Assembly (NCBI RefSeq): GCF_030651915.1
Contig: NZ_JAUSBV010000010.1
Span: 434,001 to 498,000, forward strand
Reading direction: 5' to 3'
DNA length: 64,000 bases
From: Parvibaculum sp.
Lineage (GTDB): Bacteria > Pseudomonadota > Alphaproteobacteria > Parvibaculales > Parvibaculaceae
Position numbers and translations under genes: made by a program
In this document: positions 1 through 64,000 of the stretch, in pieces
Layout of the letters: every line of letters starts with the position of its first letter
How positions within the stretch are numbered: the stretch's first letter is position 1
Notes under the pieces: generated by a model
What the model was told of the DNA's origin: nothing
What the model saw: only the letters and a program-made list of their open reading frames with translations
Databases searched by the model: none

Positions 1-241
1 TCATGTTGACTTCGTCATGGAACGTGACCGCAATCAACATGTCGGCCGACGCTGCACCCGCGCGCTCCAGAACGTCGGGATGCGCGCCATGACCGACAAT
101 TGCCCGGACGTCGAGCGCATCCGAGATCTGATGGACCAGTTGTGGCGACTGATCAATGACGGTCACATCGTTCTGTTCGGCGGCGAGCTGGCGCGCGATG
201 CCGAACCCGACCTGACCGGCGCCGCAGATGATCACTTTCAT
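1..241 (-). CDS. trkA: TrkA, K+ uptake regulatory NAD-binding protein (partial, N-terminus only)
   Basis: Only the first 80 codons are inside the window; the gene runs off the left edge. The start ATG is at 239-241. The translation begins MKVIICGAGQVGFGIARQLA, a Rossmann dinucleotide-binding loop (GAGQVG) typical of the RCK/KTN domain of TrkA. This is followed by a strand ending VIDQSP that carries the acidic ribose-binding residue. TrkA is a cytoplasmic subunit that gates Trk potassium uptake in response to NAD(H). It lies 25 nt downstream of ntrX on the same strand, the usual position at the end of the alphaproteobacterial ntrBCYX cluster. Confidence 0.9.
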   Translation of the reverse strand, partial: MKVIICGAGQVGFGIARQLAAEQNDVTVIDQSPQLVHQISDALDVRAIVGHGAHPDVLERAGAASADMLIAVTFHDEVNM

Positions 242-266
242 GGTCTTGCCTCGGTTCGCGGGAGGA

Positions 267-1661
267 TCATGCCGGTATGTCGATCCGGTTGGCCGCAGCG
301 ACACCGAGAGATTTCAGCTTCCGATGCAAGGCCGAACGCTCCATGCCGATGAATGCGGCCGTGCGCGAAATGTTACCGCCAAAGCGACTGATCTGCGCGA
401 TCAGATATTCACGTTCGAAGGTTTCTCGCGCTTCGCGCAGGGGCAATGCCATTATGTGCTCGCCGCCGGCACCGTTGACGGTCATCTGAGCTGAAGCGCC
501 GACCTCGGCCGGCAGCATGTCCGCGGTAACGACGGCATTCGGATCGCCTGAAGTCAGAATCAGCAAACGCTCAATGTTGTTGCGCAGTTGACGGACATTG
601 CCCGGCCAATCATGAGCCTGAAGCGCCGCCAGCGCGTCATCGGAAACCCGGCGCGGCGGAAGACCGGTGGCGTTCGAGATTTGCCCCATAAAATATTCAA
701 CCAGCAGCGGTATGTCCTCGCGCCGCGCCGATAAGGGCGGCACGCTGATCGGGACGACATTCAGACGATGAAATAGATCTTCGCGAAGCCGGCCTTTGGC
801 GATTTCGTCCAGAAGATCGCGGCTCGACGAAGAGACGACGCGCACATCGACCTTCACCTTCGGCCCGCCGCCAACGCGTTCAAAGGTCTGCTCGACCAGC
901 ACACGCAGAATCTTGCTTTGCGTTTCGATCGGCATTTCGGCGACTTCGTCGAGAAACAGCGTGCCCCCATGCGCCTGTTCGAATACGCCCACCTTGCGCG
1001 GACCGGCTGCACTTTCTTCGGTGCCGAACAATTCCACTTCCATGCGCTCGGGCGCCATGTTGGCGGCATTGATGGCGACGAAGGCATTGGCGGTGCGCCG
1101 GGACCGTGCATGAAGAAGACGCGCCACGACCTCCTTGCCACATCCGGAGGGGCCGGTAATCAAAACACGGCTGCCCGTGGGCGCCACCTTGTCGATGATC
1201 TGGCGCACCTGCGCCATGGCCGGCGAAAAACCGATCAGCGTCGTGTCATCGCCAGCGCGGGCGCGCAGTTCACTGTTTTCCCGACGCAGGCGAAAAGCCT
1301 CCAGCGCGCGGCGGACAATCAGGATCAGCCGGTCGGCCTTAAAGGGCTTCTCGATAAAATCATAGGCCCCCTTCTTGATCGCGGAGACTGCCGTTTCAAT
1401 ATTACCGTGGCCGCTGATGATGACCACTGGCAAATCCGGATGACGCTCGCGGACGATGTCGAGGAGCTCAAGTCCGTCGAGCTTGCTGCCTTGCAGCCAG
1501 ATGTCGAGGATGACAAGACCGGGACGGCGTGCCTCAATGGCCGCCAGCGCGCGGTCGCTGTCGGCGGCGCTCCGGGTGTCGTAGCCTTCATCGTTCAGAA
1601 TGCCCGCAACCAGTTCGCGGATGTCACCCTCGTCGTCGACAATAAGAATATCAGACGCCAT
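267..1661 (-). CDS. ntrX: NtrX, response regulator of the AAA+ family
   Basis: The protein has 464 residues. A receiver domain (about 1-120, phosphoacceptor D53 in VILDIWL) is followed by an AAA+ domain with Walker A GPSGCGKE and Walker B LFLDEV, then a Fis-type HTH at the C-terminus. The sigma54-contact loop GAFTGA is absent: between ELFG and FEQAHGG there is only a short EESAAGPRKVGV stretch. Loss of this loop is known for NtrX and implies regulation without classic sigma54 activation. The start overlaps the end of ntrY by 11 nt, so translation is probably coupled. It receives phosphate from NtrY and has been linked in other alphaproteobacteria to nitrogen metabolism, redox response and cell envelope control. 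Confidence 0.95.
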   Translation of the reverse strand: MASDILIVDDEGDIRELVAGILNDEGYDTRSAADSDRALAAIEARRPGLVILDIWLQGSKLDGLELLDIVRERHPDLPVVIISGHGNIETAVSAIKKGAYDFIEKPFKADRLILIVRRALEAFRLRRENSELRARAGDDTTLIGFSPAMAQVRQIIDKVAPTGSRVLITGPSGCGKEVVARLLHARSRRTANAFVAINAANMAPERMEVELFGTEESAAGPRKVGVFEQAHGGTLFLDEVAEMPIETQSKILRVLVEQTFERVGGGPKVKVDVRVVSSSSRDLLDEIAKGRLREDLFHRLNVVPISVPPLSARREDIPLLVEYFMGQISNATGLPPRRVSDDALAALQAHDWPGNVRQLRNNIERLLILTSGDPNAVVTADMLPAEVGASAQMTVNGAGGEHIMALPLREARETFEREYLIAQISRFGGNISRTAAFIGMERSALHRKLKSLGVAAANRIDIPA

Positions 1662-3978
1662 TCACAGCCTCTTTTTCTTCGTTCTTGCCGGTGATCCGGT
1701 CGATCGCAAATCCGCCGGTCTCATCGGGCGCCACCGTGTGGCGACGCGGAAACACCAGACGTATGCGTGCGCCTGTATCCCATTCCTCAATTCGCGGCGC
1801 ATCTTCCAGAATCAAATCGCCGCCATGCTCTTCCATCACCTTGTTGACGATCGCGAGACCGAGACCGGTACCTTTGACGCGGGTCGTCATGTAAGGCTCG
1901 GTCAGACGCGTCCGGTCGCTTTCGGGCAAGCCGCAGCCCGAGTCGGTCACCCTGATCTCGACCCGGTCGTCATCCGCCGTCAACGCTATCTGAATGCGGC
2001 CGATCTTCGTATCGCCACCGTGGCCGGACAGCGAACCGCCTTCTTCTCCCTCGTCGTGACCACGGATCGCTTCTGCGGCATTCTTCAGAATGTTGGTCAG
2101 CGCCTGACTGACGAGGCGCCCGTCACATTCAAGAACAACCGGATCGTCCGGTATATCGAGACGATATTCGATATCCGGATGCCCGACACGCTGAAGGAAA
2201 ACGGCCTGACGCAGGACTTCATTGATTTCAAGAGGTTTCATTACCGCCACCGGCATGCGGGCAAACGAGGAAAATTCATCGACCATGCGCCCAATATCTG
2301 CGACCTGACGAATGATCGTTGCCGTGCATTGTTCGAAAACCTCAGGATCCGATTTGATTTCCTTGCCGTATTTGCGCCGCAAACGCTCTGCCGATAACTG
2401 GATCGGTGTCAGAGGGTTCTTGATCTCATGGGCAATGCGCCGCGCGATATCCGCCCATGCGGAGGTGCGCTGGGCACGGACAAGCTCGGTGATGTCGTCG
2501 AATGTCAGAACAAATCCACCTTGTCCTGAATCGGTAACTTCACGCGTGATACGCAGATTCAATGTCCGGTCCTGTCCGTTGCTATGGATCATGACCTGGG
2601 CCTGTGCCCGACGCTCCGGGTGCGCCAGGGCATCCTCAACAACGGCTGACATTTCCGGCGCGGTCGTCGAGATGTCGAGCCCAACCACGCCCAGCTCCCG
2701 CTTACCAAAGAAATGCAAGGCTGCCCTGTTTGCGTGAGCTACCCGACCTTCATTGTCGAGCCCGAGTACGCCGGCGCTGACGCCGGACAGAACTGCTTCC
2801 GTGAACTGACGACGCTCATCAAGCTGGTGATTTGCTGCAACAAGGTCGTTGCGCTGGCTCTCAAGCTGGCTCGTCATGCGGTTAAAGGCGCTCGTCAGCA
2901 TGTCGAGTTCGTCACCGGTCGCACCGACATTCACACGCGCACGCAGGTCGCCCGCGCTGACCCGTTCTGCCGCGCGCACCAGCTCGGAAATCGGGTCGAC
3001 AATGCGGTTCGCGGCCCAAAGCCCGAGCCAGATCGCCGCCAGAAGCATGATCAGGGCGAATATCACGTAGATCAAAGCGAAAGTAACCTGAAATTGTATG
3101 CGGCGACTTTCAAGACTTTCGTACTCGTCGACCGCCGCGCGCGTTTCAGCAAGATGGTCGAGGACACGCGCATCGACCAGCCGAGCGACATAAAGATAAG
3201 TGTCATCGAGTGTCGGGATCGTCACCAAAGCCCTGACCTGGCTGTGGTCGTCCACTGTAAATAACGCCGCATCGCCTTTTTCGGCTGCCTCAAAAAGTTC
3301 GGGCGGCGGCTTTCCCAGTTCAACGCTTCCACGAGCCTTGGTCAGAATACGGCCGTCTGAACCAATCAGATAGGCACCGTTGAGCGCGCGCAGATGCATC
3401 TGGTCGGAAACAAGCTGAAAGAAAATTCCGGGATTGCTGGTCATCAAGGCCGAATTGCGATTGATGTCGTTTGCCATGGCCAGCGAGTCGCCACGCAACA
3501 CGTGGTGATGTTCGTTGAGATAGGCTTCAGCAACAGTCTCGGCATTCGAAATGATCAGCTGAACGCGCTCACTGAACCATGTATCGAGACCACGGTTCAG
3601 CGTCATTGCGGCGAATGCAGCCACGATGATGGCCGGCATCACGGCAACAATGGCGAACATTGTCACCAGCCGCGCGTGAAGCTTGGCGCCCGTCGTGCCG
3701 CTGACACGCGCCATGACCAAGCGGATAACGCGCCACGAAATCAGCCCGAACAGCACAAGGACAATCGTGAGATTGGCCAAAAGCAGCAAAATCAGGACTG
3801 GCCGCGTTGGTGAAAAAGGGGTCAACCCGGTCAAAAGCATGTAGGTAAATGAGCCGAGCAGAACGGCGGCAACAACAAGCCCGACCGACACGCCTGCGGA
3901 AAAGCCGCGACGTCCCAACAACTGCCAAAGCCGGCCTTCCCAGCCTGGCGACGCGTCGATCCGGTCTGTCGTCGTCAT
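1651..3978 (-). CDS. ntrY: NtrY, membrane sensor histidine kinase
   Basis: The start is placed at ATG 3976-3978 (MTTTDRID, 775 aa). An upstream in-frame codon would add 16 polar residues ahead of the first membrane segment and lacks support. Hydrophobic segments lie near residues 30-50, 60-80 and 100-125. A periplasmic sensing domain, a further TM near residue 310, a HAMP linker, a PAS domain (about 385-490), HisKA (H-box [14 protein letters not shown]) and a HATPase (N-box [11 protein letters not shown]-box DSGCGLP and GTGLGLAIV) follow. It phosphorylates NtrX. The gene is about 200 nt downstream of ntrC, leaving room for its own promoter. Confidence 0.95.
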   Translation of the reverse strand: MTTTDRIDASPGWEGRLWQLLGRRGFSAGVSVGLVVAAVLLGSFTYMLLTGLTPFSPTRPVLILLLLANLTIVLVLFGLISWRVIRLVMARVSGTTGAKLHARLVTMFAIVAVMPAIIVAAFAAMTLNRGLDTWFSERVQLIISNAETVAEAYLNEHHHVLRGDSLAMANDINRNSALMTSNPGIFFQLVSDQMHLRALNGAYLIGSDGRILTKARGSVELGKPPPELFEAAEKGDAALFTVDDHSQVRALVTIPTLDDTYLYVARLVDARVLDHLAETRAAVDEYESLESRRIQFQVTFALIYVIFALIMLLAAIWLGLWAANRIVDPISELVRAAERVSAGDLRARVNVGATGDELDMLTSAFNRMTSQLESQRNDLVAANHQLDERRQFTEAVLSGVSAGVLGLDNEGRVAHANRAALHFFGKRELGVVGLDISTTAPEMSAVVEDALAHPERRAQAQVMIHSNGQDRTLNLRITREVTDSGQGGFVLTFDDITELVRAQRTSAWADIARRIAHEIKNPLTPIQLSAERLRRKYGKEIKSDPEVFEQCTATIIRQVADIGRMVDEFSSFARMPVAVMKPLEINEVLRQAVFLQRVGHPDIEYRLDIPDDPVVLECDGRLVSQALTNILKNAAEAIRGHDEGEEGGSLSGHGGDTKIGRIQIALTADDDRVEIRVTDSGCGLPESDRTRLTEPYMTTRVKGTGLGLAIVNKVMEEHGGDLILEDAPRIEEWDTGARIRLVFPRRHTVAPDETGGFAIDRITGKNEEKEAVNGV

Positions 3979-4177
3979 TTTGTTTCCCGAGCGGGTCTCA
4001 TGCGGAGCCCCGTTCCGTCTGGCCAAGACCGAACACAGGTTCTTGTCTTGCCTGTGTCAGGTCCTGTGCCTAATCCGCAACGCTCTGATGCGGCAAGGCG
4101 GCATTCTGTATCGGGAATCGGTACCGTTCAACAACAATGTTGCCGGATTACATCAGTACCAGATATCGAAATCATGG

Positions 4178-5620
4178 CTATTTCAGCCCGCGTATGACCT
4201 GAATGTCGAGTTCGCGGATCTTCTTCCGCAAGGTATTACGGTTAATACCCAACAGATGCGCGGCCTTGATCTGGTTACCGCGCGTGACCGCCAGGCTCAT
4301 GCCCAGCAAGGGCCGCTCGACCTCCTGCAACAGTCGGTCGTAGAGACCCGGCGGCGGAAGGGCGTCGCCATGCGCGGCAAAGATGCGCCCGAGCGTGCGC
4401 TCGACGGCGGCGCCGAGCGGCTCATCGATGGCCGGTTGTTCGGCGGACCTGCCGAAGTCGGGCTCGGCCAGCTCATTCTCGAGGATCGATGCACCGATGA
4501 TTTCCTCGGTGTAGAGGGCCGCGAGACGGCGCACCAGATTTTCCAGTTCGCGGACATTGCCCGGCCAGCGATAACGCTTCAGCAGTTCCATGCCGTCGGC
4601 GTCGATCGTCTTGGGCGGGAGCCCCTCGTCCTCGGCCTGCCCCAGGAAGTGCCGAATGAGATCCGGAATATCCTCTGAGCGCTCGCGCAACGGCGGCAGG
4701 CGGATCGGCACGACATTCAGCCGGAAAAACAGGTCTTCGCGGAACAAGCCCTGATTGATGAGCTGACGCAGATCGCGATTGGTAGCGGCGACGATGCGAA
4801 CATCGGTCTTGATCGGTGTCCGACCACCTACGGTTGTGTATTCGCCCTGCTGCAACACGCGCAGAAGCCGGGTTTGCGCTTCCATCGGCATATCGCCGAT
4901 CTCATCGAGAAAGAGCGTGCCGCCCTCGGCCTGCTCGAAGCGTCCGGTAGCACGCTGGCTGGCACCGGTGAACGCACCTTTCTCGTGACCGAAGAGTTCA
5001 CTCTCGATCAGTTCGCGCGGGATGGCGGCCATGTTGACGGCGACGAAGGGACCGTTGCGGCGACGGCCGTAGTCGTGCAACGCACGGGCCACCAGTTCCT
5101 TGCCGGTGCCGCTCTCACCCGAAATCATTACGGTAAGGTCGGTCTGCATCAGACGCGCCAACACGCGATATATATCCTGCATGGCCGGCGACCGGCCAAT
5201 CAAAGGGATCTTTTCGTCTTCCTCGGGTTGCTGGCGGGCGATGGCCGGTTCGCGCGGCGCGGTCAAGGCCCGGTCGACGACGCGGATCAGTTCGTTGAGA
5301 TCGAAGGGTTTGGGGAGATATTCGTAGGCGCCGCGCTCCGCCGCCATGATCGCGGTTTTCAGTGTGTTCTGTGCGCTCATCACGATGATCGGCAGTTCCG
5401 GGCGCGCACGTTTGATGCGCGGGATCAGGTCGAACGCGTTCTCGTCGGGCATCACCACATCGGTGATGATGAGATCGCCCTCGCCCTGACTGACCCAACG
5501 CCAGAGCGTTGCTGCGTTCCCTGTGGAGCGGACATCGTAGCCGACCCTGCCGAGCGCCTGATTGAGAACGGTGCGGATCGCCGCATCGTCATCGGCAAGG
5601 AGAATGGTTCCACTCGGCAT
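4178..5620 (-). CDS. ntrC: NtrC, nitrogen regulation response regulator
   Basis: The protein has 480 residues: a receiver with D54 ([10 protein letters not shown]), a sigma54-interaction AAA+ domain with Walker A GESGTGKE, an intact GAFTGA loop ([23 protein letters not shown]), Walker B LFLDEIGD, and a C-terminal Fis HTH ([20 protein letters not shown]). It activates sigma54-dependent nitrogen assimilation genes when phosphorylated by NtrB. The start lies 13 nt after ntrB ends, within the dusB-ntrB-ntrC operon. The intact GAFTGA contrasts with its neighbour NtrX. Confidence 0.97.
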
Positions 5621-5633
5621 CTAAATTCTCCTG

Positions 5634-6764
5634 TCAGTGCGGCAGATCGCCGTCGGTCACGGTGGCGCCGGTATGCATGGGCAACAAGACACGAAAGACC
5701 GTGCCACGCGGCAAACTCTCGCATTCGATGATCCCGCCATGATCACCGATGATCTTGGCCACCAGCGCCAGACCGAGGCCGGTGCCCGAAGATTTGGTGG
5801 TCACGAAAGGATCAAAGAGGTGTTCCAGTATGTCCGGCGATACGCCGGGGCCGTCATCAATCACACAGATTTCGAGCGGCAGGCTGACACGGTCACGACT
5901 GCCCGGCATCGAGAGGCGAACACCGGGCCGGTAGGCTGTGGTCAGGACAATCTCGCCTTCGGGCCTGCCGATCGCTTCGGCGGCGTTCTTGACCAGATTG
6001 AGAAAGACCTGAATCAACTGATCCTTGTCGCCCAACACGGGTGGCAATGAGGGGTCGTACTCCTCGACAATGCGGATACCCTTCGCGAATCCCGTCGCCG
6101 CGAGTTGCTTTACATGACCCAGAACCAAATGAATGTTGACCGGCTCGCGCGGTACTGGACGCTCGTCGGAGAAGACCTCCATGCGGTCGACCAGCTTGCA
6201 AATACGGTCGGTCTCTTCGCAAATCAAGCGCGTCAGCGTCTTGTCTTCGGTCGAAGCCGCCAGTTCCAGCAATTGCGCCGCACCGCGAATGCCCGAAAGC
6301 GGATTCTTGATCTCATGCGCAAGGATTGCGGCCATGCCGGTGACCGAGCGGGCGGCACTGCGATGCGTCAGCTGGCGATCCATCTTGTGCGCCATGGTGC
6401 GGACTTGCAGAAGCAGCAGCACGTGGCCTGGATATTCGATGAGCGGCGTTACCTGGATATCGACCTGGCGGTCACCCATACGTGGTGTACCGATCTCGAC
6501 TCCATACTCGTTGACCGAAACGCCGCGTTCGAAGACCTGCTCGATCAGCGACAGGACGGGGCTGCCGAAAGCGACGACGTCGCTCAACGGATGCCCAACC
6601 AACATGGCGGAACTGGCGGCAAAAAATTCTTCGGTGCTGTCGTTGACATATGCGATGCGGCTGTTGCGGTCGACAAGGATCACCGGATGGGGGATCGATT
6701 TCAGGATAACCGACGCTTCGGGCAGTGCCCCGGCGGGAGAAGATTGCGCGGCTTGAGACATCAT
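5634..6764 (-). CDS. ntrB: NtrB, nitrogen-sensing histidine kinase/phosphatase
   Basis: The protein has 376 residues and no membrane segment. A PAS domain (about 15-125) is followed by HisKA with H150 in [15 protein letters not shown], and a HATPase with N-box [11 protein letters not shown] and G-boxes DDGPGV and GTGLGLALV. In this family it is controlled by PII (GlnB) and phosphorylates or dephosphorylates NtrC. A GAGGGAGG ribosome-binding site precedes ATG 6762-6764, which overlaps the dusB stop (ATGA type). A second ATG directly follows, so the protein may start at either Met. Confidence 0.96.
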
Positions 6765-7783
6765 GCGGCCTCCCTCGAAGCCGAAGCGGGCTCACGCCGG
6801 CCGGCCTCTTCATAAAACACATCGAGCGTGTCCAGCACTTCGGCCGGATCGCTCAAGTGCACGATGGTTCGTTTGGCGATCAATGCTTCGTTCGGGAAAC
6901 GGCGCGCGGCCTCTTCGAGATACCAGACCAGGTGTTTGCGGGCGACGCGCAGCCCCAGCGCCACGCCATAGTGATCAAGCATGTCGCGGTAGTGGCGCGT
7001 GACAATGCCGTGTTGTTCGTCCCATGACGGTGCCGAAAGTTTATCGCCGGTTTTCAGGTAGTGAGCGACTTGCGCCGGGAACCAGGGGCGGCCTTGCGCA
7101 CCCCGTCCGATCATCACGCCGTCGGCGCCCGAGGCATCAAGGACGGCGCGCGCGTCTTCCTCGCTCGTGATGTCGCCGTTGGCGATGACGGGAATCGAGA
7201 CAGCGCTTTTGACTTCGGCGATAAAATTCCAGTCCGCACGACCCTTGTAGAACTGGCAGCGGGTGCGGCCGTGCACGGTCACCATTTTCACACCAGCGGC
7301 CTCGGCACGATACGCCAGCTCCGGCGCGTTGCGTGTGGCCTCGTCCCAGCCCGTCCGCATTTTCAGTGTGACCGGAACCTCAACCGCGCCGACCGTCGCC
7401 TCGATCAGGCTTTCGGCATGGTCGAGGTCGCGCATCAGCGCCGAACCCGACAGGCCCGTCGTCACCTGCTTGGCGGGGCACCCCATATTGATGTCGATGA
7501 TGTCGGCACCAGCGGCAGCGGCCAGTCTGGCGCCCTCGGCCATCCAATGCGCTTCGCGGCCGGCCAATTGGATCGCCAGCGGCTCGACCTCGCCCGCCCC
7601 CGCCGCCCGGCGCACGACGTCCGGCCTCTCACGAACCAACGCGTCGCTCGCCACCATTTCGGAGACGACGAGGCCGGCCCCCAGCCTGTGGGCCACGCGG
7701 CGGAACGGCAGATCGGTCACGCCGGCCATTGGGGCCAACAGCACCGGGTTTGCCAAGACATGCCTGCCAATCGATATGGTCAA
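6761..7783 (-). CDS. dusB: tRNA-dihydrouridine synthase DusB (NifR3)
   Basis: The protein has 340 residues and a TIM barrel that begins [17 protein letters not shown]. It carries the FMN/substrate motifs [20 protein letters not shown] (catalytic Cys in GCP) and IANGDI, and a helical tRNA-binding C-terminus. DusB reduces specific uridines in the tRNA D-loop using NADPH and FMN. It is the first gene of the ntr cluster, the classic nifR3 position, and overlaps ntrB by 4 nt. It is divergent from ispDF, with a 127-nt shared promoter region. Confidence 0.96.
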
Positions 7784-7910
7784 ACTTTAGGCACCAATAG
7801 ACATTGCACAAATTTTGTCCAAAATAGCGTCTGCCCAAAGTTTCGGCAAGGCAAATCGACAGGCTCAAATCCGCTTGCGAAAGCTCCTTCGGGGTGCGAA
7901 ACGAGCAGAC

Positions 7911-9059
7911 ATGACCGTCGTCGCTCTCATCGTGGCGGCCGGCCGCGGCAGCCGCGCCGGGCCGGGCGCGCCGAAGCAGTACCGCCAGCTTGGCGGTGAG
8001 CCGGTGTTGCGACGGACGCTTGCTGCCTTTGCTTCCCATCCCGGCGTCGACGACGTTCTGACCGTAATCCATGCGGATGATCGCACCGAATACGAGGCGG
8101 CCGCGGCGGGCCTGCCCAAGCTTCTGCCGCCTTGCCTCGGCGGTGCGACACGACAGGCTTCGGTACTGGCCGGACTTGAAGCGCTTGTCGCGCGCGCGCC
8201 AACCCTGGTGTTGATCCACGACGGCGCTCGGCCCTTTGCTTCCTCAATGCTGATCTCGGACTGCATCGAAGCGCTGGCCACGTATCGCGGCGTTCTGGTC
8301 GCGCTCCCGGTGACCGATACGCTTCGGCGCTCCGTGGACGGGCAAGCGGGCCCAACAGTGCCCCGCGATGGCCTTTGGCGCGCGCAGACACCGCAGGGAT
8401 TTCATTTCGAGGCTATTCTGGACGCGCATCGGGGCGTGGTGGATCAGTCGGTTACGGACGATGTCGAAGTGGCGACGGCGGCGGGGATCGATGTGGCGAT
8501 GATCGAAGGCGACGAGGACAATATCAAAATCACCGACGCGGCCGACATGGCCCGCGCGGCGCGAATACTGGCCCGTGGCGGCGAACCGCGCACAGGCACC
8601 GGTTTCGACGTGCATCGCTTCGAACCGGGCGACCATGTCTGGCTGTGTGGTGTCCGGGTCCCGCATTCAGCGGGGCTTGCAGGTCATTCGGATGCAGATG
8701 TCGGCCTGCATGCGCTGACCGATGCAATACTGGGTGCTATCGGCGCCGGCGATATCGGCAAGCACTTCCCGCCCGAAGAAATGAAATGGGAAGGCGCCGC
8801 CTCCGATATCTTCCTCGCGCATGCCGGCGATCTTGCCGCCCGCGCCGGAGCGCGAATTTCCAATCTCGACGTGACGCTGATCTGCGAGCGGCCGAAGATC
8901 GGCCCACATGTCGAAGCGATGCGGGACCGGGTCGCCGAAATTCTCAACCTTGACCGCACCCGCGTCAGCGTCAAGGCGACGACGACCGAAGGGTTGGGCT
9001 TCACCGGGCGCAGCGAGGGTATTGCCGCGCAGGCCGTTGCAACGCTGATATTCGGATGA
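7911..9059 (+). CDS. ispDF: Bifunctional IspD/IspF enzyme of isoprenoid (MEP) synthesis
   Basis: I start at ATG 7911 ([13 protein letters not shown], 382 aa); the upstream in-frame extension has no conserved sequence. Residues 1-225 are IspD, which makes CDP-methylerythritol (nucleotide loop [15 protein letters not shown]; also [10 protein letters not shown]). Residues 226-382 are IspF, which makes the 2,4-cyclodiphosphate, beginning [11 protein letters not shown] with metal ligands in FDVHRF and [21 protein letters not shown]. The fusion of both activities is common in alphaproteobacteria. The gene overlaps pgpA (ATGA) and leads a three-gene plus-strand operon. Confidence 0.97.
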
Positions 9060-9556
9060 GCCGCTTCACCGCCCTGCCCGCCGGCCTTGCCTTTCACCAT
9101 CCTGTCGCCCTTGTGGCAACATGGTTCGGGGCCGGGCTGATCCGTCCGGCACCCGGCACATGGGGATCGCTTGCCGCGATACCCTTCGCCGTCGCAATCG
9201 TCCATTTCCTCGGCGCACCAGCGCTGCTGCTGGCGGCGCTTGCCGCATTCGCTGCTGGCATATGGGCCTCGGAGCGGTATTGCGCGGCGGGCGGAACCGA
9301 AGATGCCGCTGAAGTCGTGATCGACGAAGTGGCCGCCATGTGGCTGGTGCTCGCGGCGCTGCCGATGTCACCCATCAACTGGCTCGCCGGCTTCGCGCTG
9401 TTTCGTCTTTTCGACATCTGGAAGCCCTGGCCAATCGGCGCGGTCGAGCGGCGTTTCAAGGGCGGCTTCGGCGTCATGGCGGACGACATCGTCGCCGCGA
9501 TCTATGCCGTACTCGCCTTCATCCTTTGCGACATTCTGATCGGGTTCGTCACATGA
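9056..9556 (+). CDS. pgpA: Phosphatidylglycerophosphatase A
   Basis: The 166-residue membrane protein begins with a polar stretch containing [23 protein letters not shown]. It shows the PgpA signature with acidic residues in [11 protein letters not shown] and [12 protein letters not shown], and several hydrophobic helices. It dephosphorylates phosphatidylglycerol phosphate in the inner membrane. Four-base overlaps with both ispDF and cinA indicate translational coupling. Confidence 0.95.
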
Positions 9557-10047
9557 GCATTTTCCCGCGCCGCCTGGTGCATCTCGCTGAGCTGACGCTG
9601 GCAGATGCGCGCGAGGCCAAACTGAAGATCGTGACAGCCGAATCCTGCACTGGCGGATTGATCGCCGGTCTTCTGACCGAGATCGCCGGATCGTCGGATG
9701 TGGTGGAGCGCGGCTTCGTCGTCTATTCGAACGAAGCCAAACGCGACATGCTGGACGTGCCGGGCGATCTCATCGCCGACTTCGGCGCGGTGTCGGAGCC
9801 GGTGGCACGGGCCATGGCTGAGGGAGCGCTCAGGAATTCACGCGCGCATATCGCCGTCTCGGTAACCGGCGTCGCCGGGCCCGGCGGTGGGACGCCGATG
9901 AAGCCGGTCGGTCTCGTTCATTTCGGCGCAGCGCGACAGGGCCGTAGCATTCTTCACGAGATGCAGCGTTTCGGCGATGTCGGGCGCGAGGAAATCCGTC
10001 TCAAAAGCATCGAGACGGCGCTCAACCTCGTGCGGCGAATGATGTGA
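9553..10047 (+). CDS. pncC: CinA C-terminal-type nicotinamide-nucleotide amidase
   Basis: The protein has 164 residues starting [36 protein letters not shown]. The AESCTGG motif, VVYSNEAK and SVTGVAGPGGGT are hallmarks of the CinA C-terminal (PncC) domain, which deamidates NMN and recycles pyridine nucleotides. The N-terminal CinA half is absent, as in many proteobacteria. The start ATG at 9553 overlaps the pgpA stop. It ends convergently, 6 nt from the COQ10 homologue. Confidence 0.93.
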   Translation: MSIFPRRLVHLAELTLADAREAKLKIVTAESCTGGLIAGLLTEIAGSSDVVERGFVVYSNEAKRDMLDVPGDLIADFGAVSEPVARAMAEGALRNSRAHIAVSVTGVAGPGGGTPMKPVGLVHFGAARQGRSILHEMQRFGDVGREEIRLKSIETALNLVRRMM

Positions 10048-10053
10048 GGGCGG

Positions 10054-10545
10054 CTATTCCGCCGATGTAACCGGAGGGCCGAAGGCTGGCGCGGCACGCC
10101 GGCCGTATACTGCGTCGGCGCGATCGACAAAGGCCTGCATCAGGCGGCCGAACGCCTTGGCAAAAACCGCATTCATCATTTTCTGCAACATCTGGCTGCG
10201 AAATTCGAAATCGATGAAAAAGTGGATACGTGTGCCGCCGCCTTGCAGCGGCTCGAACTGCCATTTGTTGTGAAGGTGTCGGAACGGACCCTCGACATAA
10301 GCGACGTCGATCAGACGCGTCGCGCGATCGAGCGTGACCTTGCTGGTGAAGCGCTCACGGAAGAGCTTGTAGGAAATAATCAGGTCGGCAAGCAACACTT
10401 CATTGCCGTCAATCGTGTCGCGGCGGCGGATGCGTGCGCCACCGCACCAAGGAAGAAACTCGGGATAGCGTTCGATGCCGGCGACAAGGTCAAACATGTC
10501 GTCCGCCGCGTAGGGAACGTCGCGGGTTTGCTCGTGGGCGGGCAT
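10054..10545 (-). CDS. COQ10/RatA-type START-domain ubiquinone-binding protein
   Basis: The protein has 163 residues (MPAHEQTRDVPYAADDMFDLVAGIERYPEFLPWCGGARI), matching the polyketide-cyclase/START family that includes mitochondrial COQ10 and bacterial RatA. In alphaproteobacteria it is usually called a ubiquinone-binding protein aiding respiration. The YPEFLPWC motif and the FRHLHNKWQFEPLQGGGTRIHFFIDFEF strands are typical. It follows lipA by 5 nt on the same strand, a common pairing in this class. The toxin role of E. coli RatA is not implied. Confidence 0.9.
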   Translation of the reverse strand: MPAHEQTRDVPYAADDMFDLVAGIERYPEFLPWCGGARIRRRDTIDGNEVLLADLIISYKLFRERFTSKVTLDRATRLIDVAYVEGPFRHLHNKWQFEPLQGGGTRIHFFIDFEFRSQMLQKMMNAVFAKAFGRLMQAFVDRADAVYGRRAAPAFGPPVTSAE

Positions 10546-10550
10546 GAGGG

Positions 10551-11516
10551 TTAGGTCTGCGGCTGCGCGGCATTGCGCGCGGCGCTCAGTCGGGCGAAGT
10601 CCTCATCCGCATGGTAGGACGAGCGAGTCAACGGGCTTGAGGAAACCAGCAGGAAGCCCTTGGTGCGGGCGACCGTCTCATAGGATTTGAATTCGTCCGG
10701 TGTCACAAAGCGATCGATTGCCGCGTGCTTGCGCGTCGGCTGCAAATACTGGCCGATGGTCAGAAAATCGATGCCGGCCGAACGCATGTCGTCCATCACC
10801 TGCAAAACTTCCTCGCGCGTTTCACCGAGGCCAACCATGATGCCGGACTTGGTGAAGATCGTCGGGTCGATTTCCTTGACGCGCTGGAGAAGACGCAATG
10901 AATGGAAATAACGCGCGCCGGGCCTGATATTGAGATAGAGCCGCGGCACCGTTTCAAGATTGTGGTTGAAGACGTCGGGTCGAGCGGCAACCACCATTTC
11001 GAGTGCGCCGTCCTTGCGCAGGAAATCGGGTGTCAGAATCTCGATCGTGGTGCCGGGCGAACGGCGGCGGATCGCCTCGATCACTTCAACGAAATGACGC
11101 GCACCGCCATCACCGAGGTCGTCCCGGTCGACCGATGTGATGACGACATGGCGCAGGCCAAGCTTCGCCACCGCATTGGCGACGTTTTCCGGCTCTTCTG
11201 CGTCGAGCGGTGCCGGCAAGCCGGTTTTGACATTGCAGAAAGCGCAGGCGCGCGTGCAGGTGTCGCCCATGATCATCATGGTGGCGTGCTTCTTGGTCCA
11301 GCACTCGCCGATATTTGGGCACCCGGCTTCCTCGCAAACAGTGACGAGGTTGTTCGCCCGGACGATCCGCCTAGTCTCGGTATAGACCGGCGAGCCCGGC
11401 GCCTTGACGCGAATCCATTCGGGCTTACGCAGGATCGGCGTGTCGGGCCGGTTGGCCTTCTCGGGATGCCGTGGCCGCGCGTCGGCAGCCTTCAGCTTAT
11501 CAATGACGGTGACCAT
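10551..11516 (-). CDS. lipA: Lipoyl synthase LipA
   Basis: The protein has 321 residues with both iron-sulfur motifs: the auxiliary cluster Cys set in [12 protein letters not shown] (C-x4-C-x5-C), the radical SAM set [10 protein letters not shown] (C-x3-C-x2-C), and the conserved C-terminal RSSYHADE serine ligand. It inserts two sulfur atoms into protein-bound octanoyl groups to make lipoyl groups. It lies in the same strand block as the pyruvate dehydrogenase genes, whose E2 and E1-beta subunits carry lipoyl domains, so function and location agree. Confidence 0.97.
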
Positions 11517-11600
11517 GTTTTTGCTCAGACAATCTTATCAGGACATGGATAGACGCTCGGCCCGATTCAAGCAAATCGGTTCGAAATCGCGGGCTTTCCG

Positions 11601-12101
11601 TCAGTCCAGCAGGGCCATGTCGTAGAGCCCACCGATCACCTGAAAGCCGGTATCGGCCGCTACCGGAAGGTAGATCGCCTCCAGCTGAATATATTCAAGG
11701 TCGACGCCGACGAAACGGCCACGCAGCACAGCCGGCTTGCGGTCATTCATAACGCGGTTGTGAAGGACGATCTGGCTTGCCGCCATCGGCGGCGCGTAAC
11801 ATTCGGAGAACAACCGGCCCGTGAACGGCATGCCGAGCCGGCGCACGTTGGCAGCGCCGATCAGGCGGTAGCGCATGTCGGTTCCGCCATCGACCGGCTC
11901 GACGACGAACATGCCACCCATGAGCTTCGGCATATCGAGCGGATTGAAGTCGCGGCGCAACGGCATTCCGTCCGGTTGGCAGCGAGCACGCCAATAGTCG
12001 AGCATGAACCGGCACTTCGGATGCTCCGGCTCCGCCGCCTCGACCACGTCGTAGTCGATGCCGGACTCACCTGTTTGATGCGTTTCGACACCAGCCGCCA
12101 T
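11601..12101 (-). CDS. PAS_5 (DUF1388-type) protein of unknown function
   Basis: The start is the ATG at 12099-12101, preceded by GGAGG at 7-nt spacing; the longer frame would need a GTG upstream. The product has 166 residues. It contains RDFNPLDMPKLMGGMFVVEPVDGGTDMRYRLIGAANVRRLGMPFTGRLFSECY, a pattern typical of PAS_5 proteins found widely in alphaproteobacteria. No HTH or kinase domain is present, so the ligand and partner are unknown. It is the gene between lipA and the sulfatase. Confidence 0.75.
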   Translation of the reverse strand: MAAGVETHQTGESGIDYDVVEAAEPEHPKCRFMLDYWRARCQPDGMPLRRDFNPLDMPKLMGGMFVVEPVDGGTDMRYRLIGAANVRRLGMPFTGRLFSECYAPPMAASQIVLHNRVMNDRKPAVLRGRFVGVDLEYIQLEAIYLPVAADTGFQVIGGLYDMALLD

Positions 12102-12165
12102 TGTCCTGCCTCCGGCCACAATCCTAGGGTCGCGGGAGTTAAAAAATTGCTATCTCGGTAAGTAT

Positions 12166-13701
12166 TCAACCGAGCCCGAGACGCTCAAACTGGGCATTCG
12201 GGGCATCAATTTCGACCAGTGCCGCACGTAGCCGTTCCTGATATTCGGCTGCCAGCGTCGTTCCCGCCAAATTTCGCTCCTCCGCCGGATCATCTTCCAA
12301 ATCGTAAAGATGATCGCCTGAAAATTGTGTCCGCGCCCAGAACGGGATGGCATCGCCCTTCTCCCAGCGCTGATGGATGACGGGAACACCGCTACCCGGC
12401 ATCCGATCGAGAAAGGCGCGTTCGTCGGGCAGCGGCAATTCCTTATCGCGTGTCAGAAAGTGCGTCGGCATGGTCGACCAGCGGTTCGACATCATCACCA
12501 GCGGAGCGTTGTCGCCGGTTGGTGCACGGGCATATTTGCATTGGCCGTCGATATAGTGAACCTCGCGGCCCCAAACGCCGGTCAACAACCAGTCACGGAT
12601 ACCTGACGCCTCGCCGCGAAGCAGCGGAAGCAGAGAGCGCCCATGTGTACGCTGGCGGACAGTGACACCAAACAGGTCGGCGAGCGTGGCAAAGAGATCA
12701 ACACTGGTGGTCAGCGCGTCGCACGTGGCGGGCGCAATACCCGGATGGGCAATCATCAAGGGGATATGACCGAGCGTTTCATAGACAGGCACGCCCGGCT
12801 TGCCCCAAATGTCCTTCTCACCCAGATAGTGGCCGTGATCGGTGCAGAGAATTACCAGCGTATCGTTCCACAAATCACAACGATCGAGCTCATCCATCAC
12901 CTTGCCTAACCAGTGATCGATCATGGTCAGCTTGCCGCCGTAAGACGCGCGCAGCTGCCGTGCCTGCCGCGCATCAATGACACCCTTCTCGATGCCCCCT
13001 TTCACATAAGGCGGCCAGATCAGGTGTGCGCCCTCCCAATCCGGGTCGTACATCGACGCATAGGGTTCTGGCGTGTCGAAAGGTTCGTGCGGGTCGAACT
13101 CGTCGACGAAAAGCATGAACCGATCATGGCGGCCGGCATTGTCGGCAAGCCATCGCGCCGCGGCACCCATGGTGCGCGGACCGGGGAAATCGGCCTCGCC
13201 GCGAAAATATCCGCGCGAGTCGTCATAGGGCATGTGCGGCCGCATGAAATTCGGCGCGCCGGCCCAGCTCGGGTCGGGCACGGTTTTCCAGGCATCGCCT
13301 TCATGGCCACGCTGATAGTCCCAAGCGGTGAAATCGACGTGGTAGTTCTCACCGCCGGTTTCAAAAAGATGCGGATGGTCGGAAATCAGCTGCGTGACGA
13401 CACCGGCCTTGCGCAGCTCATAGGTAATGGCGTCTTCCCAGATCTCGACCGAGCCCCAGGGACGCCAGAGAAAATCCAGCGCGCCGCAAAGAATGTCGTG
13501 ACGCGCCGGCATGCAGGGCAAGGAGCCCGTGTAATGACGGGTGAAGCGGGTGGCGCGCGCCGCAAAGCGGTCAAGATTGGGCGTCCTGAATTCGGTGCCG
13601 CCATAAGCGCCCAGCATGTGACGGTTGAGGCTGTCGAGCAAAATGACGACGGCGTTCTTCGGCGCATTCGGTGATGCGCCGGCTTTTTCTTCGCCTTCCA
13701 T
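12166..13701 (-). CDS. Type I sulfatase / phosphonate monoester hydrolase family
   Basis: The start ATG is at 13699-13701 behind a strong GGGGAGG site; a longer frame lacks one. The 511-residue product has the alkaline-phosphatase-superfamily fold: metal-site strand NAVVILLDSLNRHMLGAYG (D23), the formylglycine motif C63-M-P-A-R67 (C-x-P-x-R), and the second metal site LCTDHGHYLGEKD. C63 should be converted to formylglycine, so a maturase elsewhere is expected. There is no signal peptide, which suggests a cytoplasmic enzyme and fits the phosphonate monoester hydrolase or aryl sulfatase group. The substrate cannot be told from sequence. It sits 26 nt after lpd, interrupting the otherwise housekeeping lpd-lipA stretch. 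Confidence 0.85.
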   Translation of the reverse strand: MEGEEKAGASPNAPKNAVVILLDSLNRHMLGAYGGTEFRTPNLDRFAARATRFTRHYTGSLPCMPARHDILCGALDFLWRPWGSVEIWEDAITYELRKAGVVTQLISDHPHLFETGGENYHVDFTAWDYQRGHEGDAWKTVPDPSWAGAPNFMRPHMPYDDSRGYFRGEADFPGPRTMGAAARWLADNAGRHDRFMLFVDEFDPHEPFDTPEPYASMYDPDWEGAHLIWPPYVKGGIEKGVIDARQARQLRASYGGKLTMIDHWLGKVMDELDRCDLWNDTLVILCTDHGHYLGEKDIWGKPGVPVYETLGHIPLMIAHPGIAPATCDALTTSVDLFATLADLFGVTVRQRTHGRSLLPLLRGEASGIRDWLLTGVWGREVHYIDGQCKYARAPTGDNAPLVMMSNRWSTMPTHFLTRDKELPLPDERAFLDRMPGSGVPVIHQRWEKGDAIPFWARTQFSGDHLYDLEDDPAEERNLAGTTLAAEYQERLRAALVEIDAPNAQFERLGLG

Positions 13702-13727
13702 GAATCCTCCCCGTGCGGCCGTTTCGT

Positions 13728-15128
13728 TCAAGTATGAAGAACGCGCCCCTCGGCGTCGAGCACGGCTTCGCCCATCATCTCGGACAGCGTCGGATGCGGG
13801 AAGACGGCGTGGATAAGGTCGGCTTCCGTCGCCTCCAATGTGCGGGCGATGCCAAATCCCTGAATAAGTTCCGTTACTTCGGCACCGATCATGTGGGCGC
13901 CCAGAAGCTCGCCTGTCTTGATGTCGAAGACGGTTTTTACGAAGCCTTCGATTTCGCCAAGCGCGATGGCCTTGCCGTTGGCGCGGAAGGGAAAGCGGCC
14001 AACCTTGACGTCGTGCCCCTGCTCCTTCGCCTTCGCTTCGGTGAGACCGACACTGGCAATCTGTGGCGTCGAATAGGTGCAGCCGGGAATCTTCGTCGTG
14101 TCGATGGGGTGCAGGCCCTTCAGGCCCGCCAAACGCTCGGCCGCCAGCACGCCCTCATGGCTCGCCTTGTGCGCGAGCCAGGGCGGACCGACCAGATCGC
14201 CGATTGCATAGACGCCCTTCACACCCGTCTCGAGCCATTCATTAACGACGACATGGGTCTTTTCGACCTTGATGCCGGCTTCTTCGAGACCGAGGTTCTC
14301 CACATTGCCGACGATGCCGACCGCGGAGATGACGATTTCAGCTTCGATGGTTTCGATCTTGCTGCCGGCCTTTACCGTCGCAATGACACCGGACTTGTTC
14401 TTCTCGACCTTCTCGACGGACGCGCCCGTCAGCAGGCGGATGCCGCGCTTCTTGAAGGCACGCGCTGCCTCCTTCGAGATTTCCTCGTCCTCGACCGGAA
14501 GAATGCGATCGAGCATTTCGATCACCGTCACCTCGGCACCAAAGGCGCGATAGAAACTCGCGAACTCGATGCCGATGGCACCGGAACCGACGACAATCAG
14601 CGATTTCGGAATCGTTTTCGGCGCCATCGCCTCGCGATAGGTCCAGATACGCTCGCCATCGGGCTCAAGGCCAGGAATTGTGCGCGCCCGAGCTCCGGTC
14701 GCGAGAATGATGTTCTTCGTTGTGAGTTCGCTCTTTTCGCCATCCTTGCTTTCGACCGACACGCGGCCGGCGCCGGCGAGGCGGCCTGTGCCTTGGATAA
14801 CGTCGATCTTGTTCTTCTTCATCAGAAACTTGACGCCGTTCGACAATTGCGCGGCGACCTTGCGGCTGCGCGCGACGACAGCTTCGATATCGAATTCGAC
14901 CTTTTCCGCCTTCAAGCCAAACTCGTCGAGACGATGGAGCGTTTCATAAATTTCCGCAGAGCGAAGCAATGCCTTGGTCGGAATGCAGCCCCAATTGAGG
15001 CAAATGCCCCCCAGGTCATCACGTTCGACAATCGCTGTCCTCAACCCAAGCTGTGAGGCACGGATTGCCGCGACATAACCGCCGGGACCGGAACCGATGA
15101 GAACGAGGTCGTAGGTTTTGTCCGCCAT
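13728..15128 (-). CDS. lpd: Dihydrolipoyl dehydrogenase (E3)
   Basis: The protein has 466 residues: FAD-binding GSGPGGYVAAIRASQLG, redox disulfide GGICLNWGCIPTKALL, NAD-binding VVGSGAIGIEFASFYRAFGAEVTVIE, and the C-terminal His-Glu pair HPTLSEMMGE. It reoxidises dihydrolipoyl groups on E2. The first base of its ATG overlaps the stop of pdhC (TGATG), so it belongs to the pdhA-pdhB-pdhC-lpd operon and is probably dedicated to pyruvate dehydrogenase. Confidence 0.97.
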   Translation of the reverse strand: MADKTYDLVLIGSGPGGYVAAIRASQLGLRTAIVERDDLGGICLNWGCIPTKALLRSAEIYETLHRLDEFGLKAEKVEFDIEAVVARSRKVAAQLSNGVKFLMKKNKIDVIQGTGRLAGAGRVSVESKDGEKSELTTKNIILATGARARTIPGLEPDGERIWTYREAMAPKTIPKSLIVVGSGAIGIEFASFYRAFGAEVTVIEMLDRILPVEDEEISKEAARAFKKRGIRLLTGASVEKVEKNKSGVIATVKAGSKIETIEAEIVISAVGIVGNVENLGLEEAGIKVEKTHVVVNEWLETGVKGVYAIGDLVGPPWLAHKASHEGVLAAERLAGLKGLHPIDTTKIPGCTYSTPQIASVGLTEAKAKEQGHDVKVGRFPFRANGKAIALGEIEGFVKTVFDIKTGELLGAHMIGAEVTELIQGFGIARTLEATEADLIHAVFPHPTLSEMMGEAVLDAEGRVLHT

Positions 15129-16408
15129 CAGAGCAGCATCCTTGCCGGATATTCGACAAACGATTTGAAGGCCTGCAGAAATTGTGCGCCCAAAGCACCG
15201 TCGATAGCGCGGTGGTCGCAGGACATGGTGACGGTCATCACCGTGGCGGCTTCGAGCTTGCCATTGCGCACCACCGGCCGGTCCTCGCCCCTGCCGACGG
15301 CCAGGATCGCCGCCTGAGGCGGATTGATTACGGCCGTGAAGTGCTTGATGCCGAACATGCCGAGATTGGAAATGGAGAAGCTGCCACCCTCATATTCGGC
15401 CGGTTTCAGCTTCTTGTCGCGCGCCCGCTCGGCCAGCGACTTCGCTTCGGCCGAGATTTCGGCAAGACCCTTGGTTTCGGCGGCGCGGATAATCGGCGTA
15501 ATGAGACCGCCATCCAGCGCCACGGCAATGCCGATATCAGCATGTTTGTGCTTCAGCAGCGCGTTGCCCGCGAAACTCACATTTGCCATCGGCACTTTCA
15601 CCAGTGCCAGCGCCGAGGCGCGGATCAGGAAGTCGTTGACCGAAAGCTTGATGCCCTCGCCCGCTTCCTCGTTGAGCTTCTGGCGCGCCTTCAGCAACTC
15701 GTCCAATTCACAATCGATCGTCAGATAGAAATGCGGAATTTCCTGCATCGACTGCGTCAAACGGCGGGCAATGGTCTTGCGCATGCCGTCAAGCGGTATT
15801 TCGTCGTAGGCACCCTCTTCGTAGAAAGCACGCGGATCGACGGATGATGCGGGCGCCGCCGCGGCGGCCGATGGCGCGGCGGATTTCCGTGCGCCTGGCT
15901 GCGCACTCTCAATATCCACCTTGATGATGCGGCCGCGCGGGCCGGTGCCCTCTACGGCGGTGAGGTCGACGCCTCTCTGTTCGGCGATGCGTCGGGCCAA
16001 GGGCGAAGCGAAGATGCGCTCGCCCGCTTTTCGCGGGCGTTCGGCGGCAACGGGCGGCGCAACCTTCTTCTCTTCTTTTTTCTCGTCGTTCTTCCGCGCG
16101 GTTTCAGGTGCGGACTTCTTCTCCGAGCGCTCCGGCTTTTGTGCTTTTACGTCGCCTGCGCTCTCACCCTCTTCCAGCAAGATTGCAATAGGCTTGTTGA
16201 CAGCGACGCCCTCGGTTCCTTCGGCGACCAGCAACTTCCCGATGCGACCCTCGTCGACCGCCTCGACTTCCATCGTCGCCTTGTCGGTCTCGATCTCGGC
16301 GATGATGTCACCCGACTTCACCTCATCGCCTTCCTTCACATGCCATTTGGCAAGGGTGCCTTCCTCCATGGTCGGCGAGAGCGCGGGCATCAGGATTTCG
16401 ATCGGCAT
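15128..16408 (-). CDS. pdhC: Pyruvate dehydrogenase E2, dihydrolipoamide acetyltransferase
   Basis: The protein has 426 residues. An N-terminal lipoyl domain ([15 protein letters not shown], lipoylated Lys near 43) is followed by an Ala/Lys/Glu-rich linker, the peripheral subunit-binding domain ([29 protein letters not shown]), a second flexible Ala-rich linker, and the catalytic domain ending [17 protein letters not shown] (catalytic His). It transfers acetyl groups to CoA. It is 13 nt downstream of pdhB. Confidence 0.96.
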
Positions 16409-16421
16409 GTCCGGCCCCCTC

Positions 16422-17798
16422 TCAGCGGTAGCAGACGGCTTTCACCGCCTCCACCACATCATCGGCGCTGGGCAGCGCCAGCTTTTCGAGATTGGCCGCA
16501 TAGGGCATCGGCACGTCCTTCTGCGTCACACGCAGGATCGGCGCGTCGAGAAAGTCGAAAGCATCCGCCTGCACCCGCGCGGCGATTTCGGCACCGATGC
16601 CGCACACCGGCCACGTCTCTTCGACCGTTACCAGACGGTTGGTCTTCTTCACGGAGGCGATGATCGTGTCGATGTCGAGCGGACGGATGGTGCGCAGGTC
16701 GATCAGTTCGACATCGAGCCCCTCTTCCTGCAGGCGCGCCATTGCCTCCAGGCAATAGACGATGCCGTGACTGTGCGAGACGAGCGTGACGTCCTTGCCC
16801 TCCTTCATTACGCGCGCCTTGCCGATGGGCAGGACAAAGTCGTCGAACTTCGGGACATCAAAGGTCTTGCCGTAAAGCACTTCGTTTTCGAGGAAGATGA
16901 CCGGGTTCGGGTCGCGGATCGCGGCCTTCAGGAGCCCTTTTGCATCCGCCGCCGAATAGGGCGCAATTACGATGAGGCCCGGAATATGGGCATACCAGGA
17001 TGCATAGTCATGGCTGTGCTGGGCACCGACGCGGGAAGCAGGTCCGTTCGGCCCGCGGAAAACGATGGGCGATGACATCTGCCCGCCCGACATGTAGCGC
17101 GTCTTGGCGGCCGAATTGATGATCTGATCGATGGCCTGCATGGCAAAGTTGAAGGTCATGAACTCGACGATAGGGCGCAGGCCGGCGAAGGCCGCGCCGA
17201 CGCCAAGGCCGGCGAATCCATGCTCGGTAATCGGCGTATCGACAACGCGTCTGTCGCCGAACTCTGCGAGCAGGCCTTGCGTCACTTTGTAGGCGCCCTC
17301 GTACTGCGCCACTTCCTCGCCCATGACGAAGACGTTTTCGTCACGGCGCATTTCTTCGGCCATCGCGTCGCGCAACGCCTCGCGAACGGTTTGCTTCACG
17401 AACTCCGTGCCTTCGGGTAAATCGGGATCGGCCGCCACTTCGACAATGTGCGCCTTCGGCGCCGCAGATTTTTCCTGCTTCTTTTCGTCCGGTTTTGTCA
17501 CCTGCTCTACTGCAACATCGGCGTTCCGTTCAGGCTTTTTCTTTGCCGGTAGATCATCGTCACCTGTCAGAAGGGCAATGACGGCGTTGACCTTCACGTT
17601 CTCGGTCCCTTCCGGCACAACGATTTTCTCGACTGTGCCTTCATCGGCCGCTTCGACCTCCATCGTCGCCTTGTCGGTCTCGATCTCGGCAATCACGTCG
17701 CCCGACTTCACGTCGTCGCCTTCCTTGACCAGCCATTTGGCCAGTGTGCCTTCCTCCATGGTCGGCGAAAGCGCGGGCATCAGGATTTCGATCGACAT
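16422..17798 (-). CDS. pdhB: Pyruvate dehydrogenase E1 beta with N-terminal lipoyl domain
   Basis: The protein has 458 residues. Its first 80 residues are a complete lipoyl domain ([20 protein letters not shown] and [15 protein letters not shown]) almost identical to that of the E2 next door. This is followed by a charged linker and the E1-beta transketolase domain ([39 protein letters not shown]). A lipoyl domain on E1-beta is an alphaproteobacterial feature. It pairs with PdhA, 3 nt upstream, to decarboxylate pyruvate. Confidence 0.96.
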
Positions 17799-17801
17799 CG
17801 C

Positions 17802-18857
17802 TCAGGCCCCCGCCAGCACGTCGGTCCAGAGTTCCGACGGATCGGGCTCCGGACTCAATTGCGCAAATTCTGCGGCGTCGTTGACGATGGCCTTGATCTC
17901 CTTGTCGATCTCCTTCAATTCATCCTCTGTTACATGCTTGCCGGTCAGCAGGCGGGTGCGGACCTGTTCGATCGGGTCATGCTCCTGGCGCATTCGGGCC
18001 ACTTCTTCCTTGGCGCGATATTTCGCCGGATCGGACATCGAATGACCGCGATAGCGGTAGGTCATCATTTCAAGGATGTAGGGGCCCTTGCCGGCACGAC
18101 AGGACTGAACAGCCTTTTCTCCGGCCGCACGGACGGCGCGCACATCCATGCCATCGACCTGCTCACCGGGAATGTTGAAGCTGACACCGCGTTTGGAGAG
18201 ATTGGTCTGGGCGCTCGCGCGGGCAACGCTGGTGCCCATCGCATATTGGTTATTTTCGATCACATAGACGACGGGCAAGCTCCACAGTTCGGCCATGTTG
18301 AAGCTCTCATAGACCTGCCCCTGATTGGCGGCGCCGTCGCCAAAATAGGCAAGACAGACGCGATCATTGCCGCGATACCGATTGGCGAAGGCGAGCCCTG
18401 TGCCGATCGGCACCTGCGCTCCTACAATCCCGTGGCCGCCGTAGAAATTCTTGTTGCGGCTGAACATGTGCATCGAACCGCCCTTGCCACGTGAGTAGCC
18501 ACCTTCGCGCCCGGTCAGTTCGGCCATGACCCCTTTCGGATCCATACCGCAGGCCAGCATGTGACCGTGGTCGCGATAGCCGGTAATGACCTGATCTCCC
18601 TCCTCGATCGCCATCTGCATACCGACAACGACCGCCTCCTGACCGATATAGAGGTGGCAGAAACCGCCGATCAGCCCCATGCCGTACATCTGGCCTGCCT
18701 TCTCCTCGAAGCGACGGATCAGCAGCATGTCGCGATAGGCCTGCAGTTCCGCCTTTGACGACAGGTCCATACCGGCGTCTTTCTTTTTTACCGGCTTCGC
18801 TGCCGGCTTTTTTGCCGGTTTGCGGACGGCGGCTTTACTGGAAGTTCGGGACGCCAT
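17802..18857 (-). CDS. pdhA: Pyruvate dehydrogenase E1 alpha
   Basis: I start at ATG 18855-18857 (MASRTSSKAAVRKPAKKP, 351 aa). An upstream start would add 23 unconserved residues. A Lys/Pro/Ala-rich N-terminal tail of about 28 residues precedes the catalytic fold. Thiamine diphosphate binding is shown by GDGAANQGQVYESFNMAELWSLPVVYVIENNQYAMGT, and the phosphorylation-loop region by RYRGHSMSDPAKYR. It is the first gene of the pdhABC-lpd operon. An inverted repeat lies about 117-140 nt upstream. Confidence 0.96.
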   Translation of the reverse strand: MASRTSSKAAVRKPAKKPAAKPVKKKDAGMDLSSKAELQAYRDMLLIRRFEEKAGQMYGMGLIGGFCHLYIGQEAVVVGMQMAIEEGDQVITGYRDHGHMLACGMDPKGVMAELTGREGGYSRGKGGSMHMFSRNKNFYGGHGIVGAQVPIGTGLAFANRYRGNDRVCLAYFGDGAANQGQVYESFNMAELWSLPVVYVIENNQYAMGTSVARASAQTNLSKRGVSFNIPGEQVDGMDVRAVRAAGEKAVQSCRAGKGPYILEMMTYRYRGHSMSDPAKYRAKEEVARMRQEHDPIEQVRTRLLTGKHVTEDELKEIDKEIKAIVNDAAEFAQLSPEPDPSELWTDVLAGA

Positions 18858-18973
18858 ATGGGGGCCTCGGCGACATTGAAACGCGGCATCGCACTGGCTA
18901 GCGCGGTTCGCCAGCCCGTTCACCATACTTTAGAAGTGGATGATAAAGGTTTGGTTTCAATGCAAAAACGTCG

Positions 18974-18996
18974 AATTAACTGAATTTCAGTTAATT
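18974..18996. promoter_or_regulatory. Perfect 10-bp inverted repeat upstream of pdhA (putative operator)
   Basis: The arms AATTAACTGA and TCAGTTAATT are separated by ATT. The element is strikingly AT-rich against a GC-rich background and lies between the ftsB stop and the pdhA start. No T-tract follows, so an operator is more likely than a terminator. The cognate regulator is unknown. Confidence 0.55.
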
Positions 18997-19031
18997 AACG
19001 TCGGGGCTCGGCAAGACATTCCAGTGACGGA

Positions 19032-19361
19032 TCAGCGGCGGTCGAGGAAAATCACAAGCTCGTTGGCGCCCGCATAACCAAGCGCCGCGCGCGCACGCTC
19101 ATCCAGCAGATCCGGATCGAGGCTTTCGGGCCGCAGCAGCGCGACCTGCCGGTCAAGCTGCTCACGTTGTCCGCGCAGTTCGACAAGCTGGTGCTCCAGT
19201 GTGTCGGCCCGATTCTGGATATCGAGCCAGGCGATGAAGCCGTGACGGCCATAAACGGCGTGATACGCGAAATAGCTGAGGACGACGAGACAGACCAACG
19301 GGATCAGCGCCTGTCTCAGGCGCATCGGCTCGCGGATTCGAATCAGTAGCTCGTTTTCCAT
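19032..19361 (-). CDS. ftsB: FtsB/DivIC-family septum formation initiator
   Basis: The start is the ATG at 19359-19361 (MENELLIRIREP, 109 aa); a TTG upstream would add 10 residues. A single membrane helix (ALIPLVCLVVLSYFAYHAVYG) is followed by a coiled coil (NRADTLEHQLVELRGQREQLDRQVALL) and a C-terminal globular tail. This is the layout of FtsB, a bitopic divisome protein partnering FtsL and FtsQ. Its place between eno and pdhA is the usual alphaproteobacterial order. Confidence 0.87.
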   Translation of the reverse strand: MENELLIRIREPMRLRQALIPLVCLVVLSYFAYHAVYGRHGFIAWLDIQNRADTLEHQLVELRGQREQLDRQVALLRPESLDPDLLDERARAALGYAGANELVIFLDRR

Positions 19362-19430
19362 AGACAACAGGGAATCATATAGCGATTCCAACGGTCAAGC
19401 GACATTTGCTAACAGGCGGCAGTCCGGCCC

Positions 19431-20774
<1,344 letters not shown>

Positions 20775-20799
20775 CTATTCGGCGCATGGCTACCGACTC

Positions 20800-20859
20800 C
20801 AGGAGGTTAACGCTGGCACAGCGGCCCGCCCGCCGCTTGACGCGGCCGGGCCCCTCCTG
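20800..20859 (+). ncRNA. Candidate structured 5' leader of the queC operon
   Basis: Nested complementary segments give a compact three-way fold. Outer stem P1 pairs CAGGAGG (20800-20806) with CCTCCTG (20853-20859). A hairpin GCTG-GCA-CAGC follows at 20812-20822. A second arm pairs GGCCCG (20823-20828) with CGGGCC (20847-20852), capped by GCCGC/GCGGC (20832-20836 with 20842-20846). It ends 30 nt before the queC start. It does not resemble any preQ1 riboswitch class I can recall, and GC-richness raises the chance of accidental pairing. Confidence 0.35.
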
Positions 20860-20889
20860 TTCAACAGCCTCGAACGGAGCGGACAGGCC

Positions 20890-21603
20890 ATGACGAACCC
20901 CCAAGATTCCAAGGCGCTGGTGCTTTTCTCGGGCGGGCAGGACTCAACGGTCTGCCTCGCTTGGGCGCTGGCGCGCTACGAAAGCGTGGAGACCGTCGGG
21001 TTCGATTATGGCCAGACCCATGCGGTCGAACTGACTTGCCGGGACAGCCTCAGGACGGGAATCGCCGCCCTTTCGCCCGCTTGGGCGGCGCGGCTCGGCC
21101 CCGATCACACGATTTCGCTTCCCGAACTCGGGACCATCAGCGCAACCGCGCTGACCCGCGAGGTTGCGATCGAAATGGACGCGAACGGCCTTCCAAATAC
21201 CTTCGTTCCCGGCCGGAATCTGCTCTTTTTCACCTATGCGGCGGCGCTTGGCTGGCGCCGGGGAGCATCGGTTCTGGTCGGCGGCATGTGCGAGACAGAC
21301 TATTCGGGCTATCCCGACTGCCGCGCCGACACGATCGCGGCGCTAGAACGGGCAATATGTCTCGGCATGGGTCGGGATTTCAGGCTTGAAACGCCCTTGA
21401 TGCGGATCGATAAAGCGGCCACGTGGCGGCTCGCCGAGGAACTTGGCGGCAAGGCGCTGGTCGAGCTGATCGTCGAGGAGAGCCATAGCTGCTATCGCGG
21501 CGACCGTTCGAAGCGCCACGACTGGGGCTATGGCTGCAACGCCTGCCCGGCCTGTGAATTGCGTGCGCGCGGATATGCCGCCTATATCGCCGGCAAGACC
21601 TAG
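20890..21603 (+). CDS. queC: 7-cyano-7-deazaguanine (preQ0) synthase QueC
   Basis: The protein has 237 residues, with PP-loop ATPase motif [17 protein letters not shown] and a C-terminal zinc site of four Cys ([25 protein letters not shown]). It converts 7-carboxy-7-deazaguanine to preQ0 with ATP and ammonia in queuosine biosynthesis. It is the first gene of queC-queE-queD-queF; queE starts 11 nt later. Confidence 0.97.
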
Positions 21604-21614
21604 AGAACCAGACG

Positions 21615-22244
21615 ATGTATTCGGTGAAGGAAATTTTCTACACGCTGCAGGGCGAAGGCGCGAATGCCGGACGCGCGGCGGTGTTTTGCCGATTTGCGGG
21701 CTGCAATCTCTGGTCGGGCCGCGAGGAAGACCGCACTTCTGCCGTCTGCCGGTTTTGCGATACGGACTTCGTCGGCACTGACGGCGTCGGCGGCGGCAAA
21801 TTTTCCGATGCGGTGGCCCTCGCCGCTGCGGTTGAGCGCGCATGGGCGGGCGCGGCGGAGGACCGCTTTGTCGTCTGCACCGGCGGCGAACCGTTGTTGC
21901 AACTCGATGAAGCGTTGATCGACGCGCTTCACGCGCGCGGATTCGAGATCGCCGTCGAAACCAACGGCACCATCGCGGCGCCTGCGGGCCTCGACTGGAT
22001 CTGCGTCAGCCCGAAGGCCGAGGCCGCCTTGAATCAGACAAGCGGCGACGAGTTGAAACTGGTCTATCCTCAAGAGACGGCAAAGCCGGAGCGGTTCGCC
22101 GGACTGGATTTCCAGCACTTCTTCCTGCAGCCGATGGACGGTGACAACACAGAAGAGAACACGCGCGCGGCAACGGCTTATTGCCTCGCACATCCGAAAT
22201 GGCGCTTAAGTCTGCAGACGCACAAGCTGATCGGTATTCCGTGA
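21615..22244 (+). CDS. queE: 7-carboxy-7-deazaguanine synthase QueE (radical SAM)
   Basis: The protein has 209 residues (MYSVKEIFYTLQGEGANAGRAAVFCRFAGCNLWSG). The cluster motif is the extended C-x14-C-x2-C type, from GCNLWSG to AVCRFCDTDF, known from Burkholderia-type QueE rather than the usual CX3CX2C. It makes the 7-deazapurine ring of 7-carboxy-7-deazaguanine from carboxytetrahydropterin. Its stop overlaps the queD start by one base. Confidence 0.95.
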   Translation: MYSVKEIFYTLQGEGANAGRAAVFCRFAGCNLWSGREEDRTSAVCRFCDTDFVGTDGVGGGKFSDAVALAAAVERAWAGAAEDRFVVCTGGEPLLQLDEALIDALHARGFEIAVETNGTIAAPAGLDWICVSPKAEAALNQTSGDELKLVYPQETAKPERFAGLDFQHFFLQPMDGDNTEENTRAATAYCLAHPKWRLSLQTHKLIGIP

Positions 22245-22612
22245 TGAAGATATACAAAGAGTTCCTGTTCGATGCCGCGCATTTCCTTCCCTATGCTGAG
22301 GAAGGTCATCCGAACCGCCGGATGCATGGTCATTCGTTCCGCGTCGTGGTGTGGCTTGCCGGCAAGCCCGCAGCTGATACCGGCATCGTTCGCCATTTCG
22401 AGGATGTCGAGCGCGAGGTGATGGCGGTGCGCGAGAAGCTCGATCATCATTTGCTGAACGAGATCGCGGGACTTGAGTTTCCGACGCTGGAGCGGATTGC
22501 CGCCTGGATATGGAACGAACTCGCAAAGCCGTTGCCCGAGATCGCGCGTGTCGAGGTTCACCGCGGGTCGTGCCGCGAGGGCTGCGTCTATGACGGGCCG
22601 GAGGGAGAATGA
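22244..22612 (+). CDS. queD: QueD-family 6-carboxytetrahydropterin synthase (catalytic Cys position is Asn)
   Basis: I start at ATG 22244 ([16 protein letters not shown], 122 aa), overlapping the queE stop. Zinc ligands H13, H28 and H30 are present (AAHFLP and MHGHSF). In E. coli QueD the loop reads EGHKCGRLHGH, with Cys27 as the catalytic residue; here it reads [11 protein letters not shown], with Asn24 in that place. DHHLLNE and the C-terminal CREGCVYDG are conserved. The operon context strongly supports the queuosine role, but the lost Cys means the mechanism may differ. Whether a Cys elsewhere substitutes is unknown. Confidence 0.88.
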
Positions 22613-23073
22613 TGGCAAAAAAACCGACAGGCCTGACGCAGCTCGGCAACTCAGCGCCGCTGCCAGCCTCGCCCGACAAGGCGGTGCTGGAGCGGGTCGC
22701 CAATCCGCATGCCGACACCGATTATGTGGCGCGCTTCACCGTGCCCGAATTCACCTCGATCTGCCCCGTCACCGGCCAGCCCGATTTCGCGCATCTCGTC
22801 ATCGATTATGTCCCCGGCAAATGGCTCGTCGAGTCGAAGTCGCTGAAGCTCTACATGCAGGCCTTCCGCAATCACGGCGCATTCCACGAGGACTGTACGG
22901 TCGGCATTGGCAAGCGGCTGGTCGAGACGCTGAAGCCAAAGTGGCTGCGCATCGGCGGCTACTGGTATCCGCGCGGCGGCATCCCGATCGACGTCTTCTG
23001 GCAGAAAGGTAAGCTTCCCGCCGGCGTCTGGGCACCCGATCAGGGCGTCGCACCCTATCGCGGACGCGGTTGA
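22609..23073 (+). CDS. queF: NADPH-dependent preQ0 reductase QueF (unimodular type)
   Basis: The protein has 154 residues, the short single-domain QueF form. The active-site Cys is in [18 protein letters not shown] and the family motif is ESKSLKLY, with the catalytic HEDCTV downstream. It reduces the nitrile of preQ0 to the amine of preQ1. It overlaps queD by 4 nt, and a second ATG follows the first. It completes a GTP-derived pathway to preQ1 apart from folE and the tRNA transglycosylase. Confidence 0.96.
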
Positions 23074-23176
23074 GCAAACCGAATTTTCCGAGGCAGTTTA
23101 ATGGTTCGTTGGAGTCAGACGGTCCAAGCAGCTGTCTTATTTGAGACATCCCGCAAGGAATGTATCCCTGTCGCCT

Positions 23177-24160
23177 TCACGACAGTTCGATGCTGGCGAG
23201 ATGCCGTTTTCGCCACTGGAGCGGCGTCGTGCCGAACTCGCGGCTGAATGCGCGGATGAACGCTGCCGCGGAACTGTAGCCGGCCAGGTCCGCTGCCTCT
23301 TCGACGGACGTGTCCTCTGCAAGAATTTTCCGGGCCACGAGCGTGAGACGCATTCGGGCAAGCGTCTGCATCGGTGTTCGTCCCACGATGCGCCGGAATT
23401 CCTCCGTGAATTTCGTTCTGGACATGCCGGCGAGGCGCGCCAGCCGGTCGATGCTCCAGTTTTCCAGCGGTGCATCCAGAAAAGCGCGAATGGCGGTGCT
23501 CACTCCCCTGCTCTTCACAAGACCGGCCTCGCGTGCATCCGTCTCGCCACGTGCGATCAGAATGGAACGCGTCATGTTGATCAGGATGATTTCGGCAATC
23601 CTGCGGACAATGATTGCCTGGCCGTATTCCTGCCCCGCGCCGACAAACTCTTCATCCAGAAGTTCGGCCGCTTTCCATATCCGGCGGGCGCATTCCGGCG
23701 AAGACTCCCGGCTCAGGTAAATCGGGCCGATGATCAGATTGGTCAGGGCTATATTCTCGGACGGCACAACACCAAGCAGGAGTTCGACATCGCTTTCGGC
23801 AGCGATCTCCTCGGTTATCGGCACCCGCTGGAAACTGTCCAGCGGCATCGCCTCAGGCTCAGGCACAGAATGAAGCCGATGCGGCGCAAGCCCGCTCACG
23901 CCGACAATGGAGCCCGGCGCGAGATCGATGAACCTCGGCTCGGGAAAATCGATGCTCAGGCGAAAATGCCCCCGCCGCACCATGACGCAATAGGAATAGT
24001 CGCCAGGGTCAAGCCGTTTTCTGAACGGATAGGACGCCGACGAGCGAAAGAAATAGACGCCGTCCATTCGGACATCGGCGCGAATATCGCTGGCGTCGAG
24101 ATTCCGGAAAGACTGAATGCCGTTCGCTTCTTTTTCCTTTTTGTTCGTCATGGCGTGCAT
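23177..24160 (-). CDS. AraC-family transcriptional regulator of the aromatic operon
   Basis: The protein has 327 residues. The N-terminal cupin-like effector domain includes YCVMVRRGHFRLSIDFPEPRFIDLAPGSIVGV and APHRLH. The C-terminal pair of AraC helix-turn-helices shows MSRTKFTEEFRRIVGRTPMQTLARMRLTLVARKIL and AGYSSAAAFIRAFSREFGTTPLQWRKR. The gene begins 18 nt after the aldolase stop and is the last of the nine-gene operon, so it probably activates that operon in response to an aromatic substrate. It ends about 100 nt from the convergent queF. Confidence 0.85.
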   Translation of the reverse strand: MHAMTNKKEKEANGIQSFRNLDASDIRADVRMDGVYFFRSSASYPFRKRLDPGDYSYCVMVRRGHFRLSIDFPEPRFIDLAPGSIVGVSGLAPHRLHSVPEPEAMPLDSFQRVPITEEIAAESDVELLLGVVPSENIALTNLIIGPIYLSRESSPECARRIWKAAELLDEEFVGAGQEYGQAIIVRRIAEIILINMTRSILIARGETDAREAGLVKSRGVSTAIRAFLDAPLENWSIDRLARLAGMSRTKFTEEFRRIVGRTPMQTLARMRLTLVARKILAEDTSVEEAADLAGYSSAAAFIRAFSREFGTTPLQWRKRHLASIELS

Positions 24161-24178
24161 GTTTTCCGATCGATCAGA

Positions 24179-25210
24179 TCACGAAAGCTTCGCCTCGTCC
24201 TGCCGCGCCAGATCGAGCGCGATGTCCACGATCATATCTTCCTGACCGCCAACCATAGCGCGTTTTCCGGCCTCCAGCAGAATTTTGCGGACATCGACGC
24301 CATAGCGCTCCGATGCGGTTTCGGCATGGCGCAGGAAACTCGAATAAACGCCCGCATAGCCAAGGCTCAGCGTTTCTCTGTCCACGCGCACGGGACGGTC
24401 CTGCAGGGGCCGCACGATATCTTCGGCCGCATCCATCAGCGCCAGCAGGTCGCAGCCATGTTGCCAGCCATAACGGTCGGCGGCGGCGATGAAGACTTCG
24501 AGCGGCGCGTTGCCCGCGCCTGCGCCCATGCCCGTGAGCGACGCGTCCACCCGGACGGCGCCGTTCTGAACGGCGGCGATCGAGTTCGCGACGCCGAGCG
24601 ACAAATTGTGATGCGCATGGATGCCGCGCTGCGTTTCCGGCTTCAGAACCCTGTCATAGGCCTGCAGGCGGGCGGCAACGTCGTCCATCGTCATGGCGCC
24701 ACCGCTGTCGGTCACATAGACGCAATGAGCGCCATAGCTTTCCATCAGCTTCGCCTGCGCCGCCAGCGCGTCGGGCGGCGACATGTGGCTCATCATCAGA
24801 AAGCCCGAGACATCCATGCCGAGCTTGCGCGCCGACTCGATATGCTGCCTCGCCACATCGGCTTCCGTGCAATGCGTCGCGACGCGCACCGAGCGGACGC
24901 CGAGATCGTGCGCGCGGTGCAGATCCTCAATGGTCCCGATGCCGGGCAGCAAGAGCGTCGTTACCACGGCACGCTCAACGACCTCGCAGACCGCTTCGAT
25001 CCATGCCCAGTCCGTGCAGGCGCCGAAACCGTAGTTCAGGCTCGACCCCGAAAGCCCGTCGCCATGTGCGATCTCGATGGCATCGACACCCGCCTTGTCG
25101 AGCGCGCGGGCGATGACGCGGACATGTTCCAGCGAATATTGATGGCGGATCGCGTGCATCCCATCGCGCAGCGTCACGTCCTGGATGTAAAGGCGGTCGG
25201 GGATATTCAT
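24179..25210 (-). CDS. 4-hydroxy-2-oxovalerate aldolase (DmpG/HsaF type)
   Basis: The start ATG 25208-25210 ([25 protein letters not shown], 343 aa) overlaps the acetaldehyde dehydrogenase stop by 4 nt. HMG-CoA-lyase-like TIM barrel motifs are the metal Asp in TLRDGMH, the metal histidines in [13 protein letters not shown], and the C-terminal helical domain that docks the dehydrogenase. It cleaves 4-hydroxy-2-oxoacids to pyruvate and an aldehyde that is channelled to its partner. This is the last catabolic step of the meta-cleavage route. Confidence 0.95.
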
Positions 25211-26154
25211 GCCGCCACCTGCCATTTCATTGCAATCGCCTCGGCGGTGCGCAGCGCGGCTGAGGTCATGATGTCGAGATTGCCCGCATAGGCCGGCAGA
25301 TAGTGACCAGCGCCTTCGACCTCGAGAAAGACGCTCACCTTGAGACCGGAAAAGGTACGGTCCATATCCGGCAGATAGAGCGGCGCATTGTTGCCGATCT
25401 TCTCGATCTGCACCGACTGTTTCATCCGGTAACCCGGCACATAGGCCTGCACCTCGACGACCTTTCGTTCGATGGCGGCAGCAATACGCGCCGGGTCTGC
25501 TTCCTCGCAGAGACAATGCACCGTGTCGCGCATGATCAGCGGCGGTTCGGCCGGATTGAGAATGATGATCGCCTTGCCGCGCGTGGCACCGCCCACCGCC
25601 TCGATGGCTCTCGACGTCGTCTCTGTGAATTCATCGATATTCGCGCGCGTGCCGGGCCCTGCCGATTTCGACGCAATGGAGGCAACGATTTCGCCATAAA
25701 GGACCGGCGCGACGCTGCTCACCGCGGCAACGATCGGGATCGTCGCCTGGCCGCCGCAGGTCACCATGTTCAGGTTCCGCTCGTTTGCGAGCCTGTCGAG
25801 ATTAACGCTCGGCACCACATAGGGGCCGATGGCGGCCGGCGTCAGGTCGATCACCTGCTTGCCATGCGCCTGCAGGATTTCATTGTGATGCCGGTGGGCG
25901 CCCGCCGAGGTCGCATCGAAAACGATGCCGATGCTCTCGAATTCCGGCATCGCCACAAGCCCTTCGATGCCCTCCGCGGTCGTGGCGATGCCGAGCCTCG
26001 TTGCCCGTGCAAGCCCGTCGGATGCGGGATCGATGCCGACCATCGCCGCCATCTCCAGCGTCTTGGAAAGGCGCATGATCTTGATCATCAGGTCGGTGCC
26101 GATATTGCCCGATCCGATGATCGCGGCGCGCACCCTCCCCTTCGCTCCGGTCAT
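25207..26154 (-). CDS. Acylating acetaldehyde dehydrogenase (DmpF/HsaG type)
   Basis: The protein has 315 residues with NAD-binding [13 protein letters not shown] and catalytic C133 in [17 protein letters not shown]. Length and motifs match the aldolase-linked dehydrogenases that oxidise acetaldehyde or propanal to the acyl-CoA. The 4-nt overlap with the aldolase gene mirrors their physical complex in known systems. It begins 9 nt after the hydratase gene. Confidence 0.95.
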
Positions 26155-26163
26155 TCGCGTCTC

Positions 26164-26943
26164 CTATGCGAAGGCGACGTGCAGCGGCTTGAAGCCCTGC
26201 ACGTAAACGGTGAATTCGCTGCCCGGGCTCGCGTTGCACATCGGGCCGAGGGCGCCGGACAGAATGATGTCTCCGGCGCCGAGCGGGCGGCCGACCTCCA
26301 CCATCTTGCGGGCGAGCCATTGGGCGGCGTTGAGCGGATTGCCGAGGCAGGCGGCGCCGACACCGACCGAGACCTGCTTGCCATTCAGCAGCATTTCCAT
26401 GCCGCCAAGGTGGAGGTCGATTTCGGAGAGCTTGCGCCGGTCCTTGCCGAGAACGAACTTCGCACCCGAGGCATTGTCGGCCACCGTATCCGCCAGCGTG
26501 ATCCGCCAGTCGGCGATGGCGCTGTCGACGATTTCCATAGCCGCCGCCGCGCAATCGATGGCAGAAGCGACCTCATCAAGGCTCGGGTTCGGTTGGTTGA
26601 GAGGCTTACCGAGAATGAAGGCGATCTCGGCTTCCACCTTGGGCTGCATCAACCCGGCGACCGAAACCGAAGCCGCGCCGCTCACATCGTCAACATCGAA
26701 CAGCATGCCGTAGTCGGGCTCGTTCACGCCAAGCTGCGTCTGCACGGCGGGCGATGTGAGCCCGATCTTCCGGCCCACGATACGCTCGCCCGCCGCGAGA
26801 CGCCTCCGCGTGTTGATCTCCTGAACGGCGTAGGCCGAGGCAACGTCGAAACCGGAGGACGTTTCGGTCACCGGCGGTATGGGGGTCCGGCTATGTCGTG
26901 CCTCGGCCAGGGCGGCCGCTATCGCCTTCAGGTCATGCGGCAT
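26164..26943 (-). CDS. 2-keto-4-pentenoate (2-hydroxydienoate) hydratase
   Basis: The protein has 259 residues and belongs to the fumarylacetoacetase-like hydratases (MhpD, BphH, HsaE): RIVGRKIGLTS, MLFDVDDV, the metal-binding EAEIAFILGKPL, and SGALGPMCNASPGSEFTVYVQG. It hydrates 2-hydroxypenta-2,4-dienoate or a homologue to the 4-hydroxy-2-oxo acid used by the aldolase. Its start overlaps the end of the hydrolase gene by 11 nt. Confidence 0.93.
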   Translation of the reverse strand: MPHDLKAIAAALAEARHSRTPIPPVTETSSGFDVASAYAVQEINTRRRLAAGERIVGRKIGLTSPAVQTQLGVNEPDYGMLFDVDDVSGAASVSVAGLMQPKVEAEIAFILGKPLNQPNPSLDEVASAIDCAAAAMEIVDSAIADWRITLADTVADNASGAKFVLGKDRRKLSEIDLHLGGMEMLLNGKQVSVGVGAACLGNPLNAAQWLARKMVEVGRPLGAGDIILSGALGPMCNASPGSEFTVYVQGFKPLHVAFA

Positions 26944-27784
26944 TGGCCGCCCCGAAGAAGTCGCCCGTCACGCGGTTGAACTCATCCGCGTGTTCCCACT
27001 GGGCCCAGTGTCCGCATTGCGGCAGCACGAAAAGCCGGGCCCGCGGAATCTGCTTGAGCAACGGGAACGCCATGTCGATCGGCATTACCTTGTCCTCGCG
27101 CCCCCAGATGATCATCGTCTCGTGCTTCAGCGATGCGAGGCGCGGATCGTTCCAGACCGGCTCCATCAGCGCCTTGGGATCGGGACGCATGGGCGGTGTC
27201 TCGACGATATGCGGCTGCAGCGCGGTCTTCATCCGACCTTCAAGCAGCTCTTCCGTGATCTGCGAGGGGTCGTAGACGAAGTCCTTCACGAAGCCGCGCA
27301 GGCGCTCGATCGAGGGCCCCGGACCGTCGTAGAAAAACAGAAGCGTCTTGATCGCTTCGGTCGGAAACTGACTGAACATCGGAATGCTGCCGCCCGGTCC
27401 CATCAGAACCATGCGATCGACTTTCTCCGGCCGGTCCAGCGCCAGACGCAAGGTCACCATGCCGCCCAGCGAGTTGCCGACGAAATGCGCCTTGTCGATG
27501 CCGAGTTCGTCGAGAAATTCGCCCATCTTCGTCGCATACCAGGCCGGCATGGCACTGCCCTTCGGCTTGATGTCCGACTTGCCGAAGCCCGGCAGATCGG
27601 GAACGATCACACGGAAGCTCTTCGCCAGCACCTCGATGTTGCGGTTGTAGTTCGACCAGCCGCTGGCGCCCGGTCCGCCGCCGTGAATGAGAACGAGCGC
27701 CGGGCCCGTACCTGCTTCGTTGTAATGAATCCTGACGCCCTTGACCGTGACGAACCGGCTGGTGCCTTCTTCCGTGATGCTCAT
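26933..27784 (-). CDS. Meta-cleavage product hydrolase (BphD/HsaD-like alpha/beta hydrolase)
   Basis: I start at ATG 27782-27784 (MSITEEGTSRFVTVKGVRIHYNEAG, 283 aa), with GAGGAAAAG upstream; the longer frame invades the dioxygenase gene. The oxyanion motif is HGGGPGASGWSNY, and the catalytic triad is S105 (VGNSLGGM), D231 (WGREDKVMP) and H259 (QCGHWAQWE). HGGGPGA is typical of carbon-carbon bond hydrolases acting on ring-fission products. It splits the 2-hydroxy-6-oxo-dienoate formed by the extradiol dioxygenase into a hydroxydienoate and an acid. Confidence 0.93.
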   Translation of the reverse strand: MSITEEGTSRFVTVKGVRIHYNEAGTGPALVLIHGGGPGASGWSNYNRNIEVLAKSFRVIVPDLPGFGKSDIKPKGSAMPAWYATKMGEFLDELGIDKAHFVGNSLGGMVTLRLALDRPEKVDRMVLMGPGGSIPMFSQFPTEAIKTLLFFYDGPGPSIERLRGFVKDFVYDPSQITEELLEGRMKTALQPHIVETPPMRPDPKALMEPVWNDPRLASLKHETMIIWGREDKVMPIDMAFPLLKQIPRARLFVLPQCGHWAQWEHADEFNRVTGDFFGAANAA

Positions 27785-27810
27785 AAAACTTTTCCTCGTT
27801 TGCTTTTCTT

Positions 27811-28683
27811 CTAGACGCGCTTGTGGCCCCACATGCTCGTGACCTCGTGATGGGTCACGCGCCAGACCTCGTCGTGAACTTCGATACCCGCCGTGCCGAC
27901 CTCGACTTCGAAGCCCGACGGCGTTGCGGCATAGAACGAGACCATCTGGTCGTTTGAATGCTTGCCCAGTGTCATGGTTTGCTTCACGCCGCATGCACCG
28001 ATGCGATCCATCGCAAATCCGACATCGTCCAGCGTCGCCATTTCGACCATGAAGTGGTGCAGCCGCTTCGGCGCGGGCATCGGCGCCAGCGCCAGCGTGT
28101 GGTGACGCGGATTGCAGTGGTAGAATTCGAGGACCAGCGTGAAGTCGGGTGAAATCGACATGCCGATCGTGTCGGAAAGCCGGAAGCCGAGAAGCCGCGT
28201 GTAGAAATCGCGGATCTCATCGATCTTCTCGGACGCCAGAACGACATGGCCGGCGCCCTGGCTACCCGTCATGAAACCGGACACACCCGCCGGAGAATGG
28301 AACGGCAGATTGGTGAGCGCCGTCGCGCCGACATAGACCTCGACCTGCAGCCCCGCCGGATCGGTGAGGACGAGAAGGTCGCGCACACCGCGCTCCTTCT
28401 TCAGATTGTCGGATGCGGGCGCGCATGGGACGCCTTCCTTTTCAAGACGCTCGCGGAGGGCCTGCAATCCTTCCGGCGTTTCGACTTCGAGCCCGATGAA
28501 GGCGATGTCGTCCGCCGCCCCCTTCTCGAGCTGGATGCGGAAGGCCCGATCGTCCATCCGGTAGCGGGCCGATGTGCCGTTGCCGCTCCCCGGCATCAGG
28601 CCCAGAAACCCTGTCAGATAATTGTCCCATGCCTTGAGGTCGCTCACCTCGAAGCCGATATATCCAAGCGATGCCACGCTCAT
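27811..28683 (-). CDS. Type I extradiol ring-cleavage dioxygenase (BphC/HsaC-like)
   Basis: The protein has 290 residues, two vicinal-oxygen-chelate modules. The C-terminal module holds the Fe(II) ligands: H146 (GAGHVVLA), H210 (RLHHFMVEM) and Glu in GFEVEVG near 259-261, plus catalytic H195 (NPRHHTLAL). It cleaves catechols beside the hydroxyls. The two-domain BphC size fits bicyclic or substituted catechols rather than plain catechol. It sits 12 nt after the dehydrogenase gene. Confidence 0.95.
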   Translation of the reverse strand: MSVASLGYIGFEVSDLKAWDNYLTGFLGLMPGSGNGTSARYRMDDRAFRIQLEKGAADDIAFIGLEVETPEGLQALRERLEKEGVPCAPASDNLKKERGVRDLLVLTDPAGLQVEVYVGATALTNLPFHSPAGVSGFMTGSQGAGHVVLASEKIDEIRDFYTRLLGFRLSDTIGMSISPDFTLVLEFYHCNPRHHTLALAPMPAPKRLHHFMVEMATLDDVGFAMDRIGACGVKQTMTLGKHSNDQMVSFYAATPSGFEVEVGTAGIEVHDEVWRVTHHEVTSMWGHKRV

Positions 28684-28695
28684 CGGTTTCCTCCC

Positions 28696-29562
<867 letters not shown>

Positions 29563-30126
29563 CTAGAACAGGGTGCTCATGTTCGTTGCCCGGATCAGTG
29601 TCTGGTCGAGATAGATTTCCCGTCCGCAGAGCTTGAGGACGCCGTCGACGCGGCGAAGCGTATCGACGCGCCGCCCGACCCACATGCTCTCTTCCGTATT
29701 GAGACGGCTGCGATAGAGGATGAAGGCAACCTCGACTGTCGTCTCCACGCCGTTCACGCCGGTGATACGGACATTGTCGACGATATGGCGCGTGCGGGAT
29801 GGCGGGTCTTCGGACCAGGACGATCCGGACTCCATCTTGGCGACGCGCATCGCCAGCGCCTGCTTGTCATCGTCGTAAAAGGACATGTCGCCGCGCTTGG
29901 TGAACTCGCGGTCGATGTCGGACAGCGTCACCGTCCGCCGGATCGGCATCCAGTAGCTGCAATCCTCGGTCCAGAGATCGAGCCAGGCGCGATATGCGCG
30001 CCCGTCGATCATGGCCGCCTCGGCATAGAGGAACTGTTCAATCTCGAACTGAAGCTCCATCCGCTGCTGGAGAGAAAGCGCGTCGAGACCGGATGTTTCG
30101 GCTTCCACCGCCCTTGCCTGCGACAT
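29563..30126 (-). CDS. Aromatic ring-hydroxylating dioxygenase, beta (small) subunit
   Basis: The start ATG 30124-30126 (MSQARAVEAETSG, 187 aa) overlaps the alpha-subunit stop by one base; the longer frame is unlikely. The cystatin-like fold signature LQQRMELQFEIEQFLYAEAAMIDGRAYRAWLDLWTEDCSYWMPIRRT is plain, as is the C-terminal RRVDGVLKLCGREIYLDQTLI. It builds the alpha3beta3 hexamer with the neighbouring alpha subunit. Confidence 0.94.
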   Translation of the reverse strand: MSQARAVEAETSGLDALSLQQRMELQFEIEQFLYAEAAMIDGRAYRAWLDLWTEDCSYWMPIRRTVTLSDIDREFTKRGDMSFYDDDKQALAMRVAKMESGSSWSEDPPSRTRHIVDNVRITGVNGVETTVEVAFILYRSRLNTEESMWVGRRVDTLRRVDGVLKLCGREIYLDQTLIRATNMSTLF

Positions 30127-31508
30127 CAGACCCTCCCTTTCGGCAGCGCCGGATGATTTGCCTTCAGTTCGGCCCAGTCGTCGGCCGTCAGCCAGTTCAT
30201 CCAATTGGTGTAGAGCCAGCGCTGCGCGTGTTCGCTGATGGTCGTTTCCACACGGCTCGTACCGGTGGCGTCGGTCAGCACCTCGTCCTGACCGAGCCCC
30301 ATCGCCATGTGGTGGCGATAGCTCCGCGCCTTCACGCCGCGCGAGGCGCGCGTGCTCTGGCTCCAGTTCTCGCCATCATCCTGCTCGAGCATGCCGGCCG
30401 GTCCGAAGAGATGCGCGCTGAAGGCGATCTGCTTCTTCTTCACCTCTTCGGGCAAGGCCTTGGGCAGGACGGTGAACCACCAGATTTCGGTTGCAAAGGG
30501 ACCGCGCGGCAGACGCAGCGAAAGCTGCGTGCCGTTGGTCGAGATCCAGAGGTTCGGGAAGATGTTGGGATGCCCCATGCAGCGAACGCCGGTGGGACCG
30601 AGCAGTTCGCGCGCGGCGCTGAGGCGCGGCGGCACCACGGGCTTGCTCGGATCCTTGAGCATTCCGGCCGCCGCAATGGCGAGCCGTTCGTCATCCGTCA
30701 TGGCATCGATTTCCGCCTGCCGTTCCGGCGTGATGACCGGCCCGCTGATCGCATGCCCGTAATCGCCGAACATCACCATCTGGTGCTTCGGATGCAGAAT
30801 GGCGGCGATGTCCATGAAGCCCGCCATGCCCGCCGAGGCATGGCTGTATTGCACGTGATACCAGTCGAAGAGATTGTCGACGGCGATCTTCCAGTTGCAG
30901 TCGATGACATTCTTCTGGATGCCGTCCACAATTTCGACCGGGCCGTTCGCCGCGAGAAGGCCAAGGCCGATGCGGCCGACCTCGCCCAGATAATCGGGGA
31001 GCGGGGGCGTATCGGGATCGAGCGTCGCGAAATAGAAGCCGTGCAGATGATCCACCTGCGCCGCCCTGGCGAGGCCCCATTGCGACTTGTCGAAGTCCTT
31101 GCGGTAATAGGCCGTCATGCCGGGAACGCCGATCAGGTCGCCGTTCAGGTCGTAGTTCCAGCCGTGATAGGAGCAGACGAAGGATTTGGCGTTGCCCTGC
31201 TCGGCGCGGCAGAGCGCATTGCCGCGATGCCGGCAGGTGTTGAGCAGGACCTGCACCTCGCCCTTCCTGTCGCGGACGACGATGACCTGATCCTCGCCGA
31301 TATAGTTGATGAAGTAGTCGCCGGGATTCGGGATCTGGCTCTCGTGGCACATGAAGTTCCAGGCCCGCGCAAAGATGTTGCGCATCTCCAGATCGTAGAT
31401 TTCCTGGTCGGCGAAAACCCGGCGATCGAGCGTTCCCTCGGCCGGATCGAAGTAGGAACGGATTTCAGATTTGCTCGGGGCGCCCCCCGGCTCTTGAACC
31501 AAGTCCAT
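30126..31508 (-). CDS. Aromatic ring-hydroxylating dioxygenase, alpha (Rieske) subunit
   Basis: The start ATG 31506-31508 follows AAGGAGGAAGCG (460 aa); the earlier frame lacks a site. The Rieske [2Fe-2S] motif is C92-x-H94 and C112-x2-H115 (NTCRHRGNALC and VCSYHGW). The mononuclear iron region is DNLFDWYHVQYSHA with bridging D215 and ligands H218 and H223. It performs cis-dihydroxylation of an aromatic ring. The exact substrate cannot be read; biphenyl-, phenylpropionate- or other alkylbenzene-type is possible. No ferredoxin or reductase gene is in the operon. Confidence 0.94.
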   Translation of the reverse strand: MDLVQEPGGAPSKSEIRSYFDPAEGTLDRRVFADQEIYDLEMRNIFARAWNFMCHESQIPNPGDYFINYIGEDQVIVVRDRKGEVQVLLNTCRHRGNALCRAEQGNAKSFVCSYHGWNYDLNGDLIGVPGMTAYYRKDFDKSQWGLARAAQVDHLHGFYFATLDPDTPPLPDYLGEVGRIGLGLLAANGPVEIVDGIQKNVIDCNWKIAVDNLFDWYHVQYSHASAGMAGFMDIAAILHPKHQMVMFGDYGHAISGPVITPERQAEIDAMTDDERLAIAAAGMLKDPSKPVVPPRLSAARELLGPTGVRCMGHPNIFPNLWISTNGTQLSLRLPRGPFATEIWWFTVLPKALPEEVKKKQIAFSAHLFGPAGMLEQDDGENWSQSTRASRGVKARSYRHHMAMGLGQDEVLTDATGTSRVETTISEHAQRWLYTNWMNWLTADDWAELKANHPALPKGRV

Positions 31509-31903
31509 CGCTTCCTCCTTGTTCCGCTGCTTCCGCAATTCCGCGTGCGGCGGTTTCATTGCGGAAAGCATGCAGCGAGCCGGAGGATTTCGCGTCATCC
31601 CGACGTTCATAAAAATTGATAATTCGTCCGGAATTTGAAAATACCGAATCCAGTCAATTTTACGCGTACGCGCGACGAGGGGATGAGGACGGCCAGAAGA
31701 CGGCAGCGGATGTCCGTGCAGGTTGAATGTGATTCAGATGGTGCATTCCACAAGTTTGGTTGATTCAAACGAGCTAAGTACCTGATTCTATTGGCGCTCG
31801 CCGACCACAGTTGGGGCGGTCCCAAGAGATTTGATTGGTCGTAATTTGATTGTAATCCCGCAAGCGCCGCCCAGCTCAGGACCTGGGTTGGCGCATCGCC
31901 TTG
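31509..31903. promoter_or_regulatory. 395-nt intergenic region: promoter side of the aromatic operon
   Basis: No convincing gene lies here. It is clearly more AT-rich than its surroundings. It holds several small repeats that could be regulator sites: AATTC-N5-GAATT at 31621-31635 (about 113 nt before the dioxygenase start), GTTTG-N7-CAAAC at 31754-31770, and a direct repeat ATTTGATTG at 31829-31837 and 31844-31852. Transcription of the operon must start in this stretch. The ndvB-like gene ends at its right edge. Confidence 0.5.
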
Positions 31904-34900
31904 TCAGCTCGCATCTTTGCCAACTGCCCGTAGCCGTATAGCGACCCGCCGAACACCCTCTTCGGGAAATGCGACGGTCTGCCCCTCGCAGGTCGCGCCA
32001 TCCACCGTCATTTCGATCGCTCCGGTCTGAAGACGGTCCGGATTCTCGACGCGGATTGCAAGAGTGCCGTTGTCGCGCCGGATTTCCGCTTCAAACGATG
32101 CCCAATGCCGCGGTAAGCACGGATCGATGACGAGCCGGCCGTCGGATAGTTTCAGCCCGAGGATCGCCTCGACGCCCAGACGCCACGTCCATGCCGCGGC
32201 GCCGGTGTACCAACTCCAGCCGCCGCGACCGACATGAGGCGCGACACCGCCCACATCGGCTGCCAACACGTAGGGCTCGTCACGATACCGTTGAAGGTCG
32301 AGGGCGTTTCGCGTCCGGTTGATCGGGTTCAGAATCTCAAAGATGCGCCATGCGCGATCCCCCTCCCCGCGCGCCGCAAAGGCGAGCCCGAGCCAGGCCG
32401 CCGCATGGGAATATTGCCCGCCATTCTCCCGAACGCCCGGCGGATAGGCCTTGATGTACCCCGGATCGCGCGGCGTTGTGTCGAAGGGCGGCCAGAGCAG
32501 CCGGACCAGCTGGTCTTCTTCGCTTACCAAATCGCGCTCCGCGCTATTGAGAGCCTTATCGATGCGGTCCGGCGCAGCGGCACCGGAAAGTACCGCCCAG
32601 GATTGCGCGATGGAATCGATCCGGCATTCGTCATTGCTGTCCGAACCCCATGGCCGTCCATTGTCGTCGAGCGCCCGCATGTACCAATTGCCATCCCACC
32701 CCTCGTCTTCGACGGCGCGCGCCATTTCGCGCGCGCGATCGTCCCAGTAACTCACTAGATCGTCACGATCCATATGCCCGGCCAACCTGACAAAACCATT
32801 GATCGCGGCAATCGCGAACCAGGCAAGCCAGACGCTCTCGCCCCGCCCCTGAGAGCCGACGCGATCCATGCCGTCGTTCCAATCGCCTGAGCCGATCAAT
32901 GGCAAGCCGTGTGCGCCCTGCGTGACGCCGCGGTCCAGCGCACGCCGGCAATGCTCGAAGATCGTTCGCGTCTCGCCCGGCGTGTCGAAGCGCGCGTACC
33001 GGTCATGCTCCTCCGGCGTCAGCACCGGCGCGCGCAGGAAAGGCACTTCCTCGGTCAGGATGGAATGATCGCCGGTCGCCTCGACATAGTGACTCACAGC
33101 ATAAGGGAGCCACAGCAGATCGTCCGAGCAGCGTGTCCGTACACCCCGATCATGCGGCGGGTGCCACCAATGCAGCACATCGCCTTCCTCGAACTGACGT
33201 GCTGCGCAAGCGAGGACATGCGCGCGGGCGCGGGCGGGATCGGCATGAAGCAGCGCCAGCACGTCCTGAAGCTGATCGCGGAAGCCGAATGCACCGCCGG
33301 CCTGGTAGAAGCCCGCTCTGGCAAGAATACGTGAAGAAAGCGTCTGATATTGCAACCAGCAATTTATCATCAGATCGAAGGCTGGATCGGGCGTTTGTAC
33401 CGTCACGGCACCCAGCCGACGGTCCCACTGTTCTGTCAACGCCGCCAGGGCCCGATCGATCGAGGCCGGTTCCTGCCAACGGCGCGCAAGTTGCTCCGCA
33501 TGCGCCCTGTTATCTCCCTGACCGAGAATGAAGATCACCTCGACCGTTTCTCCACCCGCGATGTCGAGATGCGCCTGATAGGCCGCGCAGGGATCCGCTC
33601 CCGACCCTACCCGGTCACCGAGGTCCCACTGTCGAAGTGCCGCCGGATTCGCCAAGTCGCCCTCACGGCCCAGAAAATCCCGTCTGTCGGTGGTCAGGCT
33701 GTGTGGCGGATGACTGGACGTCAGGAATGCAACACGCTCGCCGAAGTCGGGGTTCCACGGGTTGCGTGCCAGAAGCGAATGACTGCCGCTGTCGTATTCG
33801 CAGACCACATGCGGCCGGGCCGTGCTGCGCAACGCGCCGAGTACCCATTCAGCGTAATATGTCGCGGTGACGCGCCGGGCGCGCGCAGCGGGATTGCTCA
33901 AGCGGAGCCGCATGATCTTGACGGGATCGTCCGTCGGCACGAAGACGAGCAGTTCCTGTTCCAGCCCATGGCTGTTCTGCCGCCAGAGCGTATAACCCGC
34001 GCCGTGACGGATCTGGCAGTCCGCTCCCTCGCCTGCCGGCATGGGTGTGGGCGACCAGACCCCGGCGCTTTCCTCATCACGCAAATAGAACACTTCTCCC
34101 GGCGGATCGCAGACGGGATCGTTGGCCCAGGGTGTCAGGCGGTTCTCGCCGCTGTTGACGGCCCAGGTAAACCCACCCCCGGAGTCTGTGACGAGCGTGC
34201 CGAATGCGTCGTTTGCAAGAACATTCGACCAGGGCGCCGGTGTGCCCTCGCCCGTTTCCGGCTGGATCACATATTCGCGTCCATCTGGCGTGAAACCGCC
34301 AATGCCGTTGTCGAACAGAAGATCGGCCGGGCGTGCCACTGGCGGAATTTCTTCCGTTGGAACCATATCACCGGAGCCACCGAAGAACGGAACGACCGGC
34401 CGCGGCCGCACAGCCTTCGTGAGTTGGCTCTCAAGACTTCCTTCCGACTCATCGAGGATGACATGGGCGACGCTCTCAAGCAGACGTATATCTTCTTCAG
34501 CCATATGATCAGCAAAGAGCAGATGGACGTCTTGATGGTGGCCGGTGGTTACGTGTCCCCTGGCAAATTCCCGCAACATTGCGGAGAGGCGCTCGCGCGA
34601 CTGGTCGATATATCCGGATGGTCCCGTGCGAAGCACAACGAGGTCGACATGAAAGCCGCGCCGGTACCACAAACAATGCGCAGCGGCCAGCAGCCGCAGG
34701 AGATCGGTCGTCTCGTCGTCGGCTGCCCGGAGCAAGAGGATGGGCAGATCGCCGGAAATCCCCAAACCCCAGAGCCTCGGCTGACCGTGCCGGTTTGCGG
34801 CGACCACCGCAGGACGTCCTCTCAATTCATGGTAGGGATAAAGGAGAAGCGAGGCGAGCTGCTGCAATTCGGGCAATCGCGGCGACTCGAGAGCAAGCCG

Positions 34901-37900
34901 CTGGGTCTCGTGGGCCACCCCAGCCGCAGCATCGGCGAGAGCCCAATCCAGCGAGGCGAGTGTTGCGTAGCGCTCGGCGAGTTCCAGAACGGACTCACGC
35001 GAGCCGGCGACGAATGTCAAAAATGCGACTTCACGTCTTTCACCGGGCTGCAACTCAACGCATGCCTGAAGCGCCATCGCGGGGTCGAGCGTCCAGCCCA
35101 CACTGCCTGAAAGCCCATCGACTATGCCTCGCGGACGTCGTGACGTCCCGTTCCGTCCGAGAAATGCCGCGCGATCCGTTTCAAATCCGATCAAATTCGG
35201 ATCGGCGTCGCTCGAAATAATGCGGTGAAGCATGACCGGCGGCTTTTCGCGAGGATGACGCGTCCGGCGCGTGAAAAGCAAACCATTAAGATGCGGTATG
35301 TGTTCGCTACCGACGAAGAGCTTGCTGAAAGCGGGATGGCGCTCGTCCTCGAGCGGCGGCGCCATAACGACCTCGCCGTAACTTGTGAATTCGAGCGTCC
35401 GCACCTCATCGCTTTCATTGACGATGGCGAGGCGCCGGATTTCAACATCGTCACCCGCCGCGACCCCGACTTCCATCCGCAATCCGATGCCCTGGTCCCG
35501 GCGGTGAAACTCGACCATGTGCGGATGAAAGACAGTCTGCGCTTCCTCCGGCCGAACGCCAGTGGGTTGTCGTCCGACGGACCAGATATCGCCACTGTCC
35601 ACATCGCGAACATAGACCCACAAGCCTTCCCGGTCGCTGGCGTCGGGCAGCCAGCGCGTGAGCGCCTGGCCGTGCCAAAGAAGTCTCCCGCCGCCGGCTT
35701 CCGATATCCAGCTCGCCAGGCGACCATTGGAAAGCATGTGTATTTGCGGAACCACCGGCATGACCGCCGGCTGCCACACATCGAGCACGGGAGCCGCCGA
35801 CCGGCGCGATGACGGCCGCGGGAGTTCTTCCTCCCGGCCCGGCTCCGCCGGTAGTTCCCTCGGAATGCGTTCATGCAACAAGAGTTCCATGACCCGCATT
35901 CGACGGTCTTCGCGAAATCTGCGGATATGTATGTCCTCGCAGAGTGCATTGCCCAAGGCGCTCAGGATCATACCCTGGTGATGTGCCATGTAAGCGCGGA
36001 CAGGCAGAAAGCGCTGTCCCGCCGGCACGCGCTCAGGCGTGAAGTCCGCCGCTTCAAACAGGCCGAACGCGCCCACAAGCCCGAGCCGCACCAGTTCGCG
36101 CAAGTTCGCTATTGCCGCGCCGGTATTTACCGCAAGTGCCAGTACTGTCGCATAGGGAGCCACGACGTGATCGTTTGCAAGCCCGCGGCGCAAGCCAAGC
36201 CCCGGCACGCCGAAAGCCCGATACTGGTACCGGTGGTCCGCATCGCGCGATGCATAGGCCGATTCCGATACGCCCCATGGAATGCCATACGTCTCACCAT
36301 ATTGCCGCTGAATCTCAACTGCCGCACGCTCACTTTGGCCGAGAAGCGTTCCAGGATCGCTCCGCAGCAGCAGCGGTGGCATGAGATATTCGAACATCGA
36401 TCCGTTCCATGACACCAGTGACATTCCGTGCTTGGTCTGCGTCAGCGGTCGCCCAAGAAAGAACCAGTGTTCGAGCGGCACATCGCCCTTCGCGATGGCA
36501 AAGAAGCTTGCCAGCCGCGCTTCCGTTGCCATGAGGTCGTAGTGATGGGCGTCGACGCGATCGGCGCTATGATTATATCCAATAAAAAAAAGCCGTAGCT
36601 CCTGGTCGAAAAGCGGCCGAAAATCCATTTCTTCCGCAAGTCGCTCCGATCGCATGGCAGCGTCCAGCAGGCTCTCGCGCAGTTCGTGTTGCGCTTGTGC
36701 GCCTCGCGCGAATGCCACGGTCAGTTCCGAAAACCATTGGCTCACCGCCTCGCTCTCTTCATGTAGCGTGGCCGTTGCTACTATTTCTGCGATCTTGGCA
36801 CGAGCATCGTCGGTTCCCGCCAGCGACATGGAAGGCGGCAGGCTTTCTTCGATGCGAGATGCGAATTCCTCGCAGCCAGCGGGGGGAGCGGCGATGAGAG
36901 TCAGCCATGGCGTGAACGCATCGATGTCGCGCTGCATGCCGACCAAATGGTGTCGCCCGCGCTCAAGCCAGATATTCATCTCTCTCAAAGCTTCAACGGA
37001 CGGCGCCTTTGGGGCTGCAACGAGATCGTCGACGACCTCCTCTATTTCGCGCCATGTGTGGCCGCTTATATTCATTAAGGCCGTTCGCCAGTCCTGCGGG
37101 TTTTCGCGGGCGTGCGCGATCTGGAGAGTGAGAGATTCGATCTTCGAACAGAGTTTTCCGCCGTCCGAATTCTTGAATTTCTTTCCTGCTTCCGAGAGAA
37201 GATCGAGCGTGTCGCCGAGCCCGTCCCAAAGCGCGACCGGAAACGCCGATCCCCTTGCGGCTTCCAGACACCCTTGCTTCAGTGCCAACAGGCAAACAGC
37301 CAGATTTCCACTATCTACCGTCGACACATAACGGGGCTCGAGCGGGGTCAGAAACCTGGTGTCGTACCAATTGAAAATATGTCCGTGACAGCGTTCGAGC
37401 CGGTCGAGTGTATCGAGAGCGTTCTGAATGCGCGTCGAGAAATCTATCGGACCGATATAACCAAGGTCGGCGGCCGTGAGCGTCGAGAGAAGCATCATGC
37501 CGATATTGGTTGGCGACGTGCGGTGCGCGATCTCAGCATGAGGTTCTTCCTGATAGTTGTCCGGCGGTAGCCAATTGTCCTCGGGCCCGACGAACGTCTC
37601 GAAATAGAACCAGGTTCGCCGTGCAACCCGCCGCAGGAAGATCCTCTCCGCCTCATCGATTCTTTCGACCGGCATGCGCCGCGGGCGACGGATCCAGATC
37701 GCTATCTCGGGCGCCACGAGCCAGAGCAGCAGCAATGGCGCGGCGGCCGGCAAAGCCGATGGGCTTGCCGTAGCAAGCAATATCAAGAGCATGACGGCGA
37801 AAACCGGTGTGCTCGCCATGTGCAGCCAGGTTTTGGCACGCGTGCCATTCGCAGCCAGATGCTCGGCCACATGGGCCGCCGAGGTCCACTCCAAGAGGCC

Positions 37901-40357
37901 GCGCCGCGAAACGGCGAGCCGCCAAAGCGTTCGAACAATGGCATCAAGGGCCGTTGCCGCATCGCTGACGAGAAACGCCAGAGCGAGAAACCAGCGCCCC
38001 GCGTGATCGGCGAGACGCCGCATCGCGCTCCGCACAGCGCCCCGCCGACGCCCCCCCGCAAGCCCGGTTACGAGATCCGCGAAAAGATAGGCGCCCGGAA
38101 CCGCGACTGTGAAGACCGTCCAGACCCACGGACTACCGGGCAACACCAGCCATCCAGCCGTTGCAAGCGCAAGAAGCGAAACCGGAACCAGACTTCGCCG
38201 CAAATTGTCGAATATCTTCCAGCGATCGAGGGCCGACAAACTGTTTGCAAACCGCTGACCATCGACGCCCGGCACTTGTCTCGCAAGCCACGGCAGCAGC
38301 TGCCAATCGCCGCGGACCCAGCGATGCCATCGGCGCATATACTCGACGTAGTCGGCAGGAAACCCTTCATACAGAACGATATCGGTCGCCAATGCCACTC
38401 GTCCGTGCGCGCCTTCGAAGAGGTCGTGACTTACAAGCGCATTCTCCGGTACCCGCATCTCGAGACTGCGGTGAAAAGGTTCGACCTCGTATATACCCTT
38501 GCCGACATAGATGCCGGCGCCGAACAAGTCCTGATAGACGTCCGAGACAGCACGCGAATATATGTCTATCGACGTATCGCCGGTGAAAAGGCGAGCAAAG
38601 AGCGATCGATTTCCTCGCTCAGGTGAAATTTCGACACGTGGCTGAATGACGGTGTAACCCGCTCGAACGCGTCCGGTCCCGGCGTCGAAGTCAGCCCGAT
38701 TCAGCGGGTGCGACAGCGCGCCGACAAGCCGGGCGACGGAGCCGGGCGGCAGCGTGGTATCCGCATCCACAGTGACAACGAAGCGGACGCGCCGCAGCGC
38801 CGCGCAGTCGCCCTCCTCGATCGAAAACCCGGACTCCCCCTCTCCCAGAACATACCGATTGAATTCCTCGAGCTTTCCCCGCTTCCGCTCCCAGCCCATC
38901 CAGCAGCCCTGGCGCGAATTGTAGCGACGTGGACGGTGAAGCACATGGAACGGTCCCGATTTCCCGTTTCCGTAGAGATCGTTGAGCCTTCGAATTCCGG
39001 CGATCAGCGCTTCTTCCACATCCGCATCGCCAGGCAGGTGCTCTTCGGCCGCGTCGACATGGTCGCTCAGCAACGCGAAACGCAACGACGGATCCGGATT
39101 GGCGAGGCGATGCATCTCGAGTTGTTCGATCAACCGCGCCACTTCCGCCGGGTTCGCAACCAGAACGGGCACAACCACAGCGGTCGCGCAGGCCGGAGGA
39201 ATGGCCTTCGCGAAGTCCATCTTGGGAAGAACACGCGGCGCCACCAACGACGTTACGGCCCAATGTACAAGCGTTACGCTCAGCACGGATGCCGGCAGCA
39301 GTGCAAACATGACGCCCAGCAACCAGTCCGCAAGCCCGGCGTCTACGGCCCAGAGGTAGAAAGCAGGCAGCACAAGCGCCGCAATCCCCGCCAGAACAAG
39401 CGCAGTCGCGTAAGCCCGTCCGGCATTCCGGCGGAGCCAGTTTCTGCCCGCGTCAATCGGTCCCCGCCGATATCCGATTGCCCGTTCCGTTTCAGGCCGG
39501 CCTTCACCGGTTAACCAATAACCAACATGATTGTGGGGCTGGCGTCGCACCTCGCCGCGTGCGCAGGTCAGCACATGCTCTGTCACCTCGGCTTCCGGCC
39601 GGCGCGAACCGAAAGCCAGATCTTCCACCGTTCTGCGATATGTATCCCGTGTTTCGAAGTCCATGTGCGTGTAGACGCCCGCGGGATCGCCGGCGAGTGC
39701 TGCTTCAACCAGACTGGTTTGTTCAAAAAACTCTTTCCACGGAAGCGACGCAATCACAGCCAGATTGGCGAGTGCGCGCGATACACATTCCGTATCCTCA
39801 AACTCGCCACAGTCATTGGCGTATCTGCTGGGATCGACGGGCGCTTCAAGTCCCGGGAGCAACCGTCCGAACGAAACGATCAGAACTTCCAGGCAAGCCA
39901 GACGAAGCATCGTCGGGAACGCCCACAGCTCGGCCGTCGTCAGTGCATCCCGTTCCTGATACGCATTCACGAACTGTTGGAGGGCCGCCAGCGAAAGCTG
40001 CAGATGCGACGCCTTCAGAAAACCGTGCGCAAGTACGAAAACACGCGGGTATCCCTCGTCGCCTGTATTCGTCAGGCTTGGCAGTCGATTGTAGAACTGC
40101 GATGGCAGATCCTTTTGTACCTGGACGATGGCGCGCCGTACCTGGTAGTCGTTGTCGAGCAACCATTCGGCGGCCTTCGTTGAGTCAGGGGGCGGATCGG
40201 CGCAGAGCCGCCGCACCTCGGCGAGCCACGCGACCAGCGAGCCCGCCTGTGCCCAGACCGCGAGTGGGGCTGGGGTTCTGCCCGATGTCACATGGCGCTG
40301 CCGCAACTCCGATGCCGCCATTTCGAGCGGGCGATGCTGGACCTCCATATCGGGCAC
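31904..40357 (-). CDS. ndvB: Giant cyclic beta-1,2-glucan synthase-like protein (NdvB/Cgs family, GT84-GH94)
   Basis: The protein has 2817 residues, close to Brucella Cgs and rhizobial NdvB. An N-terminal region is followed by membrane helices near 315-370, a glycosyltransferase core with VTVDADTTLPPG (D-x-D, about 530) and RRWHRWVRGDW (R-x-x-R-W, about 710), and more helices near 735-780 and 845-895. A glycoamylase-like domain follows (HWFFLGRPLTQTKHGMSLVSWNGSMFEY, about 1300), then two GT36/GH94 phosphorylase-like modules, the last with SGDWNDGMDR (catalytic Asp, about 2490). It would polymerise and cyclise glucan at the inner membrane and set its length. It starts 2 nt after a tandem Usp gene whose upstream region has an FNR-type box, so control by oxygen limitation is inferred. 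Confidence 0.9.
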   Translation of the reverse strand: MPDMEVQHRPLEMAASELRQRHVTSGRTPAPLAVWAQAGSLVAWLAEVRRLCADPPPDSTKAAEWLLDNDYQVRRAIVQVQKDLPSQFYNRLPSLTNTGDEGYPRVFVLAHGFLKASHLQLSLAALQQFVNAYQERDALTTAELWAFPTMLRLACLEVLIVSFGRLLPGLEAPVDPSRYANDCGEFEDTECVSRALANLAVIASLPWKEFFEQTSLVEAALAGDPAGVYTHMDFETRDTYRRTVEDLAFGSRRPEAEVTEHVLTCARGEVRRQPHNHVGYWLTGEGRPETERAIGYRRGPIDAGRNWLRRNAGRAYATALVLAGIAALVLPAFYLWAVDAGLADWLLGVMFALLPASVLSVTLVHWAVTSLVAPRVLPKMDFAKAIPPACATAVVVPVLVANPAEVARLIEQLEMHRLANPDPSLRFALLSDHVDAAEEHLPGDADVEEALIAGIRRLNDLYGNGKSGPFHVLHRPRRYNSRQGCWMGWERKRGKLEEFNRYVLGEGESGFSIEEGDCAALRRVRFVVTVDADTTLPPGSVARLVGALSHPLNRADFDAGTGRVRAGYTVIQPRVEISPERGNRSLFARLFTGDTSIDIYSRAVSDVYQDLFGAGIYVGKGIYEVEPFHRSLEMRVPENALVSHDLFEGAHGRVALATDIVLYEGFPADYVEYMRRWHRWVRGDWQLLPWLARQVPGVDGQRFANSLSALDRWKIFDNLRRSLVPVSLLALATAGWLVLPGSPWVWTVFTVAVPGAYLFADLVTGLAGGRRRGAVRSAMRRLADHAGRWFLALAFLVSDAATALDAIVRTLWRLAVSRRGLLEWTSAAHVAEHLAANGTRAKTWLHMASTPVFAVMLLILLATASPSALPAAAPLLLLWLVAPEIAIWIRRPRRMPVERIDEAERIFLRRVARRTWFYFETFVGPEDNWLPPDNYQEEPHAEIAHRTSPTNIGMMLLSTLTAADLGYIGPIDFSTRIQNALDTLDRLERCHGHIFNWYDTRFLTPLEPRYVSTVDSGNLAVCLLALKQGCLEAARGSAFPVALWDGLGDTLDLLSEAGKKFKNSDGGKLCSKIESLTLQIAHARENPQDWRTALMNISGHTWREIEEVVDDLVAAPKAPSVEALREMNIWLERGRHHLVGMQRDIDAFTPWLTLIAAPPAGCEEFASRIEESLPPSMSLAGTDDARAKIAEIVATATLHEESEAVSQWFSELTVAFARGAQAQHELRESLLDAAMRSERLAEEMDFRPLFDQELRLFFIGYNHSADRVDAHHYDLMATEARLASFFAIAKGDVPLEHWFFLGRPLTQTKHGMSLVSWNGSMFEYLMPPLLLRSDPGTLLGQSERAAVEIQRQYGETYGIPWGVSESAYASRDADHRYQYRAFGVPGLGLRRGLANDHVVAPYATVLALAVNTGAAIANLRELVRLGLVGAFGLFEAADFTPERVPAGQRFLPVRAYMAHHQGMILSALGNALCEDIHIRRFREDRRMRVMELLLHERIPRELPAEPGREEELPRPSSRRSAAPVLDVWQPAVMPVVPQIHMLSNGRLASWISEAGGGRLLWHGQALTRWLPDASDREGLWVYVRDVDSGDIWSVGRQPTGVRPEEAQTVFHPHMVEFHRRDQGIGLRMEVGVAAGDDVEIRRLAIVNESDEVRTLEFTSYGEVVMAPPLEDERHPAFSKLFVGSEHIPHLNGLLFTRRTRHPREKPPVMLHRIISSDADPNLIGFETDRAAFLGRNGTSRRPRGIVDGLSGSVGWTLDPAMALQACVELQPGERREVAFLTFVAGSRESVLELAERYATLASLDWALADAAAGVAHETQRLALESPRLPELQQLASLLLYPYHELRGRPAVVAANRHGQPRLWGLGISGDLPILLLRAADDETTDLLRLLAAAHCLWYRRGFHVDLVVLRTGPSGYIDQSRERLSAMLREFARGHVTTGHHQDVHLLFADHMAEEDIRLLESVAHVILDESEGSLESQLTKAVRPRPVVPFFGGSGDMVPTEEIPPVARPADLLFDNGIGGFTPDGREYVIQPETGEGTPAPWSNVLANDAFGTLVTDSGGGFTWAVNSGENRLTPWANDPVCDPPGEVFYLRDEESAGVWSPTPMPAGEGADCQIRHGAGYTLWRQNSHGLEQELLVFVPTDDPVKIMRLRLSNPAARARRVTATYYAEWVLGALRSTARPHVVCEYDSGSHSLLARNPWNPDFGERVAFLTSSHPPHSLTTDRRDFLGREGDLANPAALRQWDLGDRVGSGADPCAAYQAHLDIAGGETVEVIFILGQGDNRAHAEQLARRWQEPASIDRALAALTEQWDRRLGAVTVQTPDPAFDLMINCWLQYQTLSSRILARAGFYQAGGAFGFRDQLQDVLALLHADPARARAHVLACAARQFEEGDVLHWWHPPHDRGVRTRCSDDLLWLPYAVSHYVEATGDHSILTEEVPFLRAPVLTPEEHDRYARFDTPGETRTIFEHCRRALDRGVTQGAHGLPLIGSGDWNDGMDRVGSQGRGESVWLAWFAIAAINGFVRLAGHMDRDDLVSYWDDRAREMARAVEDEGWDGNWYMRALDDNGRPWGSDSNDECRIDSIAQSWAVLSGAAAPDRIDKALNSAERDLVSEEDQLVRLLWPPFDTTPRDPGYIKAYPPGVRENGGQYSHAAAWLGLAFAARGEGDRAWRIFEILNPINRTRNALDLQRYRDEPYVLAADVGGVAPHVGRGGWSWYTGAAAWTWRLGVEAILGLKLSDGRLVIDPCLPRHWASFEAEIRRDNGTLAIRVENPDRLQTGAIEMTVDGATCEGQTVAFPEEGVRRVAIRLRAVGKDAS

Positions 40358-40359
40358 GG

Positions 40360-41382
40360 TCAGCGTTCGGTGTGATGAGATAGCCGCATGTCGACGTCGC
40401 GAAGACCCACGCTACGTGTCGTCGATGCGCGTGTCTCGCGTTGGACAATCAAAAGCGGTACAGCGATATGGGTTATGAGATGGGCCGTCACGCGGCCATA
40501 AGGAACGTCGGCGCGGGCCGCCTGACCGTGGGCCGAGAGGACCACCAAGTCGGCATTGTTGGCAATCAGATGAGACAGATTGCTTCGAACGTCGCCGCGC
40601 CGGATGATGACCCTTGTTGAAATACCACTCGCGGCAAGGCGCATTCGCAACCGGTCGAGGTAGTCTCGCGCGACGCGCTCGTTCCGTGCAGCCAGCCGCT
40701 CCCGCAGGTCGATGTCCTCCTTGTCGAGCGGTCCAGTTTCCGTCAATTCCGGCACCGGGACGACGTGCGCCAGGACAAGTTCGGCGCCATGTGCCTTCGC
40801 GATGCGGACAGCCAACGGAAGAACGCTTTCCGCCCGGCAAGAACCATCGACGGGTACAAGCAATCGCCGATAATGAATATCGTCCGAACGGACCGAGGAA
40901 GGCACGAGAAGGACAGATCCGGTGCCTCTCTCCATGACCCGTCGGGCCGTGCTGCCCAAGCTCCATTCCATCGATCCGCCCTCCCCATGCGTACCAAGCA
41001 CGGCGAGATCCGATCTGTGCTCATGCGTCCAGAGAGCAATTTTCTCCGCGGCGGCGCCCTCGATAACCTCGACATCGACATGGGCACCGTCGCGCGCGCA
41101 AGCCTGCGCAAGACGCACGATACGCCCTTGGGCTTCACGCTGGCGAATCTTCCGCTCGACCGGATCGGACGGACCGTTGGGCCCAACCTCCAGCACGCGC
41201 AGCAGCGTAAGCGGCGCATCCAGCGCTTTTGCGACAGCAAGCCCGTGCGATAAAATCTTCCGTGTGAATTCAGACGTATCCACGCAAGCCACAACACGCG
41301 CAAAAGAAGTGCTAGCGCCGGATGCCGCCGTAACGACATGTTCAGGTGCACTTCGTTCCGGACCGACGGAAGATGCAGACAT
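40360..41382 (-). CDS. Tandem-domain universal stress protein
   Basis: The protein has 340 residues with two Usp domains. The first (about 26-165) has an intact ATP-loop GTHGEGGSMEWSLGSTARRVM; the second (about 170-315) has SAHGQAARADVPYGRVTAHLI, with Arg-Val instead of Ser-Thr after the last Gly, so it may not bind ATP. The start has AAAGGAGG upstream. An exact FNR/FixK-type box lies about 92 nt before the ATG. It is the first gene of a two-gene operon with the glucan synthase. Confidence 0.9.
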   Translation of the reverse strand: MSASSVGPERSAPEHVVTAASGASTSFARVVACVDTSEFTRKILSHGLAVAKALDAPLTLLRVLEVGPNGPSDPVERKIRQREAQGRIVRLAQACARDGAHVDVEVIEGAAAEKIALWTHEHRSDLAVLGTHGEGGSMEWSLGSTARRVMERGTGSVLLVPSSVRSDDIHYRRLLVPVDGSCRAESVLPLAVRIAKAHGAELVLAHVVPVPELTETGPLDKEDIDLRERLAARNERVARDYLDRLRMRLAASGISTRVIIRRGDVRSNLSHLIANNADLVVLSAHGQAARADVPYGRVTAHLITHIAVPLLIVQRETRASTTRSVGLRDVDMRLSHHTER

Positions 41383-41473
41383 GGTTTGCCCTCCTTTCGC
41401 CCACGCCGCGCGAGCACATCAATGTGGATAGCGTTCGATGCATGAAGGTTAACGGCGCCCCCCGACCGCTACC

Positions 41474-41487
41474 TTGATACGGATCAA
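41474..41487. promoter_or_regulatory. FNR/FixK-type box TTGAT-ACGG-ATCAA
   Basis: This is an exact match to the TTGAT-N4-ATCAA consensus, 92 nt upstream of the tandem usp ATG and just past the 3' end of the lipoprotein gene. It probably activates usp-ndvB. Confidence 0.8.
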
Positions 41488-41530
41488 TCTTTCGCTGAAT
41501 TTCGAAAACGCCCGCACCGCCAACAGCCAA

Positions 41531-42016
41531 TCAATTGCGAATCTGCCAGGAACCATCCTGCTGACGGCAGGCCGTTCCATATGCCTGCTCGGTCCTGCCG
41601 CCAACATTGATGGTCTGGGTATATTCGCGACACTGCAGGCCGCCCTGCTGAAAGGCCGGCTGCGGAACGACAGAGCCATAATGGCCGGAGTCCGGATTGA
41701 TCCACCGCGCCGGATGGCCAGAGGGACCAGATTCCAATGCGCGGTATGTTGTTTGGCCCATATAGACCCTGTCCGCACGATCGAGCGACTTGCCGATCTC
41801 GCTGCCGACGACGGCGCCCAACAGTACGCCCGCTCCCGTTGCCCAGAGGCGACCGGAACCGCCACCGACCTGCGAGCCGAGCAAACCGCCAGCTACAGCA
41901 CCGCCCAGCGTTCCGACGCTCTGTTTCGGTCCCGCGCCGCCGTACCTATTCTGGTCGCAGGCCACAAGGAACGACAGGGAAACAATGCCGACGAGTAATC
42001 CTTTAACGAGCTTCAT
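41531..42016 (-). CDS. Glycine-zipper outer-membrane lipoprotein (17-kDa antigen-like)
   Basis: I start at ATG 42014-42016 (MKLVKGLLVGIVSLSFLVACDQ, 161 aa) behind GGAG. There is a lipoprotein signal with lipobox LVAC, and cleavage is expected before Cys20. Gly-rich hydrophobic segments GTLGGAVAGGLLGSQVGGGSGRLWATGAGVLLGAVVGSEIG are the glycine zipper. The C-terminal RALESGPSGHPARWINPDSGHYGSVVPQ and GRTEQAYGTACRQQDGSWQI match the rickettsial 17-kDa surface antigen family. It lies 135 nt downstream of the FixK-type gene. Confidence 0.87.
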   Translation of the reverse strand: MKLVKGLLVGIVSLSFLVACDQNRYGGAGPKQSVGTLGGAVAGGLLGSQVGGGSGRLWATGAGVLLGAVVGSEIGKSLDRADRVYMGQTTYRALESGPSGHPARWINPDSGHYGSVVPQPAFQQGGLQCREYTQTINVGGRTEQAYGTACRQQDGSWQIRN

Positions 42017-42051
42017 GATGCGCTCCACAGTCTGTTTTGGCAGAAAGGGTC

Positions 42052-42079
42052 GGGGAGTTCCGCTTCTGCGGAACCCCCC
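42052..42079. terminator. Hairpin between the fixK-like and lipoprotein genes
   Basis: Stem GTTCCGC/GCGGAAC (42057-42063 and 42068-42074), loop TTCT, extended by GGGG/CCCC with a bulge. On the minus strand it follows the regulator gene but has no clear U-tract, so it may be a weak terminator or an mRNA stabiliser in the lipoprotein leader. Homopolymeric G runs of nine (42096-42104) and six (42111-42116) lie next to it. Confidence 0.4.
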
Positions 42080-42151
42080 TCAACTGCCGCCGTTCGGGGG
42101 GGGGCGCCCAGGGGGGCAGCGGCAGTTTCATATCACTTCGATTGTCGGCGA

Positions 42152-42910
42152 CTACGCCTTGCCTGTCGCCATTGCGCGAAGGGCGGCGGCATTCTCGACG
42201 ACGATCGCGCGGGCGGTCGGCGCAGCGACGACACCGGCACGCTTCAGGTCGCTGAGCGCCCGACAGACCGTCTCGATTGTGAGGCCGAGATAGTCCGCAA
42301 TATCCTGCCTGCCCATCGGGAGGTCCAGACGATCGCCGTCGCATCCTTCACACCCCTGCCGTTTCAGCATCAGGAGGAGAAAGGATGCAACGCGTTCTCT
42401 GACGGTCTGCCGTCCAAGCATCAGAATATGGCTCTGAGCAGACGAAAGATTTCGGTGGAGCAGCGCTGTCAGATGCTCCCGGAGGCTCGATGAAACCTGC
42501 TCCAGACGCTCGATTTGCTTCCGGGGGTAACGGACGAGGACTACGTCGCTCACCGCTTCTGCCGTCAACGCATACTCATCGGTCCACGCGAAACCGAAAT
42601 AGTCATTCGGGAGGCAAAAATCCGCAATTTGCCGACGGCCATCGGAAAACAGCTTGCACAGCCGCACGGCGCCACTCACCACTCGATAGGAAAACGTTGC
42701 GCAATCGCCGTCGTTGAAAATTGTCTCGTTACGATCAAATTTCAGGACCGCGCCGACTCCCTGGAGCGAGGAGATATCGCCGCGAGCCGCGCCATCGTCA
42801 TCATGACCGAGCCATTCAAGATGTTGTGACGTATCTCCGCGATGCCCGCTTGTGCGCGGCGAAATGTAGGATGGATAAGCGAGATGGGCAGCGTTGACCG
42901 TGACGGACAT
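42152..42910 (-). CDS. fixK: Crp/Fnr-family regulator, FixK type
   Basis: The protein has 252 residues with AAAAGGGG seven nt before the ATG. A cyclic-nucleotide-type beta roll (about 50-150) is followed by a dimer helix and a winged HTH with LPMGRQDIADYLGLTIETVCRALSDLKRAGV. The recognition helix E-T-V-C-R keeps the Glu and Arg that read TTGAT/ATCAA in FNR and FixK, with Cys in the Ser slot. The N-terminus lacks the Cys cluster of oxygen-sensing FNR, so it is FixK-like and should depend on FixLJ. The genes for FixL and FixJ lie just upstream on the same strand, and six cognate-looking boxes lie nearby. Confidence 0.85.
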   Translation of the reverse strand: MSVTVNAAHLAYPSYISPRTSGHRGDTSQHLEWLGHDDDGAARGDISSLQGVGAVLKFDRNETIFNDGDCATFSYRVVSGAVRLCKLFSDGRRQIADFCLPNDYFGFAWTDEYALTAEAVSDVVLVRYPRKQIERLEQVSSSLREHLTALLHRNLSSAQSHILMLGRQTVRERVASFLLLMLKRQGCEGCDGDRLDLPMGRQDIADYLGLTIETVCRALSDLKRAGVVAAPTARAIVVENAAALRAMATGKA

Positions 42911-43032
42911 TCGGAACCCCTTTTACATTACACATAAACCCAAAGGCCCCGTGCTTCTGCAATCGAGTAACCATGTCACGACTTTTCTTTACGAAAAATT
43001 GGGGAATCTACGTAGAGAGGCAATCGATCGGC

Positions 43033-43431
43033 TCAGTCGGCCGCATGATCCATAAGGACCTGCCTTATTGTTTGCGCCAGATCCTCGCTGTTCACCGGCT
43101 TCTCGAGAAGAGCCCGTGCACCGGCGCGCATTACTCGCTCCCGCAATTGTGCATCGGCGCGCCCAGTGAGAACGACAGTAGGCAAGGAAATTTCCGACTC
43201 CTTCAAATGCTCCAGTAGTTCGGCACCGCTCATGCCAGGCATATGCAAGTCGAGCAACAGACAGCAGGAAAGACCGTCGCGCTCGCGCGTCCGATCGTCA
43301 TCAAGAAAATGGTTTGCGGATGGATAATCGCGAACGGTCAGACCGTACGCCTCGAAAAGGGCGCGCGTGGAATCCCGCACCGCGTCGTCGTCGTCCACGA
43401 TATAGATCATTTCTATGCTGAGACTCTTCAC
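43033..43431 (-). CDS. Receiver-only response regulator in the fix cluster
   Basis: The product has 132 residues from GTG 43431 behind a G-rich stretch; an ATG at 43410 would give 125. There is a single receiver with phosphoacceptor D61 (CCLLLDLHMPGMSG), acidic DDDD near residue 13, Thr in VVLTGR, and Lys in LLEKPV. No output domain follows. Two Cys directly precede the phosphoacceptor strand. It may be a phosphate sink or a FixT-like modulator of FixL, but this is inference from the location between fixJ and fixK. Confidence 0.85.
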   Translation of the reverse strand: MKSLSIEMIYIVDDDDAVRDSTRALFEAYGLTVRDYPSANHFLDDDRTRERDGLSCCLLLDLHMPGMSGAELLEHLKESEISLPTVVLTGRADAQLRERVMRAGARALLEKPVNSEDLAQTIRQVLMDHAAD

Positions 43432-43506
43432 TGCCGCCCCCCGACGACCTACTTTACCGTCCCGGACTATAGTGAGACGCGATGATTCATGAAATAAGTA
43501 GTTTTA

Positions 43507-44133
43507 CTAGGTTTCATCTGCCGAAGAGACACCGGCCTCCAGCGCCATGCGTACGAGGTCGGACAGGCTCCGCGCCTGCATTTTTTCCATCAGGTTTGCG
43601 CGATGCACCTCGACCGTTCTCCGCGAAATGTCCAGTTCATGAGCTATGACCTTGTTGGGCTGTCCGGCAACAATGCGCTCCAGCACCTGTCTTTCGCGTC
43701 GCGTGAGACCGGCGACCCGGTCCTTTGCGGCCTGCGAGAAATCCGTATGGCCCTTCAGCTTCCGGCCGGACTCGAGAGCACGTTCGACGCTGTCAAGCAA
43801 CAACCGGTCGTCAAAGGGCTTCTCGATAAAATCGATTGCACCGGCTTTCATCGCGCGCACAGCAAGCGGTACATCGCCATGACCGGTTATGACGATAACC
43901 GGCAACTCGATATGGCGGCGGACCAGCTCTTCCTGAAGCCCAAGCCCGTCCATATCCGGCATTCGGATATCGGCGACCAGGCAACCCGGCCGGGGCGGCT
44001 TGTAGGCGTCGAGAAATGCGGCGGCCGACCCGAAATCATCGACGAGAAACGCGGCAGCTTCCAACAACGCGCGAAGAGACTCGCGCACGGCATCATCGTC
44101 GTCGACGACAAAAACTGTTTCCCCCGGTTTCAT
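43507..44133 (-). CDS. fixJ: FixJ response regulator (LuxR/NarL-type output)
   Basis: The protein has 208 residues: receiver with D55 (CLVADIRMPDMDG), then a LuxR-type HTH (LTRRERQVLERIVAGQPNKVIAHELDISRRTVEVHRANLMEKM). Length and motif order match FixJ. It starts 9 nt after fixL. In the known cascade phospho-FixJ switches on fixK at low oxygen; here a fixK-type gene follows two genes downstream. Confidence 0.93.
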   Translation of the reverse strand: MKPGETVFVVDDDDAVRESLRALLEAAAFLVDDFGSAAAFLDAYKPPRPGCLVADIRMPDMDGLGLQEELVRRHIELPVIVITGHGDVPLAVRAMKAGAIDFIEKPFDDRLLLDSVERALESGRKLKGHTDFSQAAKDRVAGLTRRERQVLERIVAGQPNKVIAHELDISRRTVEVHRANLMEKMQARSLSDLVRMALEAGVSSADET

Positions 44134-44142
44134 CTCTCTGTT

Positions 44143-45276
44143 CTATGCATCGATGACAGGCAGCCGAAAGCAGAAAGTCGTACCGCCGTTCTCGTTCGCT
44201 GTCGCCGACAGGAGGCCGCCGTGACCGCTGACGATGGACTGGCAGATCGACAGGCCTACGCCCATTCCTTTCTCCTTCGTCGTGACAAAGGGCTGGAATA
44301 GCCGGCTTGCAACCTCATCCGGCAAACCCGGTCCTGTGTCGGAAAAGGATGCATAGGCATAGCCGTTCTCCTCAAAGCCGGTTTCTATCGTCAGCTCACG
44401 AATACTTACCTCCTGCAATGCTTCGACAGCGTTCCGCACGAGATTCAGGACTACCTGTTGTATCTGTATGCGGTCCATGAGCACCGGCGGGATATTCTGG
44501 TCAAATTTCAGGACAGCTTTGATGTTTGCATCCGATGCTCCGACCAAAGCCAGAGAGATCGCCTCCTCGATCGTCTTGTTCAGATCCTCGTGCGATTGAC
44601 GAGCATCACGCTTTTCGACGAAATCACGCAGACGTCTGATGATTTCGCCCGCTCGCGCGGTCTGGCCGGCGGCCTTATCCATCATGCCCTGCGCCCGCAC
44701 GATGGCCGGATCGTCGAACGCGGCAACGGTTCGCTGCGCTGCACGTAGATAATTCATGATGGCCGTGAGCGGCTGATTGAGCTCATGGGCGAGCGCCGAC
44801 GTCATCTGCCCCATCTCGTTCAATCGCGAAACATGCGCCAGTTCGGCCTGTACTTCCTGCAGGCGGCTCGCGACAACCTGCCGTTCCGTCGTGTCATGAA
44901 TGATGCCAATAAAGATCTGCTCATTCCCGAGCCAGCCCTCACCGACCGAAAGATACATCGGGAAGGTCGAGCCGTCCTTGTTCTGACCCAACACCTCGCG
45001 GCCAATGCCGATGATCTTGCGTTCGCTGGTCGTCCGATATGCCTCGATATAATTGTCGTGTTGCTCACGGTATGGCGACGGCATTAACATATTGATGTTG
45101 CGGCCGAGCACCTCCTCAGGCGCATAGCCCAAAAGACGCTCACAGGCCTTGTTGTAGAGACGCACATTGCCGACGGCATCAATGACGATGATACCGTCCA
45201 CGGCCGTGTTGATGAGTACCTGGAAGAGCGCGGCGTTTTCCGCATCCTTGAACGGCGCATCCATGCCGGTTTTCAT
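44143..45276 (-). CDS. fixL: FixL-type heme PAS histidine kinase (soluble)
   Basis: The protein has 377 residues without a membrane segment. The PAS domain (about 15-130) carries the FixL heme pocket: proximal H73 in SPYREQHDNYIEAYRTT, and R93 in IIGIGREVLGQ, the oxygen-sensing arginine. The kinase core has H164 in SALAHELNQPLTAIMNYLRA, N-box NLVRNAVEAL and G-boxes DTGPGLPDEV and GMGVGLSICQSIV. Oxygen on the heme should inhibit the kinase. It is cytoplasmic, unlike the membrane-bound Sinorhizobium FixL. Confidence 0.94.
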   Translation of the reverse strand: MKTGMDAPFKDAENAALFQVLINTAVDGIIVIDAVGNVRLYNKACERLLGYAPEEVLGRNINMLMPSPYREQHDNYIEAYRTTSERKIIGIGREVLGQNKDGSTFPMYLSVGEGWLGNEQIFIGIIHDTTERQVVASRLQEVQAELAHVSRLNEMGQMTSALAHELNQPLTAIMNYLRAAQRTVAAFDDPAIVRAQGMMDKAAGQTARAGEIIRRLRDFVEKRDARQSHEDLNKTIEEAISLALVGASDANIKAVLKFDQNIPPVLMDRIQIQQVVLNLVRNAVEALQEVSIRELTIETGFEENGYAYASFSDTGPGLPDEVASRLFQPFVTTKEKGMGVGLSICQSIVSGHGGLLSATANENGGTTFCFRLPVIDA

Positions 45277-45440
45277 CGCCCTCCGGTCAGCTAATGGAAC
45301 TATAACTTAAAGCTATCATGCAGCTTGTGACATAACCATTGAATCACGCAAATCGCCCACGAACTTCTCGAACTGTTCAAACTCGGGACCTTTCCCGATT
45401 TCACAGACCTTGCCGCCAGATTCACAAAGCGGCGCCAGCG

Positions 45441-45454
45441 TTGACCTCGATCAA
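45441..45454. promoter_or_regulatory. FNR/FixK-type box TTGAC-CTCG-ATCAA
   Basis: There is one mismatch to the TTGAT-N4-ATCAA consensus. It lies 64 nt before the usp ATG at 45518 and also faces the divergent fixL start (165 nt away). It is likely a FixK site for usp-chaB, possibly feedback on fixL. Confidence 0.72.
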
Positions 45455-45517
45455 GGCTTGCGGCCGCTCGTCTCGGCAATATTGAAAAATATTGAGGCGA
45501 ACGCAGGCAATTTCTCG

Positions 45518-46399
45518 ATGATCAAGTCAATTCTCGTGCCTGTTGCAGGCCAGAAAAACGATGTGGCAACGCTGCGTACGGCTCGGGAACTGGCGGTGCA
45601 TTTCGACGCTCATCTCGATTGCCTCTATGTGCGGCCCGATCCCGCACAACTCGTGACGGCCGGCGCGGCTTTTCCGATCGGCGCTGGCATGATCGCCGGC
45701 GGCGTTGTCGATGCGCTGCGGCAAGAGCAAGAGGAAAAAGCCAAAGCTGCGCGGGCCCGTTTCGACGATTTCTGCGGACTTCACGATATCTCGATCTGCG
45801 ACACTCCGCCGGGTCCAGGCCGCATTTCGGCCGCGTGGCACGAGGCGACGGGCCCCGCGGCCGACCTTCTCACAGTATGGGCGCGAACGCGGGATGCCTT
45901 GGTTCTGGGCCCGCGATCGCCGGATGGCCGTCTCGACCTGTTTTCGACCGGCTCCATTCTTCTCGGTTGCGGTCGCCCCGTGTTTCTTCCCGGCCCGGCC
46001 GCGCAGATGGAACCGGAAAGATCGATCACGGGCACGATCGCCGTCGCCTGGAAAGAGACGCCAGAGGCCGCAAGAGCCGTTACCGCCGCCATGCCGCTTC
46101 TCATGAAAGCGAAGAAGATCGTCGTGATTTCAGCCGTCGAGGCCGGTGATACAGCACCTGGTGACCCCGGAAAGCTCGTACGACAGCTGGGCTGGCATGG
46201 CTTCAATGTGGAGGGCCGGACGATCACGCCGGCCGGCCGATCGCTGCCTGAGGCCGTGATGCTCGACGCGGTAGCGGCTGGCGCGGATTTCATGATCATG
46301 GGCTGCTATGGCCGTAGCCGCCTCAGGGAATTCGTCTTCGGCGGTTTCACGCGCGAGGTTCTCAACGGCGCGCCACTGCCGATTTTCACTTTCCATTAG
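45518..46399 (+). CDS. Universal stress protein (UspA family)
   Basis: I start at ATG 45518 (MIKSILVPVAGQKND, 293 aa). Two alpha/beta Usp-like halves are visible; the second ends MGCYGRSRLREFVFGGFTREVLNGAPLPIFTFH, the typical ATP-type G-x2-G-x9-G loop. It is a cytoplasmic stress protein, commonly induced at low oxygen in this class. It has an FNR-type box upstream and chaB 37 nt downstream. Confidence 0.88.
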   Translation: MIKSILVPVAGQKNDVATLRTARELAVHFDAHLDCLYVRPDPAQLVTAGAAFPIGAGMIAGGVVDALRQEQEEKAKAARARFDDFCGLHDISICDTPPGPGRISAAWHEATGPAADLLTVWARTRDALVLGPRSPDGRLDLFSTGSILLGCGRPVFLPGPAAQMEPERSITGTIAVAWKETPEAARAVTAAMPLLMKAKKIVVISAVEAGDTAPGDPGKLVRQLGWHGFNVEGRTITPAGRSLPEAVMLDAVAAGADFMIMGCYGRSRLREFVFGGFTREVLNGAPLPIFTFH

Positions 46400-46436
46400 A
46401 CAATGCGCTGGAGCGCGGACAGGGAGGCCGCAGGCA

Positions 46437-46655
46437 ATGCCTTATCGCACCAATGCCGATCTCCCTTCCACCATCCGCCAACATCTTCCGGCGCACGCCC
46501 AGGATATTTTCCGTAGCGCCTACAACAGCGCTTGGGAGCACTACAAATGCGAGCGCGACCGCCGCGAGGAGATCGCCCACCGTATTGCCTGGGCTGCGGT
46601 CAAGAAGAAATACCGGAAAGTGGAAGACCGCTGGCATGTAAAAGACAAGGGCTGA
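46437..46655 (+). CDS. chaB: ChaB-family small protein
   Basis: The protein has 72 residues starting MPYRTNADLPSTIRQHLPAHAQDIFRSAYNSAWEHY, with AGGGAGG upstream. The PSTIRQHLP and AQDIFRSAYNSAWEHY motifs define the ChaB fold. E. coli ChaB was named as a regulator of the ChaA cation antiporter, but no chaA is here, and the family's true role is unsettled. It likely shares the usp transcript, and it converges on hsp20 with 6 nt between stops. Confidence 0.87.
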   Translation: MPYRTNADLPSTIRQHLPAHAQDIFRSAYNSAWEHYKCERDRREEIAHRIAWAAVKKKYRKVEDRWHVKDKG

Positions 46656-46661
46656 CGGCGC

Positions 46662-47141
46662 TCAAGCTGATTTTACCTCGATCTTCTTGCACGCCTTCTT
46701 GACGTCGGCCGGCTTTGGCACCTCGACCTTCAGCACGCCCTTCGAGAACGACGCCTTGATCGCGTCGGAATCGGCCCGAAATGGCATCCGGACGGTGCGC
46801 TCGAAAGATCCCCATGAGCGTTCCTTCAGGTGGTAGTCCTTCTTCTTTTCCTCGTGCTCCTCCTTCTTCTCGCCTTTTATCGAGAGCAGGTCGCCAGTCA
46901 ACGTCACCTCGACGTCCTTCTCGTCCATGCCCGGGAGTTCGGCAGTCATCGTCACGCCGTCATCGGATTCCGTCACGTCAAGATGCGGCGAAAGTGTTCC
47001 GAATATCGACGGATCCGGGTGCCAGCCGAATCCACGTGAAAAATCGTCGAAGAGTCTTTCCACATCGCCGCGCAGCCGCCGAAAGATATCCATTTCGCCA
47101 TTGCCCGTTTCGCGTTCGCGCATAAATCGCTGCGGTGTCAT
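46662..47141 (-). CDS. Small heat-shock protein (Hsp20/alpha-crystallin)
   Basis: Start chosen at ATG 47139-47141 (MTPQRFMRERE, 159 aa), nine nt after GGAG; the ATG six bases earlier is too close to that site. The alpha-crystallin domain runs from PHLDVTESDDGVTMTAELPGMDEKDVEVTLTGDLLSIKGEKKE to FSKGVLKVEVPKP, with the GVL signature. It is a chaperone that holds unfolding proteins. An exact FNR-type box 88-101 nt upstream suggests low-oxygen rather than purely heat control. Confidence 0.92.
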   Translation of the reverse strand: MTPQRFMRERETGNGEMDIFRRLRGDVERLFDDFSRGFGWHPDPSIFGTLSPHLDVTESDDGVTMTAELPGMDEKDVEVTLTGDLLSIKGEKKEEHEEKKKDYHLKERSWGSFERTVRMPFRADSDAIKASFSKGVLKVEVPKPADVKKACKKIEVKSA

Positions 47142-47228
47142 GATCATTGTCTCCTGTGCCGATTCATTCTCGAGGACTGGAGTTGCCAGCCGGTTCAGAC
47201 AGGACAATTGAAATTCCGGGGCGTTGCC

Positions 47229-47242
47229 TTGATCGCAATCAA
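47229..47242. promoter_or_regulatory. FNR/FixK-type box TTGAT-CGCA-ATCAA
   Basis: This is an exact consensus match, 88 nt upstream of the hsp20 ATG and 91 nt upstream of the DUF2267 ATG. It sits in a divergent promoter region that holds a second box (47266-47279). Confidence 0.8.
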
Positions 47243-47265
47243 CGAGCGAGAAAATCTACCTCGCG

Positions 47266-47279
47266 TTGCTCTGGATCAA
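47266..47279. promoter_or_regulatory. FNR/FixK-type box TTGCT-CTGG-ATCAA
   Basis: One mismatch in the left half (TTGCT). It is 54 nt before the DUF2267 ATG at 47333, so it probably serves that gene, while the exact box 23 nt away serves hsp20. Confidence 0.6.
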
Positions 47280-47332
47280 GGCACAGCCGCCGGTCGACCT
47301 TATGCTGGGGTTTTCTGCCGAGGATGCCCGTA

Positions 47333-47776
47333 ATGACCACAACCGGACTCGACACATTCGATACGACCGTTCACGAGACCAATGCTTGGCTCAAGGACAT
47401 TATGGAGCGCCTGAAAAGCGACAATCGGCGCCTTGCCTACTCTGCGCTGCGCTGCACACTTCATGCGTTGCGCGATCGCCTGACGCCCGAAAGCGCCGTC
47501 CATCTCGGCGCGCAATTGCCGATGCTCGTACGCGGATTTTATTATGAAGGCTGGCGCCCGTCCGGTACGCCGACAAATGAAAAGCATGCGGACAACTTTA
47601 TCGACCGTGTCGACGACGCGCTCCCGGCAGGGCTCGACATTGACCCTGAAGCAGCAGTAATCGCAGTGCTTGCCGTCATGGCCGATCGGCTCGATGCCGG
47701 TGAGATCGCCAAGATTGCTCGCCAGTTGCCGCGCGACATGCACCAACTCTGGCCGGAAGCGTTCCGTGGTGCATAG
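47333..47776 (+). CDS. DUF2267 protein
   Basis: The protein has 147 residues (MTTTGLDTFDTTVHETNAWLKDIMERL), with GAGG upstream; a start nine bases earlier (MPVMTTT) is also possible. It is all-helical, with two repeats: ALRCTLHALRDRLTPESAVHLGAQLPMLVRGFYYEGW and AAVIAVLAVMADRLDAGEIAKIARQLPRDMHQLWP. This is the DUF2267 pattern. The function is unknown; such genes often accompany Usp, CBS and Hsp20 genes in oxygen-limitation clusters. It has an FNR-type box upstream. Confidence 0.82.
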   Translation: MTTTGLDTFDTTVHETNAWLKDIMERLKSDNRRLAYSALRCTLHALRDRLTPESAVHLGAQLPMLVRGFYYEGWRPSGTPTNEKHADNFIDRVDDALPAGLDIDPEAAVIAVLAVMADRLDAGEIAKIARQLPRDMHQLWPEAFRGA

Positions 47777-47794
47777 GCAGCGAAACGCAGACGG

Positions 47795-47814
47795 GGCCGC
47801 CCGCAAAGGCGGCC
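47795..47814. terminator. GC hairpin between convergent DUF2267 and CBS genes
   Basis: Stem GGCCGCC/GGCGGCC, loop CGCAAA, located in the 49-nt gap between two stop codons. There is no T-run, so it would be a weak intrinsic terminator at best. Confidence 0.4.
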
Positions 47815-47825
47815 TCGCATGCATT

Positions 47826-48245
47826 TCATGCGTGATGGGTTGCAACCGCCGAGGCAATCTCGCCCGAAAGACTTTTCGGGGTCTGCCCCGAGAAATCGCC
47901 GAGGCTGAGCATGCCGACCATCCGCTTGTTTTCATCGATAACCGGCAGGCGGCGGATTTTCTTGCTTTCCATGAGACGAGCCGCCGCCTTGACGTCGTCA
48001 GTATCGCGGCACCATACGACATTCTTGGTCATGACTTTGCGGGCCGTCAGCTTCTTCATGTCGCCGCCATTGGCCGCCGCGCGGCAGGTAATGTCGCGAT
48101 CCGTCACCATCCCGATCAGACGGTCGTTCTCGCCCACGGGGACCGCACCGATATCCTCGTCCCGCATTTTCTTCGCGATCTTGGACAGGGTCGTATCCGG
48201 CCCCACCCACGTCACGTTGCTGTGCATGATCTCCTTGACCTTCAT
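47826..48245 (-). CDS. Tandem CBS-domain protein
   Basis: Start ATG 48243-48245 (MKVKEIMHSNVTWVGPDTTLSKIAKKM, 139 aa); an upstream in-frame Met is rejected because it lies beyond the regulatory region. There are two CBS motifs: IGAVPVGENDRLIGMVTDRDITCR and IRRLPVIDENKRMVGMLSLGDFS. Stand-alone CBS pairs bind adenosine nucleotides and sense energy state. An FNR-type box lies 91 nt upstream. Confidence 0.9.
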   Translation of the reverse strand: MKVKEIMHSNVTWVGPDTTLSKIAKKMRDEDIGAVPVGENDRLIGMVTDRDITCRAAANGGDMKKLTARKVMTKNVVWCRDTDDVKAAARLMESKKIRRLPVIDENKRMVGMLSLGDFSGQTPKSLSGEIASAVATHHA

Positions 48246-48335
48246 TGTCCTATCTCCCTGATGGCGATGTGCGGTAGGTCCGCCACACCAAGACATTGCT
48301 GTTGTCAATCAAAGCCCGGCTGAGCTGGAGCGGCA

Positions 48336-48349
48336 TTGATCCACATCAC
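48336..48349. promoter_or_regulatory. FNR/FixK-type box TTGAT-CCAC-ATCAC
   Basis: One mismatch (final A to C). It is 91 nt upstream of the CBS ATG and overlaps the stop codon of the DUF3775 gene. Confidence 0.62.
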
Positions 48350-48750
48350 AATCGATTCTTTTCAAAGTCCTCGCAGCTCTCACCGAAGGCCGAAAGCCCC
48401 TCTTCCAGGTAGTCGCCAAGTAGCGGCAGGCCAATCAGGTATTCGGCCGTACGCTCGTTGTGCGCGGCGCGCGCCTCGTCAAGCGCGTCGTTCCACTCCA
48501 CGAATTCATACGTGCCGCGGCCGAGCCATGAGAGCGCGACAAGTTCGACCTGCTCGTCCTCGTCGAGTCCGCGAATGAACTCGATAAGTTCCTGGCGCGT
48601 CGGATCGTCTGCAAAATCTTCCAGAATGTCGGCGCTGCCATCATCGGTGGGGTTGGAACCCGGCGACGGGTCGCTGACCTCTTCCTTCGCGTCGAACACG
48701 CGTGCTTTCACGATGACGTGGCAGACCTTTTCGGGATTGATGGTGAGCAT
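48346..48750 (-). CDS. DUF3775 protein
   Basis: Start ATG 48748-48750 (MLTINPEKVCHVIVKARVFDAKEE, 134 aa), with GGAGA upstream; a GTG two codons earlier is less likely. It is strongly acidic and contains TRQELIEFIRGLDEDEQVELVALSWLGRGTYEFVEWNDALDEARAAHNERTAEYLIGLPLLGDYLEEGLSAFG, the DUF3775 pattern of alphaproteobacteria. No function is known. It is followed by the CBS gene on the same strand. An FNR-type box 80 nt upstream is shared with hpf. Confidence 0.82.
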   Translation of the reverse strand: MLTINPEKVCHVIVKARVFDAKEEVSDPSPGSNPTDDGSADILEDFADDPTRQELIEFIRGLDEDEQVELVALSWLGRGTYEFVEWNDALDEARAAHNERTAEYLIGLPLLGDYLEEGLSAFGESCEDFEKNRL

Positions 48751-48829
48751 CGCCACTTCTCCGTATCACCCGCCAATGGACTCCGACTTCAGCGGTCAAA
48801 AACCATGCGCCGGAAAGCCACTTGGCTCT

Positions 48830-48843
48830 TTGACCAGGATCAA
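48830..48843. promoter_or_regulatory. FNR/FixK-type box TTGAC-CAGG-ATCAA
   Basis: One mismatch. It is 65 nt before the hpf ATG and 79 nt before the divergent DUF3775 ATG, so it can serve either or both. Confidence 0.7.
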
Positions 48844-48908
48844 TGCCCAAACGACCGGCCAAGTGTCTAAAAACGATCAGGCTCCGATTAACGATGGAGG
48901 GATGTCCC

Positions 48909-49481
48909 ATGCAACGGCCGATTTCGATCATCTTCCGCAATATGGACCCTTCGCCCGCTGTCGAGGATCGAATTCGTGAGCACGCAGCGAAATTGGAGCA
49001 TTTGTTTCATCGAATTATTAGCTGTCAGGTTACCGTGGACGTCTCAGGGGATCGCCATCACAAGGGAAAACTCTACCGCGTAGGCGTCATCGTCCGAATC
49101 CCGACCGGCGAGATTTCTGTGAGAGATCCGGGTCCGAAGAACCATGCTCATGAGGACATATATGTCGCCGTACGCGATGCTTTCGATGCCATTGCAAGGC
49201 GACTTGAAGATCGTGCCCGCCGCATGCGCGGCGACGTGAAGGCGCATGAAACATCACCTCATGGAACAGTGACGAAGATTCTACCTGCCAAAGGGTATGG
49301 CTTTATTCAGACCAGCGAGGGCGAAGAAATCTATTTTCATCGGAACAGTGTGACAGGCGGAGCCTTCGATATGTTGAAAATAGGCAGCGAGGTCAGGTTG
49401 TCGATTGCTGAAGGCGAAAGCGAACACGGCGCACAGGCGAGCAGTGTCGTTCCGATCGGCAAGCACCACCTTTTGGACTAG
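48909..49481 (+). CDS. Ribosome hibernation factor (HPF/RaiA) fused to a cold-shock domain
   Basis: I start at ATG 48909 (MQRPISIIFRNMDPSPAVEDRI, 190 aa) behind TGGAGGG; an earlier in-frame start at 48843 lies inside the FNR-type box. Residues 1-110 are the S30AE/HPF fold that blocks the ribosome's decoding site. Residues about 115-185 are a cold-shock domain (GTVTKILPAKGYGFIQTSEGEEIYFHRNSV, with RNP-1-like GYGFIQ and RNP-2-like IYFHRN). This fusion could link ribosome dormancy to RNA binding. It ends 4 nt into the convergent membrane-protein gene. Confidence 0.88.
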   Translation: MQRPISIIFRNMDPSPAVEDRIREHAAKLEHLFHRIISCQVTVDVSGDRHHKGKLYRVGVIVRIPTGEISVRDPGPKNHAHEDIYVAVRDAFDAIARRLEDRARRMRGDVKAHETSPHGTVTKILPAKGYGFIQTSEGEEIYFHRNSVTGGAFDMLKIGSEVRLSIAEGESEHGAQASSVVPIGKHHLLD

Positions 49482-49768
49482 GTTTCGGGCGCGTCTCCGC
49501 CTTCTACAAAGAGCACCCAGGTGACAAGCAGCGGGCAGGCGACGAGGAACGCGAGCGCCGGCAGCGCCCATGCCGCCGGACCATAGAATGGCAACATCGC
49601 TGCTGTTCCGACGATCCCCATGGCTATCCACAAAGGGACCAGAAGAGGCGCGCTGAACCCCTTGGCCTTGCGCTGCGCCAGCACGCGACCATCTTTTTCA
49701 CGATATGCGCGTACAGGCACGTCACCGGCGGCGAACGCGGAAAGTAGAGCAATCAATCGGGTGTTCAT
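49478..49768 (-). CDS. Small two-helix membrane protein of unknown function
   Basis: I start at ATG 49766-49768 (MNTRLIALLSAFAAG, 96 aa) with AGGAGG upstream. A basic stretch (REKDGRVLAQRKAKG) precedes two membrane helices (PLLVPLWIAMGIVGTAAMLPFYG and AALPALAFLVACPLLVTWVLFVEGG-like). I do not recognise a family. Its stop overlaps that of hpf tail to tail. Confidence 0.6.
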   Translation of the reverse strand: MNTRLIALLSAFAAGDVPVRAYREKDGRVLAQRKAKGFSAPLLVPLWIAMGIVGTAAMLPFYGPAAWALPALAFLVACPLLVTWVLFVEGGDAPET

Positions 49769-49824
49769 ATCGATCCTCCTGTGCATTGAAGAGGCAACAG
49801 CCATCCGGACATTCAATCTGCCGG

Positions 49825-51147
49825 ATGCAACGGGACACTTCCTTGATCGAGCTCATATTGACGGACTTCGATGGCGCGCGTTTCAGGGTATCTGACCGCC
49901 GAGCATCCCAGGAGGAGATCCGGGCGGCCCGGGCAAAGCACCGCATCGGCATCCCCAAGATCCTCAACGTCTGGACGACGCACCAGTTCTGGCTCGGCTT
50001 CTTCGGTGCGCTCGGCGTCCCCAACAACCGCGTGGTATTCTCTTCCGACACCTCAGAAGAGCAGATGCACGAGTATGGGCGCGGGCGCGGCACCGTCGAT
50101 TGCTGCTATCCGGTGAAATGCGGCTCGGGGCATTACGGCGAGTTGGTCTTCGGCCAGAAGCGCAAGATCGACATCCTCTTCTCGCCGATGATCTACTCGC
50201 TCTCCTCATTCCTCAATGGCCACGTGATGGATTCCCTCGCCTGCCCTCGCGTGATGGCCGCGCCGGAGAATATCAAGACAGGCTTCATCAGAGAGGCGGA
50301 CGTCTTCGCGGAGAACGGCATCCGCTACGTCTCCCCCCTCGTCTCGCTCGGCGAGCGCCGGCTGGTGCCAAGGCAGCTCTTCGGCGCGCTCGACGGCGTG
50401 ATCGAGGGACTCACCTTTGAGGAGACCGCCGAGGCGGTCGAAGAGGGTTTTCGCACGCTCGACGCTTTCAACCGGGCAATGCGGGCGAAGAGCCGCGAGG
50501 TGCTGGAATGGTGCGCGCGGAACGACAAGCCCTGCATCATGGTGCTGGCGCGGCCGTACCACATGGAGACGGGCATCGGCCACGAGATTGAGGCGGATCT
50601 GCAGGCCTATGGCTATCCGATCTTGTGGATGCAGTATTTCCCGACGGACGACGACATCATGCAGTGGATCTTCGGCGATGATCTCGCCGTCGGGCATATC
50701 CGCTCGCCCTTCGACATCGACGATGTCTGGCCGTCCTCCTACAGCGCCAACACCAACGAAATGCTCTGGGGCGCGAAGGTCGCCGCGCGGCTGCCTTGGA
50801 TCTCCTGCGTCATCCGCTTGACGAGCTACGAATGCGGCATGGACCAGCCGACCTTCACGCCAGCGCAGCAGATCGTCGAGCGTTCGGGAACGTTGTTCTT
50901 TTCGTTTCAGGAGCTCGATTCGACGAAGCCCGCCGGTTCCGTCCGAATCCGCACCGAAACGATTTCGTATTATCTCGGTCGCAATTCGGATGCGATCATC
51001 GCAAGGAAACGTGCGCGTCTTTCGCCAGACAACCCGCTCCTGGAAGAATCTAGCGGGGGCGACCGATTTGAAGCTCACCGATCCGATGACGACGAACCTC
51101 TGTCCTTTGAAGGTTCGCCGCCGGACAGATCAAAAGCCGGAACGTGA
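49825..51147 (+). pseudogene. Truncated acyl-CoA dehydratase activase (2-hydroxyglutaryl-CoA dehydratase-activator family)
   Basis: The frame is open from ATG 49825 (440 aa). Homology to the large fused CoA-activase proteins seems to begin near residue 15 (ARFRVSDRRASQEEIRAARAKHRIGIPKILNVWTTHQFWLGFFGALGVP) and ends near YYLGRNSDAIIARKRARLSPDNPLLEE. Intact relatives are around 1200 residues or more, with N-terminal ASKHA ATPase domains and a further C-terminal domain. Both ends are missing here and the tail after LEESSG looks unrelated. It may be a decayed remnant, although the remaining frame is intact. No FNR-type box is seen. Confidence 0.7.
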
Positions 51148-51238
51148 CGAAGTTACTTCCGGGCCGGGGGAAGACCGCCGGCGCAATCCCGATCAATTCG
51201 GCCTTGCGCCGGACCAGGATTTTTATATAATCACCATT

Positions 51239-51823
51239 ATGCCAAAAAAGATCGACCACGACGCCCGCCGCCGCGACATTGCCAGAGCCGCCATTGCCGT
51301 CATCGGCGAGCAGGGCATCGACAACACGCGGCTTGTCGACGTCGCCCGCGCGGCCCATGCCACCACGGGCACAATCACCCATTATTTCGAGGACAAGGAC
51401 GCGGTGCTGCTGGCCGCCCTCGACCATGTCGCCCAGAACATCCTCTACATGCTGCGGCATGGCGATGAGGTCGACGATCTGGTCGACCTGGCGGCCCTCA
51501 TCCTTCCCGTCGACGAAGAGCGGCTGCGCGACTGGCGGGTCTGGCTCAGCTTTTTCAGCCGCGCCATCGGCGATCCGGCGCTGGCCCGCATCAACAAGGC
51601 CTATTACGACGAATTCCGCGACGGTCTCGCCGCGATCATCCGGCGCCGTCAATCCGGACGGAAGCTCGCCGCGTCGATCGAGCCGGACATGACGGCCGAT
51701 GCGATCATCTCGGTCCTCGACGGTTTCTGCATCCGCGCGACGCTGGAGCGCGAGGACTGGCCGCCGGAACGTCAGCGCAAACAACTTGAAGCCATGCTGC
51801 GCCCGCTTCTGCCGGCGCCTTGA
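51239..51823 (+). CDS. TetR-family regulator
   Basis: I start at ATG 51239 (MPKKIDHDARRRDIARAAIAVIGEQGIDNTRLVDVARAAHATTGTITHYFEDKDAVLLAAL, 194 aa). The first 60 residues are a BetI-like TetR HTH; the rest is a helical ligand domain. A TTATATAA palindrome lies about 10 nt before the ATG. It starts 19 nt before the dioxygenase gene on the same strand and probably controls it. Confidence 0.88.
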   Translation: MPKKIDHDARRRDIARAAIAVIGEQGIDNTRLVDVARAAHATTGTITHYFEDKDAVLLAALDHVAQNILYMLRHGDEVDDLVDLAALILPVDEERLRDWRVWLSFFSRAIGDPALARINKAYYDEFRDGLAAIIRRRQSGRKLAASIEPDMTADAIISVLDGFCIRATLEREDWPPERQRKQLEAMLRPLLPAP

Positions 51824-51842
51824 GATCAAACGGGAGGACAAG

Positions 51843-52751
51843 ATGCCGAAACTCGAAACGCTGCCCGCCACCGCCTCCGCCGACGAAATTCTGGCGGTGC
51901 TGAAGCGCGACGGCGCGCTGATCCTGAGGGATGCGCTGACACCGGCGCAGCTCGCGCAAGTGCGCGCCGAGACCATGCCCTATATCGAGGCGACCGATTT
52001 TGGACGCGACGATTTCACCGGCAATCTGACGACCCGCACCGGCGCGCTGGTCGCGCGCTCGCCGGCCTGCCGCGAGATGGTCACCAACAAGATCATCGTT
52101 CAGGCGGCGGAAACCTTTCTCAAACCCTTCTGCGAACGCATCCAGCTGCATCTGACGCAGGTCATCCGCATCACGCCCGGCCAGAAGAAGCAGCAGATCC
52201 ATCGCGACCGCTGGGCCTGGGGCACGTATCTCAAGAACATCGAACCGCAGTTCAACACGATCTGGGCGATCAGCGATTTCACGAAGGAAAACGGCGCGAC
52301 GCAGGTCTGCCCCGGCAGTCTCGACTGGCCGGACGATTATCAGCCGACGGATGATCAGATCGGCTATGCCGAAATGAACGCCGGTTCCGTCCTCATTTAT
52401 TCGGGCGGCGTCTTCCATGGCGGCGGTGCTAATGTGTCGAATGGCGACCGCATCGGCATCAACATCACCTACACGTTGGGCTGGCTCCGGCAGGAAGAGA
52501 ACCAGTATCTCTCCTGCCCGCCCGAAATCGCGCGCGATCTCTCGCCGGAGTTGCAGGCGCTGATCGGCTATTCAATGGGAAGCTATGCGCTCGGCTACTA
52601 CACGCCACCGCTGCCGGCAGGCCAGGGCCCGGAAGTCGTGCCGCCGGAATTCGCGCTCGGCAAGATGGACGCCAATGCCGCGCAATTCGGTTCGGCCGAG
52701 TTGCTCTCGGAAGTCCAGGCGCAGATCAGGGGCGAGAAGCAGACGGCCTAG
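51843..52751 (+). CDS. Phytanoyl-CoA dioxygenase-family (PhyH) oxygenase
   Basis: The protein has 302 residues with GGGAGG before the ATG. It is a non-heme Fe(II)/2-oxoglutarate fold: ligands H and D in [10 protein letters not shown], distal H and 2OG-binding R in [23 protein letters not shown]. The substrate is unknown; the family acts on branched or secondary metabolites. It ends overlapping kdsA by 4 nt (convergent stops). It pairs with the TetR gene immediately upstream. Confidence 0.87.
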
Positions 52752-53581
52752 GCAGCTTTCGCCACCGCGTCGAACTTCTTGAGGCGTGACAGCAGCGCCT
52801 CCAGGTCGGCAAGCTTGACCATATTGGGTCCATCGGACGGCGCATTGTCCGGGTCCTGATGGGTTTCCATGAAGACCGCGGCAACGCCGATGGCAACGGC
52901 GGCGGTGGCAATCACCGGCACCATTGTCCGGTCGCCGCCGGATGCCGTGCCCTGCCCGCCCGGCTGCTGCACCGAATGCGTCGCGTCGATGACGACGGGA
53001 CACCGGCACTGTTCCTTCATGATCGGCAGCGCGCGCATGTCGTTGACCAGCGTGTTGTAACCGAAGCTGACGCCGCGCTCGGTTGCCAGCACATTCGGAT
53101 TGCCGGCATCGACGATCTTCGCGACGACGTTCTTCATGTCCCAGGGCGCCAGGAACTGGCCCTTCTTGACGTTGACGACCTTGCCGGTCTGGGCGGCCGC
53201 TTCGAGCAAGTCCGTCTGGCGGCACAGGAATGCCGGAATCTGCAATATATCGACCGAGCCCGCGACTTCGGCGCATTGCTCGCGCTCATGCACGTCGGTC
53301 AGCACCGGTACGCCGAATTCCTTCTTCAGGTCCTCGAAGATCGGCAGCGCCAGATCGAGGCCGAGACCGCGCGTCGCATTGCGGCTGGTGCGGTTGGCCT
53401 TGTCGAAGGAGGTCTTGTAGATGAAGCCGATGCCGAGCCTGTCCGTGATCTCTTTCACGGCGCCCGCCATGTCGAAGGCATGCTGGCGCGTTTCGAGCTG
53501 GCAAGGGCCGGCGATCAGCACGAAGGGCTTGTCGTTGGCGATTTCAAGCTTGCCGATTTTGACGGTCTTGTTGGCGGACAT
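52748..53581 (-). CDS. kdsA: 3-deoxy-D-manno-octulosonate-8-phosphate synthase
   Basis: The protein has 277 residues: [51 protein letters not shown] and [13 protein letters not shown] are KdsA signatures. It condenses arabinose 5-phosphate and PEP for lipopolysaccharide Kdo. It starts 21 nt after pyrG on the same strand. The usual downstream neighbour eno is 32 kb away in this window. Confidence 0.97.
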
Positions 53582-53602
53582 CGAACTTGTCTTTCTCTGC
53601 GA

Positions 53603-55237
<1,635 letters not shown>

Positions 55238-55336
55238 CTAGATTACACAATGAAGAACGATTCGAAGCGCCAAACAGGGCTCCGGCGGAAAATTGTCTGA
55301 CCGGCGCGGGTTTGGCTCGCGCCGCTCGAATTCGGC

Positions 55337-55711
55337 TTATTCGGCCCGCGGCACGCTCGGCTCGGCCGGCTCCGGCGCGGCCGGAGCGGTGGGGAACTCG
55401 GAACCCAGCGGTGCGGGCACCTGGGGCAGGTCCTCGTCGGACAGTTCCTGCGGCGCGATCACCCGGTCGAGGACCGAGTCGGCCGAACCGCCGCGCGAGG
55501 CGAGAATGCCCAGCACCAGGCTGGTGGTCATGAACATCGCCGCCAGAACGGCGGTTGTGCGGGTCAGCATGTTGCCGGCGCCGCGGCTCGACATGAAGCC
55601 GTCGCCGCCGCCGCCGATGCCCAGCGCGCCGCCCTCGGAGCGCTGCAGCAGCACGGAGGCGACCAGCGCGATCGCGATCATCAGATGAACAATGAGAATG
55701 ATGGTCGCCAT
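55337..55711 (-). CDS. secG: Preprotein translocase subunit SecG
   Basis: I start at ATG 55709-55711 (MATIILIVHLMIAIALVASVLLQRSEGGALG, 124 aa). There are two membrane helices (about 3-22 and 55-75), separated by the conserved LQRSEGGALGIGGG and FMSSRGAGNMLTRTT loops. A long Pro/Ala/Glu-rich tail follows, typical of alphaproteobacterial SecG. It is part of the SecYEG channel. It precedes pyrG. Confidence 0.93.
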   Translation of the reverse strand: MATIILIVHLMIAIALVASVLLQRSEGGALGIGGGGDGFMSSRGAGNMLTRTTAVLAAMFMTTSLVLGILASRGGSADSVLDRVIAPQELSDEDLPQVPAPLGSEFPTAPAAPEPAEPSVPRAE

Positions 55712-55863
55712 GATGCTCCGCGCGGTCCGAAAACTGGTCAAAAGGGCCTGTCCGTCCGGTCTTGCCGGGCCGGGTCAGTCCGGGCGCGTTGTAGCGCATG
55801 AGCGCGCCGGTTTCCAGCCCTCGTTGCGGTCCGCCGGATTGGCGCCGCAGGGGCCGGGGCCGG

Positions 55864-56058
55864 TTAGCCGAGCTGGCCTTCGCGAACCATGCGTTCCTGG
55901 CCGTCAGCCACGCTCTTGATCCGGTACTGATAGTCGACGCCTTCGGAGGGAAGCTGGCGCAGGACCACATAACGGCCGCGGGCCGCCGGCGGATAGGAAC
56001 CGCCGGGATTGAAATCGACCGTCTCGCCGATGTCGAACTTGTGCTTCTGCGTCGTCAT
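55864..56058 (-). CDS. Small conserved protein (64 aa), function unknown
   Basis: The sequence begins MTTQKHKFDIGETVDFNPGG and contains RGRYVVLRQLPSEGVDYQYRIKSVADGQERMVREGQL, which reads like an SH3-type beta-barrel, and the frame ends cleanly. The start overlaps the stop of the preceding small gene by 4 nt. The pattern RYVVLRQLP...YRIKS occurs in uncharacterised alphaproteobacterial proteins. I cannot name a function. Confidence 0.6.
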   Translation of the reverse strand: MTTQKHKFDIGETVDFNPGGSYPPAARGRYVVLRQLPSEGVDYQYRIKSVADGQERMVREGQLG

Positions 56059-56216
56059 TCTGCGGACCCTTCCTCGGGCGCGGCCTCATTGTCGTCGCCC
56101 GACGCCTTGCGGAGCGCGGCTTTTTCCTCGCGCTCTTTCAATTTCAGTTGCGCCTTCGCGGCCTTGGCCCGATTGCGTTCGGCGCGCTCGTGATTGTAGT
56201 TGGGCTTGAAAGCCAT
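56055..56216 (-). CDS. Small basic helical protein (53 aa)
   Basis: I start at ATG 56214-56216 (MAFKPNYNHERAERNRAKAAK). Residues 7-32 form one long charged helix (HERAERNRAKAAKAQLKLKEREEKAALRK) with an acidic tail. The upstream extension in the same frame is unlikely to be translated. It shares a 4-nt overlap with the following gene. The function is unknown. Confidence 0.55.
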   Translation of the reverse strand: MAFKPNYNHERAERNRAKAAKAQLKLKEREEKAALRKASGDDNEAAPEEGSAE

Positions 56217-56247
56217 CCGGTCCTCCGTTTCGGCCGCAGCGGCGGAA

Positions 56248-56472
56248 TTATTTCCGGCCCGCGCGGTCGATCGATTTGACGCGGCCTCTCGGTCTGCCGG
56301 ACTTTTCGGCAATCTCGCGGTCCTGCGCTTCGATGATCGCACGCGCGGTCGCGGTATCCTTGACGCCGTCGAGTTCAGCTGTCGGCACTTTGCGGTTTGA
56401 GCTCAGCGAGCCGTCCTCGTAGACGACGTTGAACATCAGAAAGTCGCCATCCATCGGCTTCTTGCGCGCCAT
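56248..56472 (-). CDS. Small conserved protein (74 aa), function unknown
   Basis: The sequence begins MARKKPMDGDFLMFNVVYEDGSLSSNRKVPTAELDG and ends with a basic RPRGRVKSIDRAGRK tail. A beta-rich N-terminus precedes a helical segment (TARAIIEAQDREIAEKSG). The pattern GDFLMFNVVYEDGS...SNRKV is seen in alphaproteobacterial hypotheticals. It heads a three-gene run of small proteins between cspA and secG. Confidence 0.55.
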   Translation of the reverse strand: MARKKPMDGDFLMFNVVYEDGSLSSNRKVPTAELDGVKDTATARAIIEAQDREIAEKSGRPRGRVKSIDRAGRK

Positions 56473-56486
56473 TGTGCCGCTCCGGA

Positions 56487-56517
56487 TAAAAAAAGGGGCG
56501 CCGAAGCGCCCCTTTTT
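56487..56517 (-). terminator. Intrinsic terminator of cspA
   Basis: Stem GGGGCGC/GCGCCCC (56495-56501 and 56506-56512), tetraloop, flanked by a run of A on the left and T on the right. On the minus strand it lies 8 nt after the cspA stop with a seven-T tail. It would also work on the plus strand. Confidence 0.85.
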
Positions 56518-56524
56518 CGGGCAA

Positions 56525-56734
56525 TCAAGCCGAGCGCAGATTCGCGGCCGAAACCTTGCCGCTGCGCTGATCGGTCTCGAGATCGTAAGCGATCTTCTGG
56601 CCTTCGTTGAGCGTGCTCATGCCGGCACGTTCCACTGCGGAGATGTGGACGAAAACGTCCTTGTCACCGCCGTCCGGCTGAATAAAGCCGAAACCTTTTT
56701 GACCGTTGAACCACTTAACTGTTCCGTTCGCCAT
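56525..56734 (-). CDS. cspA: Cold-shock protein CspA family
   Basis: I start at ATG 56732-56734 (MANGTVKWFNGQKGFGFIQPDGGDKDVFVHISAVERAG, 69 aa). RNP-1 is KGFGFI and RNP-2 is VFVHIS, a single OB-fold. It binds single-stranded RNA and melts structure. The 208-nt AT-rich leader back to tpiA is typical of cold-shock mRNAs, which fold differently by temperature. A clear terminator follows. Confidence 0.95.
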   Translation of the reverse strand: MANGTVKWFNGQKGFGFIQPDGGDKDVFVHISAVERAGMSTLNEGQKIAYDLETDQRSGKVSAANLRSA

Positions 56735-56942
56735 AGTTGGCATTCCTTCGTGTGTTGAGATAGCGCCGCCGTCGCACGTGCGACAGCGAATCAAACTTTG
56801 CGGGATCGGGAAAGACAGGTCCGGCGCTCGATCGCGAGCGTGGAGAGCAGCCGAACCAGTAAAATTCGATTTCGCGTATATAAACGCTTCGCGGGTAACT
56901 TACAAGGAATATTAAGAAAATCGCGGCTTTCGGCGGTTTTGC
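56735..56942 (-). promoter_or_regulatory. Leader/promoter region of cspA
   Basis: This stretch between the tpiA stop and the cspA start is AT-rich, with TATATAAACG and TTACAAGGAATATTAAG. It probably contains the cspA promoter and a long 5' UTR. No ORF of note is present. Confidence 0.5.
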
Positions 56943-57701
56943 TCAGCAATAAGCCGAAATGATCCCCCAGAAATCATCCGCTTTCAGGCTCGCGCCGCCG
57001 ACCAGCGCGCCGTTGACGTTGGCGACGCCCATCAGTTCCGCCGCATTCGAAGGTTTCACCGAACCGCCATAGAGTATGCGCATCTTGGCGCCCTCGGTGC
57101 CGAAGCGCGCTTCAAGGCTCTTTCGGATGGCCGCATGGACTTTGGCCACATCGTCCGCCGTCGGCGTGCGCCCCGTCCCGATCGCCCAGACCGGCTCATA
57201 GGCGATGACGGTGGTTTTGGCCGTCGCCGCGTCGGGCAGCGAAGCTTTCAACTGGCTCTTGATGATGGCGAGCGTCTTGCCGGAATTGCGCTCGGCCTCG
57301 GTCTCGCCGACACAGACAATGGCGACGAGCCCCGCCCGATGCGCGGCATCGGCCTTGGCCTTCACCACGGCATCCGTTTCGCCGTGATCGGCGCGGCGTT
57401 CCGAATGGCCGACGATGACATAGGTGGCACCGGCGTCCTTCAGCATTTCGGCCGAGATGTCGCCGGTATGGGCGCCCGACGCTTTGGCGTGGCAGTCCTG
57501 GCCGCCGATGGCGATCTTCGTGCCCTTCGCCGCATCCCTGAAAGCGGCGATCAGCGTCGCGGGCGGACAGATCAGCACGTCGCAGGCAGGCTTCTTCTTG
57601 CCGCCAAGCTTCTTTGCCAGCGCGGCCAGTTCCTTCTTCGAGGCCGTCGCCCCGTTCATCTTCCAGTTGCCCGCCGCCAGCGGTTTGATGCGCGCCGCCA
57701 T
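56943..57701 (-). CDS. tpiA: Triose-phosphate isomerase
   Basis: The protein has 252 residues with AAGNWKMNG, catalytic His region VIVGHSERR, catalytic Glu in [11 protein letters not shown] and the phosphate loop [11 protein letters not shown]. It interconverts dihydroxyacetone phosphate and glyceraldehyde 3-phosphate. It is the first minus-strand gene of the tpiA-cspA-secG-pyrG-kdsA series, divergent from the membrane-protein/ppiD series. Confidence 0.97.
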
Positions 57702-58272
57702 TTGTCCTGCTCCATCGCGTCCTGAATCGTTGCGCTCCGTTTAGCAGAGCGTCACGGCAGCGCCAACCGCAACGACCTGCGTGAAATAGAACACAGGTGC
57801 GACAAAATTCTCCATTGCCATGATTATTCAATTGGCAAGTAAACGACTCAAGCGTAGGTTGCGCGCCATGACAAACCTGCACATGCAATGGGTCTTCGAG
57901 ACCAACGGTCGAAACTACTCGCCTTCGGGGCCGGGTCGCTTGCGCGCGCGCTGATATAGCCTGCAAAATCGACTTTTCGAGCCCCGTTCAACCAGATCGG
58001 GGCTCTTGTGTTTTCAGGGTTCCGGTCCGTGATCCTCACCCACGTTTCCGGAGTTCCGTCATGCCTCGCCAATACTTCAACCGGCATCCCCGGCGTGTCT
58101 GCCGATGTTCCGCTCCCGGATCGATCCGGGCGCCGGAAATCCACAGCCTGCCTCACCCGTAAGACGTCACCCGTCGAACGGTAGCAGGTGCGGCGACGCG
58201 CGCCGGAGCCTGCGAATACTTTGCAACGACTTGCAGCTTTCCTCGCCTGTGCGAGGAGAGAAGGAGAATCTC
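57702..58272. other. 571-nt intergenic region with a strong hairpin at 57979-58005
   Basis: No gene is supported. It should contain the tpiA promoter and that of the membrane protein. The best structure is GAGCCCCG (57979-57986) pairing with CGGGGCTC (57998-58005), loop 11 nt, followed on the plus strand by TTGTGTTTT: either an intrinsic terminator or the end of an unrecognised small RNA. A 102-codon minus frame over it (57848-58156) shows no family and is rejected. Confidence 0.4.
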
Positions 58273-58641
58273 ATGACCACGCTTACCGACCGTGCGACAT
58301 TGCGACCGGCCCTGTGGCTTGCCCGGAATACCGAAATAGCCGGCGTCGGCACGGCGCTGGTTGCCTTTCTCACCCTTGCGCTCCGGACCCGGCCGCCGGA
58401 CGACCTGCTCGGTGCCCTTGTCGTCATCGTGCCGGCGCTGCAGGCGGCTTTCTTCGCCTTCATCGCCGCCGTTGCGGCGGGGGATCGCGACGCGCGGGCC
58501 GGCGCCACGGCTTTGCGCGATCTCGTGCTCTGGTTCGGGGCGAGCTTCATCACGATCTGGCTCTTCGTCGTCTTCACCCGGGCCAGCATCGATGCCTATG
58601 TCCGGTTCGGCGCGCCGCCGATGATCGGACCGTCGATCTGA
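58273..58641 (+). CDS. Small three-helix membrane protein of unknown function
   Basis: I start at ATG 58273 (MTTLTDRATLRP, 122 aa) behind AAGGAG. There are three hydrophobic segments: EIAGVGTALVAFLTLAL, LLGALVVIVPALQAAFFAFIAAVAA and LVLWFGASFITIWLFVVFTRA. No family is recognised. It is upstream of ppiD on the same strand with 163 nt between. Confidence 0.6.
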   Translation: MTTLTDRATLRPALWLARNTEIAGVGTALVAFLTLALRTRPPDDLLGALVVIVPALQAAFFAFIAAVAAGDRDARAGATALRDLVLWFGASFITIWLFVVFTRASIDAYVRFGAPPMIGPSI

Positions 58642-58804
58642 CAGCCGCAAGCGGCGCGCGGGGCCCGTTTTCCCAAGAAAATCAACCGGGAAGCCCGCGC
58701 GATCCGCTTGCGGGTGTCCGGCCCCGCACCTATCATGCCGCCCTCTCGAAGGACGGCGTGACTGGCGCGCCGCTGATGCCACGACCGCAAAAGAAAGATC
58801 CGAA

Positions 58805-60697
58805 ATGCTCGATATGTTGCGAAGAAGTGCCTCCGGTTTTGTCGGAATGGCCATTATCGGCCTGCTGGTGGTCGCCTTCGCCGTCTGGGGCATCAACGAC
58901 ATTTTCACCGGCTATGGCGGCGACACGGTCGCCTCGGTCGGCAGCGAGAAAGTCGACGCCATCGCCTTCCAGCGCGAGCTGAGGGTCGAGATGGACCAGG
59001 CCGGGCAGCGTCTCGGCCAGCCGGTGACGCTGGAAATGGCGCGGCGCTTCGGCATCGACCGCATGGCCCTGTCGCGGCTGATGAGCCTTGCGGCACTCGA
59101 TGGCGCCACGCGGCAACTGGGGCTCGCGGTCGGCGACGATATTGTCGGCGCCGACATTGTCAGCGATCCGGCGCTTCAGGGGCCCTTCGGCCGCTTCGAC
59201 CGCGACCTCTTCCGCCAGGCACTGCGCAACCAGGGGGTCACCGAGGAGCGCTTCATCGAGCAGCGGCGCAAATATCTGGCGCGCCGCCAGTTGATCGACG
59301 TCATCGACACCGGCATTGCCGCTCCCGATGCGATGATCGGCGCGGTCGGCCGCTTCCAGGAAGAAACCCGCACCGTCGGCTATGTCATTCTGCCGGCCGC
59401 GCTTGCCGGCGAGACCGGCGAGCCGGACGAGGAGATCGTGCAAACCGTCTATCAGGCCGGCGCCTCGGCCTTCACGCTGCCCGAGACGCGCGATTTCAGC
59501 TTCATGGTGCTGGAACCCGAGAACCTGACCCACGCGGTGACGATTTCGGATGAGGAACTGGCGCTCGCCTTCGAACAGCGGCGCGGCGACTATGACATGC
59601 CCGAGCGGCGCGATGTGGTGCAGATCCCCTTCGGCAGCGAGGCGGCGGCGCGCGCGGCCCATGAAAGGCTCGTCGCCGGCACACCCGTTTCGACCGTCGT
59701 CGCCGATCTCGGCCTGTCGCTCGCCGATGTCGAACGCGGATTGGTCACGCGTGAAGCGCTGCTCTCCCTCGATCTCGGCGCGGCGGCCTTTGCCCTCGAT
59801 GAAGGCCGGTTCAGCGAACCGGTCCAGGGCCCGCTCGGCTGGGTCATCATGCATGTCCGCAAGATCGAGGCCGAGAAGCTTGCCGAATTCGATACGGTGA
59901 AGGAAGAACTGCGCGCCGCGCTCGAACTCGAGATTGCGCGCGACCAAGTCTACGATATCCAGAACGCCATCCATGACGAGCGTGCCGGCGGCGCCTCGCT
60001 CGAAGATGTCGCCGAGCGCTACAATCTGACGGTGCGCCACATTGCGGGCGTCACCGCCGACGGCCGGACGCGCGGCGGCGATGCGGTCGAACTGCCCGAC
60101 CTGCCGGATTTGCTGCGTCTGGTCTATGAAATCGGAATCGGCGAAATGGCGCCGCCGCAGCAAACCGACGATGGCTATTACTGGATCGACGTCGTCAATA
60201 TCGACCCGCCGCATCTCAAGCCGCTCGACGAGGTGCGCGACCAGGTCGTCAAACTGTGGCGAGAGCAGACGCGCGATGCGGCGCTGATCGAGCGCGCCGA
60301 AGCGCTGACCGCGCGCGCCAACAAGGGCGAGAGCTTCGATGCCATCGCCGCCGAACTCGGACGCGCCGTGCTGACCGCGCCCGGCATGCGGCGCTATGCA
60401 CAGAGCGACACCTTTTCGCGCCAGGCGGTGGCCAAGGCATTCGCCGCGCCCGAAGGCGGCGTCGTCTGGGGACCGCTCGGTCTCGGCGATGGTTTGGTGC
60501 TGATGCAGATCCGGGACGTCATCGAACCCGAACTCGACCCGGCTTCCGAGATCTATGCCAAGGCGCGTGAGAATGTGCTCGATTCGATCCGGGCCGACAT
60601 GATCCAGACCTTCATTACCGGCTACCAGAACGAGCTCGGCTACGACGTCAATGCGCGTCTGGTGCAGCAACTGACGGCGGCGGATAGCGGACAATGA
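58805..60697 (+). CDS. ppiD: Periplasmic peptidyl-prolyl isomerase PpiD (SurA_N/parvulin)
   Basis: The protein has 630 residues. A single N-terminal membrane anchor (FVGMAIIGLLVVAFAVWGINDIF) is followed by a SurA-like N-domain and a parvulin region (about 235-360: FSFMVLEPEN, AFEQRRGDYDMPERRDVVQIPFGS), with further chaperone-like helices. It helps fold outer-membrane and secreted proteins at the exit of SecYEG. It overlaps trpE by 4 nt, an arrangement common in alphaproteobacteria. Confidence 0.92.
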   Translation: MLDMLRRSASGFVGMAIIGLLVVAFAVWGINDIFTGYGGDTVASVGSEKVDAIAFQRELRVEMDQAGQRLGQPVTLEMARRFGIDRMALSRLMSLAALDGATRQLGLAVGDDIVGADIVSDPALQGPFGRFDRDLFRQALRNQGVTEERFIEQRRKYLARRQLIDVIDTGIAAPDAMIGAVGRFQEETRTVGYVILPAALAGETGEPDEEIVQTVYQAGASAFTLPETRDFSFMVLEPENLTHAVTISDEELALAFEQRRGDYDMPERRDVVQIPFGSEAAARAAHERLVAGTPVSTVVADLGLSLADVERGLVTREALLSLDLGAAAFALDEGRFSEPVQGPLGWVIMHVRKIEAEKLAEFDTVKEELRAALELEIARDQVYDIQNAIHDERAGGASLEDVAERYNLTVRHIAGVTADGRTRGGDAVELPDLPDLLRLVYEIGIGEMAPPQQTDDGYYWIDVVNIDPPHLKPLDEVRDQVVKLWREQTRDAALIERAEALTARANKGESFDAIAAELGRAVLTAPGMRRYAQSDTFSRQAVAKAFAAPEGGVVWGPLGLGDGLVLMQIRDVIEPELDPASEIYAKARENVLDSIRADMIQTFITGYQNELGYDVNARLVQQLTAADSGQ

Positions 60698-62205
60698 TCT
60701 CGCCGTCTTTCGACGCCTTCGAACGTGCCCACACGGCCGGCGCCGCACAGGTCGTTTATCGCCGCCTCGTCGCCGACCTCGACACGCCGGTTTCGGCGAT
60801 GCTGAAAATCGCCGACGGCAAGCCGAACAGCTTCCTGCTGGAATCGGTCGAGGGCGGCGATGCGCGCAACCGCTATTCGATCATCGGACTCAATCCCGAC
60901 GCCATCTGGAGGGCGCGCGGCGACGCTTCCGAGATCAACCGCAAGGCGCGTTTCGAGGCCGAGGCGTTCGAGCCCTGCACCGGCGGCGCGCTGGCAAGCC
61001 TGCGCGCCTTCATCGAGGAAAGCCGCATCGAGCTGCCGGAAGAACTGCCGCCGATGGCCGCCGGCGTCTTCGGCTATATGGGCTACGACATGGTGCGGCT
61101 GATGGAGCATCTGCCGGACGAGAATCCGGACGTGCTCGGCCTGCCGGACGGTCTCTTCGTGCGGCCGACCATCATTGCTGTTTTCGATTCCGTGAAGGAC
61201 GAGGTGACGCTGGTGACGCCGGTGCGTCCCGAGCCCGGCGTCAACGCGAAGGCGGCCTATGCCCGCGCCGAGGAACGCCTCAGCGACATCGTCGCCGATT
61301 TCGATCGCGCGCTGACCCATGCGCCGCAGCCGCTCGACGTCGCGACGCTGGCCGAGCCGACATCGAACACGCCGAGGGACACTTACTTTTCGATGGTCGA
61401 ACGCGCGAAGGAATATATCGCCGCCGGCGACATCTTCCAGGTCGTGCTGTCGCAGCGCTTCGAAACGCCGTTCGCGCTGCCGCCCTTCTCGCTCTACCGG
61501 GCGCTGCGCCGCATCAATCCCTCGCCTTTCCTCTATTTTCTCAACTTCGCCGGTTTCGCCATTGTCGGCTCGAGCCCGGAAATTCTGGTGCGTGTGCGGA
61601 ACAACCGCGTCACCATCCGCCCGATTGCCGGCACCCGCCACCGCGGCAAGAGCCGCGCCGAGGACGAGGCCATCGGCGAGGAACTGCTGGCCGACCCCAA
61701 GGAGCGCGCCGAGCATCTGATGCTGCTCGATCTGGGGCGCAACGATGTCGGCCGCGTCTCGAAAATCGGTTCGGTCGAAGTGACCGAAAAATTCGCGCTG
61801 CAACTGACCTCGCATCTGATCCACATCGTCTCCAATGTCGAAGGCGATCTCGATCCGTCCTACGATGCAATCTCGGCGCTGGTCGCCGGCTTCCCGGCCG
61901 GCACGGTCTCGGGCGCGCCGAAAGTCCGCGCCATGGAAATCATCGACGAGCTGGAGCTTGAAAAGCGCGGACCTTACGCCGGCTGCGTCGGCTATTTCTC
62001 GGCCGCCGGCGAAATGGACACCTGCATCGTCTTGCGCACCGCCATCGTCAAGGACGGCAAGATGTATGTGCAGGCCGGCGGCGGCGTCGTCGCCGACTCC
62101 AGTCCGCAGGGCGAATACGACGAAAGTGTCAACAAGGCCAAGGCCCTCTTCCGCGCCGCGGACGAAGCCGTGCGCTACGCCTCGCAGGCAGGCAAGCGGC
62201 AGTAG
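60694..62205 (+). CDS. trpE: Anthranilate synthase component I
   Basis: The protein has 503 residues with LLESVEGG (Trp-inhibition loop), FGYMGYDMVR, GDIFQVVLSQRF, GTRHRGKSRAEDEAIGEELLADPKERAEHLMLLDLGRNDVGRVS, and PAGTVSGAPKVRAMEIIDELE. It makes anthranilate from chorismate with TrpG, which does not follow here; an unrelated convergent protease gene does. The ppiD-trpE overlap (ATGA) suggests co-transcription. Confidence 0.97.
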   Translation: MISPSFDAFERAHTAGAAQVVYRRLVADLDTPVSAMLKIADGKPNSFLLESVEGGDARNRYSIIGLNPDAIWRARGDASEINRKARFEAEAFEPCTGGALASLRAFIEESRIELPEELPPMAAGVFGYMGYDMVRLMEHLPDENPDVLGLPDGLFVRPTIIAVFDSVKDEVTLVTPVRPEPGVNAKAAYARAEERLSDIVADFDRALTHAPQPLDVATLAEPTSNTPRDTYFSMVERAKEYIAAGDIFQVVLSQRFETPFALPPFSLYRALRRINPSPFLYFLNFAGFAIVGSSPEILVRVRNNRVTIRPIAGTRHRGKSRAEDEAIGEELLADPKERAEHLMLLDLGRNDVGRVSKIGSVEVTEKFALQLTSHLIHIVSNVEGDLDPSYDAISALVAGFPAGTVSGAPKVRAMEIIDELELEKRGPYAGCVGYFSAAGEMDTCIVLRTAIVKDGKMYVQAGGGVVADSSPQGEYDESVNKAKALFRAADEAVRYASQAGKRQ

Positions 62206-62306
62206 TCACCCCACCTCCACATGCTGCGGCCGCGCGCAAATCGTCGAGCGTGTAGCCCGCGCGGTGAAGGCGAGGAAGCAGCAAAAGGCCGTCAACTCAT
62301 CCTGGA

Positions 62307-62350
62307 GCGCTTCGCGGAAAAGTGGAATCCGGTTTTCCGAAAAGAAGCGC
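62307..62350. repeat. REP/RIME-like palindromic repeat
   Basis: Outer arms GCGCTTC (62307-62313) and GAAGCGC (62344-62350); inner arms GGAAAA (62316-62321) and TTTTCC (62333-62338) around AGTGGAATCCGG. This matches a class of short extragenic palindromes that I recall as repeated in many alphaproteobacterial genomes. Only one copy is in the window. Confidence 0.6.
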
Positions 62351-62367
62351 GACCAAACAACAACCTG

Positions 62368-62404
62368 GAGTCTTTCAGTGTTTCCACGAAACACTGAAAG
62401 ACTC
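62368..62404. terminator. 16-bp perfect hairpin, probable bidirectional terminator
   Basis: GAGTCTTTCAGTGTTT (62368-62383) pairs perfectly with its complement at 62389-62404 over a 5-nt loop. It lies between the convergent trpE and protease genes, the right arm ending at the protease stop codon. There is no T-run, so it may instead be part of the same palindromic repeat unit as 62307-62350. Confidence 0.65.
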
Positions 62405-64000
62405 TAGAACGCGAAGGCAAACCCGGCGCCCAGCGCCAGACCTTTTTCGCCGCCGCCGCGCAGATCGGTGTCGACGAGGTCGAGCGCCAGACCGAACATG
62501 CCGGCGCCGGTTTCGGCGATATATTCGAGCCGCGCCTCGACCGGCAGCGCGTTGCCGTCGAAAGCGGATCGGCGCTGCTCGTAATTGACCGTGCCGTCGA
62601 GCTCGCGCCCGACCGGCACCCGCGCCGAAACCGCGCCGCTGGTGATCTGAAGCGGCTTCACCAGCGAGAAGCGCAGCAGGCTGTTCTCATGAAGAACGTT
62701 TCGCGCCGCAAAGGTCGCGCCGAAATGATCGGCCGTCCAGCCATCGGCGGCATCGAACAGCGAACCCGCGGTGCCGTAGCTGTCGATGCTGGCGCGCGTG
62801 TAGAAGGCGCCGACCGAATAACGCTCATTGATGTCGCCGGAAATATTCAGGCCCTGGAATTGCGTCAGCGCCTCTGTGCCAAGCGAGAAAGCGCCGCTCG
62901 ATTCGATGCCGGCCACGCTGCCGCGCTCGTGCAGCACCGCATAGGAGGCGCCGAGCGACCAGCCATCGGCGATGCGATATGAAAGGCCGAGCGCGGCAAA
63001 GCGGCTGTCGCCGTCGGTCTTGCCGCTGTTCTCGAAAAGCACCGGCGCATAGATGTCTTCCGCCGGCGCGGTCGCCGTCATGCTGAAAAGGGTGCCGTCC
63101 AGGCGGTCGGAAATCGGCGCCCGGAAACTCACCGACATGGCGTTGTCGAACAGCGCGCCGGCTTCGCCGAGCGAGGAGAACATCACCTGCGAGAAGCGCT
63201 GCGGCGCCGCCGCGCGATTGGCCGACGGCATGTCCGCCAGGAAGATTTCCGGGGCGCCAAGCCCGATGCTCAGCTCATATCCATCCGTGACCATGCGTAT
63301 GGCGGATGTCGGCTGGCCATCGAGGCCGGTCGCCGTCCAGGCCAGCACCGCCCGGTCGGCATCGTCGAAATTCATCGTCTCCTGCCGCGACACGAGACCG
63401 AGCATCGACAGACCCCGCTGCGACAGCGAACGCGGCGCGGTTCCGGCAAAGCTCCCCGTATCGGCTTCGAAGGGGCGCCCGTAAGCATCGAACACGACCA
63501 TGCCCTTCAGCAGCGCCGGATCGCCGGTGCCGCCATGCGAGAAACGGCCCCTGCCGAATTTCGGCGGCGCCTTCGACTTCGCGGCCTTCTTCGGTGCTTT
63601 TGGCGCTTTCACTTTCTTTGTCGTCACGACCGTCACATCGCCGACCGGCGCCAGCGCCGCCGGCACGTTGAGCAGGCCCCAGCCGAAAACGGCGTCGACG
63701 CCCTTCTTGCCGAGATCGGTCGCCGATTTCTTGATGATCGAGGCGATCTGCGTCGGCGTCAGCGGTGTGTTCTTTTTGAGGCCGTCCTCGGCGATCAACG
63801 CCACGGCGCCGGTGACATGGGGTGCCGCCATCGAGGTGCCCGACATCCAGGCCAGCATCTGGCCCGGATAGTCGGAGAGAATGTTGGTGCCGGGGGCGAC
63901 GATGAAGAAGTTCGACATCTTCTCGCTGGCGGCACATTTGTTCGTTGCGGCGATGCAGGCGGTGCCGGCCTTGTTGGAGTAGCTGGCGATCTTGTTGTTG
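62404..64000 (-). CDS. S8 subtilisin-type autotransporter protease (partial, C-terminal part)
   Basis: The 532 visible codons run off the right edge; the frame is open to 64000 (…NKIASYSNKAGTACIAATNKC). The catalytic Ser is in WMSGTSMAAPHVTGAVALI. The subtilase domain ends near VFGWGLLNVPAAL. A Lys/Ala/Pro-rich linker (KKVKAPKAPKKAAKSKAPPK) follows, then a passenger stretch and a beta-barrel rich in alternating polar/hydrophobic strands ending in AFAF, the outer-membrane terminal Phe. The protease would be displayed or released at the surface. The Asp and His of the triad lie beyond the window. Confidence 0.88.
   Translation of the reverse strand, partial: NNKIASYSNKAGTACIAATNKCAASEKMSNFFIVAPGTNILSDYPGQMLAWMSGTSMAAPHVTGAVALIAEDGLKKNTPLTPTQIASIIKKSATDLGKKGVDAVFGWGLLNVPAALAPVGDVTVVTTKKVKAPKAPKKAAKSKAPPKFGRGRFSHGGTGDPALLKGMVVFDAYGRPFEADTGSFAGTAPRSLSQRGLSMLGLVSRQETMNFDDADRAVLAWTATGLDGQPTSAIRMVTDGYELSIGLGAPEIFLADMPSANRAAAPQRFSQVMFSSLGEAGALFDNAMSVSFRAPISDRLDGTLFSMTATAPAEDIYAPVLFENSGKTDGDSRFAALGLSYRIADGWSLGASYAVLHERGSVAGIESSGAFSLGTEALTQFQGLNISGDINERYSVGAFYTRASIDSYGTAGSLFDAADGWTADHFGATFAARNVLHENSLLRFSLVKPLQITSGAVSARVPVGRELDGTVNYEQRRSAFDGNALPVEARLEYIAETGAGMFGLALDLVDTDLRGGGEKGLALGAGFAFAF

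Follow-up and report, generated by a model that had tools for sequence, protein, structure and literature searches.

A putative local FixLJ-FixK low-oxygen regulon with dormancy-type targets in a Parvibaculum species

Regulatory genes of the island

The window analyzed here is a stretch of 64,000 nucleotides from the genome of a Parvibaculum sp. (NZ_JAUSBV010000010.1, positions 434,001 to 498,000), and the coordinates below are counted from its first base. It contains an island in which genes of the FixLJ-FixK type are surrounded by genes for stress and dormancy proteins. The regulators are all encoded on the reverse strand, beginning with a short FixL (44143..45276) that combines one heme-PAS domain with a histidine kinase (Pfam PAS, HisKA and HATPase_c; phospho-acceptor His164). 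His73 and Arg93, on which the initial annotation had based its assignment, do align with the heme residues of solved FixL (2cmn; E 9e-38 for the PAS part), and we place the protein in the heme-PAS type as a putative heme binder. Against the NCBIfam model of full-length rhizobial FixL it scores 424 bits over positions 126-482, the cut-off of 850 bits being hard to reach for a protein that lacks the additional N-terminal stretch of rhizobial FixL. Its predicted partner FixJ (43507..44133) consists of a receiver and a LuxR-type helix-turn-helix domain (Pfam), and passes the NCBIfam FixJ equivalog cut-off (274.5 bits versus 255). Between fixJ and fixK lies a gene that had been overlooked, encoding a receiver-only response regulator (43033..43431; Pfam Response_reg), which is found at the same place in most related clusters and could act in the relay as a brake or as a sink for phosphate. 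The order fixL-fixJ-rec-fixK and the common direction are conserved in most relatives.

The last gene of this series encodes a CRP/FNR regulator of the FixK type (42152..42910; Pfam), whose nearest named relatives are from Parvibaculum. Its closest solved chain is FixK2 of B. japonicum (4i2o, E 2e-56, profile A1), and its best NCBIfam family is the Caulobacter FixK equivalog (185 bits, with a cut-off of 300 for a model tuned to Caulobacter). The recognition helix reads E213-T-V-C216-R217, and Cys residues occur only at positions 70, 85, 99, 187, 190 and 216, so that the expected Glu and Arg (Glu213, Arg217) are indeed kept and the N-terminal Cys cluster, which in FNR supplies the four Fe-S ligands, is absent as had been proposed. 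Unlike FixK2, the protein carries a Gly at the position that we take to be that of the redox Cys (C183), and a Cys in place of the recognition-helix Ser. This Cys216 replaces the FixK/FNR Ser in most FixK proteins of the Parvibaculum type; it is possibly a redox switch at the DNA contact that answers oxidants. Upstream of fixK, at a distance of about 100 nt, the palindrome CTACGTAG (43008..43015) is a candidate FixJ site that might control fixK. Its TACGTA core recurs before fixK at -104 and -110 in two related clusters (L091 and L104, respectively, the latter from P. indicum DSM 25305); no common FixJ site was seen ahead of fixK in most relatives, and apart from this island only 2 of 13 related clusters have TACGTA there.

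Five proteins of the genome pass the HTH_Crp_2 cut-off, and the recognition helices of two of them besides FixK were read. One of these two CRP/FNR proteins (L246, G000 C8:1154431) has clustered Cys residues in its N-terminal part, but is probably not a binder of FNR boxes because its helix reads QVHVSR. The other is encoded in a nitrate-reductase and molybdenum-cofactor cluster (L051, G000 C8:286000-303000), which also contains two strict boxes.

Putative target genes and their boxes

The functional families given for the genes around fixLJ-fixK were all recovered with Pfam. On the reverse strand downstream of fixK, box TTGATCCGTATCAA (41474..41487, reverse strand, an exact match) lies 98 nt before the gene of a double-domain universal stress protein (40360..41382, reverse strand; Pfam Usp, 1e-41). 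This usp gene is followed by a giant NdvB-type cyclic glucan synthase of 2817 residues (31904..40357, reverse strand; Pfam GH94, glucoamylase and GT2), and the same usp-ndvB order is found in L091, with 86% identity and an identical box at equal distance. On the other side of the regulators, box TTGACCTCGATCAA (45441..45454, forward strand) is located 70 nt before a second usp gene (45518..46399, forward strand; Pfam Usp) and 172 nt before the divergent fixL, and could serve both. ChaB (46437..46655, forward strand; Pfam ChaB, 4e-24) is the second gene behind this usp and has no box of its own. The next box, TTGATCGCAATCAA (47229..47242), is again an exact match and sits between the divergent genes of Hsp20 (46662..47141, reverse strand; Pfam HSP20) and a DUF2267 protein (47333..47776, forward strand; Pfam, 1e-33), 94 and 97 nt away, respectively. 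It is accompanied by TTGCTCTGGATCAA (47266..47279, forward strand), which has one mismatch and lies 60 nt before the DUF2267 gene. The DUF2267 protein has a functionally uncharacterized solved relative, 2ysk.

A double-CBS protein (47826..48245, reverse strand; Pfam), which matches the Rv2626c structures 1xkf and 1y5h (E 9e-20), is preceded at 97 nt by box GTGATGTGGATCAA (48336..48349, reverse strand, one mismatch). Box TTGACCAGGATCAA (48830..48843) separates a DUF3775 gene (48346..48750, reverse strand; Pfam, 4e-30), at 86 nt, from a gene at 72 nt that encodes a ribosome hibernation factor fused to a cold-shock domain (HPF-CSD; 48909..49481, forward strand; Pfam S30AE and CSD), and the latter protein matches the solved HPF 9t0z over nearly its full length. 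DUF3775 is predicted to be helical (mean pLDDT 82, a fair model), and a comparison of this model with solved structures gave no clear match; we therefore propose no function from the fold, nor is newness of the fold implied.

Beyond these genes lie an unannotated gene of a small membrane protein of about 96 residues (49478..49768, reverse strand), which shows 56% identity (tblastn) to the leader gene of related clusters, and a seventh site, ATGAGCTCGATCAA (49843..49856, reverse strand), at about -82 of this gene and with two mismatches to the consensus. Both had escaped the initial annotation. Sites of the form ATGAC...ATCAA are found at the corresponding position in five relatives, 78-82 nt before the gene of a membrane protein of 88-95 residues; the protein of a relative has no Pfam match. 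The gene order in these five relatives is small membrane protein, DUF3775, CBS in one of them, and then fixL-fixJ-rec-fixK. The box thus heads the fix operon, and the fix genes are therefore predicted to be part of their own regulon there. In the window, a DUF2229 (CoA-enzyme-activase-like) gene (49705-51147) is divergent from the small membrane protein gene, and its annotated 5' part is overlapped by the site at 49843.

Box frequency and position

A pattern scan recovered the six boxes reported for this island (41474, 45441, 47229, 47266, 48336 and 48830) at the positions given, all of them intergenic; as described, two are full TTGAT-N4-ATCAA matches and four carry one mismatch. The boxes at 45441 and 48830 are also perfect under the usual degenerate FNR/FixK form, TTGAY-N4-RTCAA. 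A spacing of 50-110 nt had been claimed; measured from their centres, the boxes are 60-98 nt away from the start codons, except for the 131 nt that separate the box at 47266 from hsp20, slightly outside this range. The genome (3,498,796 bases) contains four exact copies of the motif, two of them in the island, and none of the reversed-pattern control. The pattern TTGAYNNNNRTCAA occurs 10 times (2 for the reversed control), of which 4 are in the island, and the motif with at most one mismatch 82 times (5 for the reversed control), of which 6 fall within the 7.37 kb of the island. At the genome rate about 0.17 such sites would be expected in 7.4 kb, giving a Poisson P of approximately 3e-8 that is to be taken as strong rather than exact, because the interval was set after seeing the sites.

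We fetched the sequence around 45 other sites from among the 82 in the genome with at most one mismatch. Most of them (38) lie inside genes and only seven are intergenic, at least two of these being in the nitrate-reductase cluster, as compared with six out of six for the boxes of the island (Fisher P 1e-4). As far as these sites go, the initial proposal is not refuted, the condition named for this being an equal frequency of boxes in random intergenic DNA of the genome. No good -10 element at the spacing expected for class II promoters was found for most genes: hexamers with as few as two mismatches precede only usp, DUF2267, CBS and hpf, the others being at background. The mismatches of the Parvibaculum sites are in the promoter-distal half-site, a bias which is a trend only in the wide set of sites (28 versus 15, P 0.07).

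Conservation of the boxes in relatives

Phylogenetic footprinting supports the boxes before usp, usp-ndvB, hsp20, CBS, HPF, DUF2267 and DUF3775. A first set comprised 80 loci around FixK relatives in Alphaproteobacteria (1.44 Mb), which contain 175 strict sites, versus one for the reversed control. A box precedes 27 of 41 usp-type genes, all three Hsp20 genes and five of eight CBS genes in these loci, as compared with 12.3% of other genes. All five orthologues of usp (E < 1e-50) have one, at -70 to -148. Individual orthologues also have boxes at -89 (Hsp20, in G007) and -82 (CBS, in G017); no box was found within 400 nt of the HPF orthologue in G006. The second set consisted of loci picked by DUF2267 alone, with boxes sought within 220 nt. 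DUF2267 orthologues in other bacterial families are preceded by a box in 9 of 20 cases, against the same 12.3% of other genes (P 3e-4). The same partner genes are found side by side in these loci, and boxes lie before DUF3775 (3/3, P 0.002), Hsp20 (3/4) and HPF-CSD (3/5), counts that are not all independent because some genomes share one family.

We also compared 27 Parvibaculum genomes, 14 with a close FixK and 13 without. DUF3775 occurs in nine genomes of the first group but in no genome of the second (P 6e-4), the usp orthologue (E < 1e-50) in five versus none and HPF-CSD (E < 1e-40) in three versus none, P values of this kind being weakened by shared ancestry and incomplete genomes. Strict sites number 2.9 per Mb in genomes with FixK and 1.2 per Mb in those without. 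One Parvibaculum MAG (G023) has two FixK-type loci (L056 and L064), of which one carries usp-ndvB and the other DUF3775.

Proposed regulation and alternative explanations

In these protein families it is established that oxygen inhibits FixL, FixJ activates fixK, and FixK activates transcription from boxes of the kind described here. Upon a drop in oxygen, then, the ligand would leave the FixL heme and the kinase would phosphorylate FixJ, which would switch on fixK. FixK in turn would act at the TTGAY-N4-RTCAA sites, which are placed for activation, and would raise expression of usp-ndvB, usp-chaB, hsp20, DUF2267, CBS, DUF3775, hpf-csd and the small membrane protein gene. The products would guard an idle cell by hibernating its ribosomes, by acting as chaperones and stress proteins, by sensing adenylates and through envelope glucan, and we infer that the targets serve the survival of non-growing, oxygen-starved cells. 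Oxygen sensing, the phosphorelay, the occupancy of the sites by FixK and induction at low oxygen are all predictions from gene and site content. Altogether, we consider that the island probably represents a local FixLJ-FixK low-oxygen regulon with dormancy targets in this Parvibaculum species (probability about 0.83). Weighing against it are the nar-cluster regulator beside two strict sites, the HPF orthologue of G006 that has no nearby box, the box before only 9 of 20 DUF2267 orthologues, and the want of a good class II -10 element for most genes. The suggestion that its uncharacterized members may act in hypoxic survival is supported for DUF2267 and DUF3775 by the boxes before their orthologues, and both are predicted to be recurrent members of this type of regulon; for ChaB it draws on the position behind usp only.

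The most probable of the alternatives, albeit an unlikely one, is that the boxes are real but mainly worked by another FNR-type protein that answers nitrate or nitric oxide rather than FixLJ. The candidate would be the DNR-like regulator of the nitrate-reductase cluster (C8:294005), whose helix PENLSR keeps the Glu and the Ser-Arg and could share the motif. The motifs of FNR, FixK and DNR are nearly the same (PMC2908626). Strict sites are found at its own gene and at moaA/nnrS genes, and genomes that lack a close FixK still carry a TTG-N8-CAA box at a usp paralogue. Yet the sites crowd around fixLJ-fixK rather than nar, DUF3775 and the usp orthologue are present only alongside FixK, and the fix operon is itself headed by a box in the five relatives mentioned above.

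Nearly as probable, and thus also unlikely, is a real regulon whose FixK obeys a signal other than FixLJ. The scarcity of the FixJ-like TACGTA before fixK among related clusters would fit such an arrangement, as would a recognition-helix Cys that might answer oxidants, but the adjacency and common direction of fixL-fixJ-rec-fixK in most relatives argue for the relay. Chance matches in AT-richer intergenic DNA, which the slightly higher AT content of the island relative to the window average might suggest, are by far the least probable explanation: the counts over the genome, the reversed controls, the preference for intergenic positions and the conservation all oppose it, and refute it for the box set as a whole. 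Single sites, such as the one at 47266, could still be chance matches.

Comparison with known low-oxygen regulons

The preferred reading, a FixLJ-FixK regulon, is less new than had first been implied. That FixK controls Hsp20 and CBS proteins is known from relatives of Bradyrhizobium: FixL, FixJ, Hsp20 and CBS have been listed in a core FixK regulon, and UspA belongs to the core FNR regulon (PMC2908626). Usp, CBS and Hsp20 also increase in B. diazoefficiens under microoxic conditions (PMC6515984). The FixLJ-FixK2 system of Bradyrhizobium and the FixK system of Rhodopseudomonas thus share with the Parvibaculum island the heme-PAS kinase, FixJ, a FixK without Fe-S cluster and the same box, as well as Hsp20, CBS and Usp as targets (PMC2908626, PMC6515984). 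Unlike in these systems, the targets found in the island are dormancy genes clustered around fixLJ-fixK, and they add DUF2267, DUF3775, HPF-CSD, NdvB and the small membrane protein to the set; no strict sites were found by respiratory genes of this genome except in the nar cluster.

In content the island also resembles the DosR regulon of M. tuberculosis, in which a heme kinase and a LuxR-type regulator control alpha-crystallin (Hsp20), many Usp proteins and a CBS protein; the CBS protein of the island, as noted above, matches Rv2626c. DosR binds its targets directly, at another motif, whereas a CRP/FNR protein is inserted in the Parvibaculum relay; the likeness is one of content, and we do not claim common descent. 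In the available parts of a study on Burkholderia cenocepacia, the low-oxygen-activated (lxa) locus is described as a cluster in which genes for Usp and alpha-crystallin increase in expression when oxygen is low, and for which a regulator of the FixK/Anr type has been suggested. It is already likened to the DosR regulon there; this locus belongs to another class of bacteria, and in those parts a FixLJ pair is not placed inside it (PMC6127331).

What is new is the organism, the clustering of a target set made up entirely of dormancy genes, and the membership of DUF2267, DUF3775, the small membrane protein and HPF-CSD. Our literature search returned nothing that ties FixK to DUF2267, DUF3775 or hibernation promoting factor and nothing that joins Parvibaculum with FixK, while the matches for DUF3775 and DUF2267 concerned unrelated subjects by title and abstract. 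Outside Bradyrhizobium, Nitrobacter and Rhodopseudomonas, FixK has been described as having no common target set and an unknown role (PMC2908626), and the island gives one such FixK a coherent role. DUF2267, DUF3775 and HPF-CSD become tied to FixK/FNR-type control by evidence from several bacterial families and are therefore each directly testable, the two DUF families gaining as a candidate job the survival of oxygen shortage. More tentatively, and at somewhat less than even odds, we suggest that Alphaproteobacteria outside the rhizobia may possess a movable dormancy module for oxygen shortage with DosR-like content (fixLJ-rec-fixK, Usp, Hsp20, CBS, HPF-CSD, DUF2267, DUF3775 and the small membrane protein), in which DUF3775 and DUF2267 would be dedicated to hypoxic survival and the Cys of the FixK helix may have a redox role. 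Among the 48 recognition helices matched in the 80 FixK-relative loci, the corresponding residue is Ser in 39, Cys in eight and Tyr in one.
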